A stretch of 64,000 bases of DNA from Tribonema minus (taxonomy: Eukaryota > Sar > Xanthophyceae > Tribonematales > Tribonemataceae): NCBI GenBank assembly GCA_017506865.1, contig JAFCMP010000042.1, positions 186,001 through 250,000 of the forward strand, given 5' to 3'. The position numbers were made by a program, and so were the translations under genes. Below, in pieces: positions 1-64,000 of the stretch. The stretch's first letter is position 1; each line of letters opens with the position of its first letter. Below the pieces are notes generated by a model that had not been told where the DNA came from, did no database searches, and saw nothing but the letters and a program-made list of their open reading frames with translations.

Positions 1-3000
1 CCGGCCCTTGGCGAAGAGCACCGCGTCGTGCAGCGTGAGGAACAGCGTGTCGTCGGTTACGTGCTCGTAGAAGCCGCTTCTCTCCAGCAGGTCGCGCTGC
101 GGCCCCTTCCAGTTGGCCAGCAGCAGCTTCACGCCCTTGGCCTCGAAGTCCTGCGGAGCGGTGGAGCGCATTGTGGCGGAGAGAAGTGAGTTGTTTAGCA
201 GTGTGGCGCCACTGGCATGGAGACGTGGGGCGAGTGGGCATTACCGATATGGTACACACAGCCAGCAGCTGCGTTCCGGGTACTGCAACGCATGCAGTTG
301 CTGCTGTGTACTCTCGCAAATGTGAACAGCTATTGAATTATGCGCCGCGGTGATGATGACTGCAATACTTGCAAGCTTACAACGCTTGAAAACTCATGCA
401 CACTATGCCAAGTCGTGCGCCACATTTACATGCTCTAGGCACGGCGACAGTACCCGTCTGGAACAGTTTGAGGGCACACTTCGAAGACGCGCGCACCGCA
501 GCGCTCAGCAATGAGCTCAGTGGCACGTCACTTCAAGTAAGGTCCAACAAACAAATGGTGACTCGCACCTTGATGAGCTTCAGCAGGCCGCGCAGCGAGC
601 TGCTGTCGATGGTGGTGATGGCGCTGGCGTCGAGCGCGATGGTGTGCACGTCCTTCGTAGCCAGCCGGTCCAGGGTGTCTACCGCCTTCTCCCAGTTGGC
701 AAAGTTGAGGCTGCCGTCGAAGCGCACGGTCTTCACGCCCTGCGTCTCCTTGGCCATGGGGAAGCGCTCAATGTTGCGGTAGACCGCGGTGCCGGGCAGC
801 CTGCGCAGCGGCAAGCAACACACCAGGACTTGAGGAACGCGCGGTGATGGCAGCGTACTGCCGAAGCATTGCGCCTTGTATAGTGTGGTACATGTGCTGT
901 GTTGGGTGATGTGGGTGTGACAGCACATTGGCGAAGGGGAAGCGCTCGATGTTGCAGTGACATTGTGGAGACCAGCAAAAGCTGCATGACGCATCTTCTG
1001 ATGTGAACTTTAGCATCATACACTAGTAAAACAGGCACCCATGCTCATGCTCGCCTGACGGTGCATGTAGTGTGCGCCACAAGCCTACCTACCTACCTCC
1101 GACAAGGGTATCTAGGGCAGCGCACCTGCTGAGCATGGCTACCTGCTGAGCACTCGTCTACCAAGGTGGGTAGGTAGGTATACATCTGCTAAGCATTCAT
1201 AGATTTTCAAAAAGCGGCAGGTACGTAGTGTGCTGCAACACACCTGCCGAGCACCACGATTTTGGCGGAGGCGGAGCGCCACAGCACGATGAGCAAGGCC
1301 AGGCCGATGCCGGCGTAGATGCCGTACATGGCGCCACCAAGCAGGCACACGATGAATGTCAGCATCCACACGGCGAAGTCCGCCTTGCTGGTGGTGTAGT
1401 ACTTGGCACCGTGGTCGAATTCCAGCATGGCCCCTGCAGAATTTGCATACGCAGGTGGAGACGTTCAGCGAGGAAGCAAGTGAATAACAAACAAAATGAC
1501 GCTTGTCATTGATGCCAGGAACTGCTGCACACCAATGTCAGCGGCCACACACTTGTGAAGTGCGACCGCTGTACATAACTTTGCAACGGTACTGCTTCAA
1601 GTGATGGCAGACTTGCCCCTAAAGAAGCCAAGAACTGGAGCGCATGACTTGTGCAATTGCACGAGCGGTGCTCAAAGCTATGACAAAGTGCTGGCGGTGC
1701 TGCACGCATAAACACGCCCTCTGAGGACACACAGATGCTTTGCTATGCATGCGCACCGGCTGCATGCCCCTTGCATCAGGCATGAATTTCAAGAAGTGCA
1801 CCGTGATGCATAGACCAACTTCAAGCTTGCACAAGTGTTCATGTGATCATAACATGATAAAATCATTCCTCCACCTGACTGTTCAAGTAAACAGATGAAC
1901 ATGGTGACTATTCCAAGGCTCTCTCACCGAGCGCGTTGATGACAATCACGGCGAGTATGCACTTGGGCAGGTAGTACAGCTGCTCCGTGATGAGCGTCAC
2001 CGCTAGTATCATCAGCACGAGCGCCATGACGTTGTGCAGCACCGTCTTGGCGCCGAGCGTGTTCACCACGGCCGTGCGCGAGAACGACGCGCTGCAGATG
2101 AAAGCGCCGCACATGGACGAGACGGCGTTCGCGGTGCCGACTGCGAGCAGCTCCTGCGACGCGTCGACCTTGTAGCCGTTCTTCCCCGCGAAGAACGTTC
2201 CCAGCGACAGCGTCATGACGTAGACAAAGAGCGCGATGAGGAAGCTCGGCACGATGGACTTGGCAAACAGCTGGCCGTGCGTGTGCCCGGGTACATCGGG
2301 CAGCGAGGGGAACTCGGCGGTGGGGAAGCCCGAGGGGATGTCGCCGATGACCTGGTGGGGGTAGGCAGGTATCTGGTGAGTTAGGACAAGTACATCCTGA
2401 CGACGGCGTTCGAAGCAGCAGTGCCTGAACGTTGTGCACGAGTCAGCTAGGCATCGTCGAACTGGTTTTTCGCGTTGACTCACAAGGCAGCTGTCACTAT
2501 AGTTTTTTGTGCCGTTGCGATCTGGACGACGGCCAAGTGTTCAGCATTCTGTGAATAGTGCCAAGATGTCTGAAATGACCCAGATGATTACTCATGGGCG
2601 TTTGTCCAGCAGACAAGGGAGGGAATACTGTTGCACGGTGCACACAGGAGTGACCTGCGCTGACTGCGCTATTCAAGTGGCCCTTGAAACGGGATGCCAG
2701 CTGAATCAATCGCGCACGTCAGTACTGCTGCCAATGACTATGCGCACACCTTTTACAATCAACCGGAATTTGATGCAACGCTCAGCACGCCGTGGTCGTG
2801 TTGGCAAGTGGGCGCAGGCTGCCTTTGCTCTGCGCGACATTTTCACAAGCACGGCGCCCACAGAATGGTCGCACGCGTCAGTACTAAGGTTTAGGGTTAC
2901 TTCTGGCCAGCATCGGCCCAACTATCATGCGCAATCAAGTCCAGCGCTCAGCATGATGAGACATCTGTCCAGCACAACAAAACAGCTGGCTCTCGTATGT

Positions 3001-6000
3001 ATGCACATGCTGACAATCTAGCCTTAGCCCCAAGCTGGCCCCGTACATTGCGACAGCGCCTGCCGTGTTCACTGTCGTGCGTGTGCCACCTACCGAGAGC
3101 TTGTAGTCCTCCTTGAGGTCCATCTCCTTGGTGACCACGATGCTCAGTATGACCAGGAAGATCTGCCAGGGCACGGGGTACCTCGGGAAGAACTTTCTGT
3201 TGAGGGTCTGCAAAAGGGTTAGGGTTAGAATGAGGGTCAAAGTTAGGTTTGGCATTAGGACTAGGGTCAGGGTAGGGTCAGGGTAAGGGTTGGGACGAAT
3301 GGCAAGAGGTGCAGAGAAGTGGTTCACCAACGCCAAGACCTATAGAGAAGTGGTTCTCAAAACAAGGGTTAGGGTTAGAGTTAGGTTCAGGGCTAGGGTT
3401 GGGAGGAACGGCAAGAGGTGCAGAGAAATGGCTCACAACATGGTACGCAAACAACGAAGAAGGGGCGCAGGAGCAAGAGTGTGCGCTGCTTAAGGTGCCG
3501 CGTGTGATGCACAGGGCACCTTGGAAGAAGTTTCCTCTTGAAGGTCTGCGCATGAAAGGACGGCAAGAGGCCAGTGAAGCGGCTGACAGAGCGACAGAGT
3601 TGAACATGTGTGTGGGGCAAGGATAGGGACAGTGCTGGGACCGGAGACTGGCAATGGCAACAAGAACAAGTGAGGGAGTTTCGAAACCAAGCAGTGAGCA
3701 CACTAGTTCATGCTACCTTTCAGAGAAAGAGTGTGAAACCAGCATGGGCCTACCGCCACCTTAATCTCGGGCGACTATATGAGTCTAGCTTCATGGTTCA
3801 CTTCTTCAAACGCATACTGCATGCACACATCCACGTGCACTCGCTCACACTGTGTGTATACTCGTACGTCGTCTATTTTTGGAGGCGATGAGGAGCATGA
3901 GATACTGCACTCACCAACCAGTCTAAAACTGTAGGTATACCTGGCAGATGACGAGCAGCACGAGCCCCGTGAGGCCCATGCCGATTGCGCACCAGTTCCA
4001 GTCGTCGAACATCGAGATGGCCTTGGCCCAGAGCTCGGGGAGGAACTCCGAGTTGCCCAGCTTGATGCCGAGGAGACCGCCCAGCTGATGTTGTAGGCAT
4101 ACAAGGAAAGCAGAAGATCAGTGCTCCATATGCAGACGTTATTGTTGTCAGATAGAAGCAAGGCAGATCTTCAAATGCTAAGAGAGGCAGGCAGAAAGGA
4201 GGGTGCTCCAATTACGGTCCACGACAAGAAAGTAGAGAATCCGTGCTCGATTCGCAAAAGTAGAGGAAAGATTAGAAAGTGAGGCAGCCAGCGATTGCCT
4301 CCAAAATAGGCAACAGGCAGGGCTCAGTGCAGATAGTGATCAGCACTTTACATCAGTGCTCCATGCAGCAAGTCAGCGCTCCACCACGCACTGCGCTGTC
4401 AACTACAGCGTCATTGGTGCTGATTGATGCAGCAGCTGTCAGGCAACGCAAGCTTGAACTTCAATGTTCAACTTCAAGTATGAGAGGAGCGGTGACATGC
4501 CACTGCCAAACAGGCCGCTCGACAGCCGCACTCGCACGCAGCAAACAACACGCATTGCTGCAATGGTACACTTTGGCAGGCCACCTCTGCTGCACCGGTG
4601 GTGAACGAACCACACTGGCAATGGTGTTTTTCTCTCCAACACCCAATAGATTTGGTATGTATGCACGGCAATCGTGGCTGAGCACTGCAACAGTACAGCT
4701 GCGCGTTGCCTCACCTGTGATGTGGCGATGATGAAGGCGCCGCCCGTCGAGAAGCCCGACATTACGGGGTCCGCGAGGAGCACTGAAATGAAGTTGAGCT
4801 GCAGGAAGCGGAAGATGAGCTGCCAGATGCCCACCATGAAGCTGCAGCGGCGAGTCGGTCGCAATTGCAGGTGGGTAAAGATGTTGGCAGGTGATGTGCA
4901 GCGTGCTGCAATGGCTTCGACTGCTGGTGCCCATGTTTGCAGGCGCTATCGGAACAGAAATTCGCAGCATAGTCCACCGTCTCCACTCGCAGAACAGACC
5001 AACACAGTGTGCAGGCCGCTTCTGTTGCGCAGACCCAGCTCTAATGCTATCCAGTGCTGTTTTGTGTGATTTGTCAAGTGAAGGTTATACTCAGGCATGC
5101 CAGTGATACTCACTGAGCGCATTGTTGGAATATGGACCTCACTCATATTCTGGTGTCTGATTCAGCATCAGCACTCATCAGTTGCATGCTACGTGATGAC
5201 GTACTTGCGACTACATGTTGAGAATGGTCGTTACATAACGATTACATTTCTCTAGATTCTCCTAGTAAACACTACTGTTCGTTGTTCTGGTCTGGCGCGG
5301 CGCCTGCGCTGGCGCCTGCGGGCTGCCTGCGGCAGGTCTACCTTTGTCTCCTCTCTGCACGGCCTGTGCGTATTCCCAAGAAACATGAGCATCTGCTGTA
5401 GCACGGCCATGTGACGATGATTTTGTTGACGCCACTGCTGTCTGTTCCACCGCAAATGTCAGAGGTCTGGGTATTGCCATGTACTTGTAGCGTACAAGTG
5501 CCAGGTCTGGTTATGACATGGTGGTGCATGCCACCGTGGCTGTGCTTGCACATGTGTATTGACATTCTCTTCTGATACATAGCACTTCCAAGCGGCTGCA
5601 AACCTGCTGTCGGCACTGCATTCCATCAAGCGCACCAGCTGCAACCCTCACCTCCCCCCATCTAACCCTAACCTCAACCCTAACCCTATACCTTTACCTA
5701 CCCTCTAACAAACAGTACGTGCAGTGAAGATTGCCTGCAGCAAACGTTGCCTGCAGGACCCCGCGTTGCTTCACACTTCAGAATGTGAGTGCAGGGGTTT
5801 CTATTCGTTTCTCGCGTAGCCTAAGAGTACGTTTAGACAAAGCTCTAGGGCAGTGCGCTCTGACCTGATGTAGAGTGTGTATCTGACAACAATGTTGACG
5901 TCGGCGTCATCTTCACTCTCTATGATGTCGTCGCCGAGGACGCCCCGCACAGACTCGCCCAGCTGCGGCAGCAGCGAACAGCCAAAGCAGCACGTCTCAG

Positions 6001-9000
6001 CACTGTATACAGCAGACTTTTTACGCAGGCATGCGCCTTGACGATGAGGGCCTCCTGCCAAACACAGTGAAGAGTATTAGAGCAGCTGTTTGCAGTGGTG
6101 TCGTTGCTTGCAGCACAGAGGCTCAAAACACGGCGTTCGGTGAGCAGCGTGAGGTACTATTCAAGTTGAAGCTGCTGACAATTGTGCAAAATGAATGTGC
6201 TCTGCTACAGGAAGCATCATTGTTGCTGCGTATGCTACAGCCGACGTCATTGGCTGCTGTCAGATTATAAGTGGCGCTTGTAATGCGCAAATGCGCTGCC
6301 AACACCTGAGATGCAGAGTACTGGGCATGTTGAATCCTGTCTGCTCAATCGCTCTGGGCACTCAAAAGCAGCAGCGCGAACTTGCGCATAAACTTCATCA
6401 CTCACGAGAGCACCATGCGTTCACGTTCCACAGAACTTCAACTTCAACTCACAAAGAGCGCCTCGATGGCAGTGACGCCGAAGCTGATCTGGGAGCAGGT
6501 GCCCATGAGCATGTAGATGAAAGGCGGCATGAGCGACGTGTAAAGCCCATATTGTGCCGGCATGTTGGCCAACAACGCGTAGGCCAGGCCTGCAACAGAT
6601 GAAACAATTCCATAGATATGTTTACATAATTACAAGCAGGTAGGTTTTATGTCATTTGGTATGGTATGGCTTGCTCTCAAACTTGGGTGAACAGCCCAGT
6701 GCTGTGCAAGCATGATGATCAATGAGGCATAACACAAGCCTGCGGCGGAGCACAAACACGCGACGCAGACGGCTATGCAGCACGGGCGCAGTGCAAAGCA
6801 TGCAGTCACAAGCAGCAGCAACCCCGAGGTATTGGTCATGGTCTCTCACCAAAGTGTCTGCATCTAGACACCTGAATCTTAACGCCATGATTTCATTTGC
6901 ACGTTCAGTAGCAGTAGCTGGATGCAATTACCACCGTGACAGCGCCCACCACCAGTGCTGTGTGTGCATGTCATTCAAGGGCAGGCCTGACCATGAATGA
7001 GTTGCATCATGCTTGAAAGCACGCGGCGGGACCCTCGCCGTGCCTCACTCCAGCCGCATGCCCTCCAGAGCTCAAATGCAGTCATTCATTTCCTTGTGCA
7101 TGCTTAGTGCACTTGTTTGAACGTCAATGATGCTCGCATTGGTCCGGCGCAAGCATCCCGCAAGCCCGAATTCACTACGTCATCAAATCATTCATGAATT
7201 CATGTACCCGATGGGACTTTCGTGATGCCCTCCATCAGCCCCGCGCCCGCATTGTGCAAGATGCACGCCTTTTTGCAGACATTCACTGTTTCATGAATTC
7301 ATTCATGTATGTGTGTACCTGATCGGACTTTGATGGTGCACTCAACCAAGCCCGCGCCCGCGCTGTGCAAGATGCACTCCCTTCTGCAGACATGCACTGT
7401 ATTATCAATTCATTCATGAATTCATGTACCTGATGGGACCTTCATGATGCCCTCCACCAGCCCCGCGCCAATGTCGTACGCAATGTACGCCCCTTTGCAG
7501 ACATTAATTGTAGTATCAATTCATTCATGAATTCATGTACCTGATGGGACCTTCATGATGCCCTCCACCAGCCCCGCGCCTGCGTCGTGCGAGACGTAGG
7601 ACTTCTTGTAGTTGGCGACGGTCTTGACGATGGGAAAGGGCTGTGCGGCCATTGCTGCGACGTCACGCGCGGAGTGAACCTCGGAGGCCCTGATGCATCA
7701 AGCAGCATACGGTAGGTATTCAGCGACCGGCGCTGTGATGCGCAGCAGCTCAGGGAATGCAGGCAGTCTATGGGAGCCGGTAGGGTGCGGCTGTCACTTT
7801 CCGCCCCGAGTGAGCCTCGAAGGCCCTTGTGGATTGAGAAGCAAATGCCAGCAAACGTGTGAAGTACATGCAACTTCAACTGTGGTACGCTGCCGCACAG
7901 GAAGGCATGCAAGTCACCGGGAACGTTATAGTCCTTGATGCGTTAAGCAGCATACGGTAGGTGTTCAGTGCCCATGGAGGCTGCGGAGCGCTGCAGCGCA
8001 AACGGCAGACAGTTGGCGAGCAAGGGCTGTGCGGCCATCCTTGTGACGTCTCTTGGATTCCCTCATGAGTCAGGCAGCGTACAGTAGGTATGCAGCGACC
8101 ATGTGGGCTGCAGAGCACCGCAGTGCGGAAAGCAGGCAAGCAATGAGGGCCGCGCGGCGATCGCTGCGATGCCCTGCGCGGAACGAAGCGCGGACATCTG
8201 TCAAAGTCAAGCAACATGCGGTATGTATGCAGCAGCTATGTAGGACACAGAGCATTGCAGTGCAGAAGGCAGGCAGGCAGGGCAGTCATAGCGGCGCGGC
8301 CATCGCTTCAGCCATCACTGTGGATGTCCCGCGCGGAGTGAACCTCAGAGGCAATGTCGAGGCGAACAGCATGTGGTAGGTCTAGTAACAAGGCAGGCGA
8401 CGGCGCTCTGTCGCTCAAAACAAAACAGGCAGTCATTGATGAGTTCCGCCTCAGCATCGTCAACAGGAGCAATTGCACTGTGGCGCGCTGCAGGAGTTGA
8501 TTGGAAGACGGTGACGCATCAACCTTTAGAGCAATACGCGTACGCATATTCCACTCCCCAAACGCGTGCTGCGCTCGCTTCCGTCACTCACCGTTTGTAG
8601 ATGCGGCGGACCTGCTTCTTGAAGTAGGTTTTGACGGTTGCCCAGTCATTTGCAATTGCCTCTTTCACGGTCATCCGGCTGCAGCAGTGCACAGCGGGGA
8701 TAGCAGGCGACAGTACTGTAAGACAACGCTCAGCAGATGACCTCAAATATGAAGTTTCAGTTTGCAGTGGGCGTCGCCGAGAGAGGACCAGTGGCAGGCG
8801 TGCAACCTCACCAGCAACAGGAGAGTACCAGACATCATTGCAGAAGGCATTTCACTTGACCGGAGCACATATGGCGTGCCCCACCCACCACATGCTATGA
8901 CTTTTCAAGCCTACATGCCAACCATTGACGTACCTGCCAATGAAACGCGGCCCGCAAAAGTTTGAATCAATCCCGCAAAAGTTTGAATCACACCTACCCT

Positions 9001-9148
9001 CCATGGAGCGTAGCCCCCGCACGCACCTGCTGATGAAGCGCGGCCCCGCAAACTGCTGGTGCAGGTCCGCCTCCGTGGTGAGCGTCGCGTTGCCGCTGCC
9101 GGGCGGGTGGTCCCCCCAGCTGTCTGCGCGCTTTCTGCACGCTGTCAT
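1..9148 (-). CDS. SulP/SLC26-family anion (sulfate) transporter with STAS domain, copy 1, 3' end outside window
   Basis: Twelve of 13 exons are visible: 9148-9027, 8678-8592, 7689-7541, 6589-6453, 5962-5865, 4841-4715, 4084-3941, 3207-3094, 2351-1928, 1433-1244, 800-569 and 150-1 (cut by the window edge). All junctions are GT-AG and the phases agree, giving 658 residues. The start ATG at 9148 is chosen by alignment with copy 2. Family signs are a TM1-type block reading GLAYALLANMPAQYGLY, the stretch SASFSRTAV..LGAKT in the transport core, and a C-terminal STAS domain beginning YRNIERFP and containing IDSSSLRGLL. SulP proteins move sulfate or related anions across a membrane by symport or exchange. 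The substrate and membrane (plasma membrane or plastid envelope) are not shown here. The gene is divergent from gene A and inverted relative to copy 2; exon 9 is roughly 85% identical between the copies by eye. Introns carry degraded copies of the neighbouring exon edges. Confidence 0.94.
926..965 (-). repeat. Degraded copy of SulP copy 1 exon 11 segment inside intron 10
   Basis: Read on the minus strand, this stretch repeats the exon 11 part that encodes YRNIERFPMA, with several substitutions. It lies upstream, in transcript order, of the true exon (800-569). It is too short and altered to serve as an exon. Confidence 0.7.
3214..3560 (-). repeat. Telomere-like hexamers plus degraded copies of the exon 8 acceptor edge (SulP copy 1, intron 7)
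   Basis: On the plus strand the stretch is rich in TTAGGG variants (3214-3290 and 3367-3402), each followed by a similar block containing GGCAAGAGGTGCAGAGAA (near 3300 and 3410). At about 3507-3552 the minus strand shows a degraded copy of the intron 7/exon 8 junction: a CGCAG acceptor-like site followed by sequence like the start of exon 8. In sense orientation the hexamers read CCCTAA and lie just before the true acceptor of exon 8 at 3208. Confidence 0.75.
7180..7540 (-). repeat. Tandem copies of the exon 3 end plus donor (SulP copy 1, intron 3)
   Basis: Three extra, progressively degraded copies of the end of exon 3, its donor and the first intron bases follow the true exon (7689-7541). 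On the plus strand they are recognised by TCATGTACCTGATGGGAC and variants near 7205, 7315 and 7425, with the true donor near 7535. Spacing is about 100-125 bp. They contain the coding tail GLVEGIMKVPSG in decayed form. Confidence 0.85.
7700..8390 (-). repeat. Tandem copies of the intron 2/exon 3 junction (SulP copy 1)
   Basis: About four degraded copies of the acceptor side of exon 3 precede the true exon in transcript order. They share plus-strand landmarks such as GCATACGGTAGGT (near 7706, 7950, 8075, 8213 and 8370) and GGGCTGTGCGGCCAT. Spacing is irregular, 120-250 bp. Frames are broken in most copies. Confidence 0.8.
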
Positions 9149-9169
9149 CGTAGCACTGCGGAGAGAGGG

Positions 9170-9590
9170 GGTAGGGCTAGGGTTAGGGCGCGGTGTGAGG
9201 CGTGGCGTGCACACTTTCGATGTGGAATTGCTCAGCAGCCTGAGGGTTTGTAAGTTGAATCAGGGTTGGGGTTGGGCTGAAGTGCAGTTAGAGGTGCCGT
9301 GTGCAAGCCGTCATTGTGTCACTGCTCAGCAGCACGGAGAGAGGGGTTAGAGCTAGGGTTAGGGCGCGCGTAGCGTGCAGGGTGTTGTAGTGGCATTGGT
9401 CTGCAGCACGGAGAGGGGTTGCCAGGGCTAGGGTGAGGGCGCGAGCGTGAGGCGGCACATGCAGGCCGTTGTCGTGGCGGTGCTCAGCAGCCTGGAGAGG
9501 GTTGAGGTTCAAAAGTTGGAAGTAAGGGTTAGGGTTAGCGAGCAGTGCGAAGTGCTGCGTACCCTAACCGTGAACCCTAACCCTAAGTGT
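9170..9590. repeat. Interstitial telomere-like (TTAGGG) repeat patch, 5' of SulP copy 1
   Basis: Short runs of GGGTTAGGG and variants recur within three or four diverged blocks of about 100-120 bp that share a CAGCA(G/C)..GAG core. The block at 9565-9590 shows the complement, CCCTAACC, so orientation flips at the end of the patch. It lies immediately upstream of the proposed start at 9148. Confidence 0.7.
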
Positions 9591-10229
9591 TAAGGAAGCG
9601 TACAAGCAGCGACGTTGAGCTGCTGGCATAGTCATGGTTTGAAGCGCAGCTAAAAGGTCGGCCTGGCGGGTGAGCGGCAGTTGCGTCCGCAGCATGCTGT
9701 GGGGGCAACAAGACTTTAATATGCAGCGCGCATACAAATATCGGAGTGTAAAAGGCTGCCGGCATCAGGGCGTCAATGCGTAAAGCATGCATAAGGAAGC
9801 TATATGGTCCAGTAATGCACATGGTGCTGCCAGCAACGGTGGTTGTGCCGCATCAGTGGTGGTATGAGCACTGTGGTTGAAGTTCAGACACTGGCAGTTC
9901 GAGAAAGTGTTGATGGCACACAAGCACGCCGGCGACAAAGCTGGGGTGGGCATGCCTATCAGCCAGGTAGGTATGTACATCACCTGGCTACCTGCTGTCT
10001 GTCTTAGTGACAGAGTCATAATGTACTGATTGCATCCAGAGCACACAAAGTTGATTGGCTAGATGGTGGCCAGTTGTCGAAGTACATGACTGCTGCACTT
10101 GTGAGCGTTGTAGCACAAAAAGTCAAACCGCCCTGCCGCGAGATCTGGTGAAGGTGTATGCTGCCGGGGTACGTTGATGATTGCATGTGCACTCAGCAGA
10201 GAAGACCGCTGCTCACATTAGGTGTAGCT

Positions 10230-10311
10230 GCAGGAATGTGGGAATGTGTTGATTCAAAAATGTAATGCTTGTAGGAATGCGGGAATGTGTTGATTCAAAA
10301 ATGTAATGCTT
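10230..10311 (+). repeat. 41-bp direct tandem repeat, two copies
   Basis: Copies 10230-10270 and 10271-10311 are almost identical, differing at about two positions. Both contain GGGAATGTGTTGATTCAAAA. No coding role is visible. Confidence 0.9.
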
Positions 10312-13080
10312 GTAGGCAAGTCTTGTGTTCCAACGACAAGGGGCTTGTACTGTTGTACTTGGATGGTCAGGCACCCCAATGAAGACAAACTGAAATCTGT
10401 TGTTGCGTTGAGCTTGTGCCCCAGTGTTGTAGCATGAACACTTGACCAAAAATTGCATAAAGCTCAAAGTAGCTGATCACTCCATCACATGTGCTGGACA
10501 CATGAGTACAGCTGTGTAGTTGAAGGTGTGTGTACCTCACTACACGATGGCGCGCCGGGACTGCGGTACCGGATAGGACGCCTTACGTTGATACTGAAAA
10601 GCCATCCAGAACGCCAGCGCACTTCGACGTGGCGCATTGAAGCAAGCACTATACATAGCGCAGTTGTCTGAAACGCTAAATGCAAAAGGAGAGCCAGCAC
10701 TCAAGCGACCACGCACCCCAACAGAATGTGTGTGTGGAAGGTGCCATAGTACGCCAGGCTTTGCAGCAGAGCCTGATGTTTGTGTATCGTTTTCGCCATC
10801 CGCTTGCAGCTCCCGTGCCGCTTACAGTCCTCCTCCAACGCACTCGTTGACCTTACGGTGGCCTGAGACGCCTCATGCGCATCGACGGTCCTGGCGCAGA
10901 GCAAGCAGCGCCACTAGAGTCAACACAAGAACGACGAGTCATGCACACAAGAGGTTCTCACCTTCTGCTTCTTCAAAAGCACCGCGCACCGCACGCAAGC
11001 CACCAGCAGGAACCTGCATTTGGCCCGCGCCAAGAGGCTTTGGAACGGTTGGAAGGCGGGGGTGTTCTTCTCGGGACAGGGCGCGCGCCCGAGACCGGTG
11101 CATGTGGGGTTTCGTGGGGTTGGCAAACACCCCTGTGTGTAGCACTACTCTGTGTAACACTACTCAATGCTCGGCTGTAGATGTGGCAGTGCACGTGCAT
11201 TGGCTGTGACTCAAGGCACAAGCACGTGCGGCATGACCTGCTGTTAAAAACAGATCAACGATGAAGATTTTGAGTCGACTCGAGCATCACCATCAGTGCT
11301 GATGTTGAGCATCACGTCACCATGTGAATGTATGCAAGGGCAGGCGCTAGAGGTGTCAGCTGCTCAGGAACAAGCAGCTCACCCTAAGCACCTCGAGGCG
11401 CTCACTCACGAGTTCCGAAAGAGTCACTCATCCACCCAGTAGAGCTCTTTGCAGTTCTGGAACAACTGCTGCCGTGTGAGCTGACCGCTCGCGCAATACA
11501 GGAGTTTTGACTTCACATTCTGCCTGCGTGTGGCACATACTCATGACTGCGGTAGTATTGACATTGGCCTGACTTTGCTGCAAAAGTCATGCTGCAGCAT
11601 CTGTTGCCTCACTCACTCACTGGCAGTCAAAGCATGCAACTTGAAACGGCTGGCAGGGTGGCAGTGCTATCTAATGCGCAAGCGCGAGCCAGACGAGGTT
11701 GCAACATAATACAAAAGACAATTAATGCAGGTATACATAAGGGGAATCAAGATTGCAATAATGTTGAAAACCAAGGCGATTGACAATTGTGCTGTCCTAT
11801 GATTAGCACCCAAGCAACTTTCACCCCCACTAGCTACCTAGGCCAGGCGACATGCCCATCGCCTGCTCCACATTCAGCACTAGGCATCACTGCAGTCAAC
11901 AAAAGCGGGCTCGCGAGAGGAAATTGATGTGCAGCACGATAATGAAAACTCACAGAGAGCCCAGGTCCGCTAGAAGTCTCGTCTGCCGAACTCTTGAAGT
12001 GATAGTTGACGTTTGTAACCGTACCAACACAAAGGGCGCAAGGCGAGCTATGGAGCTACGACGAGATGGCATAGCAGGCGGGATGCAAGGCGGGCTGTCT
12101 GCTGGCCTCATGCTCGAGGTGTGTGCGAGGGCAGCATCAGAGCTTCTGGCACCGAGGTGATGCAGACTGACATTCATCGAGGCCAGTGGCCATGGCTGAT
12201 CAACTTGACGCATCAAGCTGCCGATTCGCAACGCCTGCAAGCGCTGCTGCAGAAAAGCACTTGATGCTCCTTCTAGTCGGAGCAGGACGCAAAGCCTGAG
12301 GAGGCTTTAGCAGAGGGTAGAACTGCTGGCGAAGCATCGCAGCACATTCCCCGGTTGAACTTCAGCAGCGGCGGACTCACAGGGGCTGGCGTAGTCGTCG
12401 CTGAGGCACACTGGGCGGAGTCGGCGACTGCAGGCGATGTAAGTGATGCACGTACTTGGGTGTCTTGTGATGTTTGCATCTCCATGTGTTTGAGTCTACA
12501 TTCGCCAGTGCACATGTGGTGCCCAGCACTGTCCAACAGTGACTGAGCACACATGCAATGAGTCTTGTACATGTCGGTGAAATTCTGCTCATCAATGCTC
12601 CAATAACCATGCACGCAAGGAGTGCCAGCAAGTACGCAAACCCTGCGAGTGCCACAGTGTACCGCACTGACGCAGGAAGGAAATAATATGTATGAGGCAG
12701 AAGAGCTACATAGCTCAAACATCTCAACGTCTGACTCCTGCCGCGAGCATGCCTTGGAAGCTGGTTCACAACCACTTGGCCGCAGCAATACTCATGTGCA
12801 TACATGATTTGTTTGCAATGAGGCATCAACAGATGTGACTGCAGCAGGGAAGCCTAGTGGGAGACCAGATGTGATGGGCGTGTACTTCTCACCACATCTT
12901 TCGCCCTGTTGTGTGCATGACGACATATCTGGTGGCACTGTTCGAGTCGTGGCCAATGAATGCAGCAGCGGCGACCACGGTTTATTTGTGGAAGGCATTC
13001 CATTTGACGGCTACCCACACCTTGTCACCTACTTGGAGCTCTACAATCTTTTGATTCGTTTTTCATATCTCACAGTGCAG

Positions 13081-13243
13081 CGCGCTTGTGTGCGGACTCG
13101 CAGATGCCATCGCGCGCGCGGCCGCCTGAGCTGCACACGGAAGGGACGCCACCTGCCAGTGTGGGGTCATCGTCTGCAGAGCTTGTCGCACGCGCGTGCA
13201 AGGTCGCCCAGACACGCGAAGCCAGCACCAGGCCGTCGAGTGA
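13081..13243 (+). pseudogene. Exon-like copy of gene A first long exon
   Basis: After a GTGCAG acceptor-like site at 13080, an open frame ends in residues resembling ..VARACKVAQTREASTRPSSD, followed by the donor GTGAGTG. The same pattern (..RIAREG..ARASSD, then GTGAGTA) closes the gene A exon at 14897, and ..RANRTAND then GTGAGTA closes gene B exon 1. The copy is much shorter than the 486-nt exon. It could be a real upstream or alternative exon, or a decayed duplicate; the duplicate is favoured because its leading phase does not fit the next exon cleanly. Confidence 0.55.
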
Positions 13244-14031
13244 TGTGAGTGATGGATCCGGCAATGCTCAGCGTTGGAGCATATGGCAGTGACATGCGCG
13301 TTGCAGTTTGCACGCTTGACGGTTGCGGCACTTGCGCTTGCCGGTAAGCGGACTACAATACATCCACTTTCAGCAGCACACGACTGACGTTGGTCTTCCA
13401 TTGCATCGGTTGCCTTGACGTTTACCTTCAACGATGTGAAGCAACACGCTCTTGAGCAGTACATAGCTTTCTATGTTGCAACACTCAGCGATGCGCGCAG
13501 CTGCACCATGCAATGTACGAAACTGCCAAGCAGCTGCTAAGCGCATAAGAAGTACCTGAGCTGTATAAGCCAAGTTGTGCTTATTGGCAAAGACAACGCG
13601 GGCGGTGAGCATGTAACTGGTTTGTGCTTCAGAGTATCTCATTGTACAGAGGTCTCATACTACTAGGAAGAACGCTTTTAGGGCGGGACTTGTTTGCACG
13701 CAAGAGCACATGAACGTAGTCTCAGAGTGCTCTTCAAAGCAGTCGTCTGTGAGTCTGGCTATGCAAGTCACGGTCGGTCTACTTCACAGAGCAAGGTCAT
13801 TCAAACTCAAGTCTCAGAAGCACACGCAGGCGCGCCGCCACGTCTTTATACATAGGCCACACCTCCGTTGCAGCTGCGCCTTGTGTTGACTGACTTCCAG
13901 CAATGCCGCTGTCCAGCTACCTATGTATGTACATGTACATATATGCACAATGCATTGCATGTGCGTAACATAAGATGAGATGACAAGCGCCTGTCGCAAA
14001 CGGACATATGCCTTGGGGCTCGCGCTGCAGA

Positions 14032-14068
14032 GTTAGGGTTAGGGTTAGGGTTAGGGTTAGGGTTAGGG
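14032..14068 (+). repeat. Short perfect (TTAGGG)n array
   Basis: About six uninterrupted TTAGGG units lie some 340 bp before the gene A exon at 14412. This is the cleanest interstitial telomere-type array in the window. Confidence 0.95.
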
Positions 14069-14209
14069 GCGCAACAAGCAGGGGGTATGCGCTCCCCACA
14101 CAAGTAGGTGTCGCTCGCACGCGTTGCATGCACACCGCCACGCGCTGACGACTGTGCCTCACAGCCCTCTGCGGTAACTGTCGCTGTAACCGCCATCCGT
14201 AACTGTCGT

Positions 14210-15638
14210 CTGTAACCGCCGCGTCACGCGTCGCACTCGCACACTGTCGCGCGCGCACCGCAACGTGTTGACGACCCCGTCTAAAGCGCCTCATGAATCC
14301 GTAATGATACACGACAACTTGCAAACTCACTTTCGGTGTTATCAAAATGACACACATGGTGTAATCGCCTTATAACTGCCTCTGTAACTGCCGTCTGTAA
14401 CCGCCGCACAGGACGCTGTCGGCGGCGCGGCGGCCGCGGCGCGCGCGGAGGGCAACGCAGTGGACACCGAAGTGGCCGATGGCAACGTCATGCCAGCTGC
14501 TGCTGCTGCTGCTGTCAGCGCGGAAGAACGTGTTGCGGAGGTGCGAGAGAGCGGCGGCAGCGCGAGCGGCAGCGCTGCTGCTGCGGCGGCGGCAGCGGCA
14601 GCGGCGGCAGGGGCGGATGGCATTGGTCGGGACGTTCACAACGGGGGCGTCACTGCGCCGGTGGCAGCGGCGGCGGCGGCTGTGTCGAAGGACGGACGGT
14701 GGCAGCGCGGCGCGCGTGTTGAGCATAACTCGAAGGCGCTGGTGGTCGCAAAGCAGGAGGCGGCAACGGCAGCGGCGGCGGCAGGGTCCAAGGCTGCGCA
14801 TGACTTCGAAGCGGCGCCGGCGCTAGGCGCCTTCGTGCGGGTCGCAGCGCGCATTGCACGCGAGGGAGACGCGAAGTGGGCGCGGGCGTCGAGCGATGTG
14901 AGTAATGAGACGCGTTGATGCTTCAGAGTATCTTAGGGAACAGCAGTGTCAGGGTATGTACTTCAAGTGAGTCTTTCATGCAGGCAACAGAACTCGTTTG
15001 CGCTTTTAAATGTTTACAAGTAGTAGTTCAAAGCCGTCTCCTGTGCGGCTGGCAAACGCAAGTCAAGGTCATTTCATTTCTTATACTTCACAGAGGAAAC
15101 TTTGACAAGTAGCATCTCAACGGCACATGCAGGCACCCCGGCACAACTGCACGAGTCACGGTTTCAGCTATGCCTCGTGGTGACTGAATTCCACTGGTGA
15201 TGTAGAGCGACGAGTTTTTGTGTGAAGTATATGTATACCTCTGCGTGTGCTTAATAACATGCTGCGACAAGCGCTTGTCACGAAACGAGCACGCCTCAGG
15301 GCTCATGCTACCGCAGCGCAACAATCCGGGGGGGGTCTGTGTCCCCCGACTCGTCTCTCCCGCACACGTCGCTCGCGCACCTGCACACGCTGAAAAGTGC
15401 CCACTGGTGAAACCGCCTCTGTAACCGCCTCTGTGACTGCCGTCTGCAACCGCCTCGCAGGACCAGCTGGCCGCGTTGCGCCCGCACGGCTATGTTTTTA
15501 TGACATTGTCTGAAATGCCCCATGAACGCGTAATGATACACGATAACTTGCAATTTCAAATTCGGATGTTGATGGAGACCGCCTCTGCAACTGCCTCTTT
15601 AACCGCCTCTGTAACCGCTGTCTGTAACCGCCGCGCAG
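14210..15638 (+). repeat. Duplicated intron segments before gene A exons 1 and 2
   Basis: The DNA before exon 1 (about 14210-14411) and before exon 2 (about 15380-15638) share the stretch CGTAATGATACACGA, repeated TGTAACCGCC-type units and an ending CCGCCGC(A/G)CAGGAC that forms the acceptor. A partial copy of the exon 2 start, CAGGACCAGCTGGCCGC, also sits at 15469. A segment covering intron end plus exon start was therefore copied. Confidence 0.75.
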
Positions 15639-18600
15639 GACCAGCTGGCCGCAGTCGTGGGCGCGGCGGTGCTGGCGTCGTTCGTCGTTCGCAAGTTGCG
15701 CGACCGGGCGAGGAGGGTGAGTGATCGGCATCTTTGAGTTCGACTCTGAGTCACGAGTCCTCTGTTGATCCGCAGCCGCTCTCGCTCTCTGCGTCTTTGC
15801 TTCGTGATGTTTGCTCGCATATAAATAGCTTGTGCACGCGTGAAGGTTTTCTGTGCAGTGTTCTGACGACTGTCCGTAGCCCTGAGCCCTGCGGAGCCGT
15901 GTGATCCTGGGTTGAGCGCTGTTATGACACACTTGAGGTTCTGCCGTGGGCTCTATTGACGACTCCGGGTCGTTGCCAAGGAAAAAAGTGGATTTACTGG
16001 GGTACAGGCGACACACGCCAATGGTGATGCTGATGGGGATCCTGCAATAGTACTAACTGCACGCACTCATCGGCTTGCAGCACCTCCACCTCTGCTGCAC
16101 ATAGCAAGCGCCAGAGTACCTTGACCCCATTCAAGTGTGACTTTGATTCACGTTTTCATCATCTGTGCTCGGCTGCTAATGCGACCTGTAGCGTGCGGGA
16201 GAGTCTTCGACTGTTAGAAGCGTTCCAGCGCGTGCACAGAAGGCGCACGCTCTAGTGTGCTGATCGGGCCCATTTACCTCACTTGCCTGCATTTTTTTTG
16301 TTGTGAAAGGATAGCAGACCGTGCGTCGACGGGCTTGTGTGTTTGTGTGTGTGCGCTTTGACCACGCCTATGTTGAAACATACCTATGCCTAACCGTGCC
16401 GATATTAACATATGTATGCCTACACATGGTCTGTATGCCTACACATGGTACGGCTATACACGCATGCAAGACGGCGGCGCCACCGTCATGCAATCATCCC
16501 GTCGCTCGCTGGGCCGCGCCTCCGCATCACAGCGCTCAACCTGTCACGCACTGCTCAGGCGCGTGTCGCAGCAGTCGAGTGTTACAGCTAAACTGCCGCC
16601 ACGGCGGTCACAACAATCAACCAGTCACGCACCGCTCAGGCGCGTGTCGCAGCGCTCGACCACCGTCACAACTGTCACAGCGCTCGTCCTGTCACACATT
16701 GCTCAAGCGCGTGTCGCAGCGCTCAACCGCTGTCACTATTGTCAGAGCGCTCAACCTGTCACGCGAATCGCTCGGGCGCGTGTCGCAGTGCTCAACCGCT
16801 GTCACAGCGCTCAACCTGTCACGCATCGCTCAGGCGCGTGTCGCGCAGCGCTCAACCGCTGTCACAGCTGTCACAGCGCTCGACCTGTCACCTGCATCGC
16901 TCAGGCGCGTGTCGCAGCGCTCAACCGCTGTCACGACTGTCTCAGCGCTCACCTTTCTACGACTGCGTGCTTGTGTTTTGTTTGCTTCACCAGGCACGGC
17001 GGCGGAGGGAGGCCCTCGAGTGGGCCCGGCAGGACGAAGCTGCCGCCACAGAGTCCGATTTGGAGGTGAGTGCTACTTCAAGTTGAAGTAATGTAAGCAA
17101 GCTTCAACTCAGGTTAGCAGTCTGATGTGGGCCACGCTCGGACGCTGGAGGCCCCGCCACCAAGTGTGAGCAAGAGGGGCACTTCTTGAAGTACACGTGC
17201 TGGCAGGTACACTCTCCCATAGTCACACATTCTCACGCGATTAGGTGCAGTGCGCGCTCGTGCAAAGGCGCTGCGGTGGAAGGCGACCATCAATATCGCA
17301 TCATGTTAAGGCCGCTGGCTTGAAGTTGAAGTACATTGTGAGATGTGCCTTCGTACACCCGTCCACAATGGTGCACACATCGCAGAGCATGAGCGCAACC
17401 GCCCTGCAAAATTGTCAGCTTAGCATGCACCTGATGTACGTCAAAGCATATAAAGGTAGATTGTCAGCTCAGCATGCACCTGATGTACGTCGAAGCGCGT
17501 ACAGATGAACTCTTTTTACTTGCGGCAGGTGCCACCCCCTTCACACTCGCATTGTGTGCGCAGTATTGCCAAATGCGGCTTGACCTTGACAAACTTGCTT
17601 TTACGGGCACCTGGTGCACATTGACAACGATGCTGCTGTCGTGAAAGTTCGCAGCGGACTTCATTGGTGATGACATCACTCTGGTGGTTGCAACGTATCA
17701 GTGCTTCCGTATTCCTCTGTGACGACACGTAGGTCCTCTCAAGGGGCGGTGTTAATGCTTATCCCCCCCCCCCCCCCCCCCTCCCCCCTGCACGCCTCTG
17801 GCAGGGCCCCCTGCGCCGCCCGCCTGTGCCCCCTGTGAGCCCCGCGCAGGCCATCGCCACGCCCCCCCGCACCCCCCTCTTCGCGCGCGTCAAGCTCAAG
17901 CTGCGCATGGCGCGGGCCAGCGCGACAGTGCTCCGCAGGCGCATGCGCGTACGCGTTATAGAGCTCAAGCTAGCATTCGAAAGCGCGAACACTTGTGTGC
18001 TGGAGTCACAGCTGGCGGCGCTTCACGCAGCTGCTGCCGGTGACAGGGATGACATGGCCGGCGCTGCCCTGGTGCCAGCAACCGACGCGTCCGCTGCTGC
18101 CGCCGCCACCGCTGCCGCCGCCGCCGTGTTCACCGCTGCTGCCGGCCAGTTGGCACCGGCCGCCGACTCGGATGTGCGGCCAGCGCCGGCGGCGGCGGCG
18201 GCGCAGCGGCGCGCTGCCGCCGCTTCGCTCTCCCTTAAGCCCTCGCGCCCCACGCCCTTCTGCCACGACATGGAACAGCAGCAGCTCGACATCGGCGGCC
18301 AGCTCGCCACTGCCGTGCCGTGCATGAGGGCGGTGCTGTGCGGCAGCGGCAGCGCGTTTGCGGACGCGCTCGGGCTGCAGATGACGTATGCGGCATCGTG
18401 CACCCGCGCCGTCGAGACAGATCTGGCGGAGGCGCGTGCGGACGTGGAGGAAGCCCTGCGCGCCGCTGCTGCGCTGCGGACTGCAGCGCCGCCGCCGACG
18501 GCGGCGGCGGCGGCAGCAGCAGCGGCGGCGGCGGCGGTGGCACCTGCGGCGGCGGATGCAGGTGACGGCCACTGGGGCGCAGTGCCGCCGCCGCCCCTAT

Positions 18601-19229
18601 GCGCAAAGGGGCCGGATATGGCGATGGGTGCACCCGAGGACATTGCAGGCAAACTCAGGGAATGTGTAGCGCAGGCGGTGGCGCAAGCAGCACAAGCCGC
18701 AGCGACGCTGGCAAGGTTGCAGCCGGACCATGATGAGTTGGTGGCGGCGCTGGCGGCGGCACAGTCTGTGGTAGGCAAAGTGACACCTGAGTTTACTGCT
18801 GCAGTTGAAGCAGCGGCGGCGGCAGTTGCAGCGTCATCTGCTACGCTGTCCGCGTACGCGGCCGTAGCTGCCGAAGCAGCAGCTGCAGCTGCAGCTGCAG
18901 ACTTAAATGCAGAAGGAGCAGAACTAGAAGCAGCGAACGCAGAAGCAGCAGCTGCATTAGCAGCGTCAACAGCAAAACGAGAAGCCGCAGAAGCAGCAGA
19001 AGCAGCAGCAGTTGCAAAGGCAGAAGCAGCAGAGGCAGCACTGGAAGCAGCCAAACGCAGATGTGGAAGCAGCGAACGCAAAGTTGTAAGCAGCAGACGC
19101 AGCGCTGGAAGCAGCAGATTTGATAGCAAAGCAGCAGTTGCAGCAGCACTGGTAGCAGCCGTACTACTAGTAGCGGCTGCAACTGCTGTTGCGGCGCATG
19201 TTCAGGCTTTCGAGGGACAGATGGTATAG
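14412..19229 (+). CDS. Gene A: alanine-rich membrane-anchored coiled-coil protein, family unknown
   Basis: Exons 14412-14897, 15639-15716, 16994-17065 and 17805-19229 are all phase 0 and give 686 codons before TAG. The first exon is Ala-rich, with a run of 12 Ala. Exon 2 (26 codons) encodes a short hydrophobic helix, LAAVVGAAVLASFVV, ending in basic RKLRDRARR, so probably a membrane anchor. Exon 3 (24 codons) is charged and ends TESDLE. Exon 4 is a long Ala/Glu coiled coil and ends with another hydrophobic stretch at about residues 655-676, possibly a tail anchor. Exons 2 and 3 match gene B exactly in length, and the start of exon 4 aligns (ESQLAALHAAAAGDRD with LQRQLAAMAAAARD). The true start is uncertain: an in-frame ATG occurs at 14490, but 14412 follows an acceptor-like CACAG, so an upstream exon may exist. 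I do not recognise the family. Confidence 0.68.
16514..16965 (+). repeat. Minisatellite of about 57-76 bp units in gene A intron 2
   Basis: At least six units carry GGCGCGTGTCGCAGCGCTCA or close variants (near 16559, 16629, 16705, 16774, 16831 and 16902), separated by CAACCTGTCACGC-like spacers. The array ends shortly before the acceptor of exon 3 at 16993. It is open in more than one frame, but no splice signal supports translation. Confidence 0.9.
17763..17790 (+). repeat. Poly-C run forming the pyrimidine tract of gene A exon 4
   Basis: A run of about 18 C, one T, then more C lies directly before the acceptor CTGGCAG at 17804. Similar C runs precede several other acceptors in the window (SulP copy 2 exons 2, 8 and 10; PEX5 exon 10; gene B exon 4). 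Confidence 0.85.
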
Positions 19230-21221
19230 CATTGGCACCGCCTGATGCAAAGGGGAGCAGGATAGCACTGATGGTACTGTTATCAGACCTGCCTGTAAAC
19301 AACTTTGCAAACTACAGCTTCAAAAACATGATCAGGCTGTTAGCAAAACATCGACGCCATTCGGCAAGATGCTATAAAGAGGACTGCTTGTTGTCACAAT
19401 GTTGTGTCATGCACATATACATACCCACAACGCAAACAGAGACAAAGGGACCTGTGCTGATGTCAAGACAGGAGTTTCACCTAGGGCACTCCAGCCTGTT
19501 TGCATGCAGATGGCCAAGGCAGGCGTGCAGTGCCACAGGCAGTACGCAGCGGCAATGGTTTACTACATAGTAGTATGCTTTGCCATCCAGTACATGAAGA
19601 GAGTGTTGTAATGGGAGACGCAGGCAGGCGGGCGATGTCTCTGTTGTTTTCCCTGAGCATGGCTCAGTCCGCTTTGCATGCAGCAGCACCATGCATGGCT
19701 GCAGACTGCTCCACAGGTGTTTTTGGGCTCCAGTGCGACTGCGTTTTGACAGGTGTCAGGAACCAAACTGTGACGAAAAGTGCGTGCAGGTGAACATGAT
19801 GGACAATTTTGGGTGAGCCCACCTGTCTGTATTTGTATTTGTCCATTTTTTATGTTGGTCGCCATCTGTCTGCAGTCCAAAGTTGGAGGGAGTGTCCCGT
19901 CCTTCTGTCCGATTATCATAATGCGTTCAGCACAAAGGAAATGATGAGATGATGATTTAGTGCGTGAATCGCGCACCGTGCCCTGGTGGTAATCTACTGG
20001 CTGTAGCGACGTTGTTGGCTGCAAACACGTAGGCATAGGATTGCAACAGTACACACCGGGTCCAGCATCAGCTGGCGACCTGCCTCGAACCACGACCTTC
20101 TGCGGCCTTCAACTAGCTGCAGCCATGGCGACCGTCTGCGGTTGCGGCCTCTGTTACTCTTAGATCATCCTTGCAGTTGGGAGTACTGTAATATGGTGCA
20201 TCTTACGGTTGTAGATACTACAGGGGTTCCCCCCCCCCATGAAGCGAACAAAGCCGCCAGTTTTTGAAGAAAAGAAAAAAATGGTTTGGACAAAGTGCTT
20301 CCTGCAGCAATGCCACAGCTGGAGGCACAAACAGCACAGCACTGGTCCATCGCATGTGCACTGATGCTGGCAGGCGTTCGAGCTGTTGCAGCTATTGCAA
20401 AATCTGTGCAAGTGACTGTTGTTTTGTTTCTGCGGAGGTTGAAGTTGAAGTGGACTGTTCCTTATGGTGTCACTTGCCAAAGGGAACGCCAGAGTCCTGT
20501 GGTGATTTCTCTATTCAATATATCGGAGAGAGAGCAGTGTGTTTTGGCAAAAAACGGTGGCTAGTCATTTCTCACTACTAGCAGCTTCTGACCCGCAGTG
20601 CTCCAGACAGCGTTGCTGAGGCACCGGCGGCGGCGGGCGTCTCCCTCTGGACCAGGTGTGCAAGATGAGATGCGCGTTACCGTCAGATGACACACAGAGC
20701 CAGCGGCTTTTAGCTCTAGCGCACGCCTTTGCTTGACACGGGTTCTAGACCTAGGCCAATGACCTTGTGTGTCTTGTATCGCCTGGACCCTGCGAGGTTT
20801 AAACTCGTGCCTCACACCGACAACTGCACCGTCGGTTCACAGAGCCAGCGGCTTTCGCCGCCAGCAGGCTCTTCTAGCACACACTGTTTGCTTGACACGG
20901 GATCTGGATCTCGGTAAATGTTCTTGTGCCTTGTCTTGCCTGGAATATCGATGGCACTTGCCGTGTTTACACTGGTGTCTCAAATGGTCAACAAAGCTCC
21001 TCTGGCGCACCGCCGCAGTTGCTTTCTGCGCCCTCTTCCCGCTTGGATGGATTTGCCGCTAGTGCGGTCCTGAGTGTCAGCACGGCAACATGTGACGCCT
21101 GCTGCTGCTGATGCAGATGCATGGTGCAGCCAGCACGCCAATTTTTGATGAGCCAACTCTCGTTGACTTGACGTCTCTCCGACGCATGCGGCGCAGGTTT
21201 TTTTTCACTGACTCGTAAGTC
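19230..21221. other. Intergenic region between gene A and SulP copy 2
   Basis: No gene is supported. Open frames such as 19563-20093 on the minus strand and 19399-19611 on the plus strand lack recognisable domains. Between about 20690 and 20900 a block is duplicated: ACAGAGCCAGCGGCTTT occurs near 20695 and 20840, and GCTTGACACGGG near 20731 and 20890. The proximal part presumably holds the SulP copy 2 promoter; no clear TATA-like element was identified. Confidence 0.6.
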
Positions 21222-24200
21222 ATGGTTGCCGGCGGCAGGACCAGAGTGGACAGCTGGAATGACGATGCGGGCGACACCGCGAGCAACGGCGGCCTGCGCA
21301 CGGAGGCAGACCTGCTCAACAAATTTCAAGGGCCAGGGTTCAACAGCAGGTGCGAGAACTCCCGCACAGGTGGCGCTATGTAGTAAAGTCTGTTGTAAAG
21401 TGTTCTTTCTGCATGCCACCGTGCGTCAACTGATACCCATGAGTTGAGGCAGAGTGTGACTGAAGCCTGTACGCGAGTTTCTCTCAAGAATCTGCGCACG
21501 TCTGAGCTGCGTGTGCTTATTCAGATAAACTGATCAAGTTGTAGCTTCAAAGCAAGCGCTGGCCAGTGGAGGTTCTCGCGTTGAGACAACGCACTGTCAT
21601 CATAAGCGATGCTCCAGCAGCTTGTTTCAAGGTGTGCTGTTGGTCCAGTCAAGCCCACTCGCTGCCATGGAGCACAACACTTGCTGCTGTCTGCAGGAAG
21701 GTTGCTCAACTGGTATGTGTCATGATGCTCAACAGAGTGGTCCACCAGGCATAGTCCTAGTGCTGTGTGTTGCCTACTGCAAACCAGCTCCGTGATTTGA
21801 TGCAGCCACAATCATGTTTGCAAATGCGTTCCATCGTTAGCGCTGCCTCGATTGTGCCCCACCACATCTGTCCTCACCTTTGGTCTTCTACTTGATGCTG
21901 GTGTGACTGCCAGGTGCGCCCCTGGTAGAGTGGGGGGGGGGGGGGGGGGGAGGGGGGGGGAGTGCTAAAATAAGGACGTGTTTGGTTTGTGTTGTGCACG
22001 GGCAGGATGGGGACGGGGGGGAGACGCGGAACATTGTGATGGCTAGGGGGCGCGGCGCAGTTGGTTTCTCGCTTGTCTGCTTCTAGCTTACCCAAAGCCG
22101 CTGCGCATTATCGCTGTGCAAGCGGTTGGGCTTGCTGGTATCCTCAAACCTAAATCCAGCTGCTGCCTTTTGTTGTGTGGAGCTGCGCGTGTGCACTTTG
22201 CGCCTCGTCATGCCAACCAGGCGCCATATGCAAGCATGTGCGCAGGCGCCTCTACAATATCTCCAATACTTGCTTATATGCAAAGCACAGTGCTGCAAGC
22301 TCCTCAGATACCATTGGCCAACTTTAGCTTTCCCTACATCCGTGCTGGACCACCTTACTTTGATTGTAATGGATTTTACGCTCCAAGCTCGGTGGCTAAC
22401 CCGTCCCCCCCCCCCCCCGCCGCTGCCCTTTTCTTCTGCATTCTGCCTCTTGCCATTTTTGGCCAGCCACTACACCTTTGGGGAGGCGTTGAAGCGCGAC
22501 TGGCGCACAGCAATGAGCTACGTCTCCTCCAACTTCCACCTGTGGGGCAAGCAGTGAGTGCCGTCGCGTGACTGCATGTTGAAGTGTACTCTGATGTACT
22601 TCAGATGAATGTGGTGTGAGGAAATCGCCCAGAAGTGCACGTGTATATATGCATGTGCAAAGTGTAGAGGGACCGACAGGTCTGCTTCTGCTGCACTGCA
22701 GATACTTTGAGCGAAACTGTTGCAGCCACAAGAGTGTTTATAATGTGGCACTGCTCAATGTCCGAGGAATAGGTGGCGCACACGCTGTGCGCATGGTCGA
22801 TCAAAGCAGTGAAACCTGCTCATTATATCAGTTGCAGTAATCATGACCACAAAGGATACATCATCAGTTTAGGCATGGCACGCTTGGCATTGCTGTTTAA
22901 TGTGGGGTCACTCGCAGTTCAACGCGTCCTGAAGTACGGCTAGCGTGCCAGCGGTACACTTGAGGCCGTTGGTGACGCTCCACCACCAGTGAATTTATGC
23001 CCTTGATCACCGCAGAGGTGAATTCACGCCCATGTTCACACGCACTTGGTGCAAGCCTCTGATATGATACACTTGCGCTCTTGCTGCTTGCGTGGTAACG
23101 GTACATTGAGGTCGTTGGAGATGCTTCACTACTGGACAGATGAATTCATCATCGTGAATTCGTCATCATGATTATGGTCACATGCAAGTGGGTGCAAGGC
23201 CTTCATGCACGCTTGTGCTCTTGCTACTTGTGCGCAGGGCTGGGCAGGTGAAGTCCGTCAAGGACGCCGCCATCATCGCGACTAAGCCGTTCCCGATAGT
23301 CAAGACGCTCGCCAACTACAAGCTCAGCTACATCTCGTTCGACGCCGCGGCAGGCCTCGTGGAGGGCATAATGAAGATCCCATCAGGTACGTGAATTCAT
23401 GGACCCAACAATGAAGAATTCATGAATTTGATAGACACTCGCAACGTATGACTAGTAGCTACATGTCGTGTACAAAAGATACCCGCAACGCAGCTTCTAC
23501 ACCCCCGTCGCCCCTCACCCAACAACGCAGCACCCCCACCTGTGGCGCATGATTGCATGTTTCCCACATGCACCCTATGCACCCTACTCCCCGCCACTAG
23601 CGCGTCAGCTTCACCCGTCGCCTCACTCATCGCATGCTTCCTGTGCGTGCAGGCCTGGCGTACGCCCTGCTGGCCAACGCGCCGTCGATATATGGCTTGC
23701 ATCTGTCTTTTCAATCTCGTTTCAAGCAAATATATACACATTGCTCCTATACCTACGGTATGCATGGTGTACCCCCCTGTGTTGCAGGCCTGGCCTACGC
23801 GCTGTTGGCCAACATGCCGCCGCAGTATGGGCTCTACACGTCGCTCATGCCACCCTTCATCTACATGCTCCTGGGCTCGTGCGCACAGATCAGCTTTGGC
23901 GTAACTGCCATCGAGGCCCTTGTGGTAAGTGCAAAGTTGAAATTTTGTAGAACGCCAAAGTGCACTTCCACCGTCACATGCATGCAATCAGTACTCTCAA
24001 CCGTAACCCTAACCTATCCAACCTCACCCTGTCTTGGGGGCCATCTCACTCAGCTCCCTCTGGCTGTAACCGCCACTGACATGTTTGTCACGAATGCCAC
24101 CAGTTTATGCAGCGCGTGAGGGTTTGCTGAGCTCATGAGGTGTCAGCACACCACATGTGATACGTGGTGCGTTTGCAGGCTGGAGCATGTCAACTCATGC

Positions 24201-27200
24201 CAACTGATGCACAGTCTGTCTTCTGCCACCTGTGGTGCTGCCAAGTGAGCGTCGTTGTACATACATGCTGGCGCATACACTCCGCATTGCAGCTTGCTGT
24301 GGGCGCATGTAGCCTCGCGCATACCCATGTAGACTACACTATGTATCAAAAATGTATTTTCAAGTCCTCGTGTATGTGCACATGCGCTTGCCTCGCAGCT
24401 CTATATACCCATGTAATTTACGCTGTCAAAAAGGCATGCTCAACCTCTCACATATGTGCTAATGTTCTCTGTGCGTGCGGCGCAGCTCGGCGAGTATGTC
24501 AAGAGCGTCCTGGGGGAGGACGTTGTGAGCAGCGAGGAGGACGCCGACATCAACATCACCGTCAAGTACACCCTGTACCTCAGGTGCGTCACAGTGACTG
24601 TTGAACTTCGACAGACATGTTGAAGTTCAACAGACATCACATCACCGTCAAGTACACCCTGTACCTCAGGTGCGTCACAGTTGAACCTCAGCAAACACCA
24701 ACACCACCGTCAAGTGCACCCCTGACCTCAGGTCCGTCACCAGAGTTTCTGTGCGAAAGGCGTGGTTTGACAATGGCCTGATCATTCTCGAATAGCAGGG
24801 TGAAAATACGTGCGCGAGTTTGCCCCCCCGCTCTCGTATTGCCAATCGTACGATCCAATCGTACGATTGGCAATACATACTGGAGTACTTGATGATGGTT
24901 ATAGGCAGCTATTTGCGCAACCAATGGTCCTTTGCATGAGTGAACTCGCTTGCACTCTTGACGGATGTAAATGAGATGAGCTCCGTATATACGGTCTTAA
25001 CAAACATCGCGCCCTACAGAGTATGACACAAGCGCACTCCTTGATGCCCCATGCCCGCCTTGCCCGTGCAGTTTGTTGTCATTCCTCTTGCACGACAGAC
25101 TCTCGCCTTCAGCATTCCTCATGTTTGTGAATGTTGACAACGTCACTCAACTGCTTCTGTCCTGTCTCACGTCTCCCCGTGGCAGTTTCATGGTGGGCAT
25201 CTGGCAGCTCGTCGTCCGCACTCTCCGCATCCATCTCAATCAAAAACTGCTGCTGCTGCTGCTGCTGCCGCCGCTGCTGCCGCTGCCTGACTTTGACCAC
25301 TGACAGTCTGCTGCTGCTGCTGCTGCTGCTGCCGCAACAGCTTCATGATGGGCATCTGGCAGCTCATCTTTCGCATCCAGTTCAACTCATTAGCAGCCTT
25401 CTGCTGCTGCCGCTGCCGCTACCATGCGACTGCTGCCGCTGCCTGAATGTGGCCACTAACACGCTGCTGCTGTTGTTGCTGCTGCTGGAACAGCTTCATG
25501 GTGGGCATCTGGCAGCTCATCTTCCGCATCTTCCAGTTGCAGTTTGTGTCAGTGCTCCTCGCGGACCCTGTAATGTCGGGCTTCTCCACCGGCGGCGCCT
25601 TCATCATCGCCACATCGCAGGTGAGTGCCGCTTATGGATTGCCGCACCTATGTGAACATGTATGTATGCTCATGTTCATGCACTTCTTGAACAGTTCTTG
25701 ACGGTCTTCGTAGTTGGGCAGCTTGCTACAGTAGGCATCAAGCTGAGCAACAGCAACTTTTATTGTCATGGCAAATGTTTTATGGGGCATGCAGGTGAAG
25801 GCCACCCATGTGTACTACGCTGCCGCTATCGGACTGCAATCACACCACCGTGATTCCCACTGTGATCATCTCTTGTGTGTTGCGGCACTCCACTAAATAC
25901 AGCACAGAAGCGCGGTAATTCTCACCATGATCAACCTGCAATTAATGCACCACTGCGCACCAAAAGTGATCAATCACCTCTTGTTGTGCATGCGGCACTA
26001 CACTCAATACAGCGCACCAACGCGATTATTCTCACCATGATCATCTCTCGTATGCTGCAGCTCGGCAGCTTGCTGGGCATCGAGCTGGGCTAGGCACGCC
26101 GCGGCGACGAACCTGCATTCATTGCCATGAACAGCGAGATCCCACTCAACTCAACGCGATTTTTTGTGTGTGTATGCGTGTGTGTTGCAGCTCGGCAGCT
26201 TGCTGGGCATCAAGCTGAGCAACCAGGACTTCTTGCCGGGCACGTGGGTCAAGGCCATACAGCAGGCGGACGACTGGAACTGGGTCACCATCGCCCTCGG
26301 CCTGTCGAGTCTGGCCGTGCTCATGTTCTGCCAGGTACATACCTACCTACCTACATACTGCGAGAAGACGAAGTCTTAGAGCACACGGTATACATGATAT
26401 ACGATGCATGTACATACATGCCTGCTGCGGGCAACCCGTTGTAAATGGTATACTAGCGTTCTGTACCTCTTGTCTTTGAACTACCAGCACATGTCAGCCT
26501 TCGACCGGCCTCGGTCAAGTCTGGCAGTGCTCATGTTCTGCCAGGTGCGTGCCTGCCTGCTGCGAGTATGCAAAGTTATAGTACTTTGAGAACAATATAT
26601 GTACTCCATGAACTGCTTTACAGTAGTTTGAACACTTTGTCGGCTTCACATCTGGCTCACACGCTACAAGTGTCATTACTTGCTTGAAGTATGTAGAGGT
26701 ACATGCACACCATCGCCCCCGGTCTGTCGAGCCTGGCAGTGCTCATGTTCTGCCATGTGCGTACCTGCCTGCTGCGAGTGTGCGATGCCTAGAGTATACG
26801 GAGACGGGCATTATGTTCTGTCCTCCCTGCTGCGGCTGTGCAAAGTCTAGTGGACGGAGACCAGTATTTGCACTGTGTGACAGAAGACTTTGGAGCCCCC
26901 AGGGCTTCATCATAGCTGCCTCGAACCCAAACACCACCCGTGCTCTCACTGCTCTCACCTGTTTTCTGCTACATATCTCCGTGCCCCGCTCTCAATGCGC
27001 TCCGGTATCACCCTTCCGCACTCTCTTGCCGTCTTCTCACCGATTTCCCCCTCTCCCCCCCCCCCCCCCCCCCCTGGCCGCCGCAGTACCTCAACAATAT
27101 GCTCCGGTGTAAACTGTTCGCACTCTGTGCCGCCTGCTCACCATTCCCCCCCCCTCCCCCCCTCTCCCCCCCCCTTCCCCTCCCGCAGTACCTCAACAAG

Positions 27201-30200
27201 CGCTACATGCCCAAGTTCCCCGTGCCGTGGCAGATCTTCATCGTCATCATCGGCATCGTCGTCACGTCCCAGCTCAACCTCAAGGAGGACCACGACGTCT
27301 CGGTGAGTATGCTGCTTGAAGTTGAAATGCACCTTGAAGTTTTTTTTCATGTGCACCTTGAATTTGCATGCACTGCTCGCAGGTATGTGTCTGCATGACC
27401 ACGCATATGCCTTGAAGTTTCATATGTGCGCCGATCCGCCTCATCTGGCAGCAACACTGTGCAGGGAAACGATGTTGGGGTACACCCTAGGCGGCGAAGG
27501 CATTCAATGCAGGCAAGGCAGCTATACTGCGCCTGCATAGCAGCAACGCTCACGACCCAGTGCCTAGCGCACTGCGGTTTGACAGTCAGCGACGCCGGCG
27601 TGCAGTTGCCTTCCATGTCTTCAATGCTTAGCTGTCTGTCAGAAGTTGCAATTGTGTGCTTGGCTCCAGGTGGTGGTACCCAAGTGACAGCCTTGCACTC
27701 AACCCTAACCTGCTATTATACCTACCCTCACGCAGGTCATCGGCGACATCCCCTCGGGCTTCCCCATTGCCGAGTTGCCTTACGGCACTGTTAGCTGACC
27801 TTGCCCTCAACTCCAACTTGTTTATTCACGTACCCCACAGGTCATTGGCGACATCCCCTCGGGCTTCCCCACCGCCGAGTTCCCCTCGCTCCCCGTCGTT
27901 CCCGACCACACCGAGGGCCAGCTCTTTGCCAAGTCCATCCTGCCGGCGTTCGTGCTCGCGCTCTTCGTCTTCGTGATGACGCTCTCGCTGGGAACGTTCT
28001 TCTCCGGGAAGAACGGCTACAAGGTCAACGCGTCGCAGGAGCTCCTCACGATCGGCGTCTCCAACACGGTCTCCTCCATGTGCGGCGCGTTCATCTGCAG
28101 CGCGTCGTTCTCGCGCACGGCGGTCGTACACACGCTCGGCGCCAAGACGGTCCTGCACGGCGTCATGGCGCTGCTCATCATGATCCTGGCGGTGACGCTC
28201 ATCACGGAGCAGCTGTACTACCTGCCCAAGTGCATCCTCGCGATCATCGTCATCAACGCCATCGGTAAGCCTCACGCTGACGTCAATTCTCACTCTAGCC
28301 CCATGGGTAGGTAGGCATGGGTAGCATTAGACCTGTGTGTCTATCTGCCCAAGTGCATCCTCGCGATCATGGTCATCAACGCCACCGGTGAGCCTCACCC
28401 TAACTTCAGCTCTCACCTTAGCATCAAGGGGTAGGTAGGCATGATAGCAGTAAGCCTGCTCATGCGACCTGCCCAAGTGCATCCTTGCAATCATTGCCAT
28501 GAACGCCGACAGTACGTGACTGCATGCACGTGATGTTTATGCAATCTGTGTAGGGTAGGTATGCATCAATGCCATGATACGTTCCTACAATAGTGGCTCA
28601 ACGCTGTACCTCCACCAGGAACGTCTGCGTTGGCGTGATTTCACTCCACTTCTCTGCTTGTTCATTGAATACCTATGTTTGTCGTGCCAGTCCCACGTCT
28701 TAAATACTTTGTTCAAGTATTGATTGCGCATGTACCCTGGTTATCCACAACTTAAAAACCTGGCGATCGCAACTTTTCAAACTCCGCATGATCCACAACT
28801 TAAAACTCTGAAGAGCTTGCCATCTGACCCCCCCCCCCCCCCCTGTCATGTGCGCACCTCTCGTCTCCCTCAGGCTCCATGCTTGAGTTCCGCCACGGCG
28901 CCCGGTACTACAAGACGAGCAAGTGGGACTTTGCGGTGTGGCTGGTGACTTTCATTGTCTGCCTGCTCGCGGGCGCACAGTACGGCATCTACGCCGGCGT
29001 CGGCCTGGCGCTGCTCATCATGCTCTTCCGCTCCGCGTCCTCCAAGATTGTGGTCCTCGGCAGGTACGTATGTTGCAGTATACTGGGCTACCTAATCGCC
29101 CCTTGTAGGTAGGTAGGTATGCTAGCACTGGTGTGCCTCCTTGCGTGCGCGCAGTACAGCATCTATGCCGGCGTCGGCCTGGCGCTGCTCATCATGCTCG
29201 TCCGCTCGGCGTCTTCCAAGATTGTGGTCCTCGGCAGGTGCGTGACAAGCGCTCAAGCGCTCAACATACCGTATAGCTTGGTCAGAGATGGGCATGTATG
29301 CTCATCGGGTAGGCATGCTCAGCAGGTGCGCTGCTCTGCTACCTACCGCTGTCTCAGAGATGGGTAGGTATCGGTGTTAGCATGGGCCTGGCGCTGCTCA
29401 TTGTGCTCTTCCGCTCCGCATCTTCCAAGGTCGTGGTCCTCGACAATTTCATATTGGCTCATACATACCTGGTGCGTGTCGGAGATGGGTAGGTATGCTC
29501 ATTTGGTGGGCATGTACAGCGGGTGCGCTGCACTATATACCCACCGCTTTCTCAGAGAGGTAGGTATCTATGTTAGCATCGACCTGACGCTGCTCATCAT
29601 GCTCTTCCGCTCCGCGTCCTTCAAGATCATGGTCCTCGGCAGGTGCGTCGCAGGTGCATCGCAACGGCTCAACATACCCATGTGCAAACGGTAGAGTTGG
29701 GTGGGTGCTCGCCCTCACCCAACCAAGCACGTCCAACATCGATCATGAACGGCAGTACTGATACGCTGCCGCCGCGTGCACTACTGACTGAACTCCTGCC
29801 GTGTTGTCTCCTGCTGTGTTGTCTTCGCTGTGCCGCAGGCTGCCCGGCACGACCGTGTACCGCAACGTTGAGCGCTTCCCCATGGCCAAGGAGACCGAGG
29901 GCGTGAAGATCGTGCGTCTCGACGGCAGCCTCAACTTCGCCAACTGGGAGAAGATCGTGCACACGCTGCAGGGCCTCGCCACCAAGGACATCCACTCCAT
30001 CGCCTTCGACGCAAGCGCCATCACCACCATCGACAGCAGCTCGCTGCGCGGCCTGCTGGAGCTCGTTGATGTGAGTGACTTGAGTCAATGAGTTGAGAAG
30101 TGAGAGAAACACGGAGGGAGCAGTTGAGATGCTCGCTGTGCAGCCTGCTGGAGCTTGTCGACGTGAGTGACTTGAGTGAATGAGTAAGGGAGTGAGCGAG

Positions 30201-31769
30201 TGACGCGGAGTGGTATGGATGCTCGCTGCGGCTTGTTGCAGCGCGTTGACATGAGTGTTGCTGCTGCTGCGGTTTGTGTTTCATTTGCACTCTCATGAGA
30301 TTGGATATGGGGATCTGTTAGGTGTCACAGGCAATGTGTGCAGCCACAGGGTCATCACAAGGTCCACTAGGGTGCATGAGCTCTGATGTCAACTTGTGAT
30401 GAGCTTGTGATGCGTGTGCATACATACTGCGTAGGCCTTCACATTGTCAAGACAATGAACCCTTGCCTTGAATGTCAGGGGAAGGGTCGAGTGAGGGTGA
30501 TCCTCAGCCATATGTGTACATGCGCTCAGTTCACACGCGCACCTCGCAGCCCATCGCTTCACACCATTGTGCGCATGGTTGCTACAACGCTCACTTAACA
30601 ATCTACTTCACCTCGCCACAAACACACATTGCTACCCGACAGTAGTCGCTAAACAGCCCACTTCTCTCCGCCACAACACTCTGCAGGACTTTGAGACCAA
30701 GGGCGTGAAGCTGCTGCTGGCCAACTGGAAGGCCCCCCAGCGCGACCTCCTCGAGCGCAGCCACTTCTACGAGCACGTCACCGACGACACCATCTTCCTC
30801 ACGCTGCACGACGCCGTGATCTATGCCAAGACGCGCGTCGTGTCGCCCAAGCCGTCCTCGGACGAGAAGAACGATCCCGGTGAGTCACCACTTAAAGTTT
30901 TGTTTTGGTTGTGTTGTTGAAGTAGTGCTTTCATGCTGCACGACGCCGTTATCTACGCCAAGACGCGCGTCGTGTCGCCCAAGCCGTCCGCGGACGAGAA
31001 GTACGATCCCGGTGAGTCACCACTAGAACTTGTTGTGTTTTATTGTTGAAAAAAGTGCTTTGGCCAGCGGCGGCAACGGCGACCAGAGCTTTCACCATTT
31101 GATACTTGTAGGTACTCAGCAGCTGACGCTATTGCACAGCTGAAATGTGTATGGAAACATGTCACTGGTTACCCATCGTCTTGTGCATGCGCTCTCAAGC
31201 CGCTATTGGCATGCGGTGCCCCCCTCTCTTCTGCCTTCAATGAGGTAGCACGTGCGCCTGCCAGTGCACCCCTTCAGCGCGCACTGCTGTGGATTGCGTA
31301 CTCTCTGATGCAGCGCCAATCGACAGCACTCGTCTACCACTGATCGTCCGCCTCCCCGTCAGCACACGTGCACGCGCAATCACACTTATCCTGCCATGCC
31401 ACAAGTCAACAAATCTTTGCCATGCACATTGCTCGGCTACCATAAATGCCTGTACGCATCTACGCCACTCTGCCTTCCCTCAAGACAACAAACCCAATCT
31501 CTGCCTTCGCGCATTTGCCCCGCAATGCCCGTAGTCACCTAGAACACTCTGCCTGCGCTCAAGCCAATTAAAACAAATCTGTGTCCTTGCGCATTTGTCA
31601 ACAACTCCCAATAATAATGCCCATACTTACAGCACCTAAGCCGCTCTGCCTACCGCTGCTCGCTGCCGCAGCCACCATCACCGAGGCCGGCGGCCATGTC
31701 TGGCGCGTCGGCTACACTGACTCCACCGCTGACGCCAAGGGCGAGCCCGCGGCGCCCTCCAACTTCTAA
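21222..31769 (+). CDS. SulP/SLC26-family anion (sulfate) transporter with STAS domain, copy 2, complete
   Basis: Thirteen exons: 21222-21349, 22467-22553, 23238-23386, 23788-23924, 24486-24583, 25494-25620, 26191-26334, 27189-27302, 27841-28264, 28874-29063, 29839-30070, 30687-30879 and 31672-31769. They sum to 2,121 nt, 706 residues plus TAA, a normal SulP length. The transport domain spans about residues 90-530, with GLAYALLANMPPQYGLYTS at about 122-140 and SASFSRTAV..LGAKTVL in exon 9. The STAS domain spans about 535-672 (YRNVERFPMAK, then DGSLNFANWEK, then IDSSSLRGLLEL, then KGVKLLLANWK). SulP carriers exchange or co-transport sulfate and similar anions, and the STAS domain is a cytosolic regulatory module. 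All ten fully visible internal exons equal copy 1 in length; only exon 1 differs (128 against 122 nt). Introns hold many shadow copies of exon edges. The substrate is inferred from the family only. Confidence 0.96.
23400..23787 (+). repeat. Shadow copy of SulP copy 2 exon 4 start in intron 3
   Basis: At 23641-23700 a GTGCAG acceptor is followed by sequence like the first 50 nt of exon 4 (GGCCTGGCGTACGCCCTGCT), then diverges. The true acceptor is at 23787. The copy is exon-like only at its 5' edge. Confidence 0.8.
24600..24740 (+). repeat. Shadow copies of SulP copy 2 exon 5 end plus donor
   Basis: Two downstream copies of CATCACCGTCAAGTACACC, ending CCTCAGGTGCGTCAC and CCTCAGGTCCGTCAC, follow the true donor at 24584. 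The first is nearly perfect and therefore young. Confidence 0.9.
24836..24876. repeat. Perfect 19-bp hairpin in SulP copy 2 intron 5
   Basis: Arm GTATTGCCAATCGTACGAT (24836-24854), loop CCA, and the exact reverse complement at 24858-24876. No other copy was noticed in the window. In RNA it would form a very stable stem-loop. Confidence 0.95.
25180..25493 (+). repeat. CTG runs and two shadow copies of exon 6 start (SulP copy 2, intron 5)
   Basis: Two copies of the exon 6 beginning, CAG(T/C)TTCATG(G/A)TGGGCATC, occur near 25186 and 25340; the true one starts at 25494. Each copy is followed by a (CTG)n run (25249-25270, 25309-25332, 25464-25490). The run before the true exon also acts as the pyrimidine-rich tract. 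Confidence 0.88.
25710..26770 (+). repeat. Shadow copies of SulP copy 2 exon 7 on both sides
   Basis: Upstream, near 25713 and 26060, copies of the exon 7 start (CTCGGCAGCTTGCTGGGCAT) occur. Downstream, near 26508-26545 and 26722-26757, copies of its end (TGGCAGTGCTCATGTTCTGC) occur, the first with an intact GTGCGT donor. The true exon is 26191-26334. Confidence 0.88.
27690..27840 (+). repeat. Shadow acceptor copy of SulP copy 2 exon 9
   Basis: CACGCAGGTCATCGGCGACA and about 35 further bases at 27731-27780 copy the intron 8/exon 9 junction about 105 bp before the real acceptor (27840). Use of the upstream acceptor would run into an in-frame stop (TAG at 27793), so it looks non-functional. 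Confidence 0.85.
28320..28520 (+). repeat. Shadow copies of SulP copy 2 exon 9 end plus donor
   Basis: Two copies of CTGCCCAAGTGCATCCT and the following exon tail occur near 28348-28388 and 28473-28510, each with a GT site after the exon-like end and TAGGTAGGCAT(G/A) farther on. They follow the true donor at 28265. Confidence 0.88.
29105..29645 (+). repeat. Three shadow copies of SulP copy 2 exon 10
   Basis: Copies near 29155-29237, 29370-29440 and 29568-29641 repeat the exon 10 tail (GGCCTGGCGCTGCTCATCAT..GTGGTCCTCGGCAG). The first is flanked by GCGCAG and GTGCGT and open, but it is 83 nt long, so inclusion would shift the frame. They are separated by TAGGTAGGTA-type intron DNA. Confidence 0.9.
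30110..30265 (+). repeat. Shadow copies of SulP copy 2 exon 11 end plus donor
   Basis: Copies near 30129-30170 (CTGCTGGAGCTTGTCGACGT) and 30222-30255 follow the true donor at 30071, including the intron motif GAGTGACTTGAGT. Confidence 0.85.
30929..31022 (+). repeat. Near-perfect duplicate of SulP copy 2 exon 12 tail and donor
   Basis: About 90 bp repeat the exon 12 end with only a few changes, including the GTGAGTCACCACT donor region. The coding part still reads LHDAVIYAKTRVVSPKPS. It has no acceptor of its own. Its quality indicates a recent event. Confidence 0.92.
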
Positions 31770-34234
31770 TGCAGCAGCGCTCGGCACCGCAGCAGCAGCA
31801 GTGCTCAGGGAGTGGGCGCAGGGCCCCGACTCTCGGTCCGATTCCCGATCCGCTTTCTGGCGCTCAATCCTCGGCACACATGCAGCCGGCACTATGTACT
31901 GCCGGTGCCCCCCCCCCCGTCCCCCAATGCTGAGCATCCACCGCTACTGTTGCGAGCAGCTGTAACCGCCCCCGCCCCCCCCCTTTCTGCTCGCACTCTC
32001 CCCTTCCGCGCGATGCTGCGGGCTGTGACCGCCGTGACCGATGCAGGGGCAACAGCGCTCTTGTGCCGGTGGAATAACACAGGCGATTTCCCTCCAGCAA
32101 GTGGCGCAACGCCGCAATACTCCCCGCCACCCTCGCCCCCTCGCCCGTTTGCTTTCTAATACATACCTACATAGTGGACCCCCTGTCCTGGGTTGATCCC
32201 GCCAGCATAGTCTTCCGCTTAGTAAATACTTGACGGTAACTATCCCGGATCTGGATCGGAATATGGTGCGCCATTGGATGTAGCAGTGCACCCCCCCTTC
32301 CAAACTCTGCCTCTAGGGCATACTCTCCACGACCCTAGTGTAGGGTTCCTTCGGGGGCTGTCCCAAGGGGCTTCCACGTACGCGCTCTCTCCAACCCTAA
32401 TGCTAGGGCACCTCTCCTCCAACCCTAGCACCAGGGTTCCATTCCGATACACAGGCCTCAGTCAGGCCTTGTGCCCTCAGGCGTCCTTGCCATCTTCCAG
32501 CGGCCATCTACATGATTCCTCTGCCGCCGCTTTTCCCCAGGTGCCTACTTCAAGCTGGTATTGCTATTTGAAGTCGGTCCCCTCGCGCAACGGATGCCCG
32601 TTTACAGAGTACCTACGCCCCCCCCCCCCACCACCCCACCCCCCTCTTTTTCAGCACTGCGTGGTCTTTTGTGCATGGCCATGCGCGTTCTTCAATAACA
32701 TTTGAGTTCCTTGTGCACAACCTTCACAAGTGGTGCCGCGGGCTCTCTTCTCTTGTGAACTGTGTGTTGCGCTTGACTGTGCCAGTGTGTGCGCTCTTGA
32801 CCGTCGTGGTGCTGTCATACGGAATCCGCATGTCATGTATCTTGTGTCATGCTGAACAGCGGCACATGCATACATGAATGAAGCGCGCTTTCCCACATGA
32901 ACTGTGTGTCGCCTGACACTGCCGATGTGCGCTCTTGACCATGGTGCTGTCATACCACATGTGCTTCCAGGATCCAGGTTTTTGACATATGTGCTTCCAG
33001 GATCCAGTTTTCTAACAGCTGCAGCACAGCAGCCACAAGTAGATGTTGCTGATGCTAGACCTCATGATGCGGAGAAACTTTGCAGCCAGGGCATAACCTT
33101 GTCTACAGACGCTTTTGAGACAAAGCCCAGGTGCAGGTACGGCAGGTGGGCCATGCCCTGTCTGCGTGTTGCGGATTGGGCTGGTCGCTAGGGCTGCTGC
33201 AGGACGCTTTGGGAAGCAGCGCGCACTGTCATTATGCTGCCATGCAAACTTGCCTCGGCAACAGCACCGCGCAGCGTGGGCATCAAAGCCTAGGACTTGA
33301 TGTTTAGAAGAGTCATCTGCTCTGTGGACGGCGATGAGAACAACACTGCTTGTAGCTTGACAACTCACACGACACAGATGCCTGATATTGCATGCCCCAA
33401 ATTCATTTGCAATGATGCGCATTGCGATGATAAAGGTGGCTCTCCGTGACATGCGATGGGCTGCACCCAAGGCGCTGCTCGCTGTGACTACTCTGGACTT
33501 GGCAGCATCAGAGGGCATACCATGCAGGCCGACCCGGTTGTACGAGACATGGCACAAGCTACAGTTTTTGCCAAGCAGGAAAAGCATGCTCACGCAATAG
33601 CCTGTGGCTCGCAGCTGAAAACAATTGAAAGAAACGGGGATGTACTTGCCTCCAGGACCCTGCCTTTGCGACCTCAGCGCCCCAACTTGCTACTGCAGTG
33701 GGTGTTCTATTTCACTGGCATGCTATACTGGATAGCCTGCGTTGTTTGGCACCATGTCTGCCATGTTTTGCCTGTGCAACAACATGATTCATTTGCGTGC
33801 CTGACAGCAGACCTTATGATTCAAGCGAGCATTAATCTACAGCCCGCACTCGCACTCAGTCACGCTGGCAGCTTTCGCTATTATGATTGCGTCCTGTGCC
33901 CCACACACGGGAACATCAGATAGCAACACATAGCAACACCCGATCTGTCGGGGTTCACGCTTTCGGCGACTCTCCCGTCCTCCACTACTTCAAAGTGGAA
34001 GTTCTATCATTGAGCTGGCAACTCTACATCCCTGAGAGTGCTTGAGGCCTGCGGACGATCACTGCAATCTGAATTCCACAAGGTCAGTTTCCGCATGCAT
34101 CATATGACAGGCCGCAAGTTGTCTGACTGGACTTGATGTTTCGCTCACTCATGCTTCTTGCTTCTTTGCTTGTGTACACCGCATTCCCTTGTAGGTGCTG
34201 CAGCTGAAGCTTGTCATAAGCACAGCATATTGAA
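31770..34234. other. Intergenic region between SulP copy 2 and PEX5
   Basis: No gene is supported. It holds C-runs (31909-31919, 31972-31983, 32620-32645), blocks containing CCCTAG or AACCCTA variants (32330-32440), and an imperfect tandem block at 32750-33010 with repeated GTGCGCTCTTGACC and TGTGCTTCCAGGATCCAG. Open frames at 33012-33593 (minus) and 33456-33923 (plus) have no recognisable domain. The PEX5 promoter should lie near the right end. Confidence 0.6.
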
Positions 34235-37200
34235 ATGGACCTCTTGGGTGACCTGGTCGGAGGACGGGGGTGCGCTGCCGATGGCACCATGGCGGTGTCT
34301 GGCAACAATCCCTTGGGAAAGCTGGTCGACACTGTCATGGAGGGGAGCGCTGGATCACAGGTGAAAGCCAAAGAGGGAGAATTAGTTGTCGCTCATGCAA
34401 TCACCGTAGCAGGTAATCATGCTAATTTTGGTCATCACAATGTGAGTAGGGAAGGCTGTGCACATGGTTGTCTCTTACAGAGAGGGCTTGAGAATTGAGG
34501 TTCCTTCCGTTTAGCACAGATGCCCAGTGGTTGCGGGTGGTGCCAGCAATGGAGCAGCCCACGAGCAGTCGTGCATATGATTTGATTGACGCTTTCTCTT
34601 GGCGGCGCTGCAGCCATGTGTATGGTGGAATGTCACCTTGAACATACCAGAAAGCTCAGCCGACCAATGTTGAACATAAATGGTGCATCTGCCCTCCGCC
34701 ACGCACACACAAAACCGCGCGCTTGCGTACAGTGCTAACCGCTCGGCCAATCCAGCCCCTGAATCAGACTCAAGTGCTGCAAGTACGGCTGCGATCGTTA
34801 AGCGTGCATGAGCAACAGCTTCATTACGTACTCCAAACCTCGGTGTCGCTGATATTCCGTGTTGAGCACTGTGCAGGTGCACGGCAAGGCGGGGCCTGGC
34901 CGGGGCAGCTCAGCAGCGGCCATGATGGGGCCGGCGGGGGCGGGGCCGCAGGGGGCGGCGATTCATGGGGGTCTGATGCATGGAATGGCTGCGGGCATGG
35001 CAGGTGCAAACTTCAACTCAATGTTGAACAAGAACTTCAATGTTGATGTTGTTCACCTTCACACACGTGTCATGTGCGGCGGTGCACCACTGATGAAGTT
35101 TGTCACTTGTCTACTTAGCGCTTGATGTTGCACTGAGGTGTTGCACAGTGAAGTACTTGATGGGGCCAGTGAGTACGGGGCCGCAGGGGGCGGCAATACA
35201 AGGCAATCTGATGCATGGGATGGCTGCGGGCATGGCAGGTGCAATCACACGCGTGACGTGTGTGGCAGTGCACCACCATGTGTCACTTTTCTGGCACTTG
35301 ATTGTGTAATCACTGAGGTATTGCACAGTGAACTATTTGATGGGTTCAGCGGGTGCGGGGCCGCAGGAAGTGGCAGTATATGGGGGATTGATGCATGGAA
35401 TGGCGGCGGCGGGCATGGCACGTGCATGTACACACGTGTGACATATTTATGGCGCATTGCACCATCAGGCGGTGAACTCTTTCAGTCTTCCAATGCTTCA
35501 CTTCACTCGGAAGCACTTCCTCATAGAGTACTTGTTGCGCCAGCGGATGCTGGGGCACACCCTGGGGGGTGGCAGTACTCAGATGCATGGATGGCTGCAG
35601 GCAGGCTCGTTCGCTTACGCGCAAGTGTTCATGTTTTCGATGCGTCATGTCGATGAGATAATTTGAAGTGTGTGAAGTTGTCTGAAAACTATGGCGGTCG
35701 ATGGGTCAACCCAGATGCGGCGGGGTCCAGCGCGCGCGTGAACCTAAGCCAAGGCTTAGGGTCAGCGTTGCTGTTCGGCTGCCGGGCCCAGTAAGTGCTG
35801 ACGTTGCGTAAGGCACCTAACCCGAACCCTAACCCTAAACCCTCGTTGCCGCCATCGACGCAGCCAGGCTGCAGGCATGGCAGGCGTGCGTGCACGTGTG
35901 GTCGGGATGGTGCGCGAGGCAAAGCCACTGGTGCGCTGCTGGCTGCTCATTTCACGCAGGCATCGCTTGCCAGTGCGCGCATGCCTACGCCTCTGCTCGA
36001 CTGAGCATCCGCGCATCACGCCGCTCCAATGAGGGCTAGGGTTAGGGTGAGGGTGAGCTTGCTATCGCAACCTCCTCAAGTTTACCGAGCATTCGTGTCA
36101 TTTGTGCGCGCTGCTTTGCCGCTGCAGCCATGGCAGGCCCGCGAGGACCCATGATGGCCGGACCGCCGATGGGCGCCCCGCAACAAGGTGCGCGCCGGCT
36201 CAACTTTAAGTTCAAGTTTTCATAACTTCAAGTTTACGCTCTTTGTTCAGCCACGCGGCATGCTGCAACGCCAGCGAGCTTCCAAGCTGACACCATTACG
36301 TCCCTGACTGCAACTGATTGGCACTTATACATGTGTACTCGACCGAGTGAACCCGCGCGATGAGATGTGTTCTGTTTTTGTAACATCCTATTGTCAGCCA
36401 GTACCTCATTTGAAGTACGCACTTGCGCAGTAGTATGCACACTCGCCTTAGTCCCACGATCACCTGCGACCACGCCCCGAATGCATTGCGTCAGCCATCA
36501 TTTTCCATCCATGGCACGACGACAGCCGGCACGCCTCGCGTGCTTCACAGCAACGCTCAGTAGCCCCCCATCCGCTTTGTAACTCCCATGTATCTGCTGA
36601 GCAATGACGCCCCTGTTCGACCACTGTCGTCATCGCAGGCATGATGCTGCAACAGCAGCAGGGGATGGGTGGAAACTGGGCGGCGGAATTCGGCCAGCAG
36701 GGGTGGGCGGCAGCGGCGCCGCCGCCACATATGGCACAGGTATGTACACATAGGCAAGGGGTATGTATTAGCCAGGGGGCTATAGGGGGCGCTTGGTGCG
36801 CCGGCAACCTCCACCTTAGTCACCTTGCATGTAGTCTGTGCGCTCGAGAGTACTTCCCTGCATGTAGTCCGTGCCACCACCTATGGCGCACGTATGTACA
36901 TAAAGGTAGGGGTGGGGGGGGTATGGTGAGGGTGGTGATGAGCCGGGGGGTATAGGGCGCTCAGCTGCCAACCTCCACGTCAGTCACCACTTTCATTTGT
37001 ACTCTATGCACTTGAGGTTATTTCCCTGCATGTAGACTCCGCTCTCGAGAGTATGTATTCACAGGGGTATTAGGTGTCCGCAACGTAGTGTTGCGAATGC
37101 GTCCATCACGACGAAGCCCTCGGTCTTTGAAGTGCATACATACAGAAGTATAAAATACGCGTACTCCTGTACTTTACAGTGTACTGTTTGCATACCTGGA

Positions 37201-40200
37201 CGCGGAGGCCCGCGCCGACGCATGCAGCACAGCTGCGCTCTGTGCTTGCGAATGTAACGCTCGCGGCAGTGCTCTGTGCATAGACGCAGCTTTGCACTTC
37301 GATATCCGGCCTGTCGGGGCAAAGCGGCGCCTGTAGGTGAGGTCAGGCCAGGGCTCAGAGTGCCCCCCCGCCACACGAGCAGCTCGTATTTCCTGCCTGT
37401 AACTTCAATTGAAGTTCCATTCATGTGTGCGGTGGGCTGTGCCAGCCTGAATGGAACCGCCGTAACCTCTACTGGGCACTGGCGTGGCACACGCGCAGCG
37501 TGCAGAGACGCGGCTCCGCGCGCAACGGCGCAAACTTCAACATTGAATTTATCTGCGCATGCGGCGGGTCGCGCAAGCCTCGGCGGAACCGCCGCCAACT
37601 CTACTTGGCGTTGCCGCTGGCGCAGCAGTGCTCAGCGCACAAGCGGCGACACGACTCTGCGCTTTGACGCCTGCTTTGTTGGGGTCAGGGTCCAGCGGTA
37701 GGTTCAGGCTGGCGGGGGGTTAAGGGGTAGGTGGTAAGTCTTGCGAGCGCCTGATGCAAACTTCAACATTGAAGTTGCTGTTTCGTTTGTGTGTGCGGTT
37801 TTGGCTTCGCGCAGTTCGAGGGCGCGGGGGGGGGGCGCTCAAAGAACGGCCATTGGACTCTGCATTCCTGATTCAAACTTCAACATCGCACTTCTGTTTG
37901 TTTTGGCTGTGCGCAGTTCGAGGGCGCGTGGGGGGACGCCCGCATGCATGGGCCGCCGCCGCCGCACATGATGATGATGGAGCAGCAGCGGCGACAGCAG
38001 GTGAGAGACCGGCCTGCTGATGAAGTTCAAAACTTGAGTTTTTGCTGATCAAGTCTAAAACTCCAACTTTTTCAAAGGTGTGCTGCGGATGACCAGCTGT
38101 AATTCAGAAACTAGCAACCCTGACCACCTCCAACTAGCAAGGGATTGCCATGCGTGGCGATGAAGTTTGTGTTGCAAGTGGCGCAGCGTTGTCTGAGCAC
38201 GCTGCCAGTGAAGTTTACGACTTCAACTTTCTGCGCGCAGCCGCAGTGGACCGAGCCTGGTATCATCCTACGTTCGGGGCAGCAGCGTCAACGGCAGCAC
38301 AAGAAGGCAGTCCGCACGCCATGCGCATGCCACGAATGGCCTGGCGCGCAACTGACAGCCACAGTCTCGCACTTGACGGTTACACCATCCACCTGCGCCT
38401 GGTGGCCATGCAGATGGCACATGTGGCACGTGGCAACTTTGCCCACTGACGGACAGCGTCAGGCGCACACGATGACGAGCACACAGTCCGCCTGCGCACC
38501 CTTTGGCCGTGCAAATGGCACATGTGGCACGCAGTACACATTTTGCCGGTTACTCCATGCGGATGACACGTAGTTGTTATTGCGCGCTGCGAACGGTACA
38601 CACTGAGACGGCTACACCATGCCCCCCCGCCATGACCATGTGTGTGCCTATGACTGCGCACGCCGCGCAGCAGCACATGGCCGTACTCACGCCGCGAATG
38701 GCCTGGCGTGACGTGCGCCGCTGTAACTGACAGCCACAGTTACGCAATCTGACGGTTGCACCGTCCACCTGCGCCCGCTGGCCATGCATAAAACGCACAC
38801 GTGGCACGCGGTACACATCTTACAGTAACACCACGCCCCCCCCTGTGACCGCGTGTGTATGGTCGCGCGCTGCACGGTACTGACGGTTGCACCATGCCCC
38901 CCCCCAATGACCACATGTGCCCACTTGCGCGCGCTGTGCAGCAGCACATGGAGGCCATGCGCATGGCGCACATGGCGCGCGGCACGCCGCCCCACAACTG
39001 CAACCGACTGTAAATCGTTGATGATATCAACTGCTTCTGTAGAACTTGCGGTTGACTACACCATGCCCCCTCGTGACCACGTGTGGTTTACAATTGCGCT
39101 GTGCAGCACATGGAGGCCATGCACATGGCTCACACGGTGCGCGGCGCGCCGCCGTAGCTGACGGCCACAGTTACGCAACCTGACGGTTACACTGTCCGAC
39201 CTGCACCCGCTGGCCATGCGAAAGTAGCACACGTGGCACGCGATACGCACTGACGGTTGTGCCATGCCCCTTTCCCCATGGCAGCACATGGAGGCCATGC
39301 GCATGGCGCGCATGGCGCGCGGCGTGCCGCCCCACAACTTCAACTGACAGCATGACATTGATGATATCTTCTTCAACAAATTCTGCAGCGCATACCATGA
39401 TGCTTGCGCTTTGTCGGTGACGCCACACACCTCCACCCTGCGCGCTGTGCAGCACATGGAGGCCATGCGCATGGCGCACATGGCGCGCGGCGCGCCGCCC
39501 ATGGACGCGGCGTGGGCCGAGTCGCGCGCCGGCCCGCCGATGGACGCCGCCTGGGCGGAGGCGCGCGGGCCCAACTTCAACTTCAACCAGGCCTGGGGGG
39601 GATCGCAGGGGGGGCCGGTGAGAGTCGTAGAAACACAAGGGCCGGTGAGGATATACAAAATATATGTACATACTAGCGCATCATAGGGGGTTGATACCGC
39701 TACACGTGGCTTATCACTGGCTAAGGCGCGCGGGCCCAACGTCAGTTCCAACCTGGCTTGGGGGGGATCGCAAGGAGGGCCGGCGAGAGTCGTAGAAATA
39801 CGAGGGCCGGTGAGGATATACACGCTACACATATACGCATACTAGCGGTCTTCGGGGTGCGGTAACGGTGCATTCAGTTTGTTTACCAAGGTGCTCACAA
39901 CAGCGGGCCCAACTTCAACTTCAACCAGGCATGGGGGGGGGAGATCGCAAGGGGGGCCGGTGAGGGTAGTCGCAATGCATAGGCCGATGAGATATACATG
40001 CTATATGTATGCATGCTAACGCGTCGTAGGGGGGTGGTAACGCTACATTCAGCTTATTTCAATACCAAGTCAGGTGATCAAAATTAGTGTTTTTCCCTCA
40101 TCCCTGATGCAGTTTGCAAGCTCACCTCGCAGGCCTGAGGCATCTTGGTGGCAGTAGGTGTACACATTACTTACCGAGCGCCAGCATGTTTAGTCATGTT

Positions 40201-43200
40201 CACATAGAATGTTCCGCACCGCCAAGACTGGCAGTCAGGCTTCACAGCAGCCCCAACTGTAACCCTAATCCATGTGTTCACATCGCATGGGCATGTGCAG
40301 CCTCAGGCGCACTTCAACTTCAACGCGTATAGAAGTATACTACAAGTAGTTATACATAGTTGCGTGCACAATGCATTTTTTGATTACATACATATGGTAT
40401 GCACTACTCTTCAACGCGTACAGAAGTACTTCGATGCATACTATCGGTAGTTGAGCATAGTTGTGTGTGTATATACATATCCTCAAGTAGATACATATAT
40501 TAAAAATAGCACTTGTGTCATTATAGGGTCAATGCTGTTCATTATACTAGGCTGACGTGCAGCCGCAGCAGCAGTTCAACGCGTTGTGGCATACTTCAAG
40601 AAGAAGTATAGTACTTATCTCATCTCATATCTCACATCACATGCGTGGTGTGGCATATATTACTTCTCTCATCTCTGGGTCGGTGCTGTTGTTTTCATCA
40701 TGTCGGCGCGCAGCCTCATGCGCACTCATGCGCACTGCTGGGCCACTCCATCGCTACCGGGTCAATGCTGTTGATCAGCACTTACATCAGCCCATTTCAT
40801 TTCGTTCGCATCCTGTTTGACGTGCGGGCGCACTTCAACGCGGCGTGGCAAGGGCAGGCTCATGCTGTTGTGACCAGCAAAATCATTCACCACTTCACAT
40901 CAAACAACACGAGCAATGCCATTTCTTGTTCACATTGTGTCGCCGTGCAGCCTCCACCACATCAGTATGTTCATCCTGACCCTCAACCTAGTCCATTTGT
41001 TCGCATCGCGTTGACGCACATCCTCAGGCGCACTTCAACGCAGCGTGGCAAGGGCAGGCGCACGGCCCGCAGGCGCACATGGAGGCGGCGTGGGAGGGGC
41101 AGGACGCAGCGTTGCGAGGCGCCGAAGCCGACGTTGCCAGCGCATCGCACCAGGTCCGTTGAGCAACTTCGTTGTCGTATTCATACTTTGAAGGTATTCA
41201 GTACATATACTCTTTGTGAAGTATGCGTATACTTCAAGTGTATATGTGTGTGGGCAGGACGCAACGCCGCGAGGCGCCGAAGCCGACGTTGCCAGCGCGG
41301 CTCACCAGGTCTGTTGTGCAACTTCATTGACTCACTCATACACTTGTTGAAGTTATGTATACGTTCAGATACTACTATATGTAGTCTCATTACACTCGTT
41401 GAAGTATTGGTATACATCAAGTATAAATAAACGTAGGCAGGTTGCCGCACCCCAACGCGCCAAAGCGGACATTGCCAGCGCGTCAAATCAGGTGCGCTGC
41501 AGAAACGTGCGGCTGTTGTGACTACTTCAAGTGTGCCCGTGTGTACACGTCAGACATGGTTGAGACGCCTCACCCCACCGCGCCGAAGCCGACGTTCGCG
41601 AGCGCGTCAAATCAGGTGCGCTGTGCAACCTCATTGATTCACTCTTACTTCAACTTATGCTTTGTGCTGTGGTTATACTCCAAGTATGCACGTGCGTACC
41701 AATCAGATATGTTTTAGGACACAGCGCCGCGAGGCGCCGAAGCCGACTTTGCCAGCGCACCCCACCAGATGCGCTATGCACCTTCATCGACCTTTTCATA
41801 TAGAGCATGCTATACTCCTTGAGTACACCTATACAGTGTTGTTCCTACTTCAAGTATACATGTAGGCAGAACGCCGCACCCCTCTGCGCCGAAGCCGACG
41901 TCGTCGCCAGTGCATCCTACCAGGTGCGCTGCTACTGTGATGCGTCGCCGCTGGTGCCTGCAAGCCGCTGTACGCTGCTCGCTACTTCAGTCTCATGTTG
42001 TCAGAGCGTCAGTCGGGCTCCATGCTGACCAGGCAGCAACGCTCAACACTCTTTGTATATATATTCTCACGGCTTGTGCCGCTGGATGTCAACTAAGGTT
42101 TAACATCGCTCTGCCTTGCGCAGCGCAAGCACGCGATCATGAACTTCAAGTGTCAGTTCACTTTGCGTGGGTAGCATAGAGCGAGCAGGCTGCCCAAGGC
42201 ACATGGAGCGAAGCCTAACCCTAGCCCTAAATCAAGCCCAACAAAGACGCCATGGAAAAAAAATGTTCTTGAAAGCAATGCTTCGAAGTAGTAATGCTAA
42301 CAAATAACAATCTGCCTTGGCTCAGCGATAAACATGGTAATGAGGTATTCATACCTTGTTCATCGCAATGACTGCATGCCTTCGGCGAAGCGTGGAGCGG
42401 TGTGGACACAGTGAAGAGTGAAAACAGGCAACATGCGGCACGTAGAGCTTACACGAATCCTGATTGTAACCCTAACCCTACCTCAAAGACGCATCAAAGC
42501 AATAAGAGCTTCTAGAAAGCAAAGGAATGCAATGAACGATAATCTGCCTCCTCAGGTAAGTTTACAAGTACCGTAACACGCCTTGCGTATCTGCAGGCCT
42601 TTGGCGAAGCGTGGAGCGGCGTGGACACGCCTGAGGGCGCGCGCATGGGCGAGGCCTGGACAGAGAGCCAGAAACCAGGCGAGTGACGCTCCCTCTTTGC
42701 GTAACGATAGCATCGCTCAGTATGTGGAGATTTATGAATATTTGCAAGCACTGCATAGAAGCAGCAAGCGCGTTTGGCACGTGAAGACAAGGGCACGCGC
42801 ATGCGCGAGGCGTGGGCGGAGAGCCAGAAACCAGGCGAGTGACGCTCCAATTGAGGCAGGCTTGAAGTTGTACACTGCGCATTGCCCGACGCGTGATGAC
42901 GCAGTGCGAGGGTCTCGACGAGTCCCGAGTCTTTGTGACAGCGAGGCGTGGACGGAGAGCCAGAAACCAGGCGAGTGACGCTCCTCTTCACGTACCGGCA
43001 GCATCGCTCAGCATGTCAAGATTTGTCAAAATAATACTGATGATTGCTCCCCGCGTAGCAGCAGCGAGCGCGCTCGGCGCGTGAAGACTCACTGATCACC
43101 GCCCTGTTTATGCAGCCGCCACTGGTCTGGATGCTGCGTGGAGCGATGTGGAGGGCGCCATGGGGATATCATACACCTACCTGTATAAACCGACGAGTGT

Positions 43201-46200
43201 AGTATATACTTTTATGCGCGTCTGATGTGGAAATGACACCATCTCATGTATGGCCCATCACCGCCGCCGCTACAGCCGCCGCGGGTTTGGACGCCGCATG
43301 GAGCTATGTGGAGGGCGCCATGGGTAGTATACACATGTGTCTGCAAGTCTCCGTCGCACTTCCAAGTGCACGACTTTGATTGATGATCGTATCTATCATG
43401 TGCTGTTGACACTGCGGGCTTACGGCTCACCATCCTGTTCATGCAGCCGCCACCGGTTTGGATGCCGCGTGGAGCGATGTGGAGGGCGCCATGGATATCA
43501 TGCACAAACCTGTATAAACCGAAGTGTGATAGAAGAGTATAGTTTATAAATGCGCGTCTCATGTGGAAATCACACCACGTCATGTATTGCCCATCGCCGC
43601 TGCCGCTACAGCCGTCACTGGTCTGGAAGCTGCGTGGAGCGATGTGGAGGGCGCCATGGAGGCGGCCTGGCAGGAAGCCAAGGCCAGCGACGACCCGGAG
43701 CTCGTCAAGATCTGGGAAGATGTAAGAGTTGGGGTTAGGGGTAGGGCTAGGGTTGGGGCTAGGGGTAAGGGCTAGGGTTAGGGTTATCAGTTCTCATCAT
43801 GAGCATTAGGGTCAAGATCTGGGAAGATGTAAGAGTTAGGGTTAGGGTTAGGGTTAGGGCTAGGGTCAGGGTTAGGGTTACCAGTTCTCATCATGAGCAT
43901 GAGCATTAGGGTTAGGGTGATGGTCAAGATCTGGGAAGATGTAAGGGTCAGGGTCAGGGTAGGGCTAGGGTTAGGGTTACGAGCTTTCATAATGAGCATC
44001 AGAAAGGATCGTAACGCGTGTTAGGGTTAGGGTCAGGTTACGAACCCTCGTCATGAGCGTCAAAAGAGATTCTAAGGTGTACGAGTACTGGCGCTACGTG
44101 GAAGTGAAGCCAAGGGATGTGCAAGCCTGATACAGTAATGTCTGCAGGAACCGGAGCCCGTCATATTATTAGAGGACGTAACGGAAGTGCTGGAACGCTT
44201 CTTCAGGGCCTGTGCAACCGACAAGGGTTAGGGTTAGGGTTTGGGTTAGGGTCAGGCGTCAGAACCATGGCAGTAGTTTCTTCAGCATGTTACTGGCGGG
44301 GCGCCTGTGTCAGTCTGGACTTCAAAGCAGTAATATCTTCTGTATGTTACTGGCGGGACGTTCGCTGGCGCGCCAACACTGCTCTCCAAGCAGAGGGTAT
44401 GCACGTATATCACATATGTGCTTGCAGCACGCAGGACTCCTCTACCTCTACAACACAAAATAGTGTCGCTGCCTGGATAATAAAAATTCAGGGCCAGAGT
44501 TATGTGGCAGCACGTGAACACTATTTTTACGCTCACAGGGGCAATGACAGCGATGGTGAGGCACAGGGTTGACGTTAGGGCTAGGGTTAGTTTGCGCTGC
44601 GAGGGCTAGGGGTGGGATTAGGGTTACGGTGAGGTTAGTGAAGGTTAGGGATCCAGTTAGGCTGAGGATTAGGGTTGGGGTCAGGGTTATGGTGAGGGGT
44701 GAGTGGGGGTTAGGGGTCAGGATTAGGGTTAGTCTTAAGGATTAGGGTCGCTGCGCGTGCGGAGGTTGGGGCGCGTAGGGTTAGGGTTAGGGTTAGAGTT
44801 AGGGTTAGCACGGCAGGACTTGCAATGAAGGGCTTGTCTGCTTGGTAAGCGGTGCATGGGGCAGGGGACGCACAGCAGTGCTCAGCATCAATGGAACCAA
44901 CGAGCTCAGAGCGTTCGAATCGATGCGCAAGCATGCACAGCAGCGCTAGCACCGCCTCAGAGCGCTGCCCCCGTGATGAATGACAATGACCGTGCTGTTA
45001 CTGTCATCATAGTGATGATGAACAAGTTCAGAACAATCAATGACAAGCACGCACTTTTCATTAAAACAACAAGTATTCTGACCCCCAATCGCGCGCTCCC
45101 CCCCCCCCCTCATCCCCCACCCCGCACAGCCCGACGCACAACGGGAGCCCCTGGAAGACGTATGGGCGCGCACGGCCGCAAAGCTCGAGGCCATGGGCGG
45201 CGAGACGCTCCCCAATGGCGAGGTACGTGGGTATGTATATCATGTTGGTTTAGTTGGGTAGATGCTTACCTATGAGTGTCTTAAAATCGTCTTCAAAGCT
45301 CGAGGCCATGGGCGGCGAGACGCTCCCCAACGGCGAGGTATGTGGCTATGTGTTAGTTTTGTTGAGGTAGGTAGATGCGTTAGGTAGGTAGATGCCTACC
45401 AGTTCTAAAAATTCTTTTGAAAATCGTCTCAAGCTGGAGGCTATGGGCGGAGCTACCCAACGGCGCGGTACGCGGGTATGTATGCTTCCAGTATGGTAGA
45501 TACCTGCCTGCCATTGTTTCTGCGCTTGAGGCGATGGGTGGCGAGATGCTCCCCAACGGCAAGGTCTGTGGGTATGTATGACGCTGCTTCAAGGTACGTA
45601 CCTACCTGCCAGTGTCTCTGTGATGCTAGTAAGCTAGACACCTACCTGCCAGCGTCCCAAAAATTCTCTTCGAAGCTCGAGGCTATCGGCAGCCAGATGC
45701 TCCCCAACTGATGGGATGCCAGCAAGGTAGATGCCTGCCTACTGGAGGACAACACGTATGTGGGCGTGTTTGGTGCTTTCAGAGCAACGGTAATTGGCAG
45801 CCACCTGTTTCCTGTGGGTTCCTCTTGTCGCCATGCTTTTGGTTGGTATACTGAGCACGCACCCGTTGCTCATCCGTTCTTTGTTGCCATTGCTTTGATT
45901 GTGATCTTATTTGGAAACTCACCTGCCTCTTCGTCTGTGTTGCAACACTCGGCGAACAGCGCGCGCTTGAGCCGTACGCGTTCCAGGACAAGAACCCCTA
46001 CATGGACGCCGACCAGTGTCCGGACGCGTTCGCGGCGGGCATGCAGCACTTCAGAGAGGTGAGGCAGCGCTCATCGCCTGCCCAGGATAGCATATAAGCA
46101 TATATCATGGCAGCACTCAGCGCCATACTGAGTGCCCGGACGCGTTTGCCACGGGCATGCCGTGCTTCGAGAGGTGAGGCAACGCTCAGGGTCAGAGTTA

Positions 46201-49200
46201 TGAATAGCGGTGAGTAACCCTAACGACATGCAGCACTTCACGAGAGGTGAGGCAGCGCTCACTACCAGTTGGTCCAAGCGCGGCAATGCGGTTGTGTCAA
46301 TCTGTACTGACGCCAAACACGTCCAAGTGGCATATGCACATGATGATGCGCCAAGTGTACAAATGCGATACCACCCTCTACATGTGCATTCGCCGTTGAA
46401 AGTCATTTGGCAGCGCTCACCTACGCCATGTCTCCTTTGCGTGCGCGCCGTGCAGGGCAACATTGCGGACGCGGTGCTGTGCTTTGAGGCGGAGCTGCAG
46501 AGGTATGTATGTATACATGTGTGTGTTTCATGTACCTTTTCTGATTCCTCGCTGAGGGCTTGTGTGTGTTCCTGGGGCTCATATGCATACTTCCAAACTC
46601 GTTCTTGCGTACCATCACCAACCGCAGCGAGAAGGCGCTGAGATGAGGGGCATGTAGGTATGTATCTGTTGTGCAAATAGTATTCTGTACTTCAATGTAA
46701 ATAGTTCGTTACTCTACATGAAAGTACGCGCGCTGATAGCCAACAGCAACCGCAGCGAGAAGGCGCTGCCGGTGTATGAGGTATGTAGGTATGAGTTGGC
46801 GTGTGAGCAGTCGTTTCTACTCTGAGGTGACGTCTCCTCCTGCATCAGCGCCGCCGGAAACCCGTGTTTTGACGTCTCTTCGTGCACAAACGCTGTTCCA
46901 GTGTTTTGTCCGTCGTGAATGATTGCAGCGTGCGCCTGTCTGCTCAGGGCATGCCCAAAACTGTTGCTCGCTACCGTGTGTCAGGAGAGATCTACAGTTG
47001 AGGCGTGACAGCAACCCTAACCCTACGAACATGACATTTAGAGCGCACTGCCGCGGCACGCTTCACATGCGCGTCACAGCGGCCGTGGCAAGCAGCCTCT
47101 TGCACGCTGCGCAGGCGATTAAAACCTGGACCTAGACGTTTCAGGGATGAAGTGAGCTGCTATTTAAACCTCAACTTCTGGCTGTAGTCATTTCAAGTTC
47201 AACTGCTGCAGTGCTCCTCTATGCTCATGAAGGTGCGTCGCTCCCGCTGCTGCGCCGGCGTTGGCCTTCGTCTTTCGGATGGCAAGAACCTGCAAGCTCA
47301 ACTTCAACTTCAACTGTTGCTGCCCTTTGGCACTGTTCACCAGTGCGAACTTCTCTGTAACTGTCGCTGCTGCTGTGCCATGGCGCAGGCACCCCGACAG
47401 CAGCGAGGCCTGGCGAATGCTCGGGCAGAGCCATGCAGAGAACGATCAGGTGCGCTTTGAACCTCAACTCCAACCTGCTGTGTGGATTGGTACTTTTATT
47501 ATATTCCACTTGTGGCTGTGGAAATGCCATGTTGTAGGTGTGTCGCCTTGTTCTCACTCTTGGATGTAGCATGCAAAGCTTGCACGCCACACCCCGCCCC
47601 CCACATCACCCCCAACAAAGCACCCGCAAGCGACTGTCCCCCACATACTAGCAGGGATACCAAACAAAGCTGCAAGACTCTCCCCCCACAGACAGACCCG
47701 TCTTAGGGCCACCCAGCTCCACGCAGACTCCATCTCAAAGTTTTCATGCAGGCCAAGGTCACCATAATGGGCCCTGAACTGGAGATTGTGGCTATCTACG
47801 TGAACCCCGATATCATAAAGATAAGCAGAGGGAGTCACTGGGCGCCAGGCGCTGACGCTAGAAAGAAAGGCTATATAACTAAGCAAAGCATCGCCTCCTT
47901 GATGAGCGGGACGGTGGTTCACCGGGCCTCCCATATCACCCCCAACAAAGCATCCGCAAGCGACTGTCCCCCACACACTAGCAGGGATACCAAACAAAGC
48001 TGCAAGACTCTCCCCCCACAGACAGACCCTTCTAAGGGCCACCCAGCTCCACGCAGACTCCATCTCAAAGTTTTCATGCAGGCCAAGGTCACCATGATGG
48101 GCCCTGAACTGGAGATTGTGGCTATCTACGTGAACCCCGATATCATAGAGATAAGCAGAGGGAGTCACTGGGCGCCAGGCGCTGACGCTAGAGAGAAAGG
48201 CTATATAACTAAGTAAAGCATCGCCTCCTTGATGAGCGAGGTCACGGCTCACCGCAGGCTGCAAGCCTGACAAGATATTGCCATTTACCGCTGCTAGTAA
48301 CTTGTGGTTGGTGCCGTGGCGTGCAGCCGACTCCGCTTGCTCTCCAAGCACGCCAAGCCGCTCCCTGTCCCTCCTCCGCACGCCAGCCAGGGCTTCCGAG
48401 ACACCACCACACGTTTGAAGTTCTCTCGAAGGGGCTACGCACGCTGGCATCACCTGGGGGCCGCTGGTGCTAGCTCCTGCAAGCCCTGCAGCCCAGCCCA
48501 CCCACCAAACCAGCCGCATGTGGATTGGTACTTGTGCAAGTACAATGAGGGGGGGGGGGTTGGGTGCTTTCACCTCGCGCTTTGTGTTTAGGGGCCTTTG
48601 CACTCACGTCGCATGGCACTTAGTTGAGGTTGTCCAGATCACGCGCGGTGTAGGATCCAGCACTGAAGTGCAAACGCATCAAATGAAGAGCACAGCTCGA
48701 ACAGCCAGTACTGGCGAAACGCAGCTTCCTGACCAGCACCCATGCGCTGCCTGTGCCTGCCTCGTGTTTGCTTTCACACCGACATCGCCGCTGTCGCCGC
48801 CGCTGCCATTTTTCGCACTCGTCGTCGCTCATCTACACATCTGCTCCTGCTGCTGCTGCTGCTGCTGCCGCCGCCGCTGCTGCTGCTGCTGCTGCTGCTG
48901 CTGTGCTGCCGCAGGATCGTCTGGCCATTGGCTGTCTGGAACGATCCGTGGAAGCTGATCCCTACAATCTGGAAGCTCTCCTGGCCTTAGGTAAGGGCGG
49001 GGCGAGCATATGAAGTTTTAGTTGAAGTTAGAAGGGGCGAAGAGAGTACAGGTCAAAGTTGAAGATGACACTTGACGACAAATCAATCAAGCCTGAGAGT
49101 CTGACTAACGCCTCAGAACCGCAAGGGTGGGCTGTGTGAACAAGCCGGACTCCACAGGCACGCGCTGCGCAAATCGTGGTTGTCGAGCCAACCTGAGTTT

Positions 49201-52200
49201 GTGACCCTTACCCCCCAAACCTGAGCTTCGTGAATGAACTGGAGTGAACTTCCTCTACCTCAACTACGTCGTCCAACCCTACCATGGTGACTACTGAATA
49301 TTCATATTGCAGGGGTGAGCTACGTGATTGAGCTGGACTCCGCGCGCGGCGCGGTGTGTACTCTCAAGGGAGTTGAACCAACGGCAATCCCCTCATCTGC
49401 CCCTACTCCCACCTAGAACCCTGCCCCTTCCGCCAACCCTACGTGCCCATAACTTGGACCGCGATATGACAGGGGTGAACCCTACCCCTTCCGCCCACCT
49501 TGCCCCTCATTTCCACCCCAAAATGGCAGGGGTGAGCTACGTGAATGAGCTGTACTCTGCGCATGCGCTGCACAAGGCATTGGAGTTGAACTAATTCCAT
49601 TCACGATCCTCAACTGGGATGCAATCCTGCTCGGAACCCTACCTCTTATCTCGACCCTACATGTCTATCACTTTCTTCAACCCTCACACTGCAGGGGTGA
49701 GCTACGTGAACGAGCTGGACTCCGCGCCCGCGCGCTGCGCAAGGCATGGGGGTTGATCTGACAGCAATCCGAACCCTAACCCCACCCCTTATCCTGAACT
49801 CACAACCCTACCCCTTCCTCCAACCTTACCTGCCCCTCATTTCCACCCCAAATTGACAGGAGTGAGCTATGTGAACGAGCTGGACTCCGCGCACGCGCGC
49901 TGCGCAAGGCATGGGGGTTGTACCTAACAGCAATCCGAACCCTAACCCTACCCCTTATCCTAAACTCAGAACCCTCAACCTTCCGTCAGCTAACCCTAGC
50001 ACTAACACTTCAAATCTCACACCGCAGGCGTGAGCTACGTGAACGAGCTGGACTCCGCGCGCGCGCTGCGCAACCTCAAGGCGTGGGTGGAGCACAACCC
50101 CAAGTACGCCGGCCTCGAGCTCAAGCAGGACGCGTACAGCGACGGCACGCTCATGGACGAGGTCGGTGACGCTCCGCAGGTCACATCATTGAAGTTTGAT
50201 ATCGGCATGTTTGAAGTTGGGTGCGTCCTCACGGAGGGTGGCGCTGCTGCTGCCGCAGCAAAAGTGTGTCGCGCGCGCGTGGAAACCCGAGTAGGCCATC
50301 CCGATTCTGGCCGACGTACGACTGCGCGCGCATGGACGAAGCCGGTGACGCTCCGCAGGACATTTTGTTGAAGTAGATGCGCGCGTGAATGGTACCCAGT
50401 TTCTGGCCATCGTGCAACGGCCATTGAGGGCCTCAAGCACAAGCGGGACGCGTACAGTGACGGCATGCTCATGGGGAGGAAGTCGGTGACGCTCCTCAGA
50501 GCACGCATTGTTGACGTTTGTACGCGCATGAAAGAACATGGATGGGCCATCCCTGGTCCTTTGGCTATTGTACGACGGCGCACGCATGGACGAGGCCGGT
50601 GGTGCCCAGCGGAGCACTTTGCGGAAGCGCTGTTGGAGTTTGTGTGCAGTCGGCATGCTTATGGCCGTGGCCGGTGATGCTCTGCAGGCTGCATTTTTGA
50701 AGTTTGTGGATGAGGCTGGAGACGCTCCGCACGATGGCGTGCATGCGTACAGCCCGTGAGCGTTAACCATCATGCGCACTTCACGTACTCCACAGAATGT
50801 ACAGTGTGCGCAGGTGGTGCGGCAGACGCACTCGGCTGAGCAATGATGCACTGCGTCCGCCGGCGTCAATGCACCGACAATGCTCACCATGTCTGCGCGT
50901 CAACTCAGCTGCGCGTTTGACCTGTCGGATTGCCACTTTGGCCGTTTGCACGTGTGCTCGCCACCGTGCGCGTGCAGGTCATGCAGCTCATGCGCTCCGC
51001 TGAGCAATGGGACTTTGTGGACGCCGACGTCGAGGTCGTTGACGATGCTCACCATATTCGTCGATTGATATAGGCGCTGACCTCCTTTCCACACGACCTG
51101 TCAAATTGCCGCTTTGCACATGCCGGTGCAGGTCATGCAGCTCATGCACTCTGCTGAGCAATGGGACACCGCGGACGCCGATGTCAAAGTCGTTCTCGGC
51201 GTGCTCTTCAACGTCAGCCGAGACTACGATGCCGCCGTTGGCGCGTTCCGCGAGGCGCTGCGCCTGCGCCCCGAGGACCATTCCCTGTGGAACAAGCTCG
51301 GCGCGACGCTCGCCAACAGCAATCGCAGCGAGGAGGCGCTGCCCGTGTATGAGGTATGTATGTATGTGTCAGTTGATGCTTCGAGTATGTCAGTAGATTT
51401 TCTCTACGTTACTGCAAAGTATGAGCGCTGATAACCAACAGCAACTGCAGCAGGTTTTGAGGTGAGGGGCATGTATGTATGTATGAGTTGAAACTTCAAA
51501 GTATGCAAGTAGATTTATCCACACTTGGGACGAGACGAGTAAACGAGTACTGTACGAGTACTGGTATGACAATCGTGTACGAGTACTCGTCCTGAACGAG
51601 TACTGCCTCCGGAATGATGTACGAGTACTCGTCGTGTACGAGTATGGCCTCCGAAATCATGTACGAGTACTCGTCCTGTACGAGTACCGCCCCAGGATCC
51701 ATGTACGAGTACTCGTACTGCACGAGTACTGCCTCCGAAATCATGTACGAGTACTCGTACAGTACGAGTCGCTCTGTACGAGTGTTCTACGAGTACGAGT
51801 ACGAGTACGAGTGTTTCGACGAGTAATTGCCATTCATGTTTGTTTTGCGAAAGGTTGTGCGGGTTCTGCCGTGGCGATCGCGCGGTGGCGATCGCGCGTG
51901 GGGCATGCTCCGTAGAGTAGTACTGTGGCGTTGATGCTCTTGACTCCCTTGAAGGAGGTTGCTGATAGAGCACGTCAGCGTGCTGTCGCCATGCACAGAC
52001 CCGCACGTCGTCATGCTCAGCTGGTGCCTCAACCTTGATGCGCGGCTTTCTCATTCCCCAGCATGTGCGCATAGTCCAAGGCTACTGTAGTCCATTTAAA
52101 TAGTCCTATGGAGGTGAGTCTAGCACTGGCTATCCATCTCCGCCCGACCGGCTCATGTTCCGAACATTATGGACACTGAGCCGCCGCTTCAGTAGCGCGA

Positions 52201-55200
52201 GGTCTCAGCGAAACGCACCCCGTGGGGTACCCGTGGTACTCGTACAAGCACTCGTGGTACTCGTACATAGACGAGTACGAGACATTACTCGTACAGTAGC
52301 GGCATTTATGTACGAGTACTCGTCCTGTTCGAGTACGGCCTCCGAAATGATGTACCAGTACTCGTCCTGTATGAGTACTGCCTTCGAAATCATGTACGAG
52401 TACTCGTCCTGTACAAGTACGGCCTCCGAAATCATGTACGAGTTCTCGTACAGTACGAGTACTTGCGTACGAGTGCTTCTACGAGTACAAGTAACGAGTA
52501 AATGACTTGTCTCGTCCCAACTGTGGATTTATCTACTCTAATTCAAATCGAGGGGCATGCATGTATGCATGCATTGATAAGTGAGCAACAGCGACCGCAG
52601 CGAGGCAGCTCTGCCAGTGCATGAGGTCAGGGGCATGCATGTACGTATGCATGTATGTATGCGTTGATAAGTGAGCAACAGCAACCGCAGCGAGGAGGCA
52701 CTGCCGGTGTATGAGGCATGTAGGTATGAGTTGATGTGTGAGAGATGTATGAGATGCGGGGCATGTATGTATGTACCAGCTGATATATAAGTAGTCCTCT
52801 GCTCAGCTCTACTGCAAAGTATGCGTGCTGATGGCCAATGGCAATCACAGCGAGGAGGCGCTGCCGGTGTATGAGGTATGCCGGTATCTGTTGTGTAAGT
52901 AGTCTTCTCTACTTCACTTCAATGTGAGTAGTCTTCTCTATGCTTCTTCATGGTATGCGCGTTGTGGTAGCCAACAGCGACCGCAGCGAGGAGGCGTTGC
53001 CGGTGTGTGAGATATGTACGCATCTGTTGTGTAAGCAGTCTTCTGTCAACTTCAGCTTTTGCCGCCGTCGGTGTTGAAGACCATGTCGCTGGCGAAACGC
53101 GCCCAATGTTTGGGCTAATGATGCTGAGCTGTTGCGCTGTGCGTTCACCTGACGTGCTGCTAGCACTGAAGATCAATCACGTCACTTGCGTAACGCGCGC
53201 AATGCGGGCTGTCGTGCTGTGTGCTCGTGCCGCAGGAAGCACTGAAGCGCAAGCCCAAGTACGCGCGCGCATGGCTCAACCTCGGCATCAGCCAGGCCAA
53301 CCTCAGCCGCTACGAGCAGGTGAGAACCCTCCAGCGCCTACTGGTACTTCAACTTGAGGTTTCAGACTTGTGCTGTAGCGCCCGCACGTCGCTCAACCTC
53401 ATTGCAGCCAGTCGCATGCAGATATGCGCTATGCAGAGTGTATGCAACCGGCCTGCCTTTAGCCCGTACCACCTAGTGCTGGTGCCACGTGTAAACTCTT
53501 ACTCTAAACAACCCTTGCTCTCCTCCATGTGCGCTATGCCAAAGCTGAACGTCGTCATGACACAGAAGAACGCGATGACACCTGCAATGGGAAAGTTCAG
53601 AGACTTCTGCCGATTGTTACATTGCAGCCTCATCCGCTCACAAACACTGTACAGACTTCAACCATGAAGCGTTATTGCACGCGCTGCACCACACTTTAGA
53701 CATCGCTGGTGATTATGCTTTGGAAGGAAGATGCAACGCGGCTGATAGACCACAGTCCTTCCGACACAGCTGATAGGCAGTGTGCAGTGGCTGCGTCAGG
53801 ACTGAATCGCTCTGCTCAAGACCTCAATGCGATGCAGGCTTGTGTCAAAACTCAGGTATAGCCCATGTCGCTCTGTATGTGACCCATCAATCGTGGTGGT
53901 CAGCGCATCAATTCAAACTTCAAGCAGCTCTCCGGTTCGTTTAAGATCTGAATAGCCGTGCCTGTGATCTCTATGCGATGCAGGCTGCGTCCTGCTACAT
54001 GCGTGTGCTGACACTGGGCATGCGATTGTGGGCAGAAAATCCAATTCAGCTGATAAAGCATAGTCCACTGCACTGGCTACTCAGATACTAAATTGCCCTG
54101 CCCGCGAAATCTATATCGTGCAGGCCGCGTCCTGCTACATGCGTGCGCTGACGCTCAACCCCGCCGCCAAGCACATATGGGCATACCTGCGGATCGTCTT
54201 CACATCGATGGATAGGTAAGAGATGCCCGCTTTTCTCAATCCCCTCCCCCCCCCCCCTTTCGAGGTGGATAGGTATGAGACGCCCACTTTTCTGAATCTC
54301 TGCCCCTTCCTATAAGAAACGCCCACTGTTCTCAATCCCCTGTCCCCCCCCTTCCACCCCGCTCCCCCTTGTGAGTGGGGCAATGAACATCTTCGATGAC
54401 AAACACGTTCACGCATGAAAGCCCCGGAAGCACGGCAGTGTACGCTTCGCCGAATGTCATGTGAGCGGCGACAACAAGCGGCAGGGCTCAGCCTTCATCG
54501 TGCCCTTGACGTGGACACATACGAGGGTGCACTTGACATCCACTGTAGGGATGCCTCTGTGAGCATTTCTGGCCTGTGCAGGGTCAAGCGGCCTCCTACC
54601 CGCTAGCACAGCTCTAGACATTTGGCTTGCACCGCGCCGACAGTGATCACGGACTGATGGGGATGCCAGGAACCTCTGACATTCGTCTGCATCGCACCTG
54701 TCCAGACCATGTGTACTTGGGCGGGAACGGCGTGGACTGTTGTTATTAGCCCCTTTCTGTCGCATTGAACAGGCGAATCATTCCTTAGACAGCTCTCACG
54801 TACTTCATGAACACCGTGCACTTTACTGGCGAGCCATACATTTAGCAAATAGCCCCCGCTGTGTATGTTCCACCAGCAAAGCATCCAGTTCATAGCTCCA
54901 CGTGTGAGCATGGGCGCTCATCTTCCAACCCTAAACCTAACCCTAGGCTGTCCACCATTTGTGCATGTCACACACTTCAACTTCAACTGCCGGGCCTGCT
55001 GATGCCCTCACGGCTTGCGCCGGCAGTCAAAACGAGGGCAGATCATATTTTTACAGTCAAATATGACGTGTCTAAGCGCCTGTCCCTGCTGCTGTGTGCC
55101 TGCGTGCAGATTTGACCTGGTTCAGAAAGCCGCGGCCGAGGACGTCACAGTTTTTGACGGCGAGTTTCCCGCCACAGCGCCAAACAGCGGAGTCCAGTTT

Positions 55201-55215
55201 GACTCCGTGTGGTAG
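34235..55215 (+). CDS. PEX5: PEX5, peroxisomal targeting signal 1 receptor
   Basis: Nineteen exons: 34235-34360, 34877-35003, 36128-36187, 36639-36739, 37917-38000, 39453-39617, 41028-41153, 42597-42678, 43612-43721, 45130-45222, 45960-46058, 46456-46502, 47389-47449, 48915-48990, 50028-50161, 51132-51353, 53236-53319, 54124-54215 and 55110-55215. They sum to 1,995 nt, 664 residues. PEX5 binds C-terminal SKL-type signals in the cytosol and carries cargo to the peroxisomal docking complex. Evidence: Cys13 followed by NPLGKLVDTV, the N-terminal cysteine region ubiquitinated for receptor recycling; a disordered middle with about a dozen W-centred repeats (canonical WAAEF at 118-122, others such as AAWAEAR and AAWSDVE); and C-terminal TPRs (about 375-660) with EAWRMLGQSHAENDQ, NKLGATLANSNRSEEALPVY and AWLNLGISQANLSRYEQA. 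Intron 8 appears to use a GC donor. Introns are large and full of exon-edge copies. Confidence 0.96.
35150..35615 (+). repeat. Three shadow copies of PEX5 exon 2 end
   Basis: Copies near 35163-35241, 35340-35420 and 35547-35612 repeat GGGGCCGCAGGGGGCGGC and ATGCATGG(G/A)ATGGCTGCGGG. The first keeps the donor (GGCAGGTGCAATCAC) like the true one at 35004. Decay increases with distance. Confidence 0.9.
38230..39345 (+). repeat. About eight shadow copies of PEX5 exon 6 start in intron 5
   Basis: The exon 6 beginning CACATGGAGGCCATGCGCAT..ATGGCGCGCGGC is recognisable at 38935-38990, 39106-39156 and 39288-39340, with weaker copies near 38404, 38498, 38781 and 39213. The three best keep GCAG or GGCAG just before. 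All run into stops or lose frame beyond about 55 nt. The true acceptor is at 39452. Confidence 0.9.
39690..39990 (+). repeat. Shadow copies of PEX5 exon 6 end
   Basis: Two copies of GCGGGCCCAAC(T/G)TCA..CCAGGC.TGGGG with the following GGGCCGGTGAGRGTAGT-like donor region occur near 39727-39815 and 39901-39965, after the true donor at 39618. Confidence 0.88.
40555..40870 (+). repeat. Shadow copies of PEX5 exon 7 start
   Basis: Copies of the exon 7 opening (GCGCACTTCAACGC.GCGTGG) occur near 40308, 40560 and 40829. The last is nearly intact (CACTTCAACGCGGCGTGGCA), but its acceptor dinucleotide is GG. The true exon starts at 41028. Confidence 0.85.
41258..41923 (+). repeat. Array of five 51-54-nt exon-like copies of PEX5 exon 7 tail
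   Basis: Units 41258-41308, 41441-41491, 41565-41615, 41718-41768 and 41870-41923 match the last 51 nt of exon 7 (41103-41153, encoding DAALRGAEADVASASHQ). All have AG immediately before; four have GT immediately after (the fourth has AT). All are multiples of three and open in phase 0, reading for example DATPRGAEADVASAAHQ and VAAPQRAKADIASASNQ. Unit 3 has an internal one-base offset that is compensated. They could be cassette exons; the core gene model omits them because the exon 7 to exon 8 junction is already in phase. Confidence 0.85.
42370..42980 (+). repeat. Shadow copies of PEX5 exon 8 on both sides
   Basis: Upstream, 42376-42412 copies the exon 8 start without a clean acceptor. Downstream, 42786-42839 and 42940-42977 copy its end, GAGAGCCAGAAACCAG, each followed by GCGAGTGACGCTCC. 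The GC in the donor position is shared by the true exon and both copies. Confidence 0.9.
43110..43500 (+). repeat. Three shadow copies of PEX5 exon 9 start
   Basis: Copies at 43114-43163, 43273-43323 and 43446-43494 repeat CCGCCACTGGTCTGGATGC and TGGAG.GATGTGGAGGGCGC; the true exon starts at 43612. The units include intron DNA such as the region near CATGTGGAAAT. The first and third keep GCAG acceptors. Confidence 0.92.
43722..44830 (+). repeat. TTAGGG-rich intron 9 of PEX5 with donor shadow copies
   Basis: Three blocks begin with AAGATCTGGGAAGATGTAAG (exon 9 tail plus donor; the true one at 43722, copies near 43813 and 43923), each followed by runs of GGGTTAGGG and a GAG(C/T)(T/C)..CATCATGAGCAT spacer. 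Further G-rich telomere-like runs lie at 44020-44040, 44224-44260 and 44575-44815. All are in the same orientation relative to transcription. Confidence 0.92.
45290..45715 (+). repeat. Four shadow copies of PEX5 exon 10 end
   Basis: Copies near 45297-45338, 45430-45470, 45521-45565 and 45675-45711 repeat AAGCTCGAGGCCATGGGCGG..CTCCCCAACGG, the first with an intact GAGGTATGTGG donor. Decay grows with distance from the true donor at 45223. Confidence 0.92.
46600..46800 (+). repeat. Displaced copies of PEX5 exon 16 end inside intron 12
   Basis: 46738-46780 (GCCAACAGCAACCGCAGCGA..CCGGTGTATGAG plus GTATGTAGG) copies the end of exon 16 (51132-51353) and its donor, although it lies 4.5 kb upstream in another intron. 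A weaker copy is at 46612-46660. Unlike the other shadow copies, it does not sit next to its source exon. Confidence 0.9.
47605..48254 (+). repeat. Recent 330-bp direct tandem duplication in PEX5 intron 13
   Basis: Units 47605-47934 and 47935-48254 differ at only about a dozen positions. Each has an open plus-strand frame with the stretch MGPELEIVAIYVNPDII; the opposite strand is open as well across both units. I do not recognise the peptide. The block may be part of an unidentified inserted repeat, extending perhaps to about 48600. Confidence 0.9.
48840..48905 (+). repeat. CTG/CCG trinucleotide run before PEX5 exon 14
   Basis: About twenty CTG or CCG triplets end ten bases before the acceptor CCGCAG at 48914. 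The same arrangement occurs before SulP copy 2 exon 6 and gene B exon 5. Confidence 0.9.
49310..49925 (+). repeat. Four shadow copies of PEX5 exon 15 start with CCCTAA DNA
   Basis: GGGGTGAGCTACGTGA(A/T)(C/T)GAGCTG copies lie near 49315, 49530, 49694 and 49859, most preceded by a CAG-like site, each followed by AACCCTA(A)CCCC-type DNA. The true exon starts at 50028. The units alternate exon edge and CCCTAA-rich intron. Confidence 0.92.
50320..50740 (+). repeat. Shadow copies of PEX5 exon 15 end
   Basis: Copies of the exon tail ATGGACGAGGTCGGTGACGC occur near 50331, 50468, 50585 and 50706 in decayed form. The one near 50430-50480 also contains the AAGC..GACGCGTACAGTGACGGCA portion. Confidence 0.82.
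51512..52533. mobile_element. Non-autonomous hAT-like TIR element in PEX5 intron 16
   Basis: The 1,006-bp element spans 51520-52525. Its ends are CACACTTGGGACGAGAC and, on the other strand, CACAGTTGGGACGAGAC (16 of 17 identical), flanked by the direct duplication GATTTATC (51512-51519 and 52526-52533). Subterminal regions (51540-51830 and 52230-52500) are filled with short units around the palindrome GTACGAGTACTCGTAC separated by CCTCCGAAATCAT. The centre (51840-52220) encodes no transposase. The 8-bp duplication and CA-starting ends are typical of hAT elements; the family call is inference. Confidence 0.9.
52580..53015 (+). repeat. Shadow copies of PEX5 exon 16 end plus donor
   Basis: Four copies of CAACAGC(A/G)ACCGCAGCGAGG..CCGGTGTATGAG lie near 52586, 52675, 52838 and 52973, most followed by GT..GTATG donor-like DNA. 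Another weak copy at 51432-51465 lies on the other side of the TIR element, so the element inserted into an existing shadow array. Confidence 0.9.
53815..54123 (+). repeat. Shadow copies of PEX5 exon 18 start
   Basis: GCGATGCAGGCT(T/G) followed by decayed exon 18 sequence occurs near 53828 and 53970; the second reads GCGTCCTGCTACATGCGTG, nearly intact. The true exon begins at 54124 after ATCGTGCAG. Confidence 0.88.
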
Positions 55216-56433
55216 GCGGCAGCGTGCAAGCACGCACTGTAAAGAGATCATGGCTACAGTCACAATAGAACAGGATTTGGCGCAGCTGGCTCTGACACAC
55301 AGTCTGTGTTGCGCCCCCCTGTGTTGCGCGCACAGACATTGTGGGTGAATACATGTAGCAGTATGATTTATGTAGACAATGTCAATGTGCTTTTGTGCCT
55401 GGGTGCTATGATCGTTGCCAATACCGGGGTTTTGTTTATTGTCAACTGCAATCATAGACGTACGTCTATATATTCATGATGGTACAGATGCCAAGTGGAG
55501 CTTTTGTGTTGAAAGTCGGCGGTGTCTTGATGCAATTCGCGCTGTTGGTTCTCTCTCTCAGTTTTTTTTTGAAAGGGACTTTTGTTTGGCTTTGCTGACC
55601 AACGAAGGGCAAGCAGCCGACCAGCGTGCAGGTGAACTGACCTGAAACAGAGGGATGCTGACGACCTAGCCATCGCTTGTGTACAAGCAGCTACGACGGG
55701 GTGCGCAGCCAGCGCCGTTTTGCCCAATGATAGTAATGCAGAATTTCATGACCAGCCAGGCGCAGAGAGGTGAGCCATTACAGGTATTTTTCGGGAACTC
55801 CTCACGCGGCATAGATCGCTGCAGACATCCTGTCTGTTTGCACCTCCCAAGAAAGTATGCCGCAGTTGAGCCTGCCTACTCATTACGACAGCGTGTGCAA
55901 CATGTGCATACAGAACCAGACTAATCGATCAATCCAGTTCAGATGTCTTTCGGCACGTCCTTATTACTCAAGAAAAGCTTTTCTGGAAGGCCAACATTGG
56001 CGACTCTAATGGTGCGGTCAAAACTGATGCATACTTGTGCGTATGCAAGACTCACGGTCCGAGGGCGTGTGCAGGTTGCGTTGTGCCATGCAGGCTCCAT
56101 GACATTGTCGTCAAGCAACAACTTGTGTAAAGCGATTCGCTGGCCGCACGGAACCTGATGATCGCAAGCCTCCGGACATTCTCAAGGCGTGCAAGTATAC
56201 CTACCTACCCAACCTATCTCTAAAGATGAGGTTCTGGAAGAGACTTTCGTAACGCCAAATGGCTTTTCTTGCGAGGAGCTCGAACTCTCTCTCAAAACCA
56301 CACCGACAACTTGAGTGCCTGTGCTTTGTATGCGCACCGCTGCGCCTCAGAAGCAGTTTTGCACGTAGCACCTCATACAGCAACATCAACTTGTTGGCGT
56401 ACCGGATCGGGGAATATTCGTTAAGTCGAGGGG
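55216..56433. other. Intergenic region between PEX5 and gene B
   Basis: I see no gene and no strong repeat in this stretch. It must contain the PEX5 3' end and the gene B promoter. A TGTAA, a polyadenylation signal in some green algae, lies at 55238; this is weak evidence. Confidence 0.6.
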
Positions 56434-59400
56434 ATGGCGGGCGACGCTGAGCTTCGGCCAGCGCTGTCCTGCCTCGCGGGAGTAATCCTGCTCACCAAGC
56501 TGGCACAGGCAGCGGCAAGGCAGCAGCAGCCGGCAGCTCCCAGGGGCGGGCTGTTCCGCGTACTCCGCGACAGCTTCGCGGACCCGGAGCTGCCGCTCCA
56601 CCCAACTTGGGATGCTTGGCACGTCGCCAAGCACCTTGGCACGGAGGAGCCAGTGAAGGAGGTCAAGGTGGACGCAACGCTGCTGTCCGAGGAGGCAGCT
56701 GCGCCGGAGCCGGTTGCGGTAGAGGTGGAGGTAGAGGCGGACGAGGAGGCCATCGCTGGGCCCGTGCTTCCGCTGCAGCTCGTGGCCGAGGAGGAGGCGC
56801 GAGCGGATGAGGCGATGGAGCCCGTCGAGGAGGTCGCAGTTGACGCGACACTGCTGTGCGAGGAGGCGACTGAGCTTGCTGTGGCAGACGTGGAGGTAGA
56901 GGCGGACGAGGAGGCCAGCACCGGGGACGTGCTCCCGGTGCAGCTCGTGGCGGAGGAGGCGCAGCGAGCAGATGAGGCCAAGGAGCCTTTTGCGGGGGTA
57001 GTTGACGTGGCGCTGCTGCTGTCGGAAAAGACCGTTGGTGAGCTCCTTGCGGTGAAGGTAGATGCGGGCATGGAGGTCAGCGCAGTGCCCGCGCTCCCGC
57101 TTCAGCTTGTGGCCGACGGGGAGGCGCGAGCGGGTGAGGCGATGGAGCCTGTTGCGGGGGTAGTTGAAGTGGCGCTGCTGCTGCCGGAACAGATCGTTGA
57201 TGAGCGCCTTACGGTGAAGGTAGAGCCGGTGATGGAGCTTAGCGCAGCGTCCGTGCTCCCAGTGCCGCTTGCAACGGAGGAGGAGCTGCGAGTGGAGGCG
57301 GCGGAGGCGACAGTTAGAGGGATCGTTCTGCCGGACACCAAGCAGCAGATGGCCATGGTCCCCGAGCAGAAGAAGGAGGAGATGTGCGGCCTCCAGGATG
57401 CGGCATCGCTTGAGCTGCTGATTGGGATGCCGCCGGCGATCGAGTCGTTCGCGCAGCAGGTAGCGCGCGTGCACAGGGCGGGCGAGGCGCGCAGGGCCAA
57501 CAGGACGGCAAACGATGTGAGTAATTAATTATCTTTTGAGTGCTGACATATGCGTCCAGCTTGGTTGCATCTGTGCGGTGTATGTAGAAAACGGTAAAGC
57601 GATTACTTCACAAGAGTATACACAGCTGCATGGAGATAGTCGTGTAGAATTATATGGAATGAAAGCGATCATGACCACGGACGCGACCATGACCATGAAG
57701 TCAGAAATGGAAGTGATTGCTGGCTCGCCGCTATCTACATGCAGGTCGTAGGCTAGTTCTCCATCAAGCAACTGCTGTCGGATATTACAGGCGCATCGCC
57801 TTGATGACCTCTTGTTAGATTGCTCATCAGGAATATGCATGCCGGTACTCAACAATCGCCGCAATGTCTATGAGGACTGCAGTGACATGACGCACTGCCA
57901 TGGCAAACGTGCTTGAGACCGCCCCTTTGCCACTTTTGCAAGTGCTGACATGTACGGGTTTCAGAGGAGTATTGCTTGCGCTTGCATGCCGTGTGCGTAC
58001 GCCACCTGTGCAGCATACAGTATGCATAAAACCGTTGACATCTGAGTCGCTGTGCACGTCTACCAGAACTCTAAACCACAACCATTACTGGCTTTAGAAC
58101 TTAGTCACACAACTCCTTCGCTGCCTGGTCTCTCGAACCATGCTGGTGTTGGGGCAACAATCAGCAAACAGCAAAGATCGCAATTCGCACACGTGCGTAG
58201 AGATGTATACATCAACTGCCCCCCAGTGTGTGCACACACTAATGCGTTTGACTGTGCGTCTGTCCATGCAGTACGACGTGTCGACCGTGTGCATCGCGCT
58301 GGCGTTGGCCTCGCGTATACTGCGCACCCTGCGGGACCGCAGAAGGAGGGTGAGTCACGAGCCCTAACCCTTATACCACGCGCATAGGAATGTAGGTATG
58401 CATTGATTCTTGTGCCTCGCGTATACTGCACACACTCCGTGACCGCAGAAGGAGGGTGAGTCACACTTACCCTAACCCTTGTTGTAGGCATATAGTTTGT
58501 ATACAATGATCGAAGTATACCTCGCGTATACTGCACAACCTCCGTGACCGCACAAGGCAGGTGAGTCACCACTAACTTCAACCCTTACAATATGCGCATG
58601 GGTGTGTGGTATGTTTCAAGTATGCATTGTGTACCGTGCGCAACCTCCCAAGTCACCAGTGCTTGCTGACGGTTTTGTTGTACTTCGAAGTACTTGAGGC
58701 GGCATGCAGGTGTGAGAAGAATGTGTTCATGTATGCATACACTTCAAATCATGTACGCTGTTCCAAGTACGCAAGTGTACCTCTTGTTGCCATGAGCAAC
58801 TCCTGCCACTGAAGGAGGAGGGAAAGTCACCAGTGGCACTTGAGTACGATTGGGTGTCTATGTGGAAGTGTACACTTCAAAATGTATACACTAGCATGTA
58901 CAATTTGATATGCAAGGTGTGTGTGTGTTCATCAGTATGTAAATGTGCAGGTGTTAGAAGCGTGCTGCCATGATACCGCTTACAGGTACTGCCATGTGCG
59001 CATGCATGGATGAGGGTACTTGCAACAGAGCAGTGCTCAGGGGTGCGGGGGGGTATGCATGTATGCGTTTATGAACATCATATGCGGACGACACCCATCT
59101 GCTGACATATCACGTGCAGGCATGTGTTTAAAAAGAGGCATGGAGGGTAGCTGTTTGTTTTATCATTAGGCAGTTGGTTGCACTAGCTAATGCATCGGGC
59201 TGAGCACATGGTGATGATGCTAATGCTAATGTATGCATGCCATGCTGCTGCTGCCTTGCGACAGACTATGCGCCAGAAGGAGCTGATGCGGGCGCTCGAA
59301 GCAAACACGGCCACGGAGTCTGAGTCTGAGTCGGAGGTATGTATGTATAACACTTGAAGTGCCGGCTACGTTATACAAACAAGAACGCTGAATATAGGAG

Positions 59401-62400
59401 CGGTCATAGTATGAGAGCGGTCTGACCATGGATCTGGTCGATCAAAGAGTGGTCTGGTGTGATACCGTTTACATGCATATATATAGTGTCCAACACCACT
59501 TGCCGCTCCACTAGCGATACAGAACGGCAATTATGTGTGTCGGATCACGAGAAGCAACCTCTTTATGAAGCGTCTATAGCACTTGGCACCGCAGTCAACA
59601 CGCTGCTGAACGCTTCTTCGCTGCCGACCTCAAACCCTAGTACACTAACCCTAGAACCTTATTGCTAGAGGTAGGGGGAGTCAAGGGCTTTTCCTAACCC
59701 TAGTAAAGCGCACGGACGATATAAGAGCGGTCACAGTATCCATAAGACAAGTTCAAAGTTGTACATAATGTTGACAGCAGTTAGGTCTATGATTACCCTG
59801 GCGCAATGTTAACGGCTTCAGTGAACTATTGACAGTTGACAGATTACATTCCGTATTGTCACCATAAATGTCCCTATAAACTGATCGTTCAGAGGAGCGA
59901 TTGTTGAAAGCACGCAATGCGGTATGGTATGAATGTTTACTCAACTAGCAGGGTATTTGCGGCTGCGAAGCACACCAAATAGCATGATGCACAAGGACTT
60001 TATGCTGCACTAAGTCACCAGCTGATTGGCCAAGGTACCTTTTCAATGTGAATCCATATCTGAAGTAGTGCGCAGTGTATGTTGTCACTGCCATGGCCTT
60101 CTCTCGTGATGCCACATGGAAGTTGGGCTCAGGCGCCCAAATACTCAGCACGACTCTTTCACCACCTGTTGAAATGAGCACTGTTATGTAGCAGTCAGGT
60201 TGCACTTGAAGTTGTGCACTTGACGTTGCAGTTTGTTCGAGATCTGTTCGAGATCAGTTTGAGATCTTTTGCATGAATGACTCAGCAATCCTGAGCTGGA
60301 ATGCCCAGGCTTGCTGTGCTTTGAAATATCACTTCCTTTCCTACACACTAGCACGTGTGTGTGACTTGTTGCTGTGATGGCTCAAGCTCAGATTCCTCTG
60401 CACGGTGATTTGCGCATGTCAATATTGCTACCAACCTAACAATGACTGTTTCCTCTTTCACTAACCTAACAATGAATGTTTTTGACTAGTGTATTCGCTG
60501 ACACCCCGAAGCGTTGGTGTTATTGTCCTCCCGCCATATCTGCATCAAATCACATGGCGATGTCATCTTCACAGCATAATACATGCATACCCACACATTC
60601 ATTGTCCCCCTTCCCCCCCCCTCCCCCTTCCTACAGGAGGAGGCCCGCTACCCCCCCCACCACCCCCATGTGAAATTCGCACTGGGGGGCATCGCCAGGC
60701 CCCCCGCCGCCACACTCAAGCCCACGCTCACCAGCAAGCTGTACACAACGCTCAACTTCAACATGACGATCATCTTCAAGTCAGCGCTCCGCAAGGCCAC
60801 CGGCCTCGCGGCGTCAGAGGCGCGCTGCGAAGCACTTCAGCGGCAGCTGGCGGCAATGGCGGCGGCTGCGCGCGACGTCAGGGCCGCCGCCGCCGCCGCT
60901 GCTGCCGCGGACGCCGCTGCGCGTCAGGCGGCGGCGGCGGAGGCGGCGGCGCGCGAGAGCGCACTCGAGCAGAGACTGGCGACGTCCGTGCGTCTCACGG
61001 CGGCGTCGCAGGTGGCCATGGTGGCAGCGACGGTCGCCAAGGAGGCTGCTGCCGAGGACAGCGCGGCGGCGGCAGCGGCAGTGGCGGCGGCGGCGGCGGA
61101 GTCAGCGGCGCGAATCCAGGCCCTGGAGGCAGTGGCGGCGGCAGCGGTCATTGAGGCACAGGACGCCACGGCTGCGGCGGCGGCCGCCACCGCCGCTGCC
61201 GCCGCTGCTGCTGCCGACCTCGCCTCGGCAGAAGACGAGCCCGCGCGAGTGAAGGCCGCCTCCGCCGCTGCTGCCACTGCTGCCAACGGCGAGCTCGTGC
61301 GAGTGAAGACCGCCGCCGCCGCTGCTGCCGCCGCTGCCAACAGCGAGCTGGCGCGCACGCAGGCGCGCGCCGCTGCTGCCGACTCCAAGTGCGCAGCGCT
61401 GCTCGGTGAGCGCGACGCTGCCCTGGCACAGGTTGCTGCTGCTGAGATCCACAACGCTCAGCAAGCGGAGGCGGCTCAGGCGCAGTCTGCCGCCGCCGCC
61501 GCCGCAGAGCGCGTACGATTCGGCAAGCTGGAGGCAGCGCTGACGGCGGCGGCGGCGGAGGCGGTGAGCGCCAAGCAGGGCGCGGCGGCGGCGGCGGAGG
61601 CGGTGAGCGCCAAGCAGGGCGCGGCGGCGGCGGCGGCGGCGGCGAAAGCGGAGGCCGATGATGTTATCGCGGGGCTGCGCGATCAGCTGGTCACTGCTGC
61701 TGCGGCGGCGGCGGACGCCAAGGCCGAGATGGTGGCGGCGGCGGCGGAGGCGGCAGCGCAGCAAGCGCGTGCTGCGGCACTGGACGAACAGCTGGCCGCT
61801 GCTTCGTCGGCATTGCAGAGCGTCAGGGCGGACGCAGCGGCGGTGTCTGCGGCGGCGGCGGAGGCGGCGGCGGCGGCGGCGGCAGAGGGCGCGCGCGCGG
61901 ATGCCCTGCGGATCGAGCTCGACGCGACGGTGCGCGACGGTGCTGCCGCTGCCGCCGCCGCTGCGGATGCGGTGACGCGCGCGGAGGCGGCGGCGGCGGC
62001 GGAGGTCGAGCGGAGTGGTGCTGCCGCCGATGTGATGATCGAAAAGTACAAAGAATTTGTGAAGTGCTTGCGCGGCACCATGGAGGATGCGGAGGCGCGT
62101 TTCCAGGAGCGTGTCGCCGAGGCGGAGAGCGCGCGCGACGCGGCGCAGCTGGAGAGGTGAGTCAACTTGAGGTTTAGTGAAGTTTGTAGTAGTTTGGTAT
62201 TACATGACTGCTAGGAGAGTGCGCACAGCGCGGCTCAGCTGGAGAGGTGAGTCAACTTGATGAGGTTTACACAAATGACACTCTTGAACTTGAGGAGGTT
62301 TACACAAATGGCACTCTTTGAACTTCAGAGTGTCATTTGTGTAAACCTCCTCAAGTTGACTCACCTGTGTGTCATTTGTACATAATTATGCTACGTGTTT

Positions 62401-64000
62401 GAACTGACAAGCAGTCTGCAAAGTCTGTATTTGTAGCGCTGTATAATACATGACGTGGTGTCGCTCAAGGCAGTGTAAGGTCTGGCAGTAAGCATGTGTA
62501 GTCGCGCGGCATTGCATGGTAGGTATGGACGCACATACATACATATATACATACATGGTGCACAACAGGATGCTCAGCAGCAAGGTCTGTATGGCGCTCA
62601 CTTGCCCGGTATGTAGTTGTGTCATATGTCATTCTTCAAGTAGCAATAAGGTCAGCGAGGGTAGGCTTGGCCTCATTTGCTGGACAAGGCATGTAGGTAG
62701 TGCGAACTGCAATCAGAACCTACCTCAACAGTGTCACGCGTTCCAGCCTTGAAAAGCATGGGTTTGAGACTTTCAAACTTGTCAAACTGCTCTTCACTGA
62801 TTTGTACCGTGACAGCCAAAGCCAGACATACACGTTCAAGGCTGATGGTCAATGTTTTTATGAAACTCCAGAGCTTGAAGTAGGGACACGAGGCTGATAC
62901 TCTGTGCCATATGTGCCCGCCGCTGCTGCTGCTGCTGCTGCTGCTGTGGGTTGCAGGGATGAGGCTGTGGCTACCATGGAGTCCATGAAGACCACCGTCG
63001 CAGAGGCGGAAGGGGCCATGCGCACTGCAGCAGGTACTTCAACACCTGGCACAATCTTCAACTGTGACTTGCCACTCGCGCTGCAGCAGGTACTTCAACA
63101 ACTGGCCCAAACTTCAACTGTGGCAATAGGCTCTGACATAGCCTCTCATTCTCGGAGTCCAGCCGTAAGCCAACGAGACATTGCTTGCAGGCCATTGCGC
63201 ATGGCACGTCACGTGTGTGACGCGTCTCTGTCATGACCTCTCATCTCGGAAATCAGCCGTTGCTAACGCCCCAGGATAGTGTTCGCAGGCCATTGCCAAT
63301 GTCACATCATGCCTTCACAAACGCAGGTGGTGTGATGCAGGTAGGTGTCTGCCAAGCATGGGTAGGTAGGTATGGCGATTATTAGTATTTGAGCACTGCT
63401 GCGCATTGTTGAGCCATACTGTCACACACATCGGTATCACCAGGTATGTTTCACAGTTGAGCCTTTCGCTACCAGGCATCGAGCCACGTGGCGCTTACGT
63501 TCATTAGTGCAGGCAACACATACCCAAAACGGATTCTCTGCGTGTGTGCGCTGAATGATGTCATTTCTGTATGATATATGACCCTCATGGCAGCTGTACA
63601 GGTTGAGCCGTACTCTCAGCACATGACCACAACGACATCAGCACTATGCATCCTTTGCGTATTGCCTTTTGAAGCAAGTACCAACATTTCCCTCCCCCAC
63701 CTCCTCTACCCTCACCCTCAATGTGTGTCATTGATATCTACGTCCCGCTGCGCAGAGCTCACCGCCGAGCGCGATGCGCTTCAACTGCAAGTGGTGACGC
63801 TCACCACAGCGCTCGACGAAGCCAAGACTTCCCACTGCGCAGAGCTCACCGCAGTGCGAGAGGAACTTCAACTTCAAGCGGTGACGCTCACCACAGCGCT
63901 CAACGAGGCCAAGGTGTCCCACCGCGCAGAGCTCACCGCTGAGCGTGACACACTTCAACTTCAAGTGGTGACGCTCACCACAGCGCTCGACGAGGCCAAG
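56434..64000 (+). CDS. Gene B: membrane-anchored alanine-rich coiled-coil protein, paralogue of gene A, 3' end outside window
   Basis: Exons 56434-57516, 58272-58349, 59265-59336, 60637-62156, 62957-63033 and 63756-64000 (cut by the edge) give 1,025 residues so far with consistent phases. Residues 9-25 (ALSCLAGVILLTKLA..) form a short N-terminal hydrophobic segment. Residues 73-294 contain four imperfect repeats of about 55 residues with cores (V/E)VDATLL or (V/E)VALLL and VLPLQLVAEE. Exon 2 encodes STVCIALALASRIL then RTLRDRRRR, a second likely membrane anchor. Exon 3 ends ATESESESE. Exon 4 is a 507-residue Ala-rich coiled coil, and the last exon starts a 28-residue coiled-coil repeat. Exons 2 (78 nt) and 3 (72 nt) match gene A exactly in length. 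A structural role such as tethering or scaffolding is a guess; no family is recognised. Confidence 0.78.
58415..58825 (+). repeat. Shadow copies of gene B exon 2 end plus donor
   Basis: CTCGCGTATACTGCACA.(A/C)CTCCGTGACCGC followed by AGGTGAGTCAC-type donors occurs near 58417-58455 and 58522-58565; weaker copies are near 58633 and 58812. The true donor is at 58350. Confidence 0.92.
62205..62250 (+). repeat. Shadow copy of gene B exon 4 end plus donor
   Basis: GAGAGTGCGCACAGCGCGGC followed by TCAGCTGGAGAGGTGAGTCA copies the exon 4 tail and its donor (true donor at 62157). Confidence 0.92.
62246..62365. repeat. Inverted repeat built from a splice-donor region (gene B intron 4)
   Basis: The left arm 62246-62285 starts GGTGAGTCAACTTGATGAGG; the right arm 62326-62365 is its reverse complement with one or two mismatches over about 40 bp. 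A third, direct partial copy lies between them (62289-62318). The arms contain the intron 4 donor sequence, so a donor copy was duplicated in inverted orientation. Confidence 0.92.
62915..62947 (+). repeat. CTG run before gene B exon 5
   Basis: About nine CTG or CCG triplets end about ten bases before the acceptor TTGCAG at 62956. It resembles the runs before SulP copy 2 exon 6 and PEX5 exon 14. Confidence 0.9.
63756..64000 (+). repeat. 84-bp coding tandem repeat (28-residue coiled-coil unit) in gene B
   Basis: Three consecutive units encode versions of ELTAERDALQLQVVTLTTAL followed by DEAK and a short linker; the array continues past the window. Hydrophobic residues recur in a heptad-like rhythm. 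Low divergence between units indicates recent expansion or homogenisation. Confidence 0.92.

Follow-up and report, generated by a model that had tools for sequence, protein, structure and literature searches.

The stretch of DNA analysed here, a window of 64,000 nucleotides on the 422,970-base contig JAFCMP010000042.1 of the yellow-green alga Tribonema minus, carries five genes, three of which (PEX5 and the sulfate-transporter genes SulP2 and SulP1) were modelled exon by exon. PEX5 and the four sulfate-transporter genes SulP1-SulP4 form a set of five modelled genes with 54 introns. The SulP exon models derive from spliced alignment of the sequences P0001, P0004, P0003, P0005 and P0002, and the exons of PEX5 were read by hand and joined into a single open frame, this model comprising the last 11 exons and giving 10 introns. 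The 30 exon bases adjoining each junction served as a probe, and at least 20 of 30 matches within the flanking intron were scored as a copy. Dinucleotide shuffles and the introns of unrelated genes (PEX5 against SulP and the reverse) were used as controls. A protein search with positions 56425-57525 gave no match.

The introns of these genes contain numerous copies of the edges of their own exons (Table 1). In total, 70 copies were detected, 47 on the donor side and 23 on the acceptor side, compared with 0.30 in shuffled introns and 0.10 in unrelated ones, which rules out chance similarity. A previous sequence-only reading had claimed that such copies are present, and the shuffled-intron check, now run, bears this out. 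Its statement that most introns in all five genes are affected holds for the five modelled genes taken together (30 of 54 introns with at least one copy), but not for SulP1 (4/11) or SulP4 (2/8), and among the genes of the window it could be followed in PEX5, SulP1 and SulP2. These three contribute 45 of the 70 copies, found in 19 of their 33 introns (6/10 in PEX5 and 9/12 in SulP2). The excess of donor over acceptor copies can be discounted, as it shrinks to 19 donor against 15 acceptor edges when edges are counted. Other predicted exons yielded 85 edge copies (0.42 in the control), and chaperonin exons with profile support, located on four further contigs, yielded 31 (0.40); all three comparisons of own with unrelated introns rule out a dispersed element. 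Detected local repeats make up 13,237 of the 46,616 intron bases of the five genes (28%). An assembly artefact is unlikely for copies with many differing sites. A near-identical array in SulP3 (C42:150636-151436) was also seen in the assembly.

Table 1. Exon-edge copies in the three modelled genes of the window
Gene	Strand	Positions	Feature	Details
SulP1	-	3207..3545	exon 8 acceptor edge, one weak upstream copy	20/30
SulP1	-	7180..7594	exon 3 donor-edge array	true donor 7541 and three copies, spacing 111 bp; TRF period 111; 30, 24, 26 of 30 at 111, 222, 333 bp
SulP1	-	7689..8353	exon 3 acceptor edge (7689), two upstream copies at 136, 664 bp	AG kept in neither
SulP1	-	8934..9027	exon 1 donor edge, one copy 93 bp downstream	21/30
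SulP2	+	23653..23788	exon 4 acceptor edge, copy 135 bp upstream	25/30, with tgcag
SulP2	+	24584..24731	exon 5 donor copies at 86, 148 bp	30/30, 25/30
SulP2	+	25186..25494	exon 6 acceptor copies 153, 308 bp upstream	29/30, 27/30
SulP2	+	26061..26191	exon 7 acceptor copy 130 bp upstream	28/30
SulP2	+	26335..26756	exon 7 donor copies at 210, 422 bp	28/30, 27/30, both gtgcgt
SulP2	+	27736..27841	exon 9 acceptor copy 105 bp upstream	29/30; treated by P0001 as exon 27736-27789
SulP2	+	28218..28511	exon 9 donor-edge array	true donor 28264, copies at 123, 247 bp; TRF period 123
SulP2	+	29064..29642	exon 10 donor copies at 174, 383, 579 bp	two are exons in P0001 (29160-29237, 29556-29642)
SulP2	+	30071..30250	exon 11 donor copies at 92, 180 bp	25/30, 20/30
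SulP2	+	30799..31039	exon 12 donor-edge duplication, unit 132 bp	TRF 90% matches; 28/30
PEX5	+	43722..44177	donor copies at 219, 456 bp (true donor 43721)	further copy near 43831 by eye
PEX5	+	45223..45714	donor copies at 115, 341, 492 bp (true donor 45222)	29, 26, 21 of 30; alignment
PEX5	+	49125..50028	acceptor copies upstream of exon at 50028, six detected	alignment; TRF period 166 at 49675-50073
PEX5	+	50162..50594	donor copies at 179, 318, 433 bp (true donor 50161)	GT kept in none
PEX5	+	50814..51132	acceptor copies 154, 318 bp upstream of exon at 51132	28/30, 23/30
PEX5	+	52596..53011	four donor copies of exon ending 51353, 1272-1658 bp downstream, past 42-bp satellite	alignment
PEX5	+	53984..54124	acceptor copy 140 bp upstream of exon at 54124	27/30

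The copies are anchored on the splice junction and confined largely to one side of it. Donor probes taken at depths of 0-30, 30-60, 60-90 and 90-120 bp into the exon found 47, 16, 8 and 0 copies, and the corresponding acceptor probes found 23, 7, 1 and 0; this fall with depth rules out copying of exon interiors. When the edge probes were applied to the 108 opposite-side introns, 3 copies were found, against 47 and 23 on their own sides. As the sequence-only reading had proposed, the copies are thus non-random relative to junctions, with exon-start copies upstream and exon-end copies downstream, together with their splice sites and in unrelated genes; SulP2 exons 5, 6, 7, 9, 10, 11 and 12 all carry the copies it listed, to which the start of exon 4 can be added. 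Homology extends over approximately 45-75 bp of exon and 60 bp of intron, and the units are whole-unit head-to-tail repeats of the exon edge and its adjoining intron. Each is a contiguous segment duplicated head to tail beside its source, as is characteristic of small tandem duplication of the end-joining type, with the exception of the distant PEX5 copies 1272-1658 bp away. Spacing lies between 62 and 237 bp in 64 of 70 cases (median 139.5 bp) and is indifferent to the reading frame (26/23/21 modulo 3). Equal spacing within arrays, considered as a mark of homologous expansion, was suggestive only (p 0.051).

Of 63 informative pairs of copies within arrays, 51 show greater similarity to the edge for the copy closer to it; when all copies are pooled, similarity depends weakly on distance (Spearman -0.23, p 0.05). 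Shared changes exceed those expected from independent origin, both in 36 adjacent pairs (34 vs 13.8) and in 36 others (24 vs 9.6), and in some copies the exon part is near-intact and the intron flanks are strongly diverged; both observations count against the reading preferred below. Since the true exon is constrained and its copies are free to change, the exon part is expected to stay recognisable for longer than the intron part; a gapped alignment comparing intron with exon divergence does not discriminate here, since random sequence already scores 0.71 in it.

We consider it probable that the copies derive from local tandem duplication of short segments that chance to span an exon-intron junction, and that these events are tolerated and lengthen the introns. 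No special element is required. A duplication over a donor would produce the exon with its donor, followed by the copy with its own donor. If the first donor were used (or, in the mirror case, the last acceptor), the mRNA would be unaltered, and the event would be neutral and leave a longer intron; the unchanged protein is probably the reason why junction-spanning duplications persist. Any later event of this kind would lay a new copy at the exon and displace older ones outward, which could generate the decay gradient. Among equivalent SulP introns, length rises with copy number (rho 0.44, p 0.003), and intron 12 of SulP4 starts where SulP2 continues beyond its copy. Fill-in and joining of staggered breaks is suggested by the near-blunt joins of the few readable young cases: among the 12 young arrays, those with at least 92% matches, four have clean two-copy joins, with 1, 2, 0 and 0 bp of microhomology, two others gave -3 and -4 owing to mismatches near their ends, and the remaining six had several copies or could not be read.

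Comparable duplications are also found in the interior of introns and beyond the modelled exons, which counts for generic tandem duplication: 14 of 35 intron-only arrays have no edge copy, and of the 12 arrays with at least 92% matches two fall within introns of the modelled genes and eight overlap no predicted exon. The other 21 of the 35 are edge-linked, about 2.5-fold more than the 8.1 expected under uniform placement (0 of 4000 simulations as high), although this count may be inflated because the edge label partly rests on exon-based copy detection. Plain uniform duplication is thus insufficient. The excess recurs in arrays of at least 80% identity (7/12 vs 2.8 expected, p 0.011) and in the chaperonin genes (5/9 vs 2.4, p 0.058), and six of the 14 "interior" arrays stop no more than 15 bp from a junction. 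The sequence-only reading had, in its wording, implied a junction-specific process, and such a process would fit these figures. The excess may stem from either retention or junction-targeted mutation. According to the latter, splice junctions are mutation hotspots, and duplication is directed to them, for example through breaks or replication stalling associated with transcription, with splicing or with nucleosomes at exon edges. The figures above fit this idea, but the same excess is expected from longer retention at edges, and of the 12 arrays with at least 92% matches only 2 reach the edge of a modelled exon, a count affected by incomplete exon annotation beyond the five genes; we regard targeting as rather unlikely.

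Retention, on the other hand, could arise within the preferred scheme of chance junction-spanning duplication. After the decay of a copy, any deletion fusing it with the exon would harm the exon whereas gains would stay neutral, so that arrays at junctions would be lost less readily than those in intron interiors. The edge share is flat with age (7/12 vs 14/23), and such a ratchet gains no positive support from it. A tentative generalisation is that splice junctions anchor intron growth, either as duplication hotspots or because selection on exons makes duplications with decayed copies irreversible, in a one-way lengthening of introns that occasionally supplies ready-made exons with splice sites.

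Much less probable is a function of the copies as alternative or mutually exclusive exons, or as decoy splice sites under selection. The deposited gene models P0001 and P0003 do take copies as exons, but the homologue P0005, a transcript assembly by its record name, aligns to SulP3 without them, and P0002 includes none. Furthermore, GT is retained in 36 of 47 donor copies and AG in 18 of 23 acceptor copies, in line with the 34.4 and 16.7 expected from overall, neutral decay, and the spacing ignores frame. The codon-position ratio of the copies (1.84) resembles that of paralogs (1.85-2.72) and cannot discriminate selection. An introner-like mobile element or reinserted spliced RNA is scarcely credible, as abundance across genes is the sole fitting point and the copies are gene-specific, lie on one side of their own exon and continue into the adjoining intron instead of the next exon.

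Junction-spanning tandem duplication would provide a concrete route of intron lengthening, with older, unrecognisable units adding to the repeat share given above. Introns would then hold a layered duplication record, from which one could measure, in a single genome, the rate, size and polarity of splice-site duplication and how far it is tolerated. It is also a warning that T. minus gene models can take copies for exons.

The claim that no described element or process has this outcome stands in part. A full-text literature search found no description of a genome in which introns retain series of junction copies; small tandem duplication through break repair is a described process (PMC8355091), as are insertions in rice (PMC7407515). 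Like these break-repair duplications, the T. minus units are head-to-tail and tens to hundreds of bases long, with 0-2 bp of microhomology in readable cases; unlike them, they pile up and survive preferentially at splice junctions, and the repair pathway here is putative. Intron gain via tandem genomic duplication, described in a review (PMC3443670) and for a potato case (PMC4974935), likewise alters gene structure through duplicated splice-site sequence and can keep the protein, whereas existing introns grow in T. minus. The end repeat of a duplication-born intron reached 13/20 in none of the 54 introns in either comparison, and an intron confined to SulP3 bore no signature of such a birth (3/20, 6/20). 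In the [D] stwintrons of Lipomyces, the donor is duplicated within the intron, which the authors credit to break repair (PMC7138796); there, duplications of 4-7 nt create a nested intron, whereas the T. minus units are mostly 62-237 bp and apparently inert. Introners (PMC9860276) share the genome-wide effect on introns, but they are one element entering many genes, whereas each T. minus copy belongs to its own gene.

Introns of the five genes under study, namely four sulfate-transporter genes (SulP1 to SulP4) and a TPR-protein gene which we take to be PEX5 (putative), are populated by decayed duplicates of the adjacent exon edges, referred to here as copies. Scanning each flanking intron with the 30 exon bases next to the junction, and requiring at least 20 of 30 matches, gave 70 copies in 54 introns (47 donor-side, 23 acceptor-side), compared with 0.30 expected from dinucleotide shuffles and 0.10 from introns of unrelated gene(s). 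At least one copy is present in 30 of the 54 introns, and the copies group into 34 edge arrays with 1 to 7 members each. The sequence-only reading had proposed that copies are tied to splice junctions and decay with distance, and both proposals hold beyond chance matching: the signal is gone by 90 bp for probes placed deeper in the exon, edge probes gave only 3 copies in 108 opposite-side introns, and in 51 of 63 pairs the copy closer to the exon is the better match. All the SulP2 exons it had listed were recovered with copies by the scan.

Genes examined, and copies that deposited protein models take as exons (C42, the contig that holds the window, at C42:186001-250000)
Feature	Coordinates	Strand	Remark
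SulP1, sulfate-transporter gene	window 1-9,130	minus	
SulP2, sulfate-transporter gene	window 21,222-31,766	plus	
PEX5, last 11 exons	window 43,612-55,216		
SulP3	C42:147,882-167,153		added from same contig as window
SulP4, partial	C42:254,616-259,711		added from same contig as window
Extra exons in P0001	window 27736-27789, 29160-29237, 29556-29642		copies
Extra exons in P0003	C42:150644-151266		copies; five consecutive repeats of one exon's end

A search with the partial SulP2 protein returned proteins P0001-P0003 of the yellow-green alga Tribonema minus, from the contig that holds the window. In two of these deposited models, P0001 and P0003, copies are treated as exons, whereas the homologue P0005, whose record name denotes a transcript assembly, aligns to SulP3 without them; in practice, predicted gene models of this alga may contain copies mistaken for exons. 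The paralogs also differ in intron content, with one intron common to SulP1-3 absent from SulP4 (C42:258393-258663) and another found in SulP3 only (C42:159210-160566). A 78-residue stretch is identical between SulP2 exon 11 (window 29839-30070) and the matching SulP4 exon (C42:255818-256049), as if by gene conversion, while the two genes differ outside it.

The phenomenon extends beyond these genes. A gene finder, trained on the five genes and refined on high-scoring exons, predicted 64 and 55 exons on the two real strands at coding score 15, the five genes counted in; its weakness is false exons, of which one reversed strand yielded 21 at that score. Outside the five genes, 33 of 100 predicted edges, chosen after dropping an uncounted number of low-complexity probes and very short flanks, carry 85 copies (at least 21 of 30 matches; 0.42 expected). 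A profile-anchored test drew on exons matching PF00118 in four chaperonin genes (contigs C5, C135, C235 and C279); predicted edges had to lie at most 25 bp from the profile match, and two matches were removed by hand as copies. Here, 31 copies occur at 12 of 36 edges (0.40 expected), 15 on C5, 15 on C135 and 1 on C235, and none at the 8 edges on C279. Inspection by eye of the profile match tables, which contain only scored candidates, revealed 7 unambiguous edge copies, each on the expected side, smaller and ambiguous overlaps being left uncounted: 4 among 56 chaperonin matches (three loci confirmed in the DNA), 2 among 134 for kinesin, 1 among 97 for myosin, and no clear one among 80 scored for HSP70.

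Copies share with their source about 45-75 bp of exon and about 60 bp of intron; complete units are arranged head to tail, and 64 of 70 successive spacings fall within 62 to 237 bp (median 139.5). The youngest case, exon 11 of the SulP3 model, has four near-identical copies spaced 173-176 bp apart. Duplication also occurs away from junctions: of the 35 arrays detected by similarity within introns alone, 14 involve no exon edge, although six of the 14 end at most 15 bp from a junction, and of the 12 arrays in the examined sequence that reach 92% matches or more, 2 touch a modelled exon edge, 2 are intronic in modelled genes and 8 coincide with no predicted exon. Because microhomology at the join is 0-2 bp in the cleanly readable fresh two-copy cases (4 of the 12 arrays), fill-in and joining of staggered breaks would suit these duplications, judging from few cases; this route is described as a source of small tandem duplications (PMC8355091; for rice insertions, PMC7407515).

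Other repeats were encountered alongside. Inside a PEX5 intron, away from exon edges, lies a tandem duplication of 330 bp (96% matches; window 47596-48238), and a 42-bp satellite rich in GTACGAGTAC in one PEX5 intron (window 51547-51812 and 52308-52462) separates the true exon edge from its four copies. Coding sequence is likewise shaped by tandem duplication, since long open frames hold repeats of 162 and 87 bp (window 56725-57260 and 63740-64000). Telomere-like interstitial repeats, including window 43728-43880, are frequent in C42:1-260000 (TTAGGG 130 against 28.8 expected; CCCTAA 101 against 25.9).

After a duplication spanning a donor, the first donor would still give the old mRNA, and acceptors would behave as the mirror image. 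Each later junction-spanning event would insert beside the exon and move older copies outward, which fits the greater likeness of nearer copies. The splice dinucleotides of the 70 copies show no sign of selection (GT kept in 36 of 47 donor copies, 34.4 expected; AG in 18 of 23 acceptor copies, 16.7 expected), and spacings ignore the reading frame (remainders 26, 23 and 21). A codon-position test, with similar ratios for copies and paralogs, did not discriminate; nor did alignment of the flanks, in which random sequence already scores 0.71. On alignment, the SulP paralogs provide a before-and-after view of duplication: the start of SulP4 intron 12 aligns to SulP2 from base 133, directly beyond the copy at 132, and intron 11 does likewise from base 93, though with a weaker alignment from base 1 as well. 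Intron length tracks copy number over equivalent SulP1-4 introns (rho 0.44, p 0.003). As the intron 9 array is alignable between SulP2 and SulP3, it either predates their split in part or was exchanged between them. Changes common to several copies exceed expectation under independent origin, so that each array was extended in part by duplication of existing copies, or the exon has altered since they were made.

Edge-linked arrays make up 21 of 35, against 8.1 under uniform placement (0 of 4000 simulations as high), a count possibly inflated by an edge label drawn partly from exon-based detection; the corresponding values are 7 of 12 against 2.8 for arrays of at least 80% identity, and for the chaperonin genes 5 of 9 against 2.4 (p 0.058). 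We favour longer retention of junction duplications as the source of this excess, since most young arrays sit away from modelled edges. Once a copy has decayed, a deletion fusing exon and copy would harm the exon, while gains would stay neutral; interior duplications, by contrast, could collapse freely. Junctions may instead be duplication hotspots, as the excess over uniform placement would suggest, but the location of the young arrays speaks against it. Our preference for retention is tentative, since the edge-linked share shows no upward trend with age (7 of 12 at 80% identity or above, 14 of 23 below).

An introner-like element was rejected, as copies stay within their own gene. Full-text searches, covering few subscription journals, turned up no description of introns packed with duplications across junctions, which supports novelty only weakly. 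For Lipomyces stwintrons, duplication of a donor within an intron is on record at 4-7 nt (PMC7138796). Intron gain by tandem genomic duplication (PMC3443670) is related, but the T. minus case is not an instance of it, because the expected end repeat occurs in 0 of 54 introns. In how it works, the T. minus process resembles small end-joining tandem duplication.
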